The notes under the pieces: model-generated
Seen by the model: only the letters and a program-made list of their open reading frames with translations
What the model was told of the DNA's origin: nothing
Databases searched by the model: none
Program-made: the position numbers and the translations under genes
NCBI RefSeq assembly: GCF_964204645.1
Contig: NC_134034.1
Coordinates: forward strand, 13,087,962-13,151,961
DNA from: Tubulanus polymorphus
Lineage: Eukaryota; Nemertea; Palaeonemertea; Tubulaniformes; Tubulanidae
DNA length: 64,000 nt
Reading direction: 5' to 3'
In this document: one piece after another, positions 1 to 64,000 of the stretch
Position numbering within the stretch: position 1 is the first letter of the stretch
How the letters are laid out: every line of letters starts with the position of its first letter

Positions 1-350
1 GTGAAATATCCCAGAGAAACCGGTCTCATCCATTAATAAATGGACATTAGATTTAACTGTTAGAGACTGATATTAATCGCAGTATGTCAGAGTTAATGAA
101 CAAAACCCACAGTTGCTGATTTAACAATTTGACAGTTTCAAAGTTTTAACAAAACTTCACCGACCCATCAGAGAAATGAAAATAACAAAATAATGACATA
201 CAGTAATTTAAAGATATCGACTTTTCTAAGGAAGAATAGGGACAGAATATTGACTGTCATGTAGATTATTCTTTATTGTATGGTAGTTACGGTATTGTAT
301 TTCTATAACTGGTACTGTATTTAAAATGTAGTATATATATATATTTGTAG

Positions 351-1782
351 TTGATGAAAGGCCGATGTCGAGCTTTATCGATGGCTGCTGTATTCGGTTT
401 ATCGGCATTTGTTCATGAATACGTGATTTGCGTCGCGTGCGGATTTTTCTATCCTATTCTGTTCGTCATGTTTGGTGGAGTCGGGTGTAAGTATTCGAGA
501 AAAAAAACTCTACCAAGTTCGCCTATTATTTGACCGCGTTGCTGCAAAGTGCTTCAGTTCATGAAGGAATTAGATATTTTCGTAAAAGCGTGCACAGGGG
601 AAAACGCGTCTAGAAAAGAATGAATTTCTTGAGTTAGGGCTTGTTTTAAAAAAAGGATCAAATTTCTTTGAGTTTAATTCTTGGGGCCAGTTGCATAGTC
701 ATGACTTAGACTTAAGACCAATCTAAGACCAACTTCGTTCTGTAGCCAATCTAATGACTTAAGACCAGTCTTAAGATTTAAGACCACTTTTGGACTTAGT
801 TAGTACGGAAAACTTATTTCATTTTATCCATAAAAGCGATACCAATAGTTACTGTATTACGCATAAGAGTTTTTTATCGGTATCTCTTCTATGCGTACGT
901 CGATAGCTGAACTCCCTTCCTGAAGATTTATTTCATTTTTATCGTCGTTCTATTGCAGTCGGTTTAGCGTTCATTAGCGATAAAGCTAACAGACGTATCG
1001 GGAACATTATGATGTGGGTAATGTTATTCTCCGGAACCGGAACATTGTTTGCCCTATATTCCATGGAGTGGTACGCTCGGCGGAACTGTCCGGCTATTTC
1101 TGTAAGTAGTGCGTCGTTGTAGGCATTTATTTTCTGCAGGCGACACAATTTAATACTACCCTTTTCAGATATTCAGGATTGTGTGAAATGTGTACGATCA
1201 GTCTTTGAAATTTTGCTGATAAAATGTCAGATGCCTGGGGTTATATCTATCGATAATGTCTCAGATGAAGTACTACTGAACGCATGTTACGCGTAAATGA
1301 TCAGTTTTCCATCAGTAAGCTGATATAATGTCTCATGTCTAGTGTTTCGAGTTCATTTTCAATCAGAAATGTCTCAGATGAAGCACTGAACACATGTGAA
1401 GTGTGGACGATCAGTTTTTGAAAGTGTGCTGATAAAATGTCTAATGTCTGGTGTTTGTAGTTCATTTTCAATCAAAAATGTCTCAGGTGAAGTACTGAAC
1501 ACATGTGAAGTGTGGACGATCAGTTTTTGAAAGTGTGCTGATAAAATGTCTAATGTCTGGTGTTTGCAGTTCATTTTCAATCAAAAATGTCTCGGGTGAA
1601 ATCCCGAACACCTTTGAAATGTGGACGATCAGTTTTTGAAAGTGTTCCGATAAAATGCTTTTTACGGCGTCAGAATACGGAGTTAACGTTGAATGTATTC
1701 GGTATTCTCTTCTTTTCAGGATAATTGGTTATTGAACGAGTTGATTCCGCATTCGTGGTTTTGCGGCGTGAAATTCAACTGA
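351..1782 (+). CDS. Sterol O-acyltransferase (SOAT/ACAT-like), C-terminal three exons, 5' partial
   Basis: Three exons are joined in phase: 351-486 (acceptor TAG at 348-350, donor GTAAGT at 487), 959-1101 (acceptor TTGCAG, donor GTAAGT at 1102) and 1720-1782 (acceptor TTTTCAG, stop TGA at 1780). The joined product is about 113 residues. It carries the MBOAT active-site histidine in LSAFVHEY, followed by [11 protein letters not shown], and then [10 protein letters not shown], which matches the EWYAR-x-CP signature of SOAT rather than DGAT1. It ends about 20 residues later, as SOATs do. The family makes cholesteryl or other sterol esters in the endoplasmic reticulum membrane. The N-terminal exons lie to the left of the window. 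A candidate poly(A) signal AATAAA is at 2641-2646. The last intron contains a 109-bp tandem array. Family assignment is strong; isoform is undecidable. Confidence 0.92.
682..800. repeat. Fragment of the GACTTAGACTTAAGACC repeat family, in a SOAT intron
   Basis: Starts with GGGGCCAGTTGCATAG and continues with several copies of a TTAAGACCA-type motif. It is the reverse complement of the units filling the element at 3613-4227, so the two are related copies in opposite orientation. Confidence 0.6.
1170..1665. repeat. 109-bp tandem array in the last SOAT intron
   Basis: About 4.5 copies of a 109-bp unit containing GGACGATCAGTTTTTGAAAG and GTCTGGTGTTTGTAGTTC. The two central copies are nearly identical and spaced 109 bases apart (1409 and 1518); outer copies are diverged. 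A stray decayed copy of the same unit lies near 13020-13070, so the family is dispersed. Confidence 0.85.
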
Positions 1783-2099
1783 AGTCGAACAACGGATCCT
1801 TTCCCTCCACCATTTTCTACTTCCCGATTCAATCGACTCATCATCTTCATCCTCCTTCTTCTAGTAAATTGAATCGTTGAATTGAATCCGTTTGTGTAAA
1901 TAGAAAATTCAACAGACTGCTGAAAACGTATGATTGATCGTCGTCGAGTCACTAAAATCTGCCGATTTCAATCATGTGCACAAAAAAAAACTCGGGAGCT
2001 TAAAATCTTATTCGAACGTTCTATTATCTTGATGCATGTACAAATTATACTATGTCAATAATCTTGATCCAATTCGGCGGTTCATCGTTGGAATTTGAC

Positions 2100-2410
2100 T
2101 CTTAGTATTAACACTTTCCGTGCGTCTACACCACAGTGCCGTGTATAAATTGGTGAGGGGCTTCACTAGTACATCGCATCGCAGTGTATTTTGATTTGAT
2201 ATATAATTAGTTATTATAAACCTTTCAGTGCATCCACACTGCAGTGTAGTGTATAAATTGCCGATGAATTTCACTAGTACATCACATGGCAGTGTATTTG
2301 ATATGATAAGTAATTAGTTATTACAACCGATTCATTGTGTCTACACTGTAGTGCAGTGTATATAATGCCGATGAACTTTGCGAGTACACTGTGTCGTGGG
2401 GTATCTATGC
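2100..2410. repeat. Decayed tandem repeat, about 110-120 bp unit
   Basis: Roughly 2.5 copies of a unit with CACTAGTACATC, CAGTGTATTTGAT and TAATTAGTTATTA motifs. It lies in the presumed SOAT 3' UTR or downstream flank. Confidence 0.65.
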
Positions 2411-2840
2411 AATAGGGTATTAGTTATCATCTCTATTTTAAGATGGCAGCACCTGTCAGACATTATGCAGTATCTGTAACGAACAATACATCGCACCGCA
2501 ATGTAGATTGCGCTTTAGTGGTACGTCCTTTATACATCCCACTGTGGTTAAATTTTTCAAAATTTTCAAATTATCTCCAGCACCTTGGGTTAATAATTAG
2601 TCAGCGTTGAAATAGGGTTAATAGACATTCGGTATGAACTAATAAACCAGAGTCAAACTTCAACAAAATCCATCGGAATCGCTCTCAAGTCCTCTGTGTA
2701 TCGACTATAATTATGTTCTCTATAATCTTTTGTATTTTTGAATTATTTCCGAACGAATTTGTGTAAAAAGATTTTTTGATTCTGTCAACATTTTGCGTTG
2801 CACTTTCGTATGAAAATAGTGACTTCAAAGAAATCCATTA

Positions 2841-2962
2841 CAGGGGTCAGTTGCTCAAAAGTTGGTTAAAGATGACCGGCCGATGAATACCATAGTAACA
2901 ATGAACCTTTAATTGTCACTATGCCAACTATCCACTGGTTAACTCTAACCAACTGGCCCCTG
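2841..2962. mobile_element. 122-bp MITE with TIRs and TA target duplication
   Basis: The ends are CAGGGGTCAGTTG and CAACTGGCCCCTG, imperfect inverted repeats that continue inward (TTGGTTAAAG against CTCTAACCAA). TA dinucleotides flank both sides (2839-2840 and 2963-2964), as for Tc1/mariner-type insertion. A second copy in the opposite orientation is at 48491-48611. No coding capacity. Confidence 0.75.
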
Positions 2963-3612
2963 TACGTCACAAGTTTTTTTTCGGTTTGGGAAAGAATGGG
3001 CAGTGTATGTGTCGTCAGTTTTAAGTCTCGACGGGATTAGGTTTAAGGCGTTACGATAAAGATTAATAAGAATATTTTCTCTACGAGAGAAAATTCTATG
3101 TAAATTCGGTACCTCATACAGTAGACCCCTCGAATCCAAGCTCAGGTTCATTTTATACATTAGTGTACAGACAAATATTACGATTAATCTGGATTTCTCA
3201 TAAACCAGATTTGGGTCGTAAATTCCGTAGAGGGACCGTAGATATTTCGCCGAGTTCTGAATCTGAGAACTACGGCGGTTGATTCGGGCCACGGTAAAAA
3301 GTAGCATCGGGACCGTAAATAACTGTTGAGAATCGGGGAAATTACGAATGGTTTTTAGTAGAATTGACCTTAGCTTGAGTGCTTTACCTCAAGGGATAGG
3401 AAGGAGTCTACCGTGTATGTTTTAATAGTCATTCAAGTGTGAAACGTTTTTGCAGTGAAATGTGACGCTATTTTTCTAAGAAAAATAATTATATAGTAAT
3501 CGTTGATTCGCGTTATGGTGAATCGATCGTTAAGTATTGGGAAATTTGTATTTGAAAAAAAAAATGTTGAACATTTGTTGTTTAAGGTGCTAAAGTTGTA
3601 TTGATATTATAG

Positions 3613-4227
3613 CAGGGACCTTATTTTCGTAGACTAGAAAATCCTATGAGCTTAAGGATCACTTTGAATCATTGAACTCATTGAGAATGAGAAAGTTTGT
3701 CGTACGGAAATTAATAATAATTTTACTGAATCGTTGAATTCACTGGTCTTTGGAAATGGTTGAGAACAGGTCTTAAGTTGTTAGATTGGTTTTAGAACTA
3801 AAATCAGCTTAGACTTGCCTAAAGTTGAACTAAAATGAATTTAGACTAGTCATGAGTTGTAAGATTGGTTATGGAACCAGAATGAACTTAAACTAGTTTT
3901 AAGTTGTTTGTTTGATCGGTTATAGAACCAAAATGAATTTTGACTGGTTTTAAGTTGTGATATTGGTTATAGAACCAAACTGAGTTTTGACTGGTCAATC
4001 TACCAGTCGGTAGATTGGTTGCAGAACCAGAAACAATGAGCTTAAACTGGTCTTAAGTTGTTAGATTGATAGGTTATAGAGCCAGAATGAGCTTAGACTG
4101 GTCTCAAGCTGCTAAGTTGGTTATAGAATGGTCGAAGACCGGTTCTAAGTTCATAGCTTGGCTACAGAACCAAAATCAGCTTAAACTGGTCTGAAATCCC
4201 AAGTCATAATTACGAAACAGGTCCCTG
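3613..4227. mobile_element. TIR-bounded element filled with a short tandem repeat
   Basis: Left end CAGGGACCTTATTTTCGTA, right end (reversed) CAGGGACCTGTTTCGTAA, forming an imperfect TIR. The interior, from about 3740, is a run of diverged units of about 45-50 bp built from TTAGATTGGTTATAGAACC and GACTGGTCTTAAG. No coding capacity and no clear target duplication, so the boundary call is tentative. Confidence 0.55.
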
Positions 4228-6641
4228 GGGTTCAAGTTAGTCGATATATTATCACGGTTGCCAGGGTTTGGTGATGATGTACGTTAATTCGTGTAGTATA
4301 AACATTTTCTAGATATTTGAAATAATCTTGTATAATCATCTTATTCTTCATTCCCTCGTACACGGGCAGGAATCGTGTAATTGAAACCTGGAAATTCTCA
4401 CACCTGTCTCATCGTGTATCGTCCAGCGTGACTGGGTTATTATTGGAATGTGATACGCGGAACGATCCAGGGGGACTGTTGGGACTTGTACAAGTTCGTC
4501 AAATGTTTCGAGTGACCTTTTCTATTTAATCAGCAACTTCCCTTTTGGAATGTGACAAATCCTTCAAAATTAGTAGTACACAACATGATATGATATTGCC
4601 TTTTTGACAAGTCTCTCAGAACTGACCTCTGGATCTACCGCTGCATATTTCGGGCGCTTTACTTAATAATCAATCTGTGTGATGAAATGGTAGGTTTAAG
4701 AAAAAGTATGACAATTTATCATCATGACTGTTACGAGTTAAACAAGATAAAACAGGGGGCCAACTACGAGCAAGCGAAGAAATTTGAAATAAAGTTTACA
4801 AGAATCGTATTTGAAATAGTTCGTTTTCTATTTTGTCTTTTATTGTTGCATCGTCGTCGATGATTGAACGTGACTTGGAAAATCTGAAGATCGTGAACTG
4901 AACGCTAGCTCAGGACGACTTATACAACCCGATCCCTTATCGTCGCAACAGTCTGCGATTTGCATATGAATACCTGGCCACATCGCGGTGAATTAGAGGA
5001 TCATCATTCATTCAATTCGACTTTTTCAACCCCCTTTCCCTCAACACAAAATCGGCCATTTTTTAATATACATTAAGCATTACAGTACACAATTGCACTG
5101 ACCCCTCCCCCTCCCCTAATGCGTACGTTATACATGAATGATCTCTTAGCTCTAAGTCGCGAATTCTACTTGTTGGGAACCGTTTCGACGTTGAATGTAC
5201 TTACGATCGCGACGAACTGATCGCAGACCAATCGTAAGCCAAATCGCAAGGATAAACACTTTCTATTCCTACGACCCGATCGTAGCCATCAGTGACCAGT
5301 TACGAATCGAGTGACTCATGTGATGCTCCCTGATTGGCTACGATGACTTATAGACCCGGCGATGATCGAGTTGTTGTAGTCGACCAGGGCCAACTTCGGT
5401 TTTCGCGGCCGGCTAGTCGACTAGTGGTCGGAACTAATAACCGAACGCACCATAGCGCGGAAATGGGAAATGGGTCGGAACTACAGCGACTGTGCTCAAT
5501 CCCGTGGTCGACCATTTCCGGACCATAGTTCCGCCTAACTGACATTCGCTTTTCGTTTAGTTCGACTATAATCGACTAGCTCCGATAATCGAAGTTCGCC
5601 CTGACTCTTTTACGAGTGCACTTTACGACGTTGCGACAAACGAATCGACAGTCGACGGTCACGTGTTTATTACCGGTGTGAACGAGTCGTTTATAGTTGA
5701 CCGGATGCCGGCTACAGTCGTCGACCAATTCGATCGGTTGCGTCAGCATCGGACATAAATTACTTCTCAAATCCCAATTCGATGTTAGTCAGTAACCTGT
5801 CTGTGGTTTAGTTTCACGATCGGATATTTTCACAAACCACTCATCCGATTATAAAAAGCTTACCACCAACGATTAGGTAACTAACTAAATTCGATGTATA
5901 CCGAGCGTTGGTTGCCACCAAAAATCGCCCAAAAAGAAAAATCACGAAATATATATAATATCTATTTATGTGTACATTTATTGACGATTTCCTGATCATA
6001 CAGTAGGCTATATAAGTGCTGGGGCTTCGTGGTTGTTCGCGTGGGTTCCTGTGGATAAGGAAGGACCGATTGAATTGTACCATAACTAGCCCGACTCCCG
6101 TCGCGTAGACAGCGTCGTAACTAGGATTTTAAAGGATCCGAATTGATACACGTGGAACTATATGCCACATATGCTTTACATCGTATTCGCTGTCAAAGCA
6201 ATTGAAATTGCTTGAATGTTCTTTAAAAAGCCTAAGTTCGAAATTCGATGCTCTTTTAGAGCGATGTTTACTGGACCTTTTATGGCGAAACATTTTACGA
6301 AATTTCGGAATGTAAAACAAGAAAATTCGGTACTAAACGATGCGAACGTTGATTCTTAAAAGGGATCGTCCGCACTACCCCCCCCCCCCTCCCCGACCCC
6401 TCTGGTGTGACACCCATGTAGAGTGCGATAGCTCCTAACTAGTCTTGGGTGCGAGATGAGCATAGTTGCATAGTGAGGTGGCTCTTCACTAGTCTGTGTG
6501 GAGTACGTTAGCTCTTTTTGTCTGGAAACTAGGTATACAGACTTTCTCGTATCTTAGGTGGCGTAAACATCAATCCGATGGGGAATTTGGTTTCCAATGC
6601 TACTGCGGCAATCGAGGGTTCATACCGGCCTTTTTGACCAT
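4228..6641. other. Intergenic stretch between SOAT and the guanylate cyclase
   Basis: No gene recognised. An AATAAA on the minus strand at 5977-5982 is a plausible poly(A) signal for the cyclase gene, about 660 bases past its stop. Positions 5786-5833 hold one copy of an old dispersed repeat (GTCAGTAACCTGTCTGTGG) found again at 18357. A C-run lies near 6379. Confidence 0.5.
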
Positions 6642-9600
6642 CTATTCAGAAACTTGCGATTGTTGCGTTTTAATCGAACGTGACGTCAACGATTCTTGCG
6701 CGACGAAGTTTCTAATAGGCTGTTGCACGCCGCATTCCGGTTTCAGCTCGATCGTCGAGTCTTTGCCGATTTTCAACTTGATTTGTGATTCGAATTTCAA
6801 TAACCAGTAGGTGACCATTTCACCTTTACCCTGCAACACAGAAAATCAGAATAGTAAATGATGGCTGTTGATTGTGGTTCATATGGCAGCTGATTGTGGT
6901 TGATATGACTGCTGATTGTGGTTCATATGGCCGCTGATTGTGGCTTATTTGGCTGCTGATTGTGGTTCATATGGCTGCTGATTGTGGTTTATTTTGCTGC
7001 TGATTGTGGTTCATATGGCTGCTGATTGTGGTGCATATGGCTGCTGATTGTGGTTCATATGGTTGCTGATTGTGGTGCATATGGCTGCTGATTGTGGTTT
7101 ATATGGCTGCTGATTGTGGTGCATATGGCTGCTGATTGTGGTTCATATGGCTGCTGATTGTAGTTCGTATGGCTGCTGATTGTGGTGCATATGGCTGCTG
7201 ATTGTGGTTCATATGGCTGCTGATTGTGGTTCGTATGGCTGCTGATTGTGGTGCATATGGCTGCTGATTGTGGTTCATATGGTTGCTGATTGTAGTTCAT
7301 ATCAAACAGTCGTTTTTGTCATTATTAAAACACGCGCTGATTTCTCGCTCGAAACAAACCTTAATTTCAGTTTTTCCGCGCTGTTCCACTGCAAACATGT
7401 CCGTTTTCTCTAACATTCTCGCTGTTCTGGCGCTGATGTGGATGCGATTTGCTGCAATGGAAAGGTTCCGAGCATAATCTATGATAAATAGTTGAAAATC
7501 AATGAACTCGGTAGCGTTGGGACTGCTGTAAATATTTCACCGAGTTGAGAATCAGGGAACTCGGTAGCGTGTTGAGACTGCTGTAAATATTTCACTGAGT
7601 TGAGAATCAGGGAACTCGGTAGCGGGTTGGGACTGCTGTAAATATTTCACCGAGTTGAGAATCAGAGAACTCGGTAGCGTTGGGACTGCTGTAAATATTT
7701 CAAACCTAGGTGTTCATCCCAAAGAATATTTTTTTTGCTGTGTGCCAATTTCCTGATGAACTTACGTAAACCTTGTGACTCCATACGCGAGGCCGTGTTG
7801 ACCGTATCCCCGAACAGGCAATATCGAGGTAAAGCTGTGCCCACAACACCGGCTACAACAGTTCCTACAATAAGTGATAATATTGAGGAGACCCATTATA
7901 GAACATTTAAAAGATTAAACACTCCTGATGATGGGGGAGAGGGAGAGGGAGAGGGAGAGGGAGAGGGAGAGGGAGAGGGAGAGGGAGAGGGAGAGGGAGA
8001 GGGAGAGGGAGAGGGAGAGGGAGAGGGAGAGGGAGAGGGAGAGGGAATTAGCTTTTTAACAGGGAAGGATCACTTACCGGAGTGTATTCCTATTCGGAGA
8101 GACAATTTACCGGAAGTGTCGAACTCTTTTTCGGAAACTACCTTCATGACATCCAGGGCCATCCGGGCTATTTCTGATACGTGACGTCGCCCGTTATGTT
8201 GCGGCAGACCTAACGATATTCATTTCAATATTCGGTATTCATTTCACGTGAAAAACATAAAGCAAAATCCGGAAAAAGGTAAAAACGATTTATCAAAAAC
8301 TATTCAGAAATTGAGAATCGAATAGTAAGGGTCAGGCTAGAAGAGCGCTTTCCACCCAAGCCTGCAATGTCTTCTACTCCACAAACGTAACCCACGAGGA
8401 TGAAAATTCACCATTTTCAAGAGCTATTTCCTCCAGATATTGTGCATTTGAAAGTTGTAGAAGGCAGCGGGGGCAGAGAAACCCTTGGCAATTACGAGTC
8501 AAACATCGATCGATTAAAGACCCTATCAATAACTCTGTTAGGCATTGAAAAGTGCTTGTCAGTCCCAAGTGAAGTCAGTCCCAAGTGAAGTCAGTCCCAA
8601 GTGAAGTCAGTCCCAAGTGAAGGATTCTAACATTGTACGCCGGCGAGTCCCAAAAACATGGCGCCTGGAAACTATAAAAAGGCGTGTTGGATATAACAAT
8701 ATTTCCAAAAAGGGCATCATTTCTACCAAAATTCCTCGGAGGGAAGGGGGGGGGGCTTAAAAACATCGAAGATGCACTGATCGGGTCAAAGTTAACAGTA
8801 ACCGGGTCTTGGCGTTTACTTACCCGATGCTACCATATACTTATCCCCGACCGTTTCCACTTTATAAACGTCGTACAAGTCGATCCTCTCGTCCAGAAGA
8901 CTGTACAAATTACCCAGCAAACCGACGATTTCGATGGGAACCATTTTCGCCGTGATCTTGTTGAAACCGGCGATTCCCGTGAACAGTATCGTCGCCTCTC
9001 GAAAATATTCGGCGTTCACTTCGCGATGGTACTTCAACTGTTCGGCCACCGTGCGCGGCAACATTTGATACAGCAACGAATCGGTGAGTTTCTTCTCTTC
9101 GTTTAGTTCTCTCGTCTTGTCGGCTAAAGTCAACGCGTACCGTTGCATGTCGTTGGTAATTTTGACGACCAGTTTCGTTTCGATCGGACTGATGGCCAGC
9201 GCTATGATGATCATCACGCAATTTAGAACCAGCGACCGATCCGTGGATGATATCTTCTGATCAATGGCGTCGGTTATGACGTCAGCCAGCTTAATTTGCA
9301 TACTCAACAGGGCGTTGATGTATTCGGTCATGTCGTCGAACCAATCGGCGGCCATTTCGTGCGACGTGCCGGTCGTGTTGCGATTTTTGATCTGATATCG
9401 ATACGACTTGATGCGCTTTTCGACGTCTATGCCCGACTGGTTCGTGATGGCGTTCGACACTTCGGTGACGATGCTCGAATAGTTTTGCGCGCCGCGGAAA
9501 AACGTCACGTAGCTGTGATAGCGGTTCATGTAGAAGGTGAAATTGTCGGTGTCGGCGAATCCGTTCATGGCGAAGAATATCGTACCCATCGCCCTCTCGG

Positions 9601-12182
9601 CGCCGCATTCGTCTTTACTGGCCAGAATCTTCTGATAGGCGACCATCGGCCGCCATAGCAGGCCACTGCCAGTGGCTTTAATGGCGTCGTATAGCCAGTG
9701 AACGAGAACGGACTGGATTTCCGAGTAGAATATGATTTCTTCGGTGATCGTTTGCGAAGAGTTCAGGTCCTTGCGCCCGATCTCGTTGCGGTGTTTCGCC
9801 AGGTGAGCGATGAACGAGTATTTGTTTTTGAACTCGGGTCGGGCGATCAGGTCTGGGTTCTCCGGCCAATTCGGGATCGTGGCCACCTATTGGTAAACGA
9901 GAGAGTTATCTTTAAAAGCGCGATACGGAACTGTCACAACAAGGTTTGACTAGTCACCCGTCACAACATGGCGGAGGGGAAATTGCAACACAGTTATTCA
10001 CCAGATGGCGTGACGAGCATTCGATATATTGTCTGTGGGGATGTAGCTCAGTGGTAGAGCGCCCGCTTTGCATGCGGGAGGCCCGGGGTTCGAAACCCCG
10101 CATCTCCAACGATACCTGTTACAGTTACAGTAATATTGATTTTTATAAATGTTTTATCTTCTATGTACCTGGTGGAATCCTCGATTGTCACATGAGCGAG
10201 TTTCCCAGTCTCGCGATACCACCGGGTTCGAATCCCAGCGTCTCCACTTGTGGATCATGACGTCTATGTCTATGGGAACAGTGTGCGTACAACGACTATT
10301 TTTTCTACGTACCTGTGCGTCGGTGCTGGCCCAGAGAGCGTGCAAGAACTGGTTTGTATTCGGTCCGATCGAACTCAAATAGAACGCCGACATGTCGCGT
10401 TCCCGCTGCAGCTCGTGCAGCAAAGTTCCGATTTGTATCGAGAACTCCACCGTGTTCTTAGCCTGGGTAACAATAATAATAGTAACACAGGTCACTAGAA
10501 TGAAACAATGCCGATTTCGCAAAGAATTACTACACCGTCCCAGGTCAAATTAAACCCACACGACCGTGTCGAATTAGATCCATGGTCAAGTCGGGCCCAC
10601 GCAACTGGATATTGGGTGAAGGTGCGAGTCAAATTGAACAGATAGGATATACCCACACAACTGTGGAACTGGGTTTAGGGTAAAAATGAAACCCACAAAA
10701 CTGTAGAACTAGATCCAGAGTCACAACTGTGGAACTGGATCCACATTCAAATATTAAACCCGCATCACTGTGGAACTGGATCCAGAGTCAAATTAAACCC
10801 GTACATCTGTGGAACTGGATCCAGAGTCAAATTAAACCCGTACAACTGTGGAACTGGGTCCAGAGTCATATCAAAGACCCACACAATTGTTGTATCCACA
10901 GTAAAATAAAACCCACACAACTGTGGAACTGGGTTCAGCATCGAATTCAATTGTACACATGTAACTGAAAGAAATAAAGACGCGTCTAGCGCAAACTTAC
11001 TGAAGATAAAGTGATACGAGCTTCTGTGTTGATCACCAGTGAGTAAGTGATAACGCAAACCAATGCAACTGTCGGCACCAAGGTGATACTGAGCATTTTC
11101 ATCAATTGTTTGCGCTTTCCGGACTCCGACAAAGGATCCGGAGGCTTGCACGAGAAACCTATCGATAATCATTAGAAACGGATTTAATAATATTATCACG
11201 TGTATCAATGATAAATTGGATCTATTGGAATCTAAATGAATTTAATAAGACTTATTACAGTTTCCGGGCGCTGTTTTTGGGTACCCCTGGGTCCGCATTG
11301 TTGAATCTTATAATGTTTGTTGTCCCTATTTTTTCTAATTTTCTTATTTCTATTTCGTTCGTATCTCTGGATAGGATGACGATAGAAACGAAGTGAAAAT
11401 ATCGATCAAATTACTAGATCGGGTGCACAGGTACATGCGCAGGTACATGCGCACGAAAACTTGCCGCATCAATCAGATTGCCTGTTGCGTAATCGTTGAG
11501 GCAAATTTCACAGATATCAACTATAAATTGAAACCCGTGATAAAATGAAACGGGATATCTGACTGGCTAATATTGACATCATCTAAGCTTCGTATGCGGC
11601 TACGCACCCGGTCTAATGTGGAGAAGGGCTCGAATCCCTACTAGGGGAGGATGTGACAAAACTAACTTCAAAGCTACACCTGTTACCAACGGTCAATTCT
11701 GGTCAACAATGTCAACATTAAATTACCGAATATGCCAAGTTGATCGCTGCTAATGTTTTCCAGTATATCATCAGATATTTCACCGCTAGGTGTCTCCGAG
11801 GTAATTTCTCGCAGTTCGACTTGTTCGTTGACCGTCGATACCTTTCTGACTAACCCCGCTGCGACCGTCAACGCGTGATCTGAAAACACGAAAATATGGC
11901 GTCGGGATTCGAAAGTTTAAGAGAGTATTATATTTTGGTCAGGAAATCATCTTCTTTATGAACGATTGAATTTCTACTTGTGTGGCAATTCTGCTCAAAC
12001 TGAATACCCCGCGTAGGCCTACCGCGCGGGATCAGATTCATGAATCCCTTACTTTCGGAATGTCTCTGACTTCCCGTCTTACTGTGCGATACTTGACGGC
12101 CGTGTTGTTCACTTGCAGGAACCGCTATCGAATTCTTTTCCAATCTCACCTTCGGCATTGCCGATGACGTCGATGCAATCGC
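6642..12182 (-). CDS. NIT-domain receptor guanylate cyclase (9 exons; N-terminus possibly incomplete)
   Basis: Exons in transcript order: 12023-12182, 11727-11879, 11001-11158, 10313-10462, 8824-9886, 8078-8209, 7766-7864, 7360-7451, 6642-6830. All phases agree (2196 bases, stop TAG). From the first ATG in exon 1 (12158) the product is 723 aa; upstream exons may exist. Approximate order: disordered N-terminus; membrane helix 117-139; NIT domain about 150-410, including [18 protein letters not shown]; second helix 417-434; signalling helix with [15 protein letters not shown] at 470-484; cyclase domain from about 498. Guanine-specific Glu543 (KVETVGD) and Cys613 (RYCLFGD), the second metal Asp547, and Asn620/Arg624 (VNTASRMES) are present. 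The first metal Asp is Gly503 (LFTGIAGF). NIT domains sense nitrate/nitrite in bacteria, and related animal cyclases have been linked to nitric-oxide signalling. cGMP output is the family role; the missing Asp makes activity uncertain. Confidence 0.93.
6857..7306. repeat. 22-bp minisatellite in the last cyclase intron
   Basis: About 20 copies of GGCTGCTGATTGTGGTTCAT plus two bases, with variants TTCATAT, TGCATAT and TTCGTAT. It fills nearly all of the intron between exons 6642-6830 and 7360-7451. Confidence 0.95.
7490..7705. repeat. 55-bp minisatellite (array 1 of family)
   Basis: About four copies of a 54-55-bp unit containing CTGTAAATATTTCACCGAG and GAATCAGGGAACTCGGTAGC, in a cyclase intron. 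The same family forms a longer array at 42062-42605 and a single copy near 16537-16590. Confidence 0.92.
7927..8045. repeat. (GGGAGA)n hexanucleotide microsatellite beside a splice donor
   Basis: About 20 perfect copies, GGGAGA on the plus strand and TCTCCC on the transcribed strand, within the intron. The array ends only about 33 bases from the donor of cyclase exon 8078-8209. Confidence 0.97.
8561..8624. repeat. 16-bp tandem repeat, four copies
   Basis: Four copies of GTCCCAAGTGAAGTCA within a cyclase intron. Confidence 0.9.
10037..10108 (+). tRNA. tRNA-Ala (anticodon UGC)
   Basis: A complete cloverleaf of 72 nt. The acceptor stem is GGGGATG with CATCTCC and discriminator A. The D arm has TAGCTCAGTGGTAGAGC (A box). 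The anticodon stem-loop CCCGCTTTGCATGCGGG places TGC at the anticodon. The T arm is CGGGGTTCGAAACCCCG (B box). A T-run at 10140-10144 may terminate Pol III. It sits inside the intron between cyclase exons 8824-9886 and 10313-10462, on the strand opposite to that gene. No intron is present in the tRNA. Confidence 0.96.
10165..10246 (+). pseudogene. Degenerate tRNA 3' half, about 60-140 bases after tRNA-Ala
   Basis: CCGGGTTCGAATCCCAGCG followed by TCTCCA closely resembles the T arm and acceptor 3' strand of the adjacent tRNA-Ala. The 5' part does not fold as a tRNA. Most likely the remains of a tandem duplicate. Confidence 0.5.
10560..10965. repeat. 39-bp minisatellite (array 1 of family)
   Basis: About ten diverged copies of a 39-bp unit containing CACAACTGTGGAACTGGATC and GTCAAATTAAACCCACA, within the intron between cyclase exons 10313-10462 and 11001-11158. 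The family recurs at 30357-30795, 49140-49415 and 53470-53690, with stray units near 40150-40260 and 41645-41695. Confidence 0.92.
11600..11660 (+). repeat. Single diverged relative of the 77-bp B-box satellite
   Basis: GGGCTCGAATCCCTACTAGG followed by GGAGGATGTGAC resembles the 77-bp satellite core GGTTCAAATCCCTGTGAGGG plus AGGATGTG. It is a lone copy with a better B-box match (TCGAATCC) than the arrays, so it may be close to the progenitor. Confidence 0.5.
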
Positions 12183-13019
12183 CTGCTTAATACAACAAAA
12201 ACGAGGGTGTCTCAGAAAATATGTTACCAAACTTCTAAGATTAGTTATTCATTAACTATAATTGAAATGAATTTCTTATTTTTTTTTGGGGGGGGGGTAA
12301 ATTTGGTAGACCCGGGTGTTTTCTCGGGGTTGTAATGTTAAAATGCAACGATCAGCCACGCGTGGCTGAGCACTATCGTGTTTATGAATGGCCATGAAAA
12401 TTATGGAACCAAATAATCGAACCAAAAAATGATGGATTGTTCCATTGTGCATCGTAGGCCTATATTAGAAAACAACGATTGTTCGAAAAACCACGCTCAA
12501 AAGTGGCGGAAAAAGGCTAGAAAAATGACATCATCAATATATTTCTCCTAATCGGGCAGGTCATCTAGATAAACTACAAAGCGTAATCAGTTTATTTATA
12601 TCTATCGTGGGTGCTATAGTTTCATGTTTATATCGCCGAGTAACCAATGTTGTCAGTATCGGTGTACATAATTCCGATCTAAATACACACAGACACGTAA
12701 ACACCTTTTTTTCACCTACCATTTTCTTTTTTTTGTCAGCCTTTGCGAGCAGTGGTGATCCGGCCGCGGCCGTGTGGCGATGAGTTTGGATTCAGCGTAA
12801 TGAATTTCGACACGCGCTCACGCGGTGCGCGATGCGTTATTAGTGAGTAGACTGCTGTGATTCAGTAATTTCCGGCTGGTCGAAATTCTATCCTCGCCTT
12901 CATCAAACCAGACCGCGGGAGCCAGCCGACTGTCGTGTGATGACCGTCCATCTTAAGTTAGCCCCGGATTTTGACCGGAGAAGACCTATCTTGTATAATG
13001 AATAAATCAGCTTCAGAAA

Positions 13020-13070
13020 GAATGCTGGTGTGTCTGGTGTTTGTAGTTCAATTTCTATCAATGTATCGAA
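13020..13070. repeat. Stray decayed copy of the 109-bp SOAT-intron unit
   Basis: GTCTGGTGTTTGTAGTTC followed by a TTTCAATCA-like tail matches the unit of the array at 1170-1665. Confidence 0.55.
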
Positions 13071-13494
13071 GATCGCAGGGCCATGGTTAGACCGGGCAAA
13101 TGATTCTGCCGATGAAGAGTTTTTCATGAAGGTTTTTTTTTTTTAAAAAAACCCCAGCTAGACCTGCTCCCATTGCCTCAGATAACGTGTTTTGGAATGG
13201 ACTATGAAACAGCTTTGTGCTTCTAAAACATTATGATCCGTATCAGCGACTCAATCAACCTCAATCACCGGAAACCGTGGTCTCAAATAGCCCTACGAGC
13301 CTTCGAAATGCAACAATATTAAAAAGACTCTTTGGGGAAGACCCCCAACCTCTCAAACTATAAGGTGCGAATTCTTCCCCAGATTGACACCTTCCTTCTA
13401 ACCGATAGTTCGTCATATCCAGTTTGAAATCATTTAAATTGTCTTCTTTGGGATGAAATCCTAGGTTTGTAATAACTGATAAATCTTCATATTC

Positions 13495-13519
13495 GGGGTA
13501 GTTATAACGAGGTTCCACT
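13495..13519 (-). mobile_element. Isolated DNA-transposon terminus
   Basis: Read on the minus strand this is CAGTGGAACCTCGTTATAAC, typical of a pogo/Tigger- or mariner-type TIR. The partner end was not found nearby, so the element is probably truncated. It lies upstream of the cyclase and just downstream of METTL2. Confidence 0.4.
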
Positions 13520-13752
13520 GTTCACTGTATTCGATAGGACGTTTCCAATGGGGGGGGGGGGGGGGGGATTCCAATTCCGTAGATTCCAAGCGAAAAACGA
13601 GCAATAGCGAAACGATAAAAATAAGCCATAGCACTATCTTTGAACTTCATACCCTTTTTTCTTGTTTTATTTAAAAAAATCTTTTAAAAATGCTCATCGT
13701 ATTAGACTAAAATTAAAAATACATTTCAACTAAAATATTGTCATCGAGATCG

Positions 13753-16700
13753 TCATCTATTGTCCGCTTCCGGTACTGACGACGGTTTCCGGTATTTACA
13801 CTGCACCCAAACGCGATACATTTTCAACTGGCGCCCTCTATTGACCTGCAGTCGTCGATCAACCAGATTCTGTTCTTCGACGAGCCCGGCTTTAGTGAAC
13901 ATGTCCCGCAGTTCGTCTGCAATAAATGACAATACACACTTTGAGAACATGCGGACTGATCTGATACTGCAACTTAGGCTAAAAAAATGATACCTTGTTT
14001 CTCCGCTCTGCTGAGCTTAAAAGTTGACCCTGTCGGCCGCCTATCTACCCTATACATTACTTTTTTAAAATCGTGATCAATTTTACCATAACAGACCCGG
14101 CCGCTATAGACATGAACTGTTTACAAATTTTATCATATCTTACAAAAATGACCCGGCCGCTGCGGAGAAACAAGGTATCATCATTTTTGTTTAGCCTTAT
14201 ACTTCGTGCTTTCAGCCCCTGCATTGCCAACTGCCCTCTTCAAATTAACATTTTTAAAAGTAATCGGGGAAAAAGAATTCCTGGTCAAAATGTACCGATT
14301 TACTCATTCACCATTTTTAATTTTCTATTCGTCAAAATTGAAGGAGTTTCTGGCGTTTTGATGAAAAATTTAACTACAGTCAACCCCCGGATATACCACC
14401 CTACCATACACCGCCACCCCGCCTACCACCAAGTTTTCTCAATGTACATTTCAGTACAAATACATAATAGTAAAACACCCCCGATATACCACCCTACCAT
14501 ACACCGCCACCCCTGCCTACCGCCAAGTTTTCTCAATGTACATTTCAGTACAAATACATAATAGTAAAACACCCCCGATATACCACCCTACCATACACCG
14601 CCACCACTGCCTACCGCCAAGTTTTCTCAATGTACATTTCAGTACAAATACATAATAGTAAAACACCCCCGATATACCACCCTACCATACACCGCCACCC
14701 CTGCCTACCGCCAAGTTTTCTCAATGTACATTTCAGTACAAATACATAATAGTAAAACACCCCCGATATACCACCCTACCATATACCACCACCCCCGCCT
14801 TCTCAATGTACATCTCTATACAAATACATAGTTAAACATCCCCAATATACCGCCCTCCCATACACCGCCACCCCACCTTCCCGTACATCTTTATACAAAT
14901 ACATAGTAAAACACCCCCGATATACCGCCATACTCTCTATACCGCCAAAATCGTATATCGGGGGTCGACTGTAGTTTCGAGGACCTCTAAATGCAATTTC
15001 CGTTCAGAATGAGTTCATTTTAGGAATGAAGGAGTCGTAGGGACCCGATGCGTATTTTTCGTGCGATACCTTGCGTGAAAAAATAAACACGAGTTCCGTC
15101 GCCTCGTACGTAGAAATTATCGGACAAACATCGGCCTTTTTTGAAACGCAGCTGAGCGAGATCGTAACGACCGTAATCACGAAACACGATTAGACCACCG
15201 GGTTTTAAACAGCGACTCAAACGATTTATACTGCTCTGCATTCTGAAAAAAACAGAAAAACCAATTAAGAATACTTTAATCATGAGTACCCAAACTTTGA
15301 CAGTCTACTGTATTTCTCAAATTCTTACTCAGTATTTGACACCAACTCTGGGTAGAATTTTACCGGTCTCAACTTTACCGCAGTAAGAGACAGAGTCTAC
15401 TGTATTTCACAAACTCTTACTCAGTATTTGACACCAACTCGGGGTAGAATTTTACCAGTCTCAACTTTACCGCAGTAAGAGACGGTCAGAGTCTACTGTA
15501 TTTCACAAACTCTTACTCAGTATTTTACACCAACTCGGGGTAGAATTTTACCAGTCTCAACTTTACCGCAGTAAGAGACAGAGTCTACTGTATTTCACAA
15601 ACTCTTACTCAGTATTTGACACCAACTCGGGGTAGAATTTTAACAGTCTCAACTTTACCGCAGTAAGAGACAGAGTCTACTGTATTTCACAAACTCTTAC
15701 TCAGTATTTGACACCAACTCGGGGTAGAATTTTACCAGTCTCAACTTTACCGCAGTAAGAGATAGAGTCTAATGTATTTCATAAACTCTTACTCAGTATT
15801 TGACACCAACTCGGGGTAGAATTTTACCAGTCTCAACTTTACCGCAGTAAGAGACAGAGTCTACTGTATTTCATAAACTCTTACTCAGTATTTGACACCA
15901 ACTCGGGGTAGAATTTTACCAGTCTCAACTTTACCGCAGTAAGAGATAGAGTCTACCGTATAAAACAAACTCTTACTCAGTATCTCACAACAAAGCATGA
16001 ACACCAGAATATTTCCACAACCCTCCAACTAATCTAAATTCCTGGTTGTTACTCACTTGTCGGGATGAATAGCTGACAGGACGAATATAAGAACGATGAC
16101 ATCAATGGATCGGTCCGGAAACGGTAACGGAGTCGTTTCATCGGTTAAATCGTAAACAAAACCATAACATCTTTTCTCATTATATTCATTGTGTTCCTAA
16201 AAAATAACCGTGTACAGTTTAGAGGACTGCATTAATTACGCTCTCGGCACCCAGTTCCATATTTGTGACATGATCCCTACAGACCAGTCATTCCTGGATT
16301 TTAAAGAGTTGACAAGGAGTTTGGAAATGAACTTTGATTTAACTCAAGCCTCAGAGTCCAAGGGGTCAGATTTTAAATGAGAACTTCGGAACTGGGGCCT
16401 GATTTCTTATCTGCGTACCTTGACTAGCTGTATGGCGGATTTGGCGAAATCGCAGCAATACACAAATAAACCGGGATCGCTAAAAAAAAGATTAAAAATA
16501 CATAAATAAGATGATTTTTAAACATTTTCAGCACCTGCTGTAAATATTTCACCGAGTTGAGAATCAGGGAACTGGTGAGGTTAGGACGAAGTATTATTTC
16601 ATAGAGTTAAGAATCAATCTAACACACTTTATAGATTATCAAAATCGCAGACGTACTCATTAGTTTGTAAGACAGGAAATACAGTGTTGCCGACACCGCA

Positions 16701-18029
16701 TCCTACTTCCCAAACACGATAACTAGCATTACAACCCGGGTAAACATCACTAGACGTCACAGGAGCAGACACAACAGGGCCAGGAGCAGATGTCGTAGGA
16801 GCAGACGCCTGAGGAGCAGACGTCACAGGAGCAGACACCTGAGGAGCAGACGTCACAGGAGCAGACGCCTGAGGAGCAGACGTCACAGGAGCAGACGTCA
16901 CAGGAGCAGACATCACAGGACTAGATGTCACAGAAGTCTCTTTCTCCTCTCCCACGTTGACTTTGCGCGGAATTTTTTCGAGCGTCAAATTCGGAGCGAG
17001 TTCGGGAAATTCGGTGAACAGCCAGTGACGATCTTTGAAGAAACGATTTTGATGCTGTTCGTAGAATTCGTGCCAAAACCGGTCGGCGTCGGTTTCGTAT
17101 TCGGCTTGAAACGACAGAAATGAATATTTAGATACGAATGGAAGATAATTATCAGAGATTCAAAGATCTTACTTTAAAACATGTATTGTAATATGGCACT
17201 TCATTGATTTTCAAATAACATGTACCTATTTTTTCATTCGGAAGAATTACTTCGCTGTTCTCGGCTATTTTACCCTCAGCTGCCACAGTCTGCTCCTCAT
17301 CCCATTCGACATTATCCCTGATGGATAAAAAATAAAATTTGCCATTGATGTAATCAGGTTCAAATCCCTGTGAGGGAGGATGTGTCTACTAGGACAGGGG
17401 TTTGTACTGTAACAGAGTCTCATGATGTCATCAGGTTCAAATCCCTGTGAGGGAGGATGTGTCTACTAGGACAGGGGTTTGTACTGTGACAGAGTCTCGT
17501 GATGTCATCAGGTTCAAATCCCTGTGAGGGAGGATGTGTCTACTAGGACAGGGGTTTGTACTGTGACAGAGTCTCACGATGTCATCAGGTTCAAATCCCT
17601 GTAAGGGAGGATGTGTCTACTAGGACAGGGGTTTGTACTGTAACAGAGTCTCATGATGTCATCAGGTTCAAATCCCTGTGAGGGAGGATGTGTCTACTAG
17701 GACAGTGGTTTGTACTGTGACAGAGTCTCGTGATGTCATCAGGTTCAAATCCCTGTGAGGGAGGATGTGTCTACTAGGACAGGGGTTTGTACTGTAACAG
17801 AGTCTTATGATGTCATCAGGTTCAAATCCCTGTGAGGGAGGATGTGTCTACTAGGACAGGGGTTTATGAGGACGAATATTTACCAGGCGTTGTGCTCGAA
17901 TACGTTCTTCTCTCCGGTCAGGAATCTATTCCCGAACTGTGGGCGCTTATTCTGCTCGTCCTGAGTCCCTTCCGAATGGCTCAGATCACCAACAGGGACA
18001 GTGCCATCGGTCGCTGCTTTCGATGACAT
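13753..18029 (-). CDS. METTL2: METTL2-like tRNA (cytosine-3) N-methyltransferase, 7 coding exons, complete
   Basis: Exons in transcript order: 17884-18029, 17226-17317, 16657-17104, 16419-16479, 16057-16196, 15070-15242, 13753-13916. Phases all agree; 1224 bases, 407 aa. Start ATG 18029-18027 lies 13 bases after an acceptor at 18043, so a 5' exon exists; a mitochondrial presequence there cannot be excluded. Family marks in order: [36 protein letters not shown] motif I EVGCGVGN (about 212-219), [56 protein letters not shown], and the tail [25 protein letters not shown]2/8 enzymes make 3-methylcytidine at position 32 of certain tRNAs using S-adenosylmethionine. Residues about 142-198 are an [10 protein letters not shown] repeat absent from vertebrate METTL2. 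A poly(A) signal AATAAA is at 13666-13671 (minus), 82 bases past the stop. Confidence 0.94.
13977..14196. mobile_element. Harbinger-like MITE, copy 1 (220 bp)
   Basis: The ends form an inverted repeat of about 30 bp: GGCTAAA, then GATACCTTGTTTCTCCGC at the left and its complement at the right. It is flanked by TTA on both sides (13974-13976 and 14197-14199); 3-bp TWA duplications are typical of PIF/Harbinger. The interior has a repeated GACCCGGCCGC motif. It lies in the last METTL2 intron. A near-identical copy is at 59079-59299. Confidence 0.85.
14377..14971. mobile_element. Pogo/Tigger-like MITE containing a 94-bp tandem array
   Basis: The left end CAGTCAACCCCCGGATATAC and the reversed right end CAGTCGACCCCCGATATAC form a TIR. 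TA lies on both sides (14375-14376 and 14972-14973). The interior holds about six copies of a 94-bp unit that itself begins CCCCCGATATACCACC, the TIR sequence. TIR start CAGTYGAC and TA duplication fit pogo-type elements. It lies in the same METTL2 intron as the Harbinger-like MITE. Confidence 0.85.
15296..15991. repeat. 92-bp satellite (array 1), in a METTL2 intron
   Basis: About 7.5 copies of a 92-bp unit with TCTACTGTATTTCACAAACT, TTACTCAGTATTTGACACC and AACTTTACCGCAGTAAGAG. The longer arrays of this family at 35573-36965 and 37460-38404 run in the opposite orientation. Confidence 0.97.
16537..16592. repeat. Single copy of the 55-bp minisatellite
   Basis: CTGTAAATATTTCACCGAG and GAATCAGGGAACT match the units at 7490-7705 and 42062-42605. 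It lies in a METTL2 intron. Confidence 0.8.
16745..16930 (-). repeat. In-frame 15-bp minisatellite in METTL2 exon 3
   Basis: About eleven 15-bp units (GGAGCAGACGTCACA-like on the plus strand) encode [15 protein letters not shown] and SAPTT repeats. Because the unit is a multiple of three, length changes keep the frame. It sits between the conserved N-terminal region and SAM motif I, where vertebrate METTL2 has a variable linker. Confidence 0.95.
17345..17866 (+). repeat. 77-bp B-box satellite (array 1), in METTL2 intron 1
   Basis: About seven copies of a 77-bp unit: GATGTCATCAGGTTCAAATC, then CCTGTGAGGGAGGATGTGTC, then TACTAGGACAGGGGTTTGTA and ACTGTGACAGAGTCTCGT. GGTTCAAATCC matches the Pol III B-box consensus. 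The array ends 18 bases from the donor side of exon 17884-18029. Confidence 0.97.
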
Positions 18030-18356
18030 CACTCTTGACAATCTGAAATATGTGAAAATGAAACTGGGCATCTTTTGACAAAACTTAATCAATTAAATGA
18101 AAGTTTCCACCATTGATTTGGTAATGATCTAGCGCAATAGACAGCAGTCCAATAAATTTCGGTTTTTATAGTTAGTCATGACCTGTCGTCGAAGCAAATA
18201 ATCGAAGGCCGTATAGTTCAGCATTTCACATGTTGGCCATCCTGTTGGGTGACTGCCTTCAATCCTGTGGTTGAATAGTTCCGACAAACTGACGTGATTC
18301 ATGGTGTCATTAAGTTTGCAATAAGTCTACAAAAACCGATGTTAGCCGTACACTAT

Positions 18357-18391
18357 AGTCAGTAACCTGTCTGTGGTTTAGTTTCGCACTT
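18357..18391. repeat. Old dispersed repeat split by a SINE (left part)
   Basis: AGTCAGTAACCTGTCTGTGG then TTTAGTTTC also occurs at 5786-5833, where it continues directly into GGATATTTTCACAAA. Here that continuation is found on the other side of the SINE, at 18604. Confidence 0.75.
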
Positions 18392-18401
18392 GGAATTGGA
18401 T

Positions 18402-18597
18402 TGTCCTGTCCTGTGGCATGGTGGATAAGGTGTTGGACTCACAACTGAGAGGTTGAGGGTTCGAATCCTAGTGAAACCATGCATTCAGATAGGACACATA
18501 TCAGTGCCGGTCGACTCACGGATTTAACAACAAAAGTCCGTACCTGGCAAATATCTTCAACATGTTGAAGTTGCCCAGTAATAGGTAGGTAGGTAGA
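18402..18597 (+). mobile_element. tRNA-derived SINE with 10-bp target-site duplication
   Basis: The 5' head is tRNA-like: TGGCATGGTGGATAAGGTG (A-box region) and GGGTTCGAATCC (B box). The non-tRNA body ends in a (TAGG)n run near 18583-18596. The element is bracketed by a direct repeat GGAATTGGAT at 18392-18401 and 18598-18607. The tRNA part does not fold as a functional tRNA. It is inserted in an older repeat upstream of METTL2. Confidence 0.88.
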
Positions 18598-19043
18598 GGA
18601 ATTGGATATTTTCACAAATATTAGCCCTACTTACACACACCTACCTATCAATAATTATTGGTAACAATTGTGTTTTTCGACCAACCAAAGATTCTCTTAT
18701 TGAAATATAATTAGATCTCACAAACAGCGATGACAATGACATGACATATTATCGACGAAACGTACACATTTTCTGAAAAACGTCCAATATATTGTTAATT
18801 GAATTGAGCTTTACAAGTAGAATCGGGCGATTTCCTATTGATTTATTAAATCAACTAAGTTTTGAAGGCTCATCTTTTTCGAGTATCATTTCAACTAGGC
18901 TATTTGCCGTCAGATCTCACCGAACTAAGCTGGTTTGAAAGATATTTCCGTCTAGCGAGGGAAAAATGTGACACCGTACTATGTTACAATAAATTATGAA
19001 TTGGGAATTGAATTTGTGTTTTCCGTATCAAATTCGAATTAAC

Positions 19044-19388
19044 TTTATTATGAAAACCCATAAATCACAACAAAATGTAATACACAAGACAAAAGTAAAA
19101 CGGAGCAAAGAGCGAAGACAAAACGTTACTTAAACAATTTTACTAGTTTTATCGGAAGATATAACTGGGGAAATCCCACACAAAAAAACCGAGCCGGCAC
19201 CCGCGGCGTCGACCGGACCTGCAACAGCTCAAAAGTCCGGTCCATGCGTCTTAAATACAACCTCAAGGTCGTCGAGCGTGTTGTTTTTCTGTGGATAAAT
19301 TGCGGAAGCCAATAATAACCATATTTATAAGGTGAGGCAGTGGTGGAATCAGCAGCAGATTCGAATCCATTCAATTTTAATTTCTGAC
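19044..19388 (-). other. Possible 3'-terminal exon of an unidentified minus-strand transcript
   Basis: There is an acceptor-like TTAGTTTTAC/ATGTCAG junction at 19389 on the minus strand, and AATAAA at 19044-19049 (minus). One frame stays open for about 82 codons to 19126, but I recognise no protein in it. It could be a real 3' exon or chance; no upstream partner was found. Confidence 0.2.
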
Positions 19389-19559
19389 ATTTTAGTTAGG
19401 CGACGGAGGAGCAAAGGTGTTGAATATTCCATTCCATTTCCGGCAGTAGCGTGACGTTGTCTCACAAAATGGCCGCTTTTTCAATTGCTGGTTAGGGAGG
19501 CTAGGCCGTAGGGTTAGGCTACAGATGAAGTTAAAAAGATTTTGAATTGGAATGTGGCC

Positions 19560-19760
19560 GTTTTAGTTTTAGTGGTTAAAATGCTTACAAGCACAGTGGT
19601 ATGTGCATGCTTGAATCCCCGTTTTGACGCTGTAAACGCAGTAAGCCTACAGTACGATATGCGTATAACTACTATGCGTTATGAGGTTCTGTTGGAGCCG
19701 TGCACTACGTCGTCAATATCGACGTTTCAAAATTACAATTAAAATAGCGAATTTCGGCAT
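19560..19760. repeat. Interspersed repeat with GTGCACTACGTC motif, copy 1
   Basis: Contains a region resembling 29300-29500 (ATGCTTAC, then GTGCACTACGTCGTCAATAT and CGTTTCAAAA). Related copies are at 29310-29490, 29815-30170 and 30295-30325. Confidence 0.6.
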
Positions 19761-20514
19761 TTCAATTTCTCAGGTTATAAATATTTCATAACGCTTAATT
19801 TATATTTGATCACATTTTGTTTAATATTTTTGAGAGTATGTGCAGAACGTAGACTGGTTACCGGTCTCTACCTGCAGTTAGACTGGTTGCCGGTACCGAA
19901 TTCAATTCAATTATTGAAATATTCAAATCGAAAGTAGAGCTTTATTGATCCCAAATATCATATCATATGAATAATATTATATTATTTCGTCGACGTAATA
20001 CATGTGATATTTTTTTTAAGGTGTCAATAAAGTAGTTCCTTGTTATAGTTATTAGGTAGAAGTGAATTCAACTAGCGAAGACCTAGTAGAAACCACTGAC
20101 TGACCGTGCGGTTTAAGCCCTTTAAAGAACTTTTTGATTCACTGGTTGAGGATTTAGTAAAAGCACTCCCTAGGATTTATGAACATAATGAATGTGAACT
20201 ATGATGTCTCTTGCTGGTGGAGCGGCCCGGGTGCGTATCGTCACCTATTGGAGGCCACCGGCATCCCTCACATGGCCAGAAGGTGAATCTTACACTACAG
20301 ATGATGAACTCATTACAAATTGAATTGTGGTTTACGAAATTACCCGGCCCATTAGGAGAAACAACGCGTCATGTTATTTTAACCCTTTGATTTTCAATAA
20401 GATTGTCTGCTGAAAAATGTTGGCGTTAAGCGTTTTGGCGTTAAGCGCCTTTCGGCAGCAGCGTTATAACGGACTTTGACCGTATATATGCCGTATCTGT
20501 TGTAGATATAGATT

Positions 20515-20655
20515 ATGATGTCCAGTTGTGTAACGCTAGAGGATCACATTGTTTGGGCCGAGCTGTTGATTTCGCGTTGTAACGAACTGTCGGCGGTCCG
20601 CGGCTGTAACAAACTACATCGGAAAATATCGGCCGAATTGAAGTTTCTCAATAAG
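20515..20655 (+). CDS. Probable first coding exon of a C7orf25/UPF0415 (DUF1308) homologue
   Basis: ATG-ATG start followed by 47 codons and a canonical donor (AATAAG then GTAAGC) at 20656. The segment LLISRCNELSAVRGCNKLHR then KISAELKFLNK resembles the N-terminus of vertebrate C7orf25, which has a basic helix followed by KLKAELKFLQKV. That protein family is widespread in animals and its function is poorly known. I could not find the following exons: the downstream 6 kb is satellite and repeat, then an opposite-strand gene. Either the intron is very long, the gene is broken, or the similarity is misleading. Confidence 0.5.
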
Positions 20656-21093
20656 GTAAGCAGAAGAGACGACTGTCAGAAATCAGCTATAGAAAGAGTC
20701 GGATCCTGGTGGTGGTGGCAGCAGCGCAGTGCGTTTAATGGCCTCGTGTTAATTGTAAACCGCAAGACGCAGTGTAGTGCGGCATATACATTTCTTTTAG
20801 TTATTTTTATTAGATTATTATCATTATTATTACTATTTAAGAGTATTCATAAAGCAATTGCAAGGATTCAGAAATGCTCAGCGGATACGGTGCAAAGTAT
20901 GGCATAGTCCGGCTTGTATTAATTCTGACCCCCCCCCCCCTTTAAAAGATCCCAGTGACGACCCTGAAGTTAGTTTTCTCGTTGAGGCAGGCTCGTTAAG
21001 TTATGTTGATAGCTCGGAACTAGCATTTTGTCCTAAATAGGTTCTCGTTATGACTGCAGTGAACTGATATAAATCTCAGTGTAGAGTTTACAA

Positions 21094-21252
21094 ATAAAAA
21101 CCAACTGTAGAAACAGTTTATATCCTTATAGTTTCGAGGTTAAAACTAAGCGAAAAAAAATTTTTTAAATTTTTTTTTGATCCTCTGAAGATGTAGTTTT
21201 AACCTCGAAGCTGTAAGGAAATAAACTGTTTCTACAGATCAGGTTTTTATTC
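21094..21252. mobile_element. Foldback element, about 159 bp
   Basis: The left arm (AATAAAAACC, CTGTAGAAACAGTTTAT, TCGAGGTTAAAACTA) is repeated inverted at the right (TAGTTTTAACCTCGA, ATAAACTGTTTCTACAG, GGTTTTTATT), with an A/T-rich loop of about 45 bases. No coding capacity. It lies in the presumed C7orf25 intron. Confidence 0.75.
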
Positions 21253-21827
21253 GTTAGGTTGTCGTTAAATCGCCTTTAAATGAACTCGAGAATCGATCGA
21301 TTTCGCGCCGGTGTCAGGTTCTTCCACGGTGGAATTTATTAGCCTAATTTTCCCCCGATCAGAAGCGACGGCGCGCGCAACACACGGTTGAACGTACGTT
21401 CCTCGATGCCTGGATGGTTTATTGCGGCGCGCGCATGTTCTTATTTCTCTAATCCGCGGAGAGATTGCGCGCGGGCCCAATCAATAATGCCGGCCGTAAA
21501 TCAGAATATTCCGAGTACACCAGTAATTAATGATGAAGAAAAAATGATCGTCTGCCTCGTGTGTGATCGCCCCTAGCAACGGGAGTAAACAATTTCTCCA
21601 TCCCGCGATATCGCCATAAACTAAATTCAACCCGGGCTAATATTTCACGATTTCGGTCGACGGGTGACGGGTAACTTCTGTTAATGCTTTCTCGTAAAAT
21701 TGATAAAGCCTCGATTCAGTCTTCAGAGAGATGGAAGGAAATATGACCGATTTATGTTTCTTTCTGCCGAGGGATTTTCAACCTGATAGACATCGTGAAT
21801 CTGTTTTTGTAACAGCGCAAACCTCAC

Positions 21828-22955
21828 TGCTCTAGTAGGGATTTGAACCAGATGGCATCACGAGACTCTGTCACAGTACAAACTCCTGTCCTAGTAGACA
21901 CATCCTCCCTTACAGGGATTTGAATCTGATGACATCATGAGACTCTGTCACAGTACAAACCCCTGTCCTAGTAGACACATCCTCCCTCACAGGGATTTGA
22001 ACCTGATGACATCGCGAGACACTGTCACAGTACAAACCCCTGCCCTAGTAGACACATCCTCCCTCACAGGGATTTAAACCTGATGACATCATGAGACTCT
22101 GTCACAGTACAAACCCCTGTCCTAGTAGACACATCCTCCCTCACAGGGATTTAAACCTGATGGCATCATGAGACTATGTCACAGTACAAACCCCTGTCCT
22201 AGTAGACACATCCTCCCTCACAGGGATTTGAACCTGATGACATCGCGAGACTCTGTCACAGTACAAACCCCTGTCCTAGTAGACACATCCTCCCTCACAG
22301 GGATTTAAACCTGATGGCATCACGAGACTCTGTCACAGTACAAACCCCTGTCCTAGTAGACACATCCTCCCTCACAGGGATTTAAACCTGATGACATCAT
22401 GAGACTCTGTCACAGTACAAACCCCTGTCCTAGTAGACACATCCTCCCTCACAGGGATTTAAACCTGATGGCATCATGAGACTATGTCACAGTACAAACC
22501 CCTGTCCTAGTAGACACATCCTCCCTCACAGGGATTTGAACCTGATGACATCGCGAGACTCTGTCACAGTACAAACCCCTGTCCTAGTAGACACATCCTC
22601 CCTCACAGGGATTTAAACCTGATGGCATCACGAGACTCTGTCACAGTACAAACTCCTGTCCTAGTAGACACATCCTCCTTCACAGGGATCTGAACCTGAT
22701 GACATCACGAGACTCTGTCACAGTACAAACCCCTGTCCTAGTAGACACATCCTCCCTCACAGGGATTTGAACCTGATGACATCGCGAGACTCTGTTACAG
22801 TACAAACCCCTGTCCTAGTAGACACATCCTCCCTCATAGGGATTTGAACCTGATGACATCGCGAGACTCTGTCACAGTACAAACCCCTGTCCTAGTAGAC
22901 ACATCCTTCCTTTACAGGGATTTAAACCTGATGGCATCATGAGACTACGTCATAC
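21828..22955 (-). repeat. 77-bp B-box satellite (array 2), with higher-order structure
   Basis: About 14.5 copies, reverse-complemented relative to array 1. Copies fall into variant types by the region after the B box (GACATCGCGAG, GGCATCACGAG, GACATCATGAG, GGCATCATGAGACTATG). From about 22073 to 22690 these variants cycle in the same order twice, giving a 308-bp four-monomer unit. Confidence 0.96.
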
Positions 22956-22959
22956 AGAT

Positions 22960-24190
22960 CCGCCTTTTACCGTAAAATAAAAAAAGGAAGTAAAAAAATG
23001 CATTTGATAATATAAATAATATATCGTTTTTATTTTTGAAATATTTATTTACATATACAGTTATAAGTTCGTATAGGGAGACATTTTTAGAAAAATTCCA
23101 TTTTAAGATTCTCAAAAAAATCAAGATAGTTATGACCGACTCTCGGGTTTTGGAACGTTCGTAGAATTACCGCCGCCAGAGGGCGTGACCGACTGGTTTA
23201 GAAGTTTCGCCCGAGCTTTAACCCTGGGAATCACATCTGAACCAGGGTTCTCACGGGTTTCGAAAAGTCTTGGAAAGTTCGGGAATTTTTTGACCTTGGG
23301 GCAATCGCGACCACTTCGAAAAAGACGGCGTTGTATAATTCACCGGCTCAGTGACGCCATCTGACGGTTGGGTTGTTTAAACACTGACGATATAGAAATG
23401 CACCTTGATCTTATAGTCGAAATTGCGTACAAATTGAAAAAAATTATCTAGACTATTTCTATGCCGGATCGATGATGTAAACAGTTACTAATTCGTTTCG
23501 TTAGAAATGGTTACTAATTAGTTACAGCCACTACGTTACTAAATTAATAATACGAGTAGATGTTTGGAATGTTATTATGTCCTGATATTCTATCCAGATT
23601 TTTTTTACGACAAAGTCTAGATGTAAATCGACAACACGTATATACTTTTCACGTCGCGGAGTGCAATCGATAAATAAATCAATAAATCAATAAATCAATT
23701 TAAAAAAATACGATAAACAGAATTGACACAAATAAAAACGATTATAATTTAGAAAGAAGAGAACCACAAAATTACTCTAGAATTCATCTGGTTCGTACAA
23801 CAGGTTTAGGTTAAGGGGGCTGATCCATGGGGGGAGGGGGGCACAAGGAGTACGCGCTCCCGTCCCGCGCCCTTTTGAGAATACAATGGAAATATTTTTC
23901 CATTTATATTGCTATAAAACGACCCCAAAAACAGCGTTTTCCGCGAGGTACTAGCGAACGGAGTCTACTGAGTCATCATACGGTGTTAGTAGTGAAATAA
24001 GAAAATAAATGCTACAAAATATTAGTAGATGTTTGTCTAAACTAAAATCAACTATAAAAAAAAATCTACTAAAATATATATTCATAGTATTTTTGGGACC
24101 GCCTTTTAGATTTAAAGGAGTTTAAAAAGTTTGAATCGATTTGTAGAACTGATTAATGATATGTCGGAATTTGTTTTCAACGGTTTACGA
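22960..24190. other. Noncoding stretch
   Basis: A/T-rich sequence with no gene seen. A CTCF-like motif CGCCAGAGGGCG is near 23173. GAACGGAGTCTACTG near 23957 resembles the ends of the 61-bp units that follow. A G-run with CGCGCTCCC lies near 23830-23865. Confidence 0.4.
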
Positions 24191-24485
24191 AGATTCGTCT
24201 TGAGCGGAGTCAACTTTATCATCCAACTCAGATATCACTGTCAAGTCAAAAGATCAGACTTGAGCGGAGTCTACTGTATCATCCAACTCAGATATCACTC
24301 TCAAGTCAAAAGATCAGACTTGAGCTGAGTCTACTGTATCATCCAACTCAGATATCACTCTCAAGTCAAAAGATCCGACTTGAGCGGAGTCTACTGTATC
24401 ATCCAACTCAGATATCACTCTCAAGTCAAAAGATCCGACTTGAGCGGAGTCTACTGTACCATCCAACTCATATATCGCTCTTAAA
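24190..24485. repeat. 61-bp minisatellite
   Basis: About five copies of a 60-61-bp unit with GACTTGAGCGGAGTCTACTG, TATCATCCAACTCAGATATC and TCTCAAGTCAAAAGATC. Read in reverse each unit starts TACAGTAGACTCCGCTCAAG, which resembles a pogo-type TIR preceded by TA. Confidence 0.94.
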
Positions 24486-24865
24486 TCGGATACATTAACA
24501 CGGCCTGAAAACAAACACTATGACTTGTGTTCTATTTATTCGTGATGATTTATTGTCAGGAGAGTTGTCAAGTCGAATACTTCACAGTCACTTTCTCGAG
24601 ATGTTCAAGGAATTGATTTGCGAGGAAGACATTACGAGGCCTACGAGATTTCCAGAGACTGCGGTCAATGATTTCAGTGTTAGTGAAATAATCGCCATCG
24701 TTTCAAATCTATTAGGGTAGAAATATGTACATTAGAAACTATAGGAACCTATATTGCCGACACAAGCATTAAACGATATTGGATTCGCAGATATGCATGT
24801 ATGAAGAAAATTTTCAAAAAGCAGATTTTGAAATGACTGTCTTGTGAAGAGTATTCACCTAAAAC

Positions 24866-25027
24866 GGCTAAAAATTATATCTTCTCTTCATCCGCTGGGT
24901 CATTTTTTAACTGCAATATAGATTGTGATCAGTTCATTTCTATTACTGCCGGGTCTGTTATTATTATCTCGATCTGATATGAAAAGCGGTCGGTAGAAAT
25001 GAGAGACAAGGTATCAATGTTTTGTCT
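24866..25027. mobile_element. Harbinger-like MITE, copy 4 (diverged)
   Basis: GGCTAAAAATTATATCTTC at the left and GAGACAAGGTATCAATG at the right. The interior has CTGCCGGGTCTGTTATTATT, as in the copy at 25847-26050. Edges are approximate. Confidence 0.6.
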
Positions 25028-25439
25028 TGATACGTCCATTTCTACAGACACCCAAATTGCTAACACAAGTAATCGGTAGCATCCTATTAAAGATTAATCG
25101 TGCCTATTAACAGATTTAACGATAAGAATTATAACTATCTTAAACATTGAAATTGATTTAAGTTCTTACAAGCTACAACTATTTACAATTCGGTTGAATT
25201 TGTGCGTGGAGTTTCTCTCTCTCTGACGAAGAAAGAATCGATGGCCGCCATCTCGTCATTTTCGTCAATCTTCAACCGGGCCCTTTTTCGCGCTGGCTGC
25301 TTCATTTTAATAATAATCATAACATCATAATATAATAACATAACAATGCATAATATTCCTTATATATATGTATAAATATAGATATATGATACACTAGATT
25401 CCCAATTCAATTATATACATGTTAGTTAAATGTAGCTAA

Positions 25440-25593
25440 AGCGACCGGCAAAATTGGGCAAACACTGCGACCGACCGGCAAAATTGGGCAAATACTGCGA
25501 CCGACCGGCAAAATTGGGCAAACACTGCGACCGACCGGCAAAAATTGGGCAAACACTGCGACCGACCGGCAAAATTGGGCAAACACTGCGACC
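25440..25593. repeat. 30-bp minisatellite
   Basis: Five copies of CGACCGACCGGCAAAATTGG followed by GCAAACACTG; one copy carries an extra A. Confidence 0.95.
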
Positions 25594-25846
25594 GCAAGCT
25601 GGCTCTTGACACTATAGCTATATACGCGGATAAAATGTGAAGTCTATATAATCTACGCGTAGTACAATAATAATCGACCGCTCGATTCAAATCAATCTAT
25701 CGTTATTTTCTAGATTTCTGTATATTATAATTTGTCAGCAGTTTAATCCATTTTACCTCTGTCTCAAACATTGCGACTTACGACACAGCAAAAAAAGAAT
25801 CGTTTACGCCCATCATTTCAGACGTTTTGTTAATCATCGGTTTTTA

Positions 25847-26050
25847 GGCTTAAAAGTATGATACCTTGTTTCTCCAAATCAGCCGGGTCACTTTTGTAAA
25901 CTGCAATAAGACGTGTAATCTATAGCTGCCGGGTCTGTTATTGTTAGCCTGATCGTGATTTTAAAAACGTAATGTACAGGGTTGACAGGCGACCGACCGG
26001 GTCGACTTTTTAGCTAAGCAGAAATGAGAAACAAGGTATCATTTTTAGTC
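25847..26050. mobile_element. Harbinger-like MITE, copy 3
   Basis: Left end TTA then GGCTTAAAAGTATGATACC and CTTGTTTCTCC; right end GAGAAACAAGGTATCATTTT. The interior is inverted relative to copies 1 and 2 and diverged (CTGCCGGGTCTGTTATTGTT). The right target duplication is no longer recognisable. Confidence 0.72.
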
Positions 26051-26442
26051 ATCCATTCCGGCTGATTTCGTTCTCGGAAATTTCTACCTTTACAAAATTC
26101 GTTTTATCTCGCTTATTAAAGGGGACCGTCCATCCGGGGAACACTCCCCCTGAAATCATCGATATACCACTTTAACCTTGACCTGAATTATCGCACTTTG
26201 ACATTATTGATTTTCGAACGTTTCTTCTCGCTGACATTCTATTCACCTTGATCTCGATCTGCTGCGTTCTCGCCTTGACATTCACAGAGGACACGCAATA
26301 GCTTCTTATAAATTATTGATCGGATATATTGGTATTTCTTGCCGTTCGCGATGAAACGTATTCAAAGCACTATACGTGTTTTTAATTAAACGTTCACTTT
26401 TTGACCTTGACAGTGCACGAACCATCAGGTATCTGGAACATG

Positions 26443-27540
26443 TCATACAGTATTCACCCTCGTGCACAGCTGGTGATCGGAATTCGACAGTCGACCGTTC
26501 ATCGAATTCGGCGATTTTTTCATGTACACCCACGGTTTCGTCGTCGGCGGTGGCCCCGGTCCCGGAATTCTACCGCCAGGGGGCGGTAGCGCCGTGCCCG
26601 CGTCTAACGACCGTTGATACGGCAACGAAGCGATCGGACAGAAAACCGGCGACATGGCGTCGAGGGTCGGGGTGACCGGCTCGCGTTGTTCCTGCTCGTC
26701 GCGGCGGTCGTAGTTTTCGGCGGTATCGTCCGCAATAATTCGACTTTGCGACGTGCTCGGCTGCGGTTGGTTGTATTGAACAGTCTGCGGTGGGTATCGC
26801 TCCGAGGACAGCGGTAAACTACCGACGTCGCCCGGGTAGGTCGGTATGCTAAAACAGCGCGGGTTATGCGCGCAGATATGCATATGCGGCGCGACGTTGG
26901 CGCAGTGATTCATATTCGGCACCTCCAACATGACCCCGCCTTTATCGTTCTCCCAACACTCCTCGTGTATTTCATGTATCGTAATATCGCTGAATTCGCC
27001 GTGCGCGCCCGGGTGATAGCTACTCGATTCGGGATCGTGCGCCACCGAGTCGTACTGGCTGTCGAACTGGCTGTCGTATCGGCTGCTCTTACGACGAACG
27101 CGGTTGGTCATGTGACGTTGTTTACACTGCGACATTAACACGATTAATACGATAATTGCCAGGGCCAGGAAGGCGCCGATACTGCTGCCGATTGAGACCG
27201 GTATATGCCAGGTTGTAGTCATCGCGTCCATACAGTGCCGACTCGGCGAATCGACAGAACTCGAGTTGTTATAAAGCGCCAGACAGATCTTGTAGTTCGT
27301 GTTGGCCAGTAGTTTGTCGATGCTGTAATTCGTAGATTCCGGCGGTAACAGGTCGCTGTATTTCACCAGCGTGCTGCCGTATCGTTGGTAGTGCACCTTA
27401 GCGCCGATCAGGTTGACCGTAAATTCTCGGGTGATCGCCCATCGTATGTTGATGGTCGTCGCCGAAGCGCTGGCTAGTTCGAGGAATTGAACGATAGATG
27501 GCCCTGCCGTCGTCGACATCGTGTTCAGAAGGTTGAACAT
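26443..27540 (-). CDS. FN3-domain single-pass membrane protein, large terminal exon
   Basis: A 365-codon open frame with high GC compared with its surroundings. Residues about 12-110 read as a fibronectin type III domain (INIRWAI in strand B; LLANTNYKICLALY in strands E/F). A membrane helix IPVSIGSSIGAFLALAIIV begins at 113. A tail of about 225 residues follows: basic stop-transfer RRK, a DSQFDSQYDS repeat, acidic and proline-rich stretches. The stop TGA is at 26443-26445. The ATG at 27540 is not preceded by a signal peptide, and an acceptor-like ATTTCAG lies 19 bases upstream with an in-frame TAA between. So either this is a short protein with a reverse signal anchor, or the exon continues a longer receptor through an acceptor inside the frame (for example GACGGCAG before GGCCATC, phase 1). 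Architecture resembles the C-terminal part of LRR/FN3 cell-surface receptors, but I cannot name a family. Confidence 0.72.
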   Translation of the reverse strand: MFNLLNTMSTTAGPSIVQFLELASASATTINIRWAITREFTVNLIGAKVHYQRYGSTLVKYSDLLPPESTNYSIDKLLANTNYKICLALYNNSSSVDSPSRHCMDAMTTTWHIPVSIGSSIGAFLALAIIVLIVLMSQCKQRHMTNRVRRKSSRYDSQFDSQYDSVAHDPESSSYHPGAHGEFSDITIHEIHEECWENDKGGVMLEVPNMNHCANVAPHMHICAHNPRCFSIPTYPGDVGSLPLSSERYPPQTVQYNQPQPSTSQSRIIADDTAENYDRRDEQEQREPVTPTLDAMSPVFCPIASLPYQRSLDAGTALPPPGGRIPGPGPPPTTKPWVYMKKSPNSMNGRLSNSDHQLCTRVNTV

Positions 27541-28150
27541 CTCGCGTGGCTTTACTTAACTGAAATGATATCGAAAACGAAAAAGAATGAGAAGATTGTT
27601 CGTGTCAACATTGTCGTTTAAAATACTCATTTCATCATTGAAATAACTTAAGTAGTTTCCTTTATAGAATAAGTAATCGATAAGGATTTTAATTGTAGTT
27701 ACTTTCACCATTGATATGATTGACTTCACTATCAGAAAATTTACGAACACTGGGCGGGGTGACCCCCTAAACCCCCTCCCCTCGGATCCGCCACTTCTAC
27801 GTGATTAGTTATCCGTTGCCATTTTTTTCTCGGCGGGTTTGAAGAAACCGATCTACTTCTTGACGGCCATTACCGCTCGGCTGTCGATTTGTGCTCAGTG
27901 CGATGATGTATTTTTTCTGCATCCCCGAACCGAGGTGAGGCTAATAGCAGATTGATTGATTGACAGCTCGTGGGAGGGACGTGTGTTTTTCTTTTTTCGC
28001 GGTTTTTTCCCCGTACGACTTGTCGGTCGCTAATCGATAACTTGATGAATGGAGCTCGGTACTATATACCTGCGCGTATTATCGGAAATCGATATTGGCG
28101 CCAGTAATAACACAACCGGTGAGCCGATTGCTTTACTTCTGCTATGTCCA
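27541..28150. other. Noncoding, with a hAT-like terminus near 27775-27795
   Basis: GACCCCCTAAACCCC and CGGATCCGCCACTT, read in reverse, begin AGTGGCGGATCCG, a common end of hAT-type MITEs. A similar end is at 63877-63924. Nothing else recognised. Confidence 0.4.
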
Positions 28151-28199
28151 CATTTGGTATTAATGAAGTCAACAACAATCTCAGCCGTTCCTCGAATCG

Positions 28200-29165
28200 A
28201 AGTTCGTCGCCTTGCGGCTATTTTCATTAAACTTCACTAGTACGGATGCCATTTTTCTATTTTACTATTTTCACTATTTATCGAATTATCTCTATCAACT
28301 TTGAAATCAACATTCTCAGCTGCCCTTAAAATAGGACTACCCCGCCTCGCAGCATTTCCGCGATGTTTACAACCTCACTAGTACGGATGGCTGCCTGGCG
28401 ACCCTTTTTATTTAATTTTTTCACTATATCGACGGCAACGGTTCTCGGGCCCGGGTTCGAACTCCGGAATTACCATGCCTTGGTTCCGATTGCACTTTGT
28501 ATATGTTGTTTCTAGGGCAAATACCTAAATTTTTGTCGAGATTGAATTTCAACCTCGTCACTCAGCTATCAAGGTCATCTTCAAGGTCATGTCGGTGGAC
28601 AAAAGAGTTTTAGTGCCTAGTTCTGCCATTCTGGCTATAACATAGGTATGCCTCTATAGATATCTATGATGACATCTCAATGGTTGCTGCCTTGCGGTCA
28701 CTTTTAAATGAAAGCCTTTTTTAGCTATGACGAGACTTCATCGATTCTGAATATTGCTTTCGGCTGTGAAAATCTCGCATCAATTTCTGCCTTGCAACTA
28801 TTTTTGAAGTATGACCTAATCCATTGTGATGTTACAATGGCTGCTGCCTGGCGGCCATTTTGAAAAATTCAATTTTAGCTATATCGATATCGAATAGGTG
28901 TAGTTACTATTAAACATTCGATTACACTTTGACGATATCACGATGATTGCTGCCTCGCGGTTTTTTTTTAAAAATTTTTGAGAAGCTCAATCACGTTTCC
29001 GTAATCGATATTTTCGCATCGATCGGTCGGTGGCAAACAGCCTCCCCCGCGGCCATTTAAAAAAGAGTTGTTCGTCCTTTGACAACGGAATAACGAAGTA
29101 AACTTCGATTCGGTGCACTGGTTGATCCAATTATATTATGTGTATGCCTTGCGGCTGTCTTGAAA
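28200..29165. repeat. Decayed array built on CTGCCTYGCGGCYATTTT
   Basis: The motif and clear variants recur near 28205, 28345, 28390, 28690, 28790, 28845, 28955, 29045 and 29145, with CACTAGTACGGATG and AGCTATATCGA between some copies. Spacing is irregular (about 50-300 bases), suggesting an old tandem array broken by divergence. Confidence 0.5.
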
Positions 29166-29309
29166 ATCTACATGATTCGCGTAACCCCGACACCGTTTTT
29201 TTTCTCTATCTGAGTATAGCGCGATTGATCAATGATTCTGATATTCATCAATATTCAACTACAGCCTAGCTGGAATGATTCCCTGGTAAGCGAGTACGGG
29301 TGGTATTTT

Positions 29310-30330
29310 TCGATAAGATGCTTACGATGATCTACATTGTATACACTCGCTTGGTGTGTACACAATTTCATGACGCCGTAAAAACCGATACAATAATGTT
29401 TATATATACATTGATACCTATAGCATGCGACGGGGTTCTGTGTCAGTCGATGTGCACTACGTCATCGATATTGGCGTTTCAAAACAATCATTATAAGAGT
29501 GAATTGTTTTTATTTTGTTATAAAAAAGATATTTCAAAAGATATTATAAGTCTTATTTTGATAAATTTTAATCGTTGTTTTTGTGAGGAATCGGACTAAA
29601 TTATCAATATTGGCGTTTCATAGTAATAAATACAATTGTGAATGTTCGCGTCTTTTTGTTGTCAGATTTCTTATTTCTATTTCTGATGAACTCTAATAAT
29701 GTTTTTCGAGGGGAGGTTAAACCGGTTTTCGGTCAATCCAATGTCACTTGTTTGCTCCGAGTTCAGCGATAAATGACCCCAAACATTTGCCCCCACTGGC
29801 CCAAGCGAGTCTCTGGCGAGCGAGTACGGGTGTTTTGTTTTTGTCTCGATAAGATGTAGGCACGCACGCGCGGTATGTACACAATTTTTCACGGATCGGC
29901 CCCCGGTAAGCGAGTTTCGTATATTTTTTTTCTACGGTCCCTGGTTGTTGTCATAAGCTCGACGCGCGTCATGTGTCATTATGCGAACACGAGGAGAAAT
30001 TCTGCGAACTGCGCAAATAGTCTGGCCGCATTTATATATCAACCACGTGATGTTTTCGTTAAAGCTGTAAAAACGTTTGCAAACATGTTTTCGTATATTG
30101 CTAACTGCTATGCGTTTATTGATTCAGACGATGTGCACTACGTCATCAGTATTGGCGTTTCATAATGATGATTGCGGCGAATATGAATTTGCATCTATTT
30201 TTTTTATTAGTAAGATTTCATTATTCTCTTTTTATGTTTAATGAATTTTCATGTCTTGTGCATTTCAACGATAATTGAGGGTATCATATGCGGGCATGTG
30301 TGTGCACTATACGTCATCAATGTTTGGGCT
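29310..30330. repeat. Interspersed repeat with CACTACGTCATC motif, copies 2-4
   Basis: GTGCACTACGTCATC then GATATTGGCGTTTCA occurs near 29450 and again near 30130 (CAGTATTGGCGTTTCA); a GTGCACTATACGTCATCA version is near 30303. GGCGAGCGAGTACGGGTG near 29815 repeats GTAAGCGAGTACGGGTGG near 29288. The two main copies are 500-700 bases apart in the same orientation. TGACGTAGTGCAC on the other strand contains a CRE-like core. Confidence 0.65.
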
Positions 30331-30356
30331 AAAGTGGCTTTAGCCCGCATCGACAA

Positions 30357-30795
30357 CAGTGGAACTGGATCCTTAGACACATAAGATGGACGCAATATGT
30401 GGAACTAGATCCAGTGTCAAATTAAACCGACACAACTGTGGAACTGGATCCAGAGTCAAATTAAACCCACACAACTGTGGAACTGGATTCAGTGTCAAAT
30501 TAAACCCACACAACTGTGAAACTGGATTCAGTGTCAAGTTTAACCCACACAACTGTGGAACTGGATTCAGTGTCAAATTAAACCCACACAACTGTGGAAC
30601 TGGATTCAGTGTCAAGTTTAACCCACACAACTGTGGAACTGGATCAAGAGTCAAATTAAACCCACACAACTGTGAAACTGGATTCAGTGTCAAGTTTAAC
30701 CCACACAACTGTGGAACTGGATTCAGTGTCAAATTAAACCCACACACAACTGTGATACTGTGAATCCTTGGTTACAGAATCATATTAAACCCACA
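30357..30795. repeat. 39-bp minisatellite (array 2)
   Basis: About ten copies; unit AACTGTGGAACTGGATTCAG then TGTCAAATTAAACCCACAC. Two subtypes alternate: GATTCAGTGTCAAGTTTAAC and GATCCAGAGTCAAATTAAAC. Open frames on both strands here are repeat translations. Confidence 0.97.
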
Positions 30796-31261
30796 CGCGG
30801 TTAGATTATGGTCCTCGGGTGTGAGTGACGGTGATGCGCGTTTAGTTCGTTTCACGGATCTCACTTACAACGCACGAACGCAGACGGCGCGAAGGTGACT
30901 TCGAAACGAATGCGAGCGAATCATCCTCATCAAGGGAACGACGAAACGACGAAAAACCTAATTGATAAAACGAATTCGGCGCTCGGCTTCATCCGTCGAA
31001 ATGTCACCTTCGTTTCGACGTTATAATCTAGCAGTCTGCGGAAATTACAAAACGCGGTTACAGAATCACACTGGTTCGCGCGCGATTGCCGCCGGCAAGT
31101 GGGGATCGGACGAAAACCGACTGAAAATATCATCATCGATCTAACGAGTTTAGAATTCCCTTTGAAACCGGCCGCCGTTTTGTCAGTAATTACAAATCGG
31201 TCTTTGATGTTGCTAGCGTTTTGATTGCTAAAATGCTGGCTGCTCTTGTTTCAGTCACGTT

Positions 31262-31715
31262 CATTGGCCTGTTTGTTCTGGGTCCAATCGGTGAAGGTTA
31301 CAGTACTAGCAGATCCGACTGATTGGCGCTGGTTTAGTTTACGAAATTCAGTTCGATCACAGTGGTTTTGCTATAGACCGGCTCTAATTGGTGGGTTTGC
31401 TAGAATGCAGTCCAATCAGAGTGGTTTTCAGATATAGACCGGCTCTAATTGGCGGGTTTGCTAGAATGCAGTCCAATCAGAGTGGTTTTCAGATATAGAC
31501 CGGCTCTAATTGGCGGGTTTACCAGAATGCAGTCCAATCAGAGTGGTTTTCACATATAGACCGGCTCTAATTGGCGGGTTTGCCAGAATGCAGTCCAATC
31601 AGAGTGGTTTTCACATATATACCGGCTCCGATAGGCTGGTTTGTCCGAATACGGGCCAATAAGAGAGTCCCGCAAGTAGAATAGTGATCGGGGTATCCAA
31701 TCAGAATCGGTTTTA
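31262..31715. repeat. 61-bp minisatellite with paired CCAAT boxes
   Basis: Four good and two or three decayed copies of GGCTCTAATTGGCGGGTTTG then CTAGAATGCAGTCCAATCAG and AGTGGTTTTCAGATATAGACC. Every unit has one inverted CCAAT (ATTGG) and one direct CCAATCAG about 25 bases apart. Confidence 0.93.
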
Positions 31716-32679
31716 CAAAAAGATGAACAATTTTGGTCCTTAATATTTCCCTCTCTTCTTCTGATGCTGTTTTGTTGATATCTTTGACGCGTGATCATTC
31801 GTTCCTGACCGATGTTTGTTCTTGATCGTTGAATAATTAATCGGTTATCGTCTGCCGAGTGGCGCCGGATTTTCTATGTATTGTTGTGAGAATGTGAAGC
31901 GCGAACTGCGCTAGTATTTACTATTTTCTCTTCTCGCTTTGATTTCTTATACAATTCAATATAAAAAACGAATGAACTTTTCTCTTACTTAAACAGACCT
32001 TCATTGAAAATTGCATTTTGTCTACTTCTGAATGTGTGATAATGTATGGATTCGGGAGCCAGATTTTTGAGGGACAGTTCTATATTAAGAAAAAGGGTAC
32101 CTTTTCACCGTGAAAAGGGGACACTGTCTTTCCTATCGAAAAAAGTATTGATCTTAAATATGAAGGGCACCTGAATGAATCATTCGAGAATGCATTACTG
32201 TTCATTCTCCAAAAAAAACATCAAAAACGACGAATGAAGGAACCTATAATGGTTTATAAGATTTTCCATGTCACCCTTCGCCAGTTCAAAGTTGAAAATG
32301 AATTGATTTTTGTGAACGTAAAGAGCTGGTTTCGAACTCGGGAATAGAGCGCCCGTATGAGTGCTAGTTACGCCATCTGGCGGAATAGTTGGTGCTCGAA
32401 GTTAAACACAACTCGCGTTCATTTCTGGACGCAAAATCTAAACAGCAATTTACAGGAATTCTAGGATATATGGAGCGATGGTACTGCGCGCGCAGTGTTT
32501 TTCGTTAATTAATGAAAATTCCCCGTGGTTCGTTTCCCCGTATAGATGCCCCCTCCCCGCTCGCCCCGCGGCGCGAGACTGCGCAGTCGAATGATATTTT
32601 TCAATTAACCAAATGAGGAAAATAAACGATAAAACATGAATATCGCCGTGCTGCGTGTATAAGCCTCGATCACTCCTAT

Positions 32680-33455
32680 CGCTCTCGCTTTCTCTCTCCT
32701 CTCTCTCTCTCCTCTCACTCTCTCCTCTCTCTCTCTCCTCTCACTCTCTCCTCTCTCACTCTCTCCTGTCTCTCTCTCCTCTCACTCTCTCCTCTCTCTC
32801 ACTCTCTCCTCTCTCTCTCTCCTCTCACTCTCTCCTCTCTCTCACTCTCTCCTGTCTCTCTCTCTCCTCTCACTCTCTCCTCTCACTCTCTCCTGTCTCT
32901 CTCTCCTCTCACTCTCTCCTCTCTCACTCTCTCCTGTCTCTCTCTCCTCTCACTCTCTCCTCTCTCACTCTCTCCTGTCTCTCTCTCCTCTCACTCTCTC
33001 CTCTCTCTCACTCTCTCCTCTCTCTCTCTCCTCTCACTCTCTCCTCTCTCTCACTCTCTCCTGTCTCTCTCTCTCCTCTCACTCTCTCCTCTCTCTCACT
33101 CTCTCCTGTCTCTCTCTCTCCTCTCACTCTCTCCTCTCACTCTCTCCTGTCTCTCTCTCCTCTCACTCTCTCCTCTCTCTCACTCTCTCCTGTCTCTCTC
33201 TCCTCTCACTCTCTCCTCTCTCTCACTCTCTCCTCTCTCTCTCTCCTCTCACTCTCTCCTCTCTCACTCTCTCCTGTCTCTCTCTCCTCTCACTCTCTCC
33301 TCTCTCCTGTCTCTCTCTCTCCTCTCACTCTCTCCTGTCTCTCTCTCTCCTCTCACTCTCTCCTCTCTCTCACTCTCTCCTGTCTCTCTCTCCTCTCACT
33401 CTCTCCTCTCTCTCACTCTCTCCTGTCTCTCTCTCCTCTCACTCTCTCCTCTCTC
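32680..33455. repeat. Long CT-rich microsatellite, about 775 bp
   Basis: Pure pyrimidine apart from scattered A and G, built from CTCTCACTCTCTCC and CTCTCCTGTCTCTCT blocks with visible higher-order repetition. The 301-codon open frame across it encodes only Ser/Leu repeats and is not a gene. Confidence 0.97.
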
Positions 33456-34224
33456 CATCCCATCTGCCCCAATGCGGCTATAAATCTATTAATACATGTA
33501 TTCATTATTCATTTATTACTTCATCATCTTCAGGTGTACACTGTACTAGCATACGATTAGCTCGAGTGAACCGGTCCAAGGAAACATAGAAGGACTCTTT
33601 ATACTCTTCCACGTGAGACAGGGTTTCTCGTCGGTCGTGTTAAGTCTTGCCCTAACCGAACCAGTCTTTCCACTTACAGTGGTGGATTTTGCTCTCGTGA
33701 CGGTGTAACAAAAGAAAACAACATTTTGACCAACCGTTTCAGCGCATTTGATACATCAAGATACCATGCATCTAGTTGGGCTCGATTTTTATTTTTTTAT
33801 CCAGAATTCCCCCAGTCCGGTCAATAGGTGCTGCTAATGCCATCCCTGGAACCGCCCCTGTCTTATTCGGCAAAGTGATGGAATGAATGTCGGTCGCACC
33901 TTTATCCGTTTCCACCTATGAGATCATCAATCACTCATTAAGCGTACACAGTGTATGTGCGTAATCTCACGGGTCAGGAGCCAACTCTGGCAAGTGAATT
34001 ACCGTAGCTATTATACCCGGTTACGATCACGTGTCTTCAGGGAATCGATGCATATTCGTGGCTAGTTAATTGGGTAATAGTGTTTAAAGTCCCCGGTGAC
34101 AGACCCGGTAATACACTGCGCCGAACTATATCCAGATATTCATTCACCTGCGGGATTTTATTCGACGAAATGAGGTTTTGGGAGAGAGACCTGGATTGAG
34201 CGACGGGGAGAAGGGGTGGGGGAG

Positions 34225-34380
34225 AGACGGTCAATAATGAGCGAGAGGGAGGGAGGGAGGGAGAGAGGGAAGGTGAGGGAGAGTGAGAGGGAGGGAGAGA
34301 GGGAAGGTGAGGGAGAGTGAGAGGGAGAGAGAGGGAGACGGAGAGAGGCGAGTAAGATGCGGAGAGAGAGAGAGAGAGAA
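34225..34380. repeat. GA-rich microsatellite
   Basis: GAGAGGGAGGGAGGGAGAGA and GAGGGAGAGTGAGAGGGAG blocks. It is the purine-strand counterpart of the CT array 0.8 kb to the left, giving potential inverted pairing. Confidence 0.93.
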
Positions 34381-35572
34381 TTGATAGAGGGAGGGATATA
34401 TTGTGATATAATATGGACGGGGATAATGATTAATTCATATTTTCATTACCGCCACGTCACCTGAGATCAGATACATTGATACCGAGCACTGTGTGCGCCG
34501 CTCACAAAGTCATCGTTAAGAAACCTGAACGATGCCATTAATATTGTCTTCTGCTAATCACTTTCTCTGCGGGCCTGCGAAATGTTATTGTTATATTTTC
34601 GTAGTCTCGTCCGCTTCGAATCCAGGGTAAACATCACTATCCAGTGTCAAGGTCAAAGTTAATAATGCGACGGTAACTGAAAAACCGCCTGTTAGTCCAC
34701 CAGGTGTCGTAACAAGCACTCAGTCAGGCTCGAACCTAATCTTCGATTCCTACAGCAGGGCGTAGGTGTTTAATGGGAGTTAAATTAGAAAGTGGGGTAG
34801 TCTCGCATTCTTTGGTTACCGGACATTTCTGGAGTCAATATTATTTTTCCCAACAGTAATCGCACTAAACGACATATAGTTGAATCTGCTTTGATTTCCA
34901 CTCATTCTGGTCGCTCCGTCAACCTTAACAACGGTTTCAGCCCCCATAATAAACTTCTTTCAAGGTATGTCAGTGCTCTAGTCCCCATAACGTAATGCGC
35001 AGCGATTCGCGTCCTATTTCATGTATTGATAAGTGTGTCATTTTAGACTGAAGTAGGGTAGTAGGAACCATCTGAAATATTTCTCATATGTTTTCAAAAT
35101 AAACATTTTATCATTAATTAATTTATTGTGGGATTTTATTCATATCAGGTCGCAGGTGCGTTCCTCGTTCTTATCTATAAATCGCACACGGGGCGTTCAG
35201 TTTTGATAGATGGCGCCACAATACGGTGACAGGTCGGATAGATCATCGACGACGTTATGACGTTGGTAATGATTGTTTTGTTGTTGTGATAACGACCATC
35301 AACGTTTCCGCTTTCTTCGAAACGGTCACTCGGATGTTACTGAGCGAGATCACTTATAACGGTCTCAACAGGCTCTTCGATCGAGTGCGATAGTGTCACG
35401 ATAGCGCCGGAGATTCACCACGCGCTGCGCATTGTGTACACACAGGGCGACAAATACAAATATAGAACGATCTTCAAACCTCAGCGATTGCTGATAGGAG
35501 ATTATTGGAATGGCACCAACTTCCGATACTCGATGTCGAACTATCCGTGTCTTGATCGAAGTAATTGAAAAT
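34381..35572. other. Noncoding stretch
   Basis: No gene or repeat family recognised, apart from a CCACCAGGTGTCGTAACAAG near 34699 resembling the AGGTGTCGCTAGTG repeat described at 48275. Confidence 0.4.
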
Positions 35573-36965
35573 TGTAAAATTCTACCCCGAGTTGGTGTCA
35601 AATACTGAGTAAGAGTTTGTGAAATACAGTAGACTCTGTCTCTTACTGCGGTAAAGTTGAGACTGGTAAAATTCTACCCCGAGTTGGTGTCAAATACTGA
35701 GTAAGAGTTTGTGAAATACAGTAGACTCTGTCTCTTACTGCGGTAAAGTTGAGACTGGTAAAATTCTACCCCGAGTTGATGTCAAATACTGAGTAAGAGT
35801 TTGTGAAATACAGTAGACTCTTTCTCTTACTGCGGTAAAGTTGAGACTGGTAAAATTCTACCCCGAGTCGGTGTCAAATACTGAGTAAGAGTTTGTGAAA
35901 TACAGTAGACTCTGTCTCTTACTGCGGTAAAGTTGAGACTGGTAAAATTCTACCCCGAGTTGGTGTCAAATACTGAGTAAGAGTTTGTGAAATACAGTAG
36001 ACTCTGTCTCTTACTGCGGTAAAGTTGAGACTGGTAAAATTCTACCCCGAGTTGATGTCAAATACTGAGTAAGAGTTTGTGAAATACAGTAGACTCTTTC
36101 TCTTACTGCGGTAAAGTTGAGACTGGTAAAATTCTACCCCGAGTCGGTGTCAAATACTGAGTAAGAGTTTGTGAAATACAGTAGACTCTGTCTCTTACTG
36201 CGGTAAAGTTGAGACTGGTAAAATTCTACCCCGAGTTGGTGTCAAATACTGAGTAAGAGTTTGTGAAATACAGTAGACTCTGTCTCTTACTGCGGTAAAG
36301 TTGAGACTGGTAAAATTCTACCCCGAGATGGTGTCAAATACTGAGTAAGAGTTTGTGAAATACAGTAGACTCTGTCTCTTACTGCGGTAAAGTTGAGACC
36401 GGTAAAATTCTACCCCGAGTTGGTGTCAAATACTGAGTAAGAGTTTGTGAAATACAGTAGACTCTGTCTCTTACTGCGGTAAAGTTGAGACCGGTGAAAT
36501 TCTACCCCGAGTTGGTGTCAAATACTGAGTACGAGTTTGTAAAATACAGTAAACTCTGTCTCTTACTGCGGTAAAGTTGAGACTGGTAAAATTCTACCCC
36601 GAGTTGATGTCAAATACTGAGTAAGAGTTTGTGAAATACGGTAGACTCTGTCTCTTACTGCGGTAAAGTTTAGACTGGTAAAATTCTACCCCGAGTTGAT
36701 GTCAAATACTGAGTAAGAGTTTGTGAAATACAGTAGACTCTGTCTCTTACTGCGGTAAAGTTGAGACTGGTAAAATTCTACCCCGAGTTGGTTTCAAATA
36801 CCGAGTAAGAGTTTGTGAAATACAGTAGACTCTGTCTCTTACTGCGGTAAAGTTGAGACTGGTAAAATTCTACCCAGAGTTGGTTTCAAATACCGAGTAA
36901 GAGTTTGTGAAATACAGTAGACTCTGTCTCTTACTGCGGTAAAGTTGAGACCGGTAAAATTCTAC
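35573..36965 (-). repeat. 92-bp satellite (array 2)
   Basis: About 15 copies; unit in this orientation: TACCCCGAGTTGGTGTCAAA, TACTGAGTAAGAGTTTGTGA, AATACAGTAGACTCTGTCTC, TTACTGCGGTAAAGTTGAG. A three-monomer (276-bp) variant pattern, GTTGATG, then CTTTCTC, then GAGTCGG, occurs twice (35775-35870 and 36051-36146). Confidence 0.98.
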
Positions 36966-37459
36966 GGCGAAGAGCGCTCTTCTACTCTATCACGACCTTC
37001 ACCCGACAAAATCTCGTCAATTCACGCGGAGTTTAACGAGATGTAATAGCTCGCACTCCTGTCGTCTGCGCGATCGATGACGATAATATAACGATATTAT
37101 TGTATTTTATGAGCGCCCCGCTCGAGTCGACATATCGCCGCGCGGTATAGCATTGCGACCGTTATGAGATATTTCAACTGTCAACAATAATAATCTTTCT
37201 GCTGCCTCCGCTGCAGGTTGCAGGTATATCCAAGCATTGCCATGCACCTTTTCCTCGGAGCACTCCCTAATTGGGTAACGGGAATGCTACTGCGGTGGCA
37301 ATCGAGGAGGATTGTTCCCGTGCTAAGTTGGGTATTTGTTTATGGGGAGCAAACCGTCCGAGCGTATTATTCTTGGAGCAAAGTATCGTTGACGTTGCGC
37401 GAGAAATTGTGAACCTATTCGGTCAAACCGGTGCATTTCTGTTTCGTCACAAGCTCCAG
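36966..37459. mobile_element. 494-bp insertion in the 92-bp satellite, flanked by an 11-bp direct repeat
   Basis: Arrays 2 and 3 are interrupted here. TAAAATTCTAC ends the left array (36955-36965) and begins the right one (37460-37470), as expected if an insertion duplicated 11 bp of satellite. No terminal inverted repeat or poly(A) tail is seen, so the element class is unknown. AATGCTACTGCGGTGGCAAT inside it resembles a segment near 6597. Confidence 0.5.
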
Positions 37460-38404
37460 TAAAATTCTACCCCGAGTTGGTGTCAAATACTGAGTAAGAG
37501 TTTGTGAAATACAGCGTAGACTCTGTCTCTTACTGCGGTAAAGTTGAGACTGGTAAAATTCTACCCCGAGTTGATGTCAAATACTGAGTAAGAGTTTGTG
37601 AAATACAGCAGACTCTGTCTCTTACTGCGGTAAAGTTGAGACTGGTAAAATTCTACCCCGAGTTGGTGTCAAATACTGAGTAAGAGTTTGTGAAATACAG
37701 CGTAGATTCTGTCTCTTACTGCGGTAAAGTTGAGACTGGTAAAATTCTACCCCGAGTTGATGTCAAATACTGAGTAAGAGTTTGTGAAATACAGCAGACT
37801 CTGTCTCTTACTGCGGTAAAGTTGAGACTGGTAAAATTCTACCCCGAGTTGGTGTCAAATACTGAGTAAGAGTTTGTTAAATACAGCGTAGACTCTGTCT
37901 CTTACTGCGGTAAAGTTGAGACTGGTAAAATTCTACCCCGAGTTGATGTCAAATACTGAGTAAGAGTTTGTGAAATACAGTAGACTCTGTCTGTTACTGC
38001 GGTTAAGTTGAGACTGGTAAAATTCCACCCCGAGTTGATGTCAAATACTGAGTAAGAGTTTGCGAAATACAGTAGACTCTGTCTCTTACTGCGGTTAAGT
38101 TGAGACTGGTAAAATTCCACCCCGAGTTGGTGTCAAATACTGAGTAAGAGTTTGTGAAATACAGTAGACTCTGTCTCTTACTGCGGTAAAGTTGAGACTG
38201 GTAAAATTCTACCCCGAGTTGGTTTCAAATACTGAGTAAGAGTTTGTGAAATACAGTAGACTCTGTCTCTTACTGCGGTAAAGTTGAGACTGGTAAAATT
38301 CTACCCCGAGTTGGTGTCAAATACTGAGTAAGAGTTTGTGAAATACAGTAGACTTTGTCTCTTACTGCGGTAAAGTTGAGACTGGTAAAATTCTACCCCG
38401 AGTT
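37460..38404 (-). repeat. 92-bp satellite (array 3)
   Basis: About ten copies of the array 2 unit. In its first half, copies with CAGCGTAGACTCTG alternate with copies with CAGCAGACTCTG, a dimeric higher-order pattern of about 185 bp. Confidence 0.98.
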
Positions 38405-40750
38405 GATAAACAGAAAACAGAAACTGCTGCGCATTTCTACGCAAGAAACCAATGGTCTGAAAGCGGTTTCAATCAGTATAAGTGCCGCTGATTCGGAAGT
38501 GTATATTTAAATCAAATCCTATTTAATACCGACACGAAATTGGATTTCTTCACGCGTTACTGTGGTTGACGCATTGTACGACGATTGTGCAACGGTATCT
38601 ATTTTTCATTTTTCGTCAGTGTTGTCACAATATTATCGTTCCGTCGGAGCCACCCCAGGTTTCATCGCAGCTTTTTCCTCTCATCTCGCCGTTTGGTTTC
38701 GTCTTCGAGGTTTTGATATCCCGCGCGCCAAACAGCGGCGTGACGTAAACGAGGACTCCATCTCATACATAGTGTGGGAATTAACCCTTTTCTTGCGACT
38801 ACTTTCGAGAAAATACCACCCGATCCGTGCTGTCGTATATAGTGCTGTTAATGGAATATGTTCTATTTTTTTCGCTACGAGGGGTTGATTGCGAACTCGT
38901 GTCAGTGAGGCTAGTTCACCGATTACCCACGTGTTTTGTTCTAGCGTGGACTAGCAGAGACCATTGTTCGAGCGTGCCGAAGTAAAGCGTGGTCGATCGC
39001 CGAAGCCACCGATGCCTGCCCAACCCCTTTCCCTCTCACAGGATTCGTAGAATCGTAATAGTCAACCAGAATGAGTATCGCTCACGATCGAGTAGAGTTG
39101 TCGGCTACTGCTGCAGATATCGTGTTAATTTCAGTACACCAGAATTTCTGTATAGCGCGGGATAAACTAAAAAAAACTTCGTTCGTCGCGGTGTAATATC
39201 ACGTACTGCGCCTGTCGGGCATTTTCCGCTAGGATTCATATCTTTTTTGTTGTTGTCTGCGACAGAAGTGTGATTATCGTGGTGGTTATACATTGCGTCT
39301 CAGTTATACGAGCCAACAGAATTATCACGACTTCCCGCTGCGAAATGAGAGTCGGCAAGGCGATCATTATAATTTCGTTGTCTTTCGGCCATTTTCGATA
39401 ATAGAATTAGATTCAAGTCGTTTTCTGTCTCGATTTTCGCTACAGCGTCGCGTAAATATAGGCCGCAACAGGTGGCCTATATATACAGGGTCTTGTGCTT
39501 ATTCACGTAATTACACCGTATTCGCGGTTACACAACGAACTCTCGAAGTTTGTAAATAAATCCCCCTGGGGGCCAGTTCCGTGGATAGAAATCTTTTTTC
39601 ATATTTGTCTTCGAAGCAATCGCTGATTACTCCGAAATTCGTCTGCTCGCTATACTCCGATCGGGTCTCGTCGCGAATTTACAAAAGCGATTTGACCTTT
39701 TCTCGTTGTGTTCGACGAAAGCCTTTGATCGGTCGGCGCGCCGCGAGTGCGCACGCGTGCGCGCTCTTGTCATCGGAATTTGCGACGACATATCGACGAC
39801 GAGGGAAGGATTCTAAGCCTGATTCGTGTTACTGTGTGTTCGCTATACCGAAAACAACACAATCCACCAAAGCGAACGAAAGGGCATCAACGGAGATGAA
39901 AGCTGACGCTGCGTTTGTGTCTTTGTGACTGATTACAAACGAGCGGAGGTATAAGCATCTTCATTCTCTAGGGCTATACGTCAAATCTACAGCTATCTAT
40001 ATTAGGAGACACTGGCGACAAATTGTTCTAGCGACTTTTAGACGTTCAGGCGAATGCCGTCTGGAGCCTCAAGTTGTGACCTTGACATTAACCCCCCACC
40101 GACGTTACCATATAGGCGAATTCTATTTCACTAGATTTGATGGCTCTGATTAAACGACAGAACTGAATTCGCAATCAAATTAAACCAGCACAACTGTTGA
40201 ACTCGATCTAGCTTCAGGTTAAGCCCGCACGTTACTGTGGAACCGGGTTCGGAGTCAAATCAAGGACTCATTAAAACAAAGCCAAGATAAAACCGCTACA
40301 AACTGTCGGAAAAAGTTACACAAATTAACTTCGAACGTATTTTCTTCATTTATATAATCCACCCGACTCGTTAGTATATATCGTAAAAAATAACATTGAC
40401 AACGAGTTGTATAGGAAATGAGGCGGCGGTTTCGAGGAAGCGATGTGTTCTCGGTAAATCAGTATTGGACTCGAACGTCACACCAGTCTGACGTCTTCAA
40501 CTCGCGTTGTGTTACTGCAGCCGATAGTAAACAGAAACTTGTGAGGTTTTCCCTTTGATAACTCGACCTTCTAATGATGTTTACAACACTAGCTCAGATC
40601 AATGTTTAATACCACCTCCACCCCTCCTCCTACTACCCACTCTCCGACCCAGTGTATCGATTCAACGTTAAAGCGATGACGATGACGATGATGATGATGA
40701 TAAACGGACAGACGATGAAATATAAAAGTTTGAATTTTACTATTATTAGT
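38405..40750. other. Noncoding stretch
   Basis: Several open frames of 90-115 codons occur on the plus strand (38562, 39293, 39581), but none has a recognisable domain or flanking exon. Stray 39-bp-family units lie near 40150-40260. Confidence 0.4.
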
Positions 40751-41025
40751 GCTTGGGAGGGAGAGTGAGGAAGGGAGGAAGAGAGAGGAAGGGAGGGAGA
40801 GAGAGGAAGGGAGGGAGAGAGAGGAAGGGAGGGAGAGAGAGGAAGGGAGGGAGAGGAAGGGAGGGAGAGGAAGGGAGAGGTCGGAGTGGAGTTCACCCAT
40901 ACAGTCCTAGCTGTGTGGTTGTCTCCACAGTGTCGACATCTCCATCGCTCTACGATCCTACAGTGTAACCGAGAGGGCCAGAGATAGGGGAGAGATAGGG
41001 GAGAGATAGGGGAGAGGACAAAATT
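40751..41025. repeat. GGAAGGGAGGGAGAGAGA and AGATAGGGGAG simple repeats
   Basis: Five or six copies of an 18-bp purine unit at 40758-40880, then three copies of GAGATAGGGGA at 40981-41015. The open frames across them are low complexity. Confidence 0.93.
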
Positions 41026-41699
41026 TGAAAATGGGATAGAGAATTAAGTTGGTAGGTTTAGGGGGAGTCATCGACGTGGCAGAAAGGGGGTAGACCGGGA
41101 GAGAGGGAGGGTGAGGGGCGGAATGTAGCGTGCTGCCGGCGGGCAGACTTCAAGACGGGAAGATATGACACGCACGTACACACGTTTATTATATACCAAT
41201 GTATTACATCACACCAACAACAGAATTTACCTGCGTCGCGTGCAGTTTATCGATTAGAAATATAAAACACCCGCCGGGTAATATTTATCTATTTGCGAAT
41301 CATAATTCGACCTCGGGCGGTGCGCATTCGACCCGGCGCAGTGCAAACTAGACTCACGACGACACGTATACGCGCATGACACTCGACAAAACGATGTTTC
41401 CTTAAACGGCTACAATAACGTCATGTTTTCTAAGTGCGGGTTGCGTAAACACGTTAGAAATAACCGGCGTGACTGGAGTTTGGTGTGGCGACTTGAAACG
41501 TGACGAAAACTTAACGATTTTCGAGATCAGTGTCGACGAAATGAAATTCAAGTCGTTTTAGATTAGTTACTATTTGAAACTCGCTTCATGAACGTGTAGA
41601 AATTATACGAAGCCTTAGGCGTTTCGAGGGTGAATTAAACCCCCCACATAAATGTGGAACTGGATTCAGAGTTAAATTAAATCCACGTTGTGGAACACT

Positions 41700-41830
41700 G
41701 TCAAAGTGCAAACTATCCCAAGGGCCTGAAATCCTGTCAATCTATCCCCAAGAGCCTGGAATCCTGTCAAACTATCCCCAAGAGCCTGGAATCCTGTCAA
41801 ACTATCCCCAAGAGCCTGAAATCGTGTCAG
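41700..41830. repeat. 30-bp minisatellite
   Basis: About four copies of AACTATCCCCAAGAGCCTGG followed by AATCCTGTCA. Confidence 0.93.
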
Positions 41831-42061
41831 TCTTAATATATTTTTTAGGGAAAATAGTGCCGAGACTGTCGAATAATTTCGTTAATGCGCTCGCTGTAAG
41901 TAGAAAATCTACTCAAAATTCAACAGCGCACATTCGACATACGAGAGCAAAGTTATTTATGGCAGGCAACGTTTTCTCTTATTACGTAATAAAACAAATT
42001 AGTCCCTCCAGGAGTCGGCAACAACATCGTCGACAGAGATGAATAGCATTAACTCTTCATA

Positions 42062-42605
42062 TTTATATGATGCTGTAAATATTTCACCGAGTTGAGAATC
42101 AGGGAACTCGGTAACGTGTTGGGACTGCTGTTAATATTTCACCGAGTTGAGAATCAGGGAACTCGGTAACGTGTTGGGACTGCTGTAAATATTTCACCGA
42201 GTTGAGAATCAGGGAACTCGGTAACGTGTTGGGACTGCTGTTAATATTTCACCGAGTTGAGAATCAGGGAACTCGGTAACGTGTTGGGACTGCTGTCAAT
42301 ATTTCACCGAGTTGAGAATCAGGGAACTCGGTAGCGTGTTGGGACTGCTGTCAATATTTCACCGAGTTGAGAATCAGGGAACTCTGTAACGTGTTGGGAC
42401 TGCTGTAAATATTTCACTGAGTTGGGAATCAGGGAACTCGGTAGCGTGTTGGGACTGCTGTAAATATTTCACCGAGTTGAGAATCAGGGAACTCGGTAGC
42501 GTGTTGGGACTTGCTGTAAATATTTCACCGAGTTGAGAATCAGGGAACTCGGTAGCGTGTTGGGACTGCTGTAAATATTTCACCGAGTTGAGAATCGGAG
42601 AACTC
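42062..42605. repeat. 55-bp minisatellite (array 2 of family)
   Basis: About ten copies of a 55-bp unit: GCTGTAAATATTTCACCGAG, TTGAGAATCAGGGAACTCGG, TAACGTGTTGGGACT. The same unit occurs in the cyclase intron (7490-7705). Confidence 0.97.
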
Positions 42606-44215
42606 TATCGAATCGAGACTGGTTAAGAAATACTCACGCGAAAAATTAAACGTTTTCTAAGAATCGCCGAATTTCAAGAGTAGCAGTTTTCCGACATCAC
42701 CTGAAGTGTATGAAATGAGTAGGCCCGTTTTACTCTTCGCTCGTGCGCCATATCAATTTTTCAAATACCGGTGCGAAAATGTCATCATAAAATGAACGTG
42801 AACTGTCGGCGATATTGATGTACAGCCAGCCCTGCGGGACCGTCACCGGTGTTATATCGCTACAATATTGTCTTAAACGATGATGGATGTTCGTCATTAT
42901 CGTGATCGGCGAAACATTTTTTTTTTTTTAAGAAAGGCTAATTATAGCGCCTCGGTCTCGATCGGAAGAGGGATATATGGAGATATGACGTCATCGAATT
43001 GCCTGCTCTAATGATAAGAAAGGTTAGAATGAAAAAGAGAGAGTAGTTAGGGCGGTTTTGTGAGTCTCCGTATGACGTCATTAATTGCGAACTACAGTGA
43101 TCTCATCCATTCAGCTCCTTCAAAAGTTGTAGATGCCCCTTAATTCTCCGTGTTGTTTTTTTTTTCTTCAATTTAGAAATCTATTCAGTAAATAATGATA
43201 TAAACGATTGTGGCTGAACGATTGTGGCCGGCTCGACCTCAAGTAGAGCTAAAGCAGACATTGTGTCAAACACTATGAATGACATCATCAAAATGCCTAC
43301 ATAGTGATTGGGAGTTTAGCATTGACACCGATGGGTTGTGACATAACCGAGAGGTCACTGATGGAGGTTAATTGCCTCCTGGGGGAGTTAGCGATTTCCA
43401 ATTGATCAATGGTTTTGTCACCAGGGGGCGTAACATGCTGTTCTATTAAGCTATTGAAAACCGCAACAGGAAGCCGACACCAGGGGGCGGCACTGTTATT
43501 GTTACTGGCAGATAATTTCAGCGACAGATGGCCTACAATGAATGGGTTAGATTGGGGGAGAGGGAGATGGAGAGGGAGAAAGAAGAGAGGGGGAAATAGC
43601 GGACCATGAGATAAGTAGATAGAGATATTGAGTGACAGGGAAGGCGCCCGCGCGCACTATCATCCATCTTCATCTAAACACCCATCGCAACGCTAGAACA
43701 ATGTCTAAACAGCCTGGCGGACGTGATTGCTCACTTAAACTGATTATAGCTAATTCTCTGAAGCATTTATGGTGACAGGACCCGGTATTTCCGTTCAGCG
43801 CTAAATCCGTCGTGACAGACGATGATATATGGAATGTGTCGTCAGCTGGGTTTGGTATAGACTCCGAAAAAAAAAACGGAAGAAAATGTATGGGAATTTT
43901 TCGATTTGTTTATCGTTTTGTTTTTACAGCGTTTTGGAGTCCGCTTAAATTTTAAATGTTTATGATACGGCTCCAAAAATCCATTGAATTGCTGAATGTT
44001 GATGTAACTGCGGGTGACATGGGGAATAATGGTCAATGTCGCGATACATGGACGTGGAGGAGATCTTCAATGTCTATAGCTGGATCTATTCATCGGGTTA
44101 GATTTGATGACGTCATAGATGTTTGATGGATGCAGCCATCTTTCCTCGAAGAGTCGTCTAAAACTAAAACGATTTCGTCATCGGGGATATAGGAGCTGGC
44201 TATCTTAACTGGAAG
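42606..44215. other. Noncoding, with two CTCF-like motifs
   Basis: CACCAGGGGGCG occurs at 43419-43430 and 43478-43489, in the same orientation 59 bases apart. No gene recognised. Confidence 0.4.
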
Positions 44216-44450
44216 GGTCGATATAGCCAATCGCCGCTACGCAAAAGGGGATTTATTAAGGGGGATTTATTAAGGCGGCTATCTTTTCTAGAAAGGTCGA
44301 TCGATCTAATCACCGATAGTTAATTTGATGACGTAATAGGGGGATTTAACGGTCGCGGCCATCTTTTCTAGAAGGGTCGATAGGTCTAATCACCGATAGT
44401 TAATTCGATGACGCAATAATTTCAATCAATGAAGGCGACCATCTTTCACG
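44215..44450. repeat. Diverged tandem repeat with TCTAATCACCGATAGTTAA
   Basis: About 2.5 copies of a unit near 85-95 bp, each with CCATCTTTTCTAGAA, GGTCGATAGGTCTAATCACC and GATAGTTAATTCGATGACG. Confidence 0.75.
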
Positions 44451-45644
44451 GACGAGTTTTGATGCTGGTCGGTATTCGGGACCGGAATGTGGCTCCATCT
44501 ACGGCACCGCCCACAACACTGGGGAAATCCCCATTTTCATAAAAAAAACCCGTGGATAAGTCGCAAGGACCCTGAAAGGTTTTATAGTCCGCAAGGACAT
44601 TCTCCGCGAGCGCCCGCGTCACCCTAGGCGACACGTGACGTGTGACGTAGCTTTCTATCGTGTTTGACTGTTGCCATGAAACTGATACGAATTCCAGGTA
44701 AACACTTGGTGTGCTGTTCGCGAGTCGCGCATTTCTGTAATTATTGTCAACAACTGCGACTGAAACGACGAGAGAGAGGGAGAGAGAGAACTGCGCGCCA
44801 GATTTTACCTATTGTGTTTATATTTTCATCCACCGCAGAGCGGATCGACGTTTTAATTCGAAAGCGCTGTATACGGGGGGGGGGGGAGAGGGCGGATGGG
44901 GAGCGAACGTCGCGGATGTCTTGATGATAGATTATACTGTTGACAGTTACGAATTCACCGTCTATCATGCGCGCGTGTATAGGTATTCAAACATAGCGGA
45001 ATGCGAATTTTCGAGGCTTTTTTTCATTCGCTTTTCGAACGTGTTTCATCGTCCCTTCGTTTTTTCAATATAGTAAGCGACCGCCTGATCCGTAGCGACT
45101 AAAACAAACAAAATGGCGGTCGTTCTCGCCGATTTAAAGCTAATTTATTCATCATTCCTTCAACTCGATGCAAAATGGATATAAAAACGATGATTTATCT
45201 GGACTGCACAGCCCTACTGATTCGATTAGGACTTTTTTTTGTGGTATGCACGCCGACAATTAAGAGAAATATCTCCAAAAATCATCGATGCCAATCGAAA
45301 GTAAATTAATAGACTTTAATATCGTTAAAGCGGATCGATAATCAATATCAACCCGTATTTATGTGATATCTTGAATTTGTATTTGCTGTTTAAATTTATC
45401 GGCGCCATTCTCGCGAGATAATCAACAACCCGGAAATAAAATCCGAGCCAGTATACGCGAGCCCCGGGGATCCTCGGCCGGTAAATTTACTGCTCAGAAC
45501 TCTCCGAAAGAAACGTATGACAATCTGTCTTGAATACGTCGATTCATTGCACGTTATGTTGTCGCTCTCAAAACGCACTAAAAATCTGACACCGATTCCT
45601 AGGAATTTTATGAGGTGTATGCGTTATAGACTCCGCTCTCAAGT

Positions 45645-46098
45645 TACACACAGTCTGCTGAGGGACATCTCTCCGGTAGATCGTCTGTCATTAGACCCAC
45701 AGTCTGCTGAGGGACATCTCTCGGTAGATCGTCTGTCATTAGACCCACAGTCTGCTGAGGGATATCTCTCCGGTAGATCGTCTGTCATTAGACCCACAGT
45801 CTGCTGAGGGACATCTCTCCGGTAGATCGTCTGTCATTAGACACAAAGTCTGCTGAGGGACATCTCTCCGGTAGACCGTCTGCTGAGGGACATCTCTCCG
45901 GCAGATCGTCTGTCATTAGACCCACAGTCTGCTGAGGGACATCTCTCCGGTAGATCGTCTGTCATTAGACACAAAGTCTGCTGAGGGACATCTCTCCGGT
46001 AGATCGTCTGTCATTAGACACACAGTCTGCTGAGGGACATCTCTCCGGTAGATCGTCTGCTGAGGGACATCTCTCCGGTAGATCGTCTGTCATTAGAG
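45645..46098. repeat. 49-bp minisatellite
   Basis: About nine copies, some truncated, of CAGTCTGCTGAGGGACATCT, then CTCCGGTAGATCGTCTGTCA and TTAGACCCA. Two copies lack the CATTAGACACA part, showing deletions between direct repeats. Confidence 0.95.
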
Positions 46099-47205
46099 CG
46101 GATGACTAGCAGTCTGCAGTTGATTCCTAAATTTCTTACCGGAAATTATGTTCGTATAATTGTTAAGTTAGATTAGCGAAACGTTCAGCGGAGTCAGAGG
46201 TCACGGACGTGTGAAATGTTTTTAACTCAAGTATATAAAATCGAATAAAACATAACTGATGCATTAGATATTTCCATCGGTTGCGGATCATGAACTTTCT
46301 CTCTAGACAGCAGATCCATAAGGTTCGAATCCAACAATTAGTAATTTTGTTTTTTAAATTTCTACATAGTTCGTTTTTATCGTATTGTCTGTTCTCCGCG
46401 TTAACGGGCTATTCTACGAAAAGGAAATGTCATTGTTATAATGGTATTCACCAGCTTTTGAGCGAATGAGGCTATATTTACATATTGCCTTAAATGACTA
46501 TCTGATTGGAAGCCTAACGGCGAAGGAGAGCGCGAACGGCCAGTTAGAACTTCTTAATTCTTGATTGGCTCAAGCTTTAGGCAGAGTGATAATGATCCTC
46601 GTGTCTGCGGAAAATATGTATTTGTAGCCAATTGGCCATGATGGTCTGGTGTGAATTTGAAAATGTTTTCGGGTCGAGTGGGACTCGAACCCTGCTGCGT
46701 TACTAAAATACGAATGTTGAAACTAAATCATGTCCAGACCGGTCCAATTGGGGCCATACCTGGAACGGGCCAAATTTAGAACGGACCAAATCAGACTGCG
46801 CGTGCGAACACGCGTTGCTAAATTGGCTAGAGATAGTTACGACTTGCCCCGTAAGATGTCGCCGTGAGTATTTTAACCCGAGATTTATATCTAAATGATA
46901 GATTTATGAGTTATTTATTATGAAAAATTTTGATGATCGCAATTTATCATCATATCTGGACTCATACATCTATGGTAAATTGTAGGAAGGACATTTTTTC
47001 AAAACAAAGACTTTAATACGGACAACTTTGTCGATCAGTTCCAAACAACAGAAAAACGCTTCGTCGTCCCGAGGTCGAATACGGCTCAATACCGAAACAC
47101 GTTCTTCGTGAGATCCGTCCTCGACCGATGGAACCAACTGGACAAACAGACGATCTAGGCGTCGATCAGCTCCAGCGTATGATTGGCCTAGTAACGTTCA
47201 GGCTC
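46099..47205. other. Noncoding stretch
   Basis: A lone B-box-like GGGTTCGAGTCCC lies on the minus strand near 46682-46698 without a matching A box. Nothing else recognised. Confidence 0.4.
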
Positions 47206-47212
47206 TATAATT

Positions 47213-47616
47213 CCACAGTCGTGAGTTAGAGAGTTAACTCCTAGTTAAAATTAGTTCATTTTCGATATGAGTTAACTCTTAACCCACAACACTGTGAAAC
47301 TGGGACCTGGGTCCAGTTCCACAGTTCTGAGTTAAGATTTGACCCTGGGTTAAAACATTGAAAATGAACTAACTTTAACTCAGAGTTAACTCTAACTCAC
47401 AACTGTGGAACTGGGTCCAGAATGATAAACCAATGCTCTGTTCTCCGGTGCCAAGCTCCTCATCAGGACAACTTCTAACTATTGATACACTAACAGAAAT
47501 TGAAACGGTCACTGCCAATGACCAGGGTTCAGTTCCGAGTTAAGATTTAACTCATTGAAAATGAACTAACTTTAACTCAGAGTTGATCTTACTAACAACT
47601 GTGGAATTTGGTCCAT
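47213..47616. mobile_element. Cluster of three short palindromic MITEs
   Basis: The best copy is 47307-47420 (114 bp): left CTGGGTCCAGTTCCACAGTT, right (reversed) CTGGACCCAGTTCCACAGTT, interior GAGTTAAGATT and AATGAACTAACTTTAACTC. Less complete copies are at about 47213-47305 and 47525-47616. The TIR is nearly identical to part of the 39-bp minisatellite unit. Confidence 0.8.
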
Positions 47617-48241
47617 GATTGTCATGATACGCCCGATTTCCAAAAATCAAAATCCGTCTCCATCGCTCTTATCCAGTTTATCGATACGGTTTGCCGATGT
47701 ATTGTAATTATAATATTGTTTATCGTAGGATCGATTCGCTGAAGGGGTGGGGGCAAATACGAAATTATTTGCCGAAGGAAATTAACTGATATGCAATGTA
47801 AATCGAAACGGCGTGGATCTATTAAGGTTCGCGACGGGGTGAACAAACACGCGTCGTCTGCTCTATTACATAACCGTTTGTAAACGTAAACCGCCCTCCT
47901 CCCGCCCATTTACAGCGATCTCTCAATGAGCGCCGAAATATTTCACCGCGACATTAGAAAATAACTATTCGGTAAAATTATGATTAGTTACCGTCGTTAT
48001 TCTCAATCGTTTCAACGAATCGGTCATTATAACGATTTGTTCCCGATTGGCGACCTTCTCATTCTCTCCAAGACTTCACATATTCGGTAAGATTAGTTTT
48101 AGCGCGGAATACCTGAGGCGAACTTCTCGTTCTCGATCGTTTCCATGATTCGGTGAAGTTATGAATAATTTTTAATCGACCAAGACCTTCACCTTTGTTC
48201 TCGATAACCTCGACGATTCGATATCTATATAGCTATCGATC

Positions 48242-48500
48242 TCCTTTGCCGTTCGAGGAGGCCACTTATTGCAAGTGACGATCCGCTAGGTGTCACTAGT
48301 GTTCAGTAGGACATCAACTAGGCCTATTGTGTAATTTCATAATGCATGACCTCCTTAAACTATGATTTAAGTTCGGAGAAATAAAGTTACATGTTATCTT
48401 ATCAACTGTTGTTGTGGCAATGTAGAGGATTCGACTTGTAACAAGTGAGGATTCACCAGGTGTCGCTAGTGCGCAGTAGGTCATCAACTACTGGGGCCAG
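48242..48500. repeat. Two copies of a repeat containing AGGTGTCGCTAGTG
   Basis: GCAAGTGACGATCCGCTAGG and GTGTTCAGTAGGACATCAAC at 48271-48325; ACAAGTGAGGATTCACCAGG and GCGCAGTAGGTCATCAACTA at 48443-48490. Further copies are at about 54968-55015 and 61998-62048, and partial copies near 6597 and 48612-48660. Confidence 0.7.
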
Positions 48501-48611
48501 TTGCTAACTATTTGGTTAATTCAACCCGATAGACACGGCGACAATTCAAAGTTTGATATTACTATTCACCCGCCGGTTATCTTTAACCAACTTTTCAGCT
48601 ACTGATCCCAG
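48491..48611. mobile_element. 121-bp MITE, second copy of the 2841 family (inverted)
   Basis: Left CTGGGGCCAGTTGCTAAC; the right side, reversed, reads CTGGGATCAGTAG, AAAAGTTGGTTAAAGATAAC, CGGCGGGTGAATA, matching the left half of 2841-2962. Confidence 0.72.
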
Positions 48612-49139
48612 GATGGCAATCGAGGCAACCCGCTTGTGGCAAGCGAGGATCCGTTACACGGCAACGATGCGCAAATTTCTCCAGGAAATCCGATAAGACG
48701 AATTGATATCATTGCGACGAGTTTTAAAGCGATATTTCGACGATTCGATGATATTCGATACGCTCTCGGCTCCACGGTATTCCGTCGGTCGTCCGGGTAG
48801 AAGAGACACGCGAGAGATGCACCGAGTCTCGTCTGCGGCGTGGTGTTCATTTAGCCGGAATAATATATCTTACCGTTATTAATCATCACTGTATCATTAA
48901 TTACTAGTTGCACGCTTTAATAAGCTTATATATACCTGCAACTTCAGCCGATCGGTATATTATGGCGTGTGTATATACACTAGTTACGTATTTAGAGTTT
49001 AGTGGCGGTATTTTCTCTCTCCCTGATTAGCACCGCGAAACGTTGGCCTTGCGCAATCAGCGAATCGTCGAATGTATCGAATCGAATCAGTTACGTTCGA
49101 ATTTGCCGTGACCAGGTCGTCTAATTTACTTCTAATCCA

Positions 49140-49415
49140 GAGTTCAACAGTAGTGTGGGTTTAATTTGACCCTGAACCGGCAGTTCCACAGTTTTGAGGG
49201 ATTGCTTTGACTCTGAGTCCAGTTCCACAGTTGTGTGGGTTTAATTTGACCCTGAACCGGCAGTTCCACAGTTGTGAGGGATTGCTTTGACTCTGAGTCC
49301 AGTTCCACAGTTGTGTGGGTTTAATTTGACCCTGAACCGGCAGTTCCACAGTTGTGAGGGATTGCTTTGACTCTGAGTCCAGTTCCACAGTTGTGTATGG
49401 ATTTAATTTGACCCT
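49140..49415. repeat. 39-bp minisatellite (array 3), dimeric form
   Basis: Alternating units TTCCACAGTTGTGTGGGTTT-AATTTGACCCTGAACCGG and TTCCACAGTTGTGAGGGATT-GCTTTGACTCTGAGTCC give a repeat of about 78 bp, present just over three times. Confidence 0.93.
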
Positions 49416-49830
49416 GGCTACAGGTCCCCAGTTTCCCAGTTCTTTCCATAGTTCTTGGTTAGGATTGAGACTTTATTCGTTTTCAATTTTAAACTCTTGG
49501 GCCAAATTTACACCTATAACCGTCGTCCTGGGTTCCGATTACTCACGTTACCTGCGGATCATTTTCCACAAAACTGCAGGAGTATTCCATTTGGTTTTCT
49601 ATCTTTCTCATTTTCAATCATTCCCAATGAAATCAGTGCAACATTATTGATAGCAAGTTTGTGCTGTAAAGTGCCAATTAGCGAACTCTTTCGCCAATGC
49701 TACAGTATTCAAACTTACCTCGGAAAAACTTCTCGCTTAGAAATCAGGTCGGGCGCATGTACCATCGATCAACCAGTGAATAAATCCATTTCGGTGTCGA
49801 TTCTAAAATCTGTCGTTTTTGCCTCGCTTT

Positions 49831-50166
49831 TTAAAAATGTCTATAAACCGATCCCGTTTTGAACGGCAACAGATAAAAAAGAAAACTCAATTTTCCATAA
49901 ATCCGATTATTTGAAATGAAGCGTTTGAACCGGCGCGACAATGCCAGTTCGATCGCGCCTATGTATATTATGTTTTCGATGGTAAGCTGTTGTCGTATTT
50001 CGAGTTGTTTGTCGCTGATTTCATCAATTTCACAATAGCTTAATCCGTTGTCGTTTCGGCGACATTCGATTGAAAGCACCGGTTTCGATTGTGCTGCTGC
50101 TGCTGCTGCTGCTGCTGCCGCTGCTGCTGCTGCTGCGTGTGACTCAGTGATGGACTCGTCTGTCAC
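49831..50166 (-). other. Candidate 111-codon open frame with poly-Ala tract (uncertain)
   Basis: Starts MTDESITESH, then about 15 Ala encoded by a GCA/GCG run (plus-strand CTG repeat at 50093-50137), then a non-repetitive KPVLSIECRRNDNGLSYCEI and further residues. No domain recognised; no splice partner seen. It may be chance. Confidence 0.2.
50093..50137. repeat. (CTG)n trinucleotide repeat
   Basis: About 15 triplets, with one CCG interruption. Confidence 0.95.
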
Positions 50167-50844
50167 TAGCGCGCTGTTTACAGTCTGTTCCGCGTCGCGA
50201 TTATTCAGCGGAATCGCACGAACAGGTGCCGCGCCATCATCGTTACATCAAATTCTCAGTTGGCGATATTTGAATACGAATAGTCTTTTAGGTTATTATT
50301 GAAAGTACGCGCACGAGTATTTTCAACTTCATATATCTGATATCTAAAAATACTTGACAAATTTCGGTTTCCTCCTGCCATCCTTAGCTGCCTGAGGTCC
50401 ACTAAAATTCGGTAACCTAAATAAGGACATCGAAAATTATTTCTATAGTTTAATTATTATTAAGTTTATAAATCTTTTTTTTCAATGGGCAACACATCCC
50501 CTCCCCCCCCCCCCTATTAAGCACAGCCTCTACGGCTCGGATTCGTCAAGTTGTGAAATCGTATCTAAACAATAAGTAAATAAATCATCATTGAATTGCT
50601 ACCACAAAAAATACAGATTTTAACCGAAATAAGAAGGACCCAGCGTTTCACCTTGCCTCATGACGATATGTACGGAATGAACACCAGTGTGATTGTTGCT
50701 TGATGTATAAATAGAAGTTCAATGTGAGTGATATTGTAGATGCGAAATGATCTACCATCGGTGATATCGTGTATCACAGTACACGTTCATCTGTAAATGA
50801 AAGGTGAAAAGTGCACTTACGATTCTTAACTTCCTCAGTTTGAT

Positions 50845-51395
50845 TGGAATTTGATGACATCCATGAGACTCTGTCACAGTACAAACCCCTGTCCTAGTAG
50901 ACACATCCTCCCTCACAGGGATTTGAACCTGATGACATCACGAGACTCTGTCACAGTACAAACCCCTGTCCTAGTAGACACATCCTCCCTCACAGAGATT
51001 TAAACCCTGATGACATCATGAGACTCTGTCACAGTACAAACCCCTGTCCTAGAAGACACATCCTCCCTCACAGGGATTTGAACCTGATGACATCGTGAGA
51101 CTCTGTCACAGTACAAACCCCTGTCCTAGTAGACACATCCTCCCTCACAGGGATTTGAACCTGATGACATCATGAGACTCTGTCACAGTACAAACCCCTG
51201 TCCTAGTAGACACATCCTCCCTCACAGAGATTTGAACCCTGATGACATCATGAGACTCTGTCACAGTACAAACCCCTGTCCTAGTAGACACATCCTCCCT
51301 CACAGGGATTTGAACCTGATGGCATCATGAGACTCTGTCACAGTACAAACCCCTGTCCTAGTAGACACATCCTCCCTCACAAGGATTTGAACCTA
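50845..51395 (-). repeat. 77-bp B-box satellite (array 3)
   Basis: About seven copies in the same orientation as array 2. The last unit decays into unique sequence at about 51395. Confidence 0.97.
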
Positions 51396-53465
51396 CGGTT
51401 TCATGGGACTCGTACTACAAACCTCCGCTTCCTCCAGCTCAGCTTGAAGCTACCAAATCCGTTAAAAGAAAACTAAAGCGTTTATCGTGTTATTATCGGC
51501 GCTGCCCTCGGGCTCCTGTTCGAGATAATTCACTTCGCGTCCGGTACAGCGACGACACCAGCTCTGTATATACATCGTCTCAACACAATTCCACTTCACC
51601 CAACACGGTGCTTAATACACGACAAACTGTTTATCTCCACTCGCACGAGATAAAGCCTCCCTGAGAAAAATCCGTTTTAAAATACCCGCTGTAATAAACA
51701 TAATTTCATATCACTCTGTTCGCCATTTTGGAGGCTGTGGTCGTCACCACGCTGCATCCTGTCTGACAGCCAGTTCTAAAGCCTTATCTTTCTATTTGCC
51801 CGTATAACTATTGCTTGTGGAAGTAGATATCACAATATTTAGAATTCGATCCTGAGAATTCCACAGCTTCGGCTTTTAAATGGAATGGAATGGAATGGAA
51901 CGGAACGGAACGGAACGGAACGGAATATAATAGAATAGAGTAGAATGGTTTATTTCGCTCAAACCAAACAATTTACGAAGCTTAAAAACAAGAAAACAGA
52001 AATACACATATAATAGCATAATGATAGAGATAACAGATATGTATACATGAAATTTACTTAAATAGCTAGAGACCGGCATTTACAAATCTAGCGAGTTTAA
52101 TTAGGATATTGTTATCTACAGTAATTGTGACATCTTAAAAGTGTCAGGTCTACTTACGTAACAATGACGTCGTACAACTGCGCCCTCTTGTGTTCAGTAA
52201 CACAGTCACAACGCTCCTGTTTATCATATTTCGAAGAAAATTACGTCGTGTAAATAACTGCAGATGTTGTTGAATGACGTCACTGAAGTGGATTCGTCCG
52301 AAATGCCATGAAGATCATCAATTATTCACCGTTAAAATGCGCGACGATTTTCACTTGAAAATTCACTGCATCGCGGATTATGGTTTATCACGTCGTTTAT
52401 GACGTCATCGAAAAAGACGTTTCAAAACGCCGTTTAATTACGTATTACGTTAAATCATCGGCGCCTCGCGATGATCCAACGTGTTGTAATTCTCCGAACA
52501 GAATAAAAGAGATTCTAAGATCGTTTTTAAGTCATCACTCTTCGGTCTTGAACTTTTCTCATTATTGAATCAATTTTCGGTGAAATCAATTCTATACCCT
52601 GAGTGAAAAAAATGTGAAAGTTCTTATATCCTATGAATCGTTTGATGGTTTTCACATTTGGAAGCCCAAAACATCAGAGTTCAAATTTCATCGAAAATGA
52701 ACTGATTCTCACTGCGAATAAGGATTAGGATTAGGATAAGGATTAGGATTATGATTAGGATTAGGATTTCATTCACTCTCCTCCAACCATTTCTATGGAG
52801 GGAGACTTATACAAAGTATACAATATTTACAATTAACAGAAAGTATAAACTTTGATAAAATATAACAAAGTTATTAACAATATATACATACACTGAATAA
52901 TAAGCTGTTTTGTTGCGCCATCTGGTGACGGCCAGAATCTCACTGTCGATTCAAAACCAATCATAGCGTGAATGATGCATTTCACAAAAAAAATCTCACT
53001 CGGCATTTGATCGTGTTTCTCTATCAATTAAATCAACATAAAAATAGCACTTGATTTGGTTTTGGTGAAACTGGGCGGCGCTGACTGGTTCCCATCCCTC
53101 GGCGGCCGTGTGAATATTGCATGTTTTGATACGTGCGCGTCGTTGCGGTTCGAGCCCCGATTTTTCCAATGCGATGAAATGCGATGTTTATATTAATTGT
53201 CACGTCTCTGTTAATCAGGATCTCGTCCTCGCTGCTGTGATTAATCGCGATGTAATTAAATTGATTCTCATCATTCGATTAATAACTGAACGATGACATT
53301 CGCTTTATTTATCCGAAATAAAAGCGCGCTACCTCGCATCAGCAGCGGCGGCAGCGGCAGTAGCAGCAGCAGCGAATCGGGGATCATTTCTGAACGAACA
53401 AAAATAACCGGCTCATAGAATCGGAAAAAATCGAAACGGTAGATTCGTAGCCTCTACGGGTCCCT
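51396..53465. other. Noncoding stretch with simple repeats
   Basis: Contains the (GGAAT)n/(GGAAC)n run at 51880-51930 and a (GGATTA)n run at 52725-52768, which resembles but is not the TTAGGG telomere repeat. CACAAGAGGGCGC (minus, near 52190) and CACCAGATGGCGC (minus, near 52917) are CTCF-like. Short GCA/GCG repeats lie at 53338-53375. No gene recognised. Confidence 0.45.
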
Positions 53466-53469
53466 TTTC

Positions 53470-53690
53470 CTAGGTATTTGTCCTATGACCCAGTTCCCAC
53501 AGTTGTGTGGGTTTTTAATTTGACTGGACCCGGTTCCACAGTTTAATGTGATCAATCTTACTCTGGATCCAGTTCCACAGTTGTGTGCGGGTTTAATTCG
53601 ACTCTGGACCCAGTTCCACAGTTGTGCGGGTTTAATTCGACTCTGGACCCAGTTCCACAGTTGTTTGGATTTGACTGTCAACCCGCAGTA
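53470..53690. repeat. 39-bp minisatellite (array 4)
   Basis: About five copies, reversed relative to arrays 1 and 2: CAGTTCCACAGTTGTGTGGG then TTTAATTTGACTGGACC and variants. Confidence 0.92.
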
Positions 53691-53995
53691 GTATGTGATG
53701 TGCGCACCTAGCTGGCTCGACGGAGCAGGTCTATTTCAGCTGGCCGGTTTACTGACAAACCGCGGTACCGGTAACTATAAGGATTTTTACCTCTCACTCG
53801 CTGTCAGTGAGATTCTGAATTATCTAAAGATTTAATCTGAATGCTCGAGCATGTTCGGCGCAGTGTTTAAACATGTCGTTGAATATTCGCTTGTCTGATT
53901 GTGTCCGTTTGTTACGAGAGTTCTCCAAGTAACTGTCAATCTTCACTATTGCTAGTATCGACGAAAGCGGTACCAACTAATAGACCTCGTGCGGG

Positions 53996-54582
53996 CATCG
54001 CGAGACTCTGTCACAGTACAAACCCCTGTCCTAGTAGACACATCCTCCCTCACAGGGATTTGAACCTGATGACATCATGAGACTCTGTCACAGTACAAAC
54101 CCCTGTCCTAGTAGACACATCCTCCCTCACAGGGATTTGAACCTGATGACATCGCGAGACTCTGTTACAGTACAAACCCCTGTCCTAGTAGACACATCCT
54201 CCCTCACAGGGATTTGAACCTGATGACATCATGAGACTCTGTCACAGTACAAACCCCTGTTCTAGTAGACACATCCTCCCTCACAGGGATTTGAACCTGA
54301 TGACATCATGAGACTCTGTCACAGTACATACCCCTGTCCTAGTAGACACATCCTCCCTCACAGGGATTTGAACCTGATGACATCACGAGACTCTGTCACA
54401 GTACAAACCCCTGTCCTAGTAGACACATCCTCCCTCACAGGGATTTGAACCTGATGACATCATGAGACTCTGTCACAGTACAAACCCCTGTCCTAGTAGA
54501 CACATCCTCCCTCACAGGGATTTGAACCTGATGACATCGTGAGACTCTGTCACAGTACAAACCCCTATCCTCCCTCACAGGG
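53996..54582 (-). repeat. 77-bp B-box satellite (array 4)
   Basis: About 7.5 copies, same orientation as arrays 2 and 3; the last is truncated inside the CCCTATCCTCCC segment. Confidence 0.97.
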
Positions 54583-57410
54583 GGGATCTGCTGTGCGTTC
54601 GGTTATTAGCTCCGGCCACAAGTCGAGACTTACAACGAAAACCGAAGTTCACCCGGGGTGAATTTTTTGAAATACACATCGAGTTCCTTCCTTGGCACAC
54701 TATTCAATATTCAGCAAACGATCTACGACGCGTTACATTAGACCTGCGCCGGTGTGCGCGCCATTTTCACGACATTCTATCTTGATGATAATAGATGACG
54801 GTCCTTAGTAGAGTTATCCGTCAACAGTAATCGACGACGCTTGTGAACTCACATGCCCCGAGTCGCCTCAATCAAAATTAGTGTTTCAGTCCATTACCGT
54901 GTGCAAAAAACCGCTTCGTTATGGCCGAGAAAGAGTGATCGGGCTATCCTTCCATCTGAATACATTCTACTGTGGCAATTGAGGATCCGCTAGGTGGCGC
55001 TTGTTTGAAGTAAGTCTTCGTGTTTGTTTTTGTACGATTGGATATAATATTGTTTATTCCTCCGTACACGCGTGGAAGGTGCAATATCGGGGTATTCGCG
55101 TGCCGAGTCCGTTTTCCGTATGCCACGATCTTCGCGCGATCTTCCGAAGTGAACTTTGAAGACTAATCGAGTAACAAGCCTTGATAGTCGATCGTAAGAA
55201 CGTGACACGAGCGAGGAAGAGAGACGGGGGAGAGTGGGAGAGAAGAAGGATGTTTTCGATTAAGATTTCTAATTACTGCATCGCGCGGTTTCGCCAGAAT
55301 TACTGTCATCACTCACTGATTGTGAAGGTGTTTACTTCGATGAGAGCGGTATCGATTGAACCGCCTGATTGATCGTTGTCGGCCATTTCTCTAAATCGGG
55401 ATTTTATTCGATACGCCTAGCGCGTGCGTGCTCGCTTACCAGAGTCAGCGCCAGAGTCGATCACGGCCTACTGTCCCAGCATTGGGCGAGCATTCGATTT
55501 AAAAAAAAGTTGATCCATCGAATCGTTTGTCCCGCCAATCGACAGAATGCCAGTTTAGCTAGGGGTTCGAGAGCGACCGGTGTTTCATATATAAGTTATT
55601 CAGCATTCGATTTACCCCAGAAGACAAACTAGCGCCACCTAGTGGATTTTCAATTGCAACAGTTTTGTTTCCATTATTCGTTTCCTTTCATTATATACCA
55701 TTTTCAATAATGATGGCCAGCATATTATTAAGACCGACCGCTCACCAGCGCTACCTACCGGATCGACGATTGCCACCGATGCAGCATTCGCGCTAACCAA
55801 CGGCACGAGAATCGATACGCGATGCGTGGCAGGTGATCGAATGCGTAGAAATGAACGTGAGCTGCGCGTGATCGGTCTAATCACAAAAATACACCATCCC
55901 TACAAAAATAATTTCCCTAGGCGGGAAATTATCATTTGCCTGAACGGATGATTGCATTCATGTTAGCAAGGAAGAAAAAAGGTCGCGCCGGAGACTAAAA
56001 GCCCCGTCCAAGGCAGCTGTTTGACATTTAAAAAAAAAAATCGAGTATTCAACGCCTCGTACGTATAACCGTATATCGGAAGACTAATGTCGAATGACTT
56101 CACGCGGTTTACGATGAGACTGATATCGTACGCGATCGGACTGCTTGAAAGTCATAACCTCCTTGTCGTCAATGTCGAAATGATGCGCGCCTCTACCGGG
56201 ACTTCGAGGAATCGAAATTTTGACCTGGGCCCAGTTTCACAAAAAGGATTAAGGCCCAAATCGATTTCAGATAAATGGAATTAATGATGAAATCGAATCG
56301 ATTTATGAGTTAAACTCTGGCCCTGGCACTAAATTTTCTTCTCTAACTCGAGTCACACGGAAACACGGAAACCCGAAGACGGAATGTTTCCGATCAGCGT
56401 TTCCCGGTGTCGTGTGCGTTTAACCGAGAAACAAGAAACACGGTTTCGGGAAACAACTTTCTCCGCGTGTTTCCCTGCGCTTCGTTTGCGTTGGGCTTCG
56501 ATATGGTAGAGTAACTTTTAGAGAATATTGTCTCTCCTGTAACTGGTGACTTATCAGGGTTGGATCTAGCCTGAGTGCTGGTGTGCCACCGGGCACCTAA
56601 ATGTCATAGATAATTTTGAATTCGTAGCGCTCTGAGATGTATTCTGAGAAGACATTTCGGGCTTCAAATCTATTCTTCCTTACATCTGCAAAATATGGCA
56701 TTTTTACCTGTTGAATAGAATGTTATCAATAAGTTACCATTTTCGATTATTCAAATCGACCGTTTTGATTATTTCTACCAGAACTTGAACAAAAAAATAG
56801 AACGGGCGCTTCTTCAAAGTAAGGTGAATAGCGCGACCCAAGCAGTATTTCAGCGCCAGATTGGATTATATTGAAATATAAGGATATAGCGTTCGCCTGG
56901 CCCCGGTAGGTTTATCATCACTGCCGCGTTAGCAGCAGATACCATAGCAACTATATCAAGCCTTCATATCGACATAAGTCAAACGAAAGTGAAAGAAAAA
57001 ATCAATACGGAAAATCGATATAAAACGCGTGTATTTTCGATTCTATTTTAGACGGGTGACTGTTATTGCGTTTCGAATAAAATTCGTCTCTCTCTCTCTC
57101 TATCTTTCTCTCCCGTTTTACAGCTGTACCTACGTCAGTCGTTATAGGAATAATCGATTTCTTTTAAAATGAAATACCGTATAATGACGAGCTTTGTCTT
57201 GTGCGCAATAGAATTCGTAGTCGCTTGAAGATCTATTATTGTACAGTAGAGTAGAAACAGCGACTAAAAAAAAGTTCGCTAAATCGTGATTACGCAGAGA
57301 CGGTTTGTGACCCGGGTCATCCTCGCTTGCCAGAGTTTGATTGCCTCCCGTCGAAGCTCACGCGAACACAAACCCTGACCACAAACCCTTTATTGGTCTA
57401 TTACACTGTT
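54583..57410. other. Noncoding stretch
   Basis: No gene recognised. Strong CTCF-like motifs are CCGCTAGGTGGCGCT at 54987-55001 (plus) and CCACTAGGTGGCGCT at 55631-55645 (minus), convergently oriented 640 bases apart. A GGGCCCAGTTTCACAAAAAG sequence near 56228, with a GAGTTAAACTCTGGCCC partner near 56307, looks like another short palindromic MITE. Confidence 0.45.
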
Positions 57411-57415
57411 CGCGA

Positions 57416-57581
57416 TTTCTTGGGCGGACAGGTCTCCGCTCATCGGCCACCAGTCTATATTTTTAGCCAAACAGATGCGATTAGACTGATAGCGCGAATC
57501 TGCCGGTGAAAAACAACGCATCTGATTGGCTTAATACATAGACTGGTGGCCGCCGAGCGGCGACCAATCCGCCCGAGAAAG
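57416..57581. mobile_element. Foldback element with 64-bp arms
   Basis: The left arm 57416-57479 (TTTCTTGGGCGGACAGGTCT, CGGCCACCAGTCTAT, AGCCAAACAGATGCG) is repeated inverted at 57517-57581 with only a few mismatches, around a 37-base loop. Open frames crossing it are not genes. Confidence 0.85.
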
Positions 57582-58119
57582 AATGAAGGATTTTTCAATC
57601 GAATTTATCGATCAATATGTGGGGATTCACATTACATAATTCGCAGACGGAAAATAGAAATTAGTACCGAGCGGAACAAAAATGGGGGTTGGGTTGTTCC
57701 GCTCGCAGACGTGTTATTTTCGAGCGATGACGTAAGTGTTTTTTTTTTGGGAAGAGACGCTGTGGATTGCGTGTGTGTGAAGCACGCTATTTGATAATTA
57801 GACCCGTCGCATCGGCAGCTGAAATACCTTGATGTACAGCACTTTCATACACCGTCGGAATTACCTACCCTCTCCTGGTAAACAGGTGTGCGTCGTCACA
57901 TTTAGAAAGAAACTCACCATCGACTATTTTTTCTTCGAAAAGTTCGATGTTGACAACCCGGCAACGAAGTATTGATAATTGGGTAATGCAGTAAGTATAG
58001 GAGAGTAGTGCATTTGTTTAATTGCACCTGGAAACTTGGCGAAATCAGTTCGAGTTTTTAACGATAGGAGAATACGTTAGAAAAATCGCTTTGTCCAACT
58101 GTTACGCACTACCATTAGC

Positions 58120-58200
58120 AATTCATTGGTCTACTGGTTAGCACGCTTGCATTCTACGCGCGAGACCCGGGTTCGAGTCCTGGTGGGCGCACGATTTTTC
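58120..58200 (+). other. tRNA-like sequence (degenerate tRNA or SINE head)
   Basis: TTGGTCTACTGGTTAGCACG resembles an A box and CCGGGTTCGAGTCCTGG contains an exact B box, followed by TGGGCGCA and a T-run. The 5' acceptor strand that should pair with GGGCGC is absent and the anticodon stem does not close with a 7-base loop, so a functional tRNA is unlikely. Confidence 0.5.
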
Positions 58201-58254
58201 ACTGTCACTTCAATCTTAATCGCGATGAAAAAAAAAATTCGTAGACGCAGCCAG

Positions 58255-58429
58255 CTATAGACGAGTAGCATTGTATAAGCTTTTACTATTTTATTTGACG
58301 CACGGGCTTTTGCTACTAATGTAAAGAGAAGCTTCATCATTCACTCCTGATGAAGCTCCTGTTAGTATCAAAAGCTCGTGCGTCGAATGAAATAGTTATC
58401 GTATTTAGTACTATACAAATAGTCTATAG
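58255..58429. mobile_element. Foldback element with long arms and 8-base loop
   Basis: CTATAGAC at the left edge pairs with GTCTATAG at the right. Inner arms are stronger: GACGCACGGGCTTTTGCTAC and GAAGCTTCATCA against TGATGAAGCTCC and AAAAGCTCGTGCGTC. The centre is TTCACTCC. Confidence 0.85.
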
Positions 58430-58724
58430 TTAACATTAGTGAACTACTCTTAATTCTCTCAATTGGCGCACGAGCTAGTTCACGGCGGCCACGTCCGAGT
58501 AAGGCTTACTGTATTTTCAAACTCGGAGGGAATATTTGATAACTTGTAGATATATACTTGGTGTTTGTTTTCGGGCCGATGGGAAATCTGCTCAACGACC
58601 CGGTAATTGGCGTAGGCGTGTCACACGCTGGCGCAACAGACACGTACGGACCATTGATCAATTAACTGTTTCTTCTACGGGGTTCATCTTTGTTATCAGT
58701 CACAATTCATCAGAATTTCCTCTG

Positions 58725-58830
58725 CTGCTTCTGATGTTGCTGCTGGTGCTGCTGCTGGTGGTGCTGTGGGTGGTGGTGGTGGCGGCGCTGCTGCTGCTGC
58801 TGCTGTTGCTGCTGCTGTTGATCTTGTTGC
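58725..58830. repeat. Mixed CTG/GTG trinucleotide repeat
   Basis: TGCTGCTGGTGCTGCTGCTG, GGTGGTGGTGGCGGCGCTGC and a closing CTGCTGCTGTTGCTG run. The minus-strand Gln/His-rich and plus-strand Leu/Val-rich frames are repeat translations. Confidence 0.95.
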
Positions 58831-59078
58831 AAAACTAGAATCGCCAAACAAAATTCAGAAATATCATTTGTGTTTGAGAGGCGAGAGTTTATTTTGCAAA
58901 AATCAAATCGATACAAACTCTGGTCATGTTTTTTGTGCGCATTTCTAACTTCCTAATTGAAAATAAATTCACTTTTTAAATGCGATTTTGTACACTAAGT
59001 CACTACTAGCGAACCTGTTAAAAAGCGTCGATTGCTTCATGCGTATGACATCATGACATATAAACTATAGACGAATAA

Positions 59079-59299
59079 GGCTAAAAAAAAATTGATACCT
59101 TGTTTCTCCGCTCTGCTGAGCTTAAATGTTGACCCGGCCGGCCGCCTATCTACCCTATACATTACATTTTTCAAAATCGTGATCAATTTTACCATAACAG
59201 ACCCGGCCGCTATAGAAATGAACTGTTTATAAATTTTATCATATTTTACAAAAATGACCCGGCCGCTGCGGAGAAACAAGGTATCATTTTTGTTTAGCC
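59079..59299. mobile_element. Harbinger-like MITE, copy 2 (221 bp)
   Basis: Near-identical to the copy at 13977-14196, with ends GGCTAAAAAAAAATTGATAC and GTATCATTTTTGTTTAGCC. Flanked by TAA on both sides (59076-59078 and 59300-59302). Confidence 0.87.
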
Positions 59300-59941
59300 T
59301 AAAATATATAATCAAATTTGTAAATAAACAGATAAATAAATATTTACCTTTTTTGTGTAAGAATATATGTAAAAATACTGTAGAACTGTATACATAAACA
59401 TATTCATATTTCCGTCGAAGAATAAAACTAGTATTTCTAGTTTGCTAGGGTTTAAACCCGGGCAGGGATTCACCCCCAAATCAAAGGGCACATCGACAGA
59501 AAGCATTAACTCGACATGTTTGAAAATACGTAAAACAAGTCGGAAAGTGGAAAATATCGAACTGAAACCTAAAAAAAAGGTTTAAATTCATAAGCTTGTT
59601 CTCTGTATTTCTAAAATTGGGTTAATATTCTCTGATCAGAGTTTCCTTTTGTCGTGCCCTTTTAATCAAAAGATATGGCCTATTTTGGGGATGCGACCCT
59701 CCCTGAATCAGACCCTAGATGCGTCGCTGTAACTTTATTCGAGAAAAGACTTTTTCGTATAAACTGAACGGCCCCTCGTCGGCTACTGAAACTAACCGAG
59801 CAAGGCTGCCGCCAGACGTCCTCTTGAGCGAAGTTGAAATAGCAGACATTAGCTCAGAAACGGATCATTTGTTAGCCTGAATTGGGACGTTTCCAGATGT
59901 GCCGCAAAAACACCTCTCTCAGACCATCGCTCCTGTTTTTG

Positions 59942-61805
59942 TTAAACAGTTAGCCTAGCGGAGGGAGCCGCGATTTTAACGTGATCGGACACGTAGGCTA
60001 ACGACTTATAATATGACAAATCTATCGTACTAGCCGATAAACCATCTAAAAACTGCTCGCGTGTCCGATTGAAATACAACTCTTCCAGACAGTCGAATCC
60101 GACCGGCGATTTAGAGGGCTCGAACTTATTAGCGAAAAGTTCGGGACGGCGAGAAAGTGTTGGTAGATCCCCGGCTGTAAAAACGCAGATTCCGTTCCTC
60201 CAACTGTCACCGGCACACGGGTGCACCGGACCCATTCTCCAAATCTTGTACCTCGCTAGGAAAGGTAATTTCACCGGGTCGGTCTCGTGGATTTTACCTG
60301 TTGGAAAGAGAAATTTTGAATATCCATAATTATTCTTGATTTTTGAGTTAAAATCGCACGCATGAATGGCTGTTGTGTGAATTTCACTTCAGAAAAATGC
60401 TTCAAAAACAAAACAAAAATGGGATCCTAATATGCAAGCACCGCAGCGTCGACTAAGCGCTCTAACCGCCTGAGCTAACGAGGCCGACCTACAGCGGTTC
60501 TATAACCTACTGCATATCTCTTAAATGCATACCCTAACCCTAATCGTAAATCCTACCCTAATCTTTACTCTCTTGGCCATTCACCCTAATTTCTGCAGTT
60601 GAAAAAGCCACCATTTTGTGTATATGTGATCGAACACTACCCTGATTTCGGCGGTCCGGCCCTCAGTCGATTTGAAGCCTGAATCGATACTTGCCAGTGT
60701 AAGCTCCCGGTGCGCCTAGTTGCGGGTTATGATTCAACGTGGCGAAAAAATACTCGTCCGGTATCGTCGTGTTTGCGAACCAATTGTATAAGTACTTGGC
60801 GACAGGCGCATGCGTGGCGAACTCGACGAATCCTCTCGATAGTACCACGTGCACGGCGCCTCTCACCACCGTAACGCCATCTGGTAGTGGACGGTATTTC
60901 AACTGCGTAGCATAACGTTCCGGGAAGGAGCTGCAAGAAGATAAATTGCAAACTATAGAAAATTACAGAATGCATAAATCATGTTCACAATCCGCATCTC
61001 ATTCTTAAGGCGTTCGAACTTTGAATATGTTATGACGTAAAGGGAATTACAACCCATGAATAAGTATCTACCGTCTAATCGTGCCCTGCACGTCGTTGGC
61101 GCCGTTGTACGTTTTCAGAATGTTGACCAGTTCGTAATTCGTTTTCAGCGGAGCCTCGTGGCCGGTGAGATTGATAAAGTATTTCCACGATTTACTCATC
61201 ATAAGCAATTGTTTCATACAGCTTATTTCCGGCTGCAGTACGCTCAGTTCGCCCCATTCAACCTTGTAACGTTCCGGCGACAGAAACACGTTCGGGAAAC
61301 AGTCGGTGATACCCGTGACGTTTGCCATGAATTCGTCGGGCGATTTCGCGTCGACGTGCACGCAATAGTAATTCTGAGGTCGGTAGATCATTCTGAGCAG
61401 GCGTTCGAAACGTTCCAGGTCTTTATAGATGAGTATACTGAACGCGATCGGGAACTGATGTTCAGTTTCCGTCAACGGATGTAAAATGTACTTTCTACCG
61501 CGCCTGAAGGCGTCGCGATCACTGACCATGTTCAGATATTCATTTGCTCCGCGCTGCTGCGGAGTCTGGTCGGTGGTTTCCACTTCAGCTACCAACTTAC
61601 TGATGTTAGTGCCTTCTTCGAAAAGTGCTCCGCAGTTTTTGAACGCGATTTCTGCGCGGATTTCGGGTATTGTGACTAACTCGGTATGATCGTCGCGACA
61701 ACCCGTCGGGTTCGGCGGCGGCCATGTGTTTGTTATCAAGATGAGGAAACATGTCTCTAGCAACACGAACAAAACGACTAGTGCAGCGAACGATCCAAAC
61801 TTCAT
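59942..61805 (-). CDS. GT14 beta-1,6-N-acetylglucosaminyltransferase (GCNT/C2GnT-like), 3 exons, complete
   Basis: Exons in transcript order: 61072-61805, 60695-60930, 59942-60297; 1326 bases, 441 aa, stop TAA at 59942-59944. Type II Golgi topology: short cytoplasmic tip, signal anchor FAALVVLFVLLETCFLILI (6-24), lumenal stem, then the Branch domain. Family marks are FPIAFSILIYKD (118-129), YYCVHVDAKS (146-155), LTGHEAPLKTN (213-223), PDEYFFAT with the likely catalytic Glu at 304, and CVFTAGDLPTL plus LFANKF near the C-terminus. Length matches human GCNT1 (428 aa). Enzymes of this family add beta-1,6-GlcNAc to O-glycan cores or to poly-LacNAc; the exact acceptor cannot be read. The first intron is GT-AG. 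The second appears to use a GC donor (ACTG then GCAAGT at 60694), since the nearby GT site would give an immediate stop. AATAAA at 59734-59739 (minus) is a plausible poly(A) signal. Confidence 0.94.
60428..60492 (-). other. tRNA-like 5' half in a GCNT intron
   Basis: Minus strand: GGCCTCGTTAGCTCAGGCGG then TTAGAGCGCTTAGTCGACG has a good D arm and A box (TAGCTCAG). The T arm is missing or decayed (GCATATTAGGATCCC). It looks like a tRNA-derived SINE remnant. Confidence 0.45.
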
Positions 61806-61997
61806 CGCCCTCTTACACCTTCAAAATAGAGAGTGAAATACATGTGTGAATACTAGATTTAAAATCATTCATAATGCATAAATGAATAATAGATAAATAG
61901 CTGTTTGTTTATTTCTGATACTATCCCGAGGAAACACTGACATTACAGCTGATTCGTCTTCACGTCCTCGCATTGCGATAGGGTCTACCGAGCAACG

Positions 61998-62048
61998 CTA
62001 CTGTGGCAAGCGGTATTCCGCCATAATCCGCCAGGTGTCGCTAGTGTA
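61998..62048. repeat. Copy of the AGGTGTCGCTAGTG repeat
   Basis: GCTACTGTGGCAAGCGGTAT then CCGCCAGGTGTCGCTAGTG, about 200 bases upstream of the GCNT start codon. Related to the copies at 48271 and 48443. Confidence 0.65.
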
Positions 62049-62099
62049 CAATACGACGCCGACGCTGGATTTCTTTTCAAACTCAATTGAAATCTAACG

Positions 62100-62488
62100 A
62101 TATTCTATCCATCCACCGATCCACCCATCCACCCATCCATCCATCCACCGATCCATCCATCCATCCACCGATCCACCCATCCATCCATCCATCCATTCCA
62201 TCCATCCCATCCATCCATCCATCCATCCATCCACCCATCCACCCACCCAACCACCCACCCACCCACCAATCCATCCACCCATCCATCCACCCACCCATCC
62301 ACCCACCCATCCATCCACCCAACCACCCAACCACCCACCCAACCACCCAACCATCTATCCATCCATCCATCCACCCACCCATCCATCTATCCATCCATCC
62401 ATCCACCCACCCATCCATCCATCCATCCATCCAACCACCCACCCACCCACCCAACCACCCACCCAACCATCTATCCATCCATCCACCG
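62100..62488. repeat. CCAT/CCAC tetranucleotide microsatellite
   Basis: Nearly 390 bases of CCATCCATCCACCCA-type repeats. All six overlapping long frames here (Pro/Ser/His/Ile or Trp/Gly/Asp/Met rich) are artefacts. Confidence 0.98.
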
Positions 62489-63480
62489 AAAATAGAATAT
62501 ATTCAGGCCTATACAGTAGAATATATTCAGAAATAGTTCGGCCTTGTTTTAGGTTTATTGGGGCTGACAATAGAAGCGAGGTGAGAAACAAGGTATCAGT
62601 TTGTGTCTGAATGCCGCAAAACCGACCAATAATCTCCGATCATGGCCGCAGCCTTTATCAAAATCGTCGAAATTTCAGGAATAAATCTTCGATCCGATTT
62701 GGATCGGAACCGCCGGAAAATATCCGAACAAACTATCAAAGCAAATTAAGTCGTATTGGTAATTACTATTTCATAACAAAACAATGTATTTTACGAATCG
62801 AATTTGCGTTCTGGCGACGCACCATTGTAAACAAGAATTTAGATTTCGATTCTGAATTTTTATTCGTTTGCGACGCGGAGGAATTTTCATGTTCGGGGAA
62901 CCGGCTCGTCGCGTGATATGACGCGGTTATTCGGCCGCTTAAAAAATTGCGAACTTTGAGGAAATCCCGCTGAGTCCGTGCGTTGTATAAAACATTCAAA
63001 GGAAGGCCATCGAGTGGGCGCGGGGATCACCAAACCGCCAAGAACATTTCAATCTATGTGTCGTTCTTCTTTGTTTTATGTTATTTATTGTTTAAGGCAA
63101 TGAACTGGTATGACATGGCATCCGGGTATACGGCATTCAATACTTTATTACCGATGTATCGTGTGTTTTGAAAGACTTGAATGCGATCTTTTTTCCATCG
63201 AATTATTGAATTTGATAGTAACTTCTGCCGCTACGGAAGCCTGCTGGTGGCGTACGAGATCGATTTATTTTCTTTATGATTTCGATTGATTATGTAGAAA
63301 TTCGAGTCGATTCAATCGTTTATTCACGTCATTTATAAATCGAGATTCGACGTATTTTGTCCAGAATTCGAAATCCGACATCGAAATACCTCGAATTTCT
63401 ACTCAACTGACTCGAATTTCGACGACATAGAAATAGTCGATTTCCGACAAAATATTTCGTAACATATCCGATGTAACATT
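62489..63480. other. Noncoding stretch
   Basis: GGTGAGAAACAAGGTATCAG at 62579-62600 is one end of the Harbinger-like MITE family. Short open frames on both strands show no recognisable domain. Confidence 0.4.
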
Positions 63481-63486
63481 TTATCT

Positions 63487-63594
63487 CGCATGTCACCAAC
63501 GGGCCTCCGTATCCCACAGATTTCCAGACATAGTGTATCTCGCATGTCACCAACGGGCCTCCGTATCCCACAGATTTCCAGACATAGTGTATTT
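63487..63594. repeat. 54-bp tandem duplication
   Basis: Two identical copies of a 54-base unit beginning ATCTCGCATGTCACCAACGG and ending CCAGACATAGTGT. The identity implies a recent duplication. Confidence 0.95.
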
Positions 63595-63789
63595 TTCGTA
63601 TATTCATTACCAAACTTTATAGTTTTATTTATTAGAATGATATCTCCCGACGATCGAATGAAAGTTCGATTTCTTCGATAGTAGACTTGTACTTTAGTGG
63701 ATCTACTTGTTGGTAGTGTGGGGCGCTATTCTACTATTTTTGGCGATGAAATTATGAAATATGATATCCGCAAAATTTCGACATCGCGT

Positions 63790-63924
63790 GTAAAGATCCG
63801 AGTCAGAGTTTTTCTCTTGAATAGCTCCGCCTAAAGATTTTCAAACATGGCCTTAAAAATAGCGATTCGCAAATTTGGAGGAGGGGTCCGGACGCCCTGA
63901 ACCCACTCTAAATCCGCCACTGCA
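63790..63924 (-). mobile_element. hAT-like MITE terminus
   Basis: Read on the minus strand it begins CAGTGGCGGATTTAGAGTGG, a typical hAT MITE end, and continues GGTTCAGGGCGTCCGGACCC. The other end was not located within the window. Confidence 0.5.
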
Positions 63925-64000
63925 TTGGACATTCTATCATACATTTTGGTTCACAAAAGCGTTTATTCATTTTTATTCGCAAATGATCGTCTAGTTTTAA

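Follow-up and report, generated by a model that had tools for sequence, protein, structure and literature searches.

Terminal pieces of MITEs as a likely source of minisatellites in the nemertean Tubulanus polymorphus

Tandem arrays and transposable elements of the window

The window (the whole stretch of DNA analysed, 64,000 bp, C10:13087962-13151961) is part of the 268-Mb, 77-contig genome of Tubulanus polymorphus, and lies 1.15 Mb from the end of the 14.3-Mb contig C10, the opposite end (start) of which opens with (CCCTAA)n. It contains 24 tandem arrays with a period of at least 20 bp and a length of at least 140 bp; by comparison, 18 interior 10-kb sample stretches contain three such arrays, including one satellite that fills its stretch. 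A single 62-bp satellite array with 31-bp subunits occupies the full 10 kb of C5:12000001-12010000 (L024). The possibility of a link to MITEs was considered for the window arrays with 94-, 60-, 39-, 92- and 77-bp units, and a MITE-end origin was assigned to six of the 24: one 94-bp array, one 60-bp array and four 39-bp arrays (Table 1).

Other features of the window include a long open frame on the minus strand (8816-9886), which we take to resemble a receptor-type guanylate cyclase and to include a nitrate/nitrite-sensing-like region, and two arrays of a 55-bp unit (7490-7702 and 42071-42605), with an inverted repeat, CCGAGTT...AACTCGG, in the unit.

Table 1. Tandem arrays and MITEs of the window considered here (positions are those of the window)
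Feature	Position	Strand	Basis
Degenerate ~50-bp tandem array with TIR-like ends	3613-4227	+	TRF, genome searches
39-bp array, unit corresponding to palindromic MITE end	10560-10945 (TRF from 10723)	-	TRF
Pogo-type MITE expanded to about six ~94-bp monomers	14375-14973 including TAs; element proper 14377-14971	+	Direct reading
94-bp tandem array within the MITE	14383-14933	+	TRF (14383-14800) and motif spacings
92-bp array, having only TACAGTAGACTC in common with MITE TIR	15302-15983	-	TRF, shuffles
60-bp array, unit corresponding to terminal 60 bp, including TA and TIR, of ~180-bp MITE	24199-24481	-	TRF, shuffles
39-bp array, palindromic-MITE-end unit	30398-30746	-	TRF
92-bp array	35574-36965	+	TRF
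92-bp array	37459-38405	+	TRF
Degenerate second palindromic MITE copy	47209-47306, limits approximate		Self-comparison, sequence
Palindromic MITE, TIRs CTGGGTCCAGTTCCACAGTT / CTGGACCCAGTTCCACAGTT	47307-47420		Self-comparison, sequence, consensus of 9 other copies
Degenerate third palindromic MITE copy	47525-47615, limits approximate		Self-comparison, sequence
39-bp array, palindromic-MITE-end unit, 80-bp higher-order period	49141-49416	+	TRF
39-bp array, palindromic-MITE-end unit	53487-53664	+	TRF

The 94-bp family and its one-monomer state

The expanded pogo-type element of the window has the structure TA-CAGTCAACCCCCGGATATACC ... GTATATCGGGGGTCGACTG-TA, which confirms an earlier reading made from the sequence only, namely that the 94-bp unit begins with the TIR of the element enclosing it and that this element has intact TIRs and TA duplications. 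The TIR motifs of its array are spaced at 93, 94, 94, 94, 79 and 75 bp, and the intact right TIR stands next to an internal deletion.

The TIR pattern of this family has 660 matches in the genome with up to two mismatches, and the reversed pattern has none. Twenty loci were taken from the 100 matches listed, eight with a nearby opposed TIR and about 12 others that were topmost. Eleven of the 20 (L029-L033, L035, L039, L040, L042, L047 and L048) are elements of 149-202 bp, both TAs counted, with both TIRs; nine of these have TA at both ends, and L047 and L048 are altered on the left. In all 11, the inner TIR motif is present twice in direct orientation, corresponding to one monomer, with a spacing of 61-113 bp that is mostly 90-91 bp. 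Eight chosen copies yield a 180-bp consensus, in which ACCCCCGATATACCGCC occurs close to the end and once more some 90 bp further in. Given these 11 loci and the consensus, the usual copy among the loci examined is a single monomer between direct repeats, and the expectation that single-copy MITEs carry exactly one monomer was largely borne out. The remaining nine loci include two copies into which other sequence has been inserted (L034 and L036), two stubs (L041 and L043), three copies with the second end altered or absent (L038, L044 and L045) and one with two monomers (L046). The last, L037, is a copy of the same pogo-type MITE in whose interior lies a distinct tandem of about 17 bp (GGCGGTATAGAGAGTAT), and therefore amplification in this MITE is not confined to a single stretch.

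A ladder of copy number

The one-monomer and expanded states were told apart with a tail pattern, which follows the last motif, and a junction pattern, which leads into an additional monomer. The genome contains 315 matches to element tails and 94 to extra-monomer junctions, the latter distributed over 35 loci with one to 24 matches each. In the 34 junction loci studied (all except L036), there are at least three motif copies in 26, two in six and one in two. Three loci (L072, L077 and L097) resemble altered left ends and not additional monomers, so that about 32 of the 35 are genuine array loci; L098 does continue into monomer sequence. The largest array reaches 25 monomers (L078). Right-end sequence is kept in 28 of the 34 loci (26 with a score of at least 42 of 66, L071 with a score of 35, and the window element by eye) and is missing in L072, L075, L085, L086, L093 and L098. 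Both ends are kept in 17 of the 34 (15 by score, L071 and the window element), the left end having been looked for within 200 bp. The arrays are the same element with additional monomers.

The period is mostly 91 bp, with exceptions of 93-94 bp in the main part of the window array, 95 bp in most of L078 and 75-81 bp in L090. In L087, two 91-bp monomers flank four 70-bp monomers, and in L078, 91-bp monomers are found at either edge of the 25; both patterns fit growth in place from an altered monomer.

Among the 18 arrays of at least three monomers, mean monomer identity is 0.91 within loci, based on 447 pairs of which 300 come from L078, versus 0.76 between loci. The sequence-only reading had proposed that array monomers should branch inside the MITE phylogeny, but the branching is not simple array by array, with strict monophyly in only one of the 18 arrays (L069, with an identity of 0.98 within versus 0.81 between). 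In L078, 24 of the 25 monomers form one pure clade, and in L074, L076, L081, L084, L091 and L092, no monomer finds its closest kin at its own locus. In loci with two to seven monomers, 49 of 88 nearest outside relatives occupy the same position, be it first, middle or last, where 32 are expected; none of 2000 permutations reaches this value. Because monomers are rarely monophyletic and their nearest relatives keep the same position more often than expected, we read this as elements with few monomers having transposed as such and then grown in place at some loci.

A transposase-coding relative

A family search of the genome returned 75 DDE_1 matches, and the two best loci, L130 and L131, were studied; these copies are alike and do not constitute independent cases. 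Upstream (5') of the frame, both have TA followed by a TIR with few mismatches to that of the MITE (4/20 in L130 and 3/20 in L131). The first 75 bp of the relative are colinear with the 94-bp-family MITE, with scores of 53 and 61 against shuffle maxima of 29 and 30, and when the TIR is left out of the comparison the score is reached by one (L130) and none (L131) of 1000 shuffles. The L130 frame contains a DDE_1 domain (PF03184, E 7.4e-49) and an HTH_Tnp_Tc5 domain (PF03221, E 1.3e-15), with a weak CENP-B match in its N-terminal part. A 3' TIR of the coding relative was not found within the sequence examined around L130 and L131. The 94-bp family therefore combines two pogo/Tigger-type features, a TA duplication and a relative with DDE_1 and Tc5 domains and a matching 5' TIR.

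In L130, TTATACCGCC (with at most one mismatch) occurs at the TIR and at +15, +96 and +176 bp, i.e. at spacings of 96 and 80 bp; in L131, the middle motif of this type is too altered for counting. Because the coding relative carries the motif at a similar spacing, the framing repeat of the monomer probably predates the MITE. The internal repeats may be putative transposase-binding sites, and such binding could be the cause of their presence.

The 60-bp and 39-bp units

The TIR pattern of the 60-bp family has 1,439 matches in the genome. One of four single interior loci, L109, is a TA-flanked MITE of about 180 bp with CAG-type TIRs at both ends; the right ends are altered in L110 and L112, and L111 has one end only. 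When the TIR is removed, the 60-bp unit still matches the MITE, with none of 1000 shuffles reaching the score against each of three copies. The presence of a pogo-type TIR preceded by TA in this unit, previously described as a 61-bp unit at 24190, was accordingly borne out, with a TRF period of 60 bp. The remainder of the ~180-bp MITE was not found in the flanks of the window array.

The 20-mer CTGGATCCAGTTCCACAGTT of the palindromic MITE has 12,970 genome matches with up to two mismatches, and its reversed control has none. Twenty of its loci comprise nine short palindromic elements with both ends, five one-ended copies and six arrays, and the nine complete copies give a consensus of 114 bp. 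The 39-bp unit corresponds to the first ~39 bp of this element (score 49, shuffle maximum 26), so that the agreement with the TIR of the MITE at 47307, first noticed over 20 bases, extends beyond them; the 19 bases outside the 20-mer score 21 alone, which is reached in one of 2000 shuffles. The same terminal start is found in 20-bp arrays (L001, L002, L057 and L067) and in a 45-bp array (L056), the remainder of whose unit also matches the MITE, with a score reached in 0 of 2000 shuffles. One palindromic element, L007, has two 20-bp copies at one end. By eye, CTG stands right behind the 20-mer in some copies, and CTG or CAG recurs at 38-39; the 20- and 39-bp periods fit the intervals between such CTG/CAG-type repeats. 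None of the nine palindromic copies shares two or more flanking bases, and no target duplication, TA included, was thus seen in them. An apparent strand bias of the 39-bp arrays was dropped, as perfect matches on the minus strand exist.

Fourteen 39-bp arrays (the four in the window, L058, L101-L108 and L068) were tested for neighboring MITE sequence, and beside 13 of them MITE interior above background is absent. In L068, half an element adjoins the array with a score of 18, the 95% point of the background being 15 and its maximum 28. The path from a MITE to a free array was not observed among these 14. For the 39-bp unit, the homology to the MITE is therefore firm and hosting within a MITE is not. 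The suggestion that MITE ends both seed and host arrays consequently holds for seeding, in the 39- and 60-bp units, and does not hold for hosting, as no MITE interior is found beside the window arrays of these units.

Arrays without an identified MITE origin

Two further cases of the sequence-only reading did not hold. The 92-bp unit had been read as containing a sequence that resembles a pogo-type TIR preceded by TA, and TACAGTAGACTC is indeed present, but the part shared with the 60-bp-family MITE is limited to these 12 bases; beyond them, the score against MITEs with this TIR is reached by 136, 590 and 166 of 1000 shuffles. Six 92-bp loci and three 77-bp loci with single or few perfect matches proved to be decayed arrays with no inverted partner within 430 bp. 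The array at 3613-4227 had been described as a TIR-bounded element. Its TIR-like end, CAGGGACCTGTTTCGTAATT, has one exact match in the genome, in the window itself, and two at two mismatches, the estimated chance number being 0.9. When the entire stretch served as query, matches elsewhere fell almost only at positions 150-591, its tandem core. As these TIR-like ends do not recur in the genome, the stretch was rejected as a TIR element. Among the five cases first proposed, those of the 94-, 39- and 60-bp units are thus retained.

The 77-bp unit forms four arrays in the window, in both orientations (17346-17865, 21837-22946, 50852-51394 and 54002-54571), and contains GGTTCAAATCCC, which may resemble an RNA polymerase III B box. 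No MITE link was found for these four arrays, and the unit, used as a negative control, matches the 60-bp MITE at chance level.

Position along contigs

Among the matches listed, single-monomer MITEs of the 94-bp family track the share of sequence along the contigs, and expanded loci are biased towards contig ends. Within 3 Mb of an end (sequence share 0.26) lie 12/42 single-tail loci and 24/87 TIR loci, versus 23/35 junction loci and 13/15 loci with at least two extra monomers; within 4 Mb (share 0.35), the respective counts are 16/42, 28/87, 30/35 and 15/15. The controls are perfect matches among those listed, with TIR loci reaching up to C11; one match was retained per close TIR pair, and positions were transcribed by hand.

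Label permutation within contigs was used with cut-offs of 2, 3, 4 and 5 Mb. Against single-tail loci, p is 0.047 for the 35 junction loci (0.038 without L077, L097 and L098) and 0.008 for the 15 loci with at least two extra monomers, which sit on just five contigs, with several clustered on C8 and C10. Against TIR loci, the corresponding values are 0.0012 and 0.0002. Stratified by contig, the end bias of all 35 junction loci relative to single-tail loci is marginal. Contig ends serve here as a proxy for chromosome ends, the telomere repeat being present at one of eight ends checked (the C10 start), and the C8 start reads N. Short repetitive sequence was seen at the contig ends L122, L125 and L129 (C1, C2 and C8).

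For the other families, counts are again among the matches listed. At a cut-off of 3.2 Mb, chosen post hoc, 21/21 92-bp arrays lie near an end, as do 8/9 60-bp arrays versus 0/4 60-bp singles, and 8/15 20-mer arrays versus 17/47 singles, which is a weak bias for the 20-mer family. The counts are 12/14 for the 77-bp unit, and for 39-bp junctions 32/52 within 3.2 Mb and 47/52 within 5 Mb (shares 0.32, 0.28 and 0.44). The 77- and 92-bp arrays are equally end-biased with no MITE found, and MITEs are therefore one source of arrays among several.

Proposed origin and alternative explanations

It is likely that terminal pieces of small cut-and-paste transposons have been tandemly amplified into minisatellites, with the anatomy of the elements themselves setting the monomer length. 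Several unrelated MITEs carry a copy of a piece of their own terminus a short distance inside; in the 94-bp family this is 17 bp at a spacing of about 90 bp, and in the palindromic family the internal repeat is about three bases at 20 and 37-38 bp, as judged by eye. Such direct repeats would allow slippage or unequal exchange, with duplication of the stretch that they enclose, and because the duplication would span what lies between the repeats, the element's anatomy would determine the length of the monomer. Transposition would then carry elements with two or few monomers to new sites, and further lengthening would take place in situ, chiefly a few megabases or less from chromosome ends, where high recombination may be the cause of the bias. 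In the 39- and 60-bp families, where the direction from MITE to array is suggested by homology, the remainder of the element would have been lost, or the array dispersed without it.

The order of events could also be the reverse, with pre-existing minisatellites captured by transposons or turned into their ends. The 39- and 60-bp arrays seen do stand free, and the motifs of their junctions or TIRs occur in large numbers, as this would predict. In the 94-bp family, however, tails exceed extra-monomer junctions by 315 to 94, and the coding relative shares the end of the MITE together with a motif spaced at 96 and 80 bp; furthermore, the 20-, 39- and 45-bp periods share the terminal 20 bp, which a single captured array would not yield. 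Capture is thus considered unlikely. Foldback-type elements, in which long TIRs consist of tandem units (as in Tetris) and each array would be one arm, could account for TIR-derived tandem units, for the palindromic MITE and for the nine copies of it without a target duplication. This is very unlikely, since no inverted partner array lies within the 0.6-1.8 kb around 39-bp arrays, where opposite-strand matches are limited to stray ones in L068, L102 and L105, and since the 94-bp family has short TIRs and TA duplications.

Chance, or short shared motifs alone, does explain the similarity of the 92-bp unit past its 12 bases and of the TIR at 3613, but as a general explanation it is extremely improbable, being ruled out for the 94-, 60- and 39-bp families by shuffles and reversed-pattern controls. 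A Helitron or Helentron assignment of the 94- and 60-bp families was also discarded, as TIRs and TA duplications are present. Under the preferred explanation, amplification of MITE ends, a more specific proposal can be made tentatively: position and not sequence may decide the fate of a MITE, which would keep one monomer in the chromosome arms and become a minisatellite near the ends, with a monomer length preset by how far apart subterminal repeats, possibly bound by transposase, stand in the parent transposon.

Comparison with known systems

The birth of minisatellites and satellites from MITEs is already known (Xstir, miDNA4, Tetris), and the comparisons here draw on passages of open-licence articles. 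MITE-born satellites are reported there in frogs, ants, rye and bivalves (PMC12628747, PMC9659126). One of them is miDNA4 of Xenopus tropicalis (Scalvenzi and Pollet 2014, via PMC12628747 and PMC9659126). Like the 94-bp family, it is described as a Tc1/mariner-type MITE with a single monomer or an array of variable length and short direct repeats at the edges. According to the review passage, it arose when a repeat that already existed was captured between AT-rich microhomologies, whereas the framing repeat here is the TIR motif itself, which also occurs in a coding relative, and more than one MITE family is involved in this one genome. Xstir, also from Xenopus (Hikosaka and Kawahara 2004), is found as a MITE, as a tandem array and as composites of the two, side by side. 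Its unit is derived from internal MITE sequence in one account (PMC12628747) and from the TIR in a table of another (PMC9659126); the units described here comprise the outermost 20-94 bp, with a single end giving rise to several periods.

In Drosophila virilis, the units of Tetris/TIR-220 have 37 bp in common with the end of the TIR; they are proposed to provide secondary transposase sites, and satellite growth is said to be favored by the chromosomal environment (PMC4079207). Tandem units sharing a piece of the TIR end and environment-favored growth are points of likeness; as far as the passages drawn on go, Tetris is a foldback element with 220-bp units in beta-heterochromatin, whereas short MITEs and chromosome ends are concerned here. 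CMITE of Acropora also forms MITE tandem arrays, attributed to replication slippage, but these consist of full-sized piggyBac-type MITEs and not of terminal pieces (PMC2872659). Minisatellite birth between short flanking repeats has been described before (Haber and Louis 1998, via PMC6947457), with a first monomer framed by short direct repeats as in the present case, although it is tied in the passages drawn on to Alu and other retroelements instead of MITE ends (PMC6947457). The same source places minisatellites mainly in (sub)telomeric regions (PMC6947457). In the open-licence literature, no evenly spread MITE family that expanded mainly near chromosome ends was found, and the passages drawn on contain no case in which the edge of a monomer had been followed back to a coding parent; Tetris is nearest.

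If position does decide the fate of a MITE, the genome of Tubulanus polymorphus would represent a natural experiment on the birthplaces of minisatellites, with hundreds of near-identical starting points. Hundreds of similar MITEs that start with one monomer, some of which have grown and most of which have not, would test which positions permit the birth of an array while sequence is held nearly constant, and monomer length may be inherited from the anatomy of a transposon instead of arising randomly.
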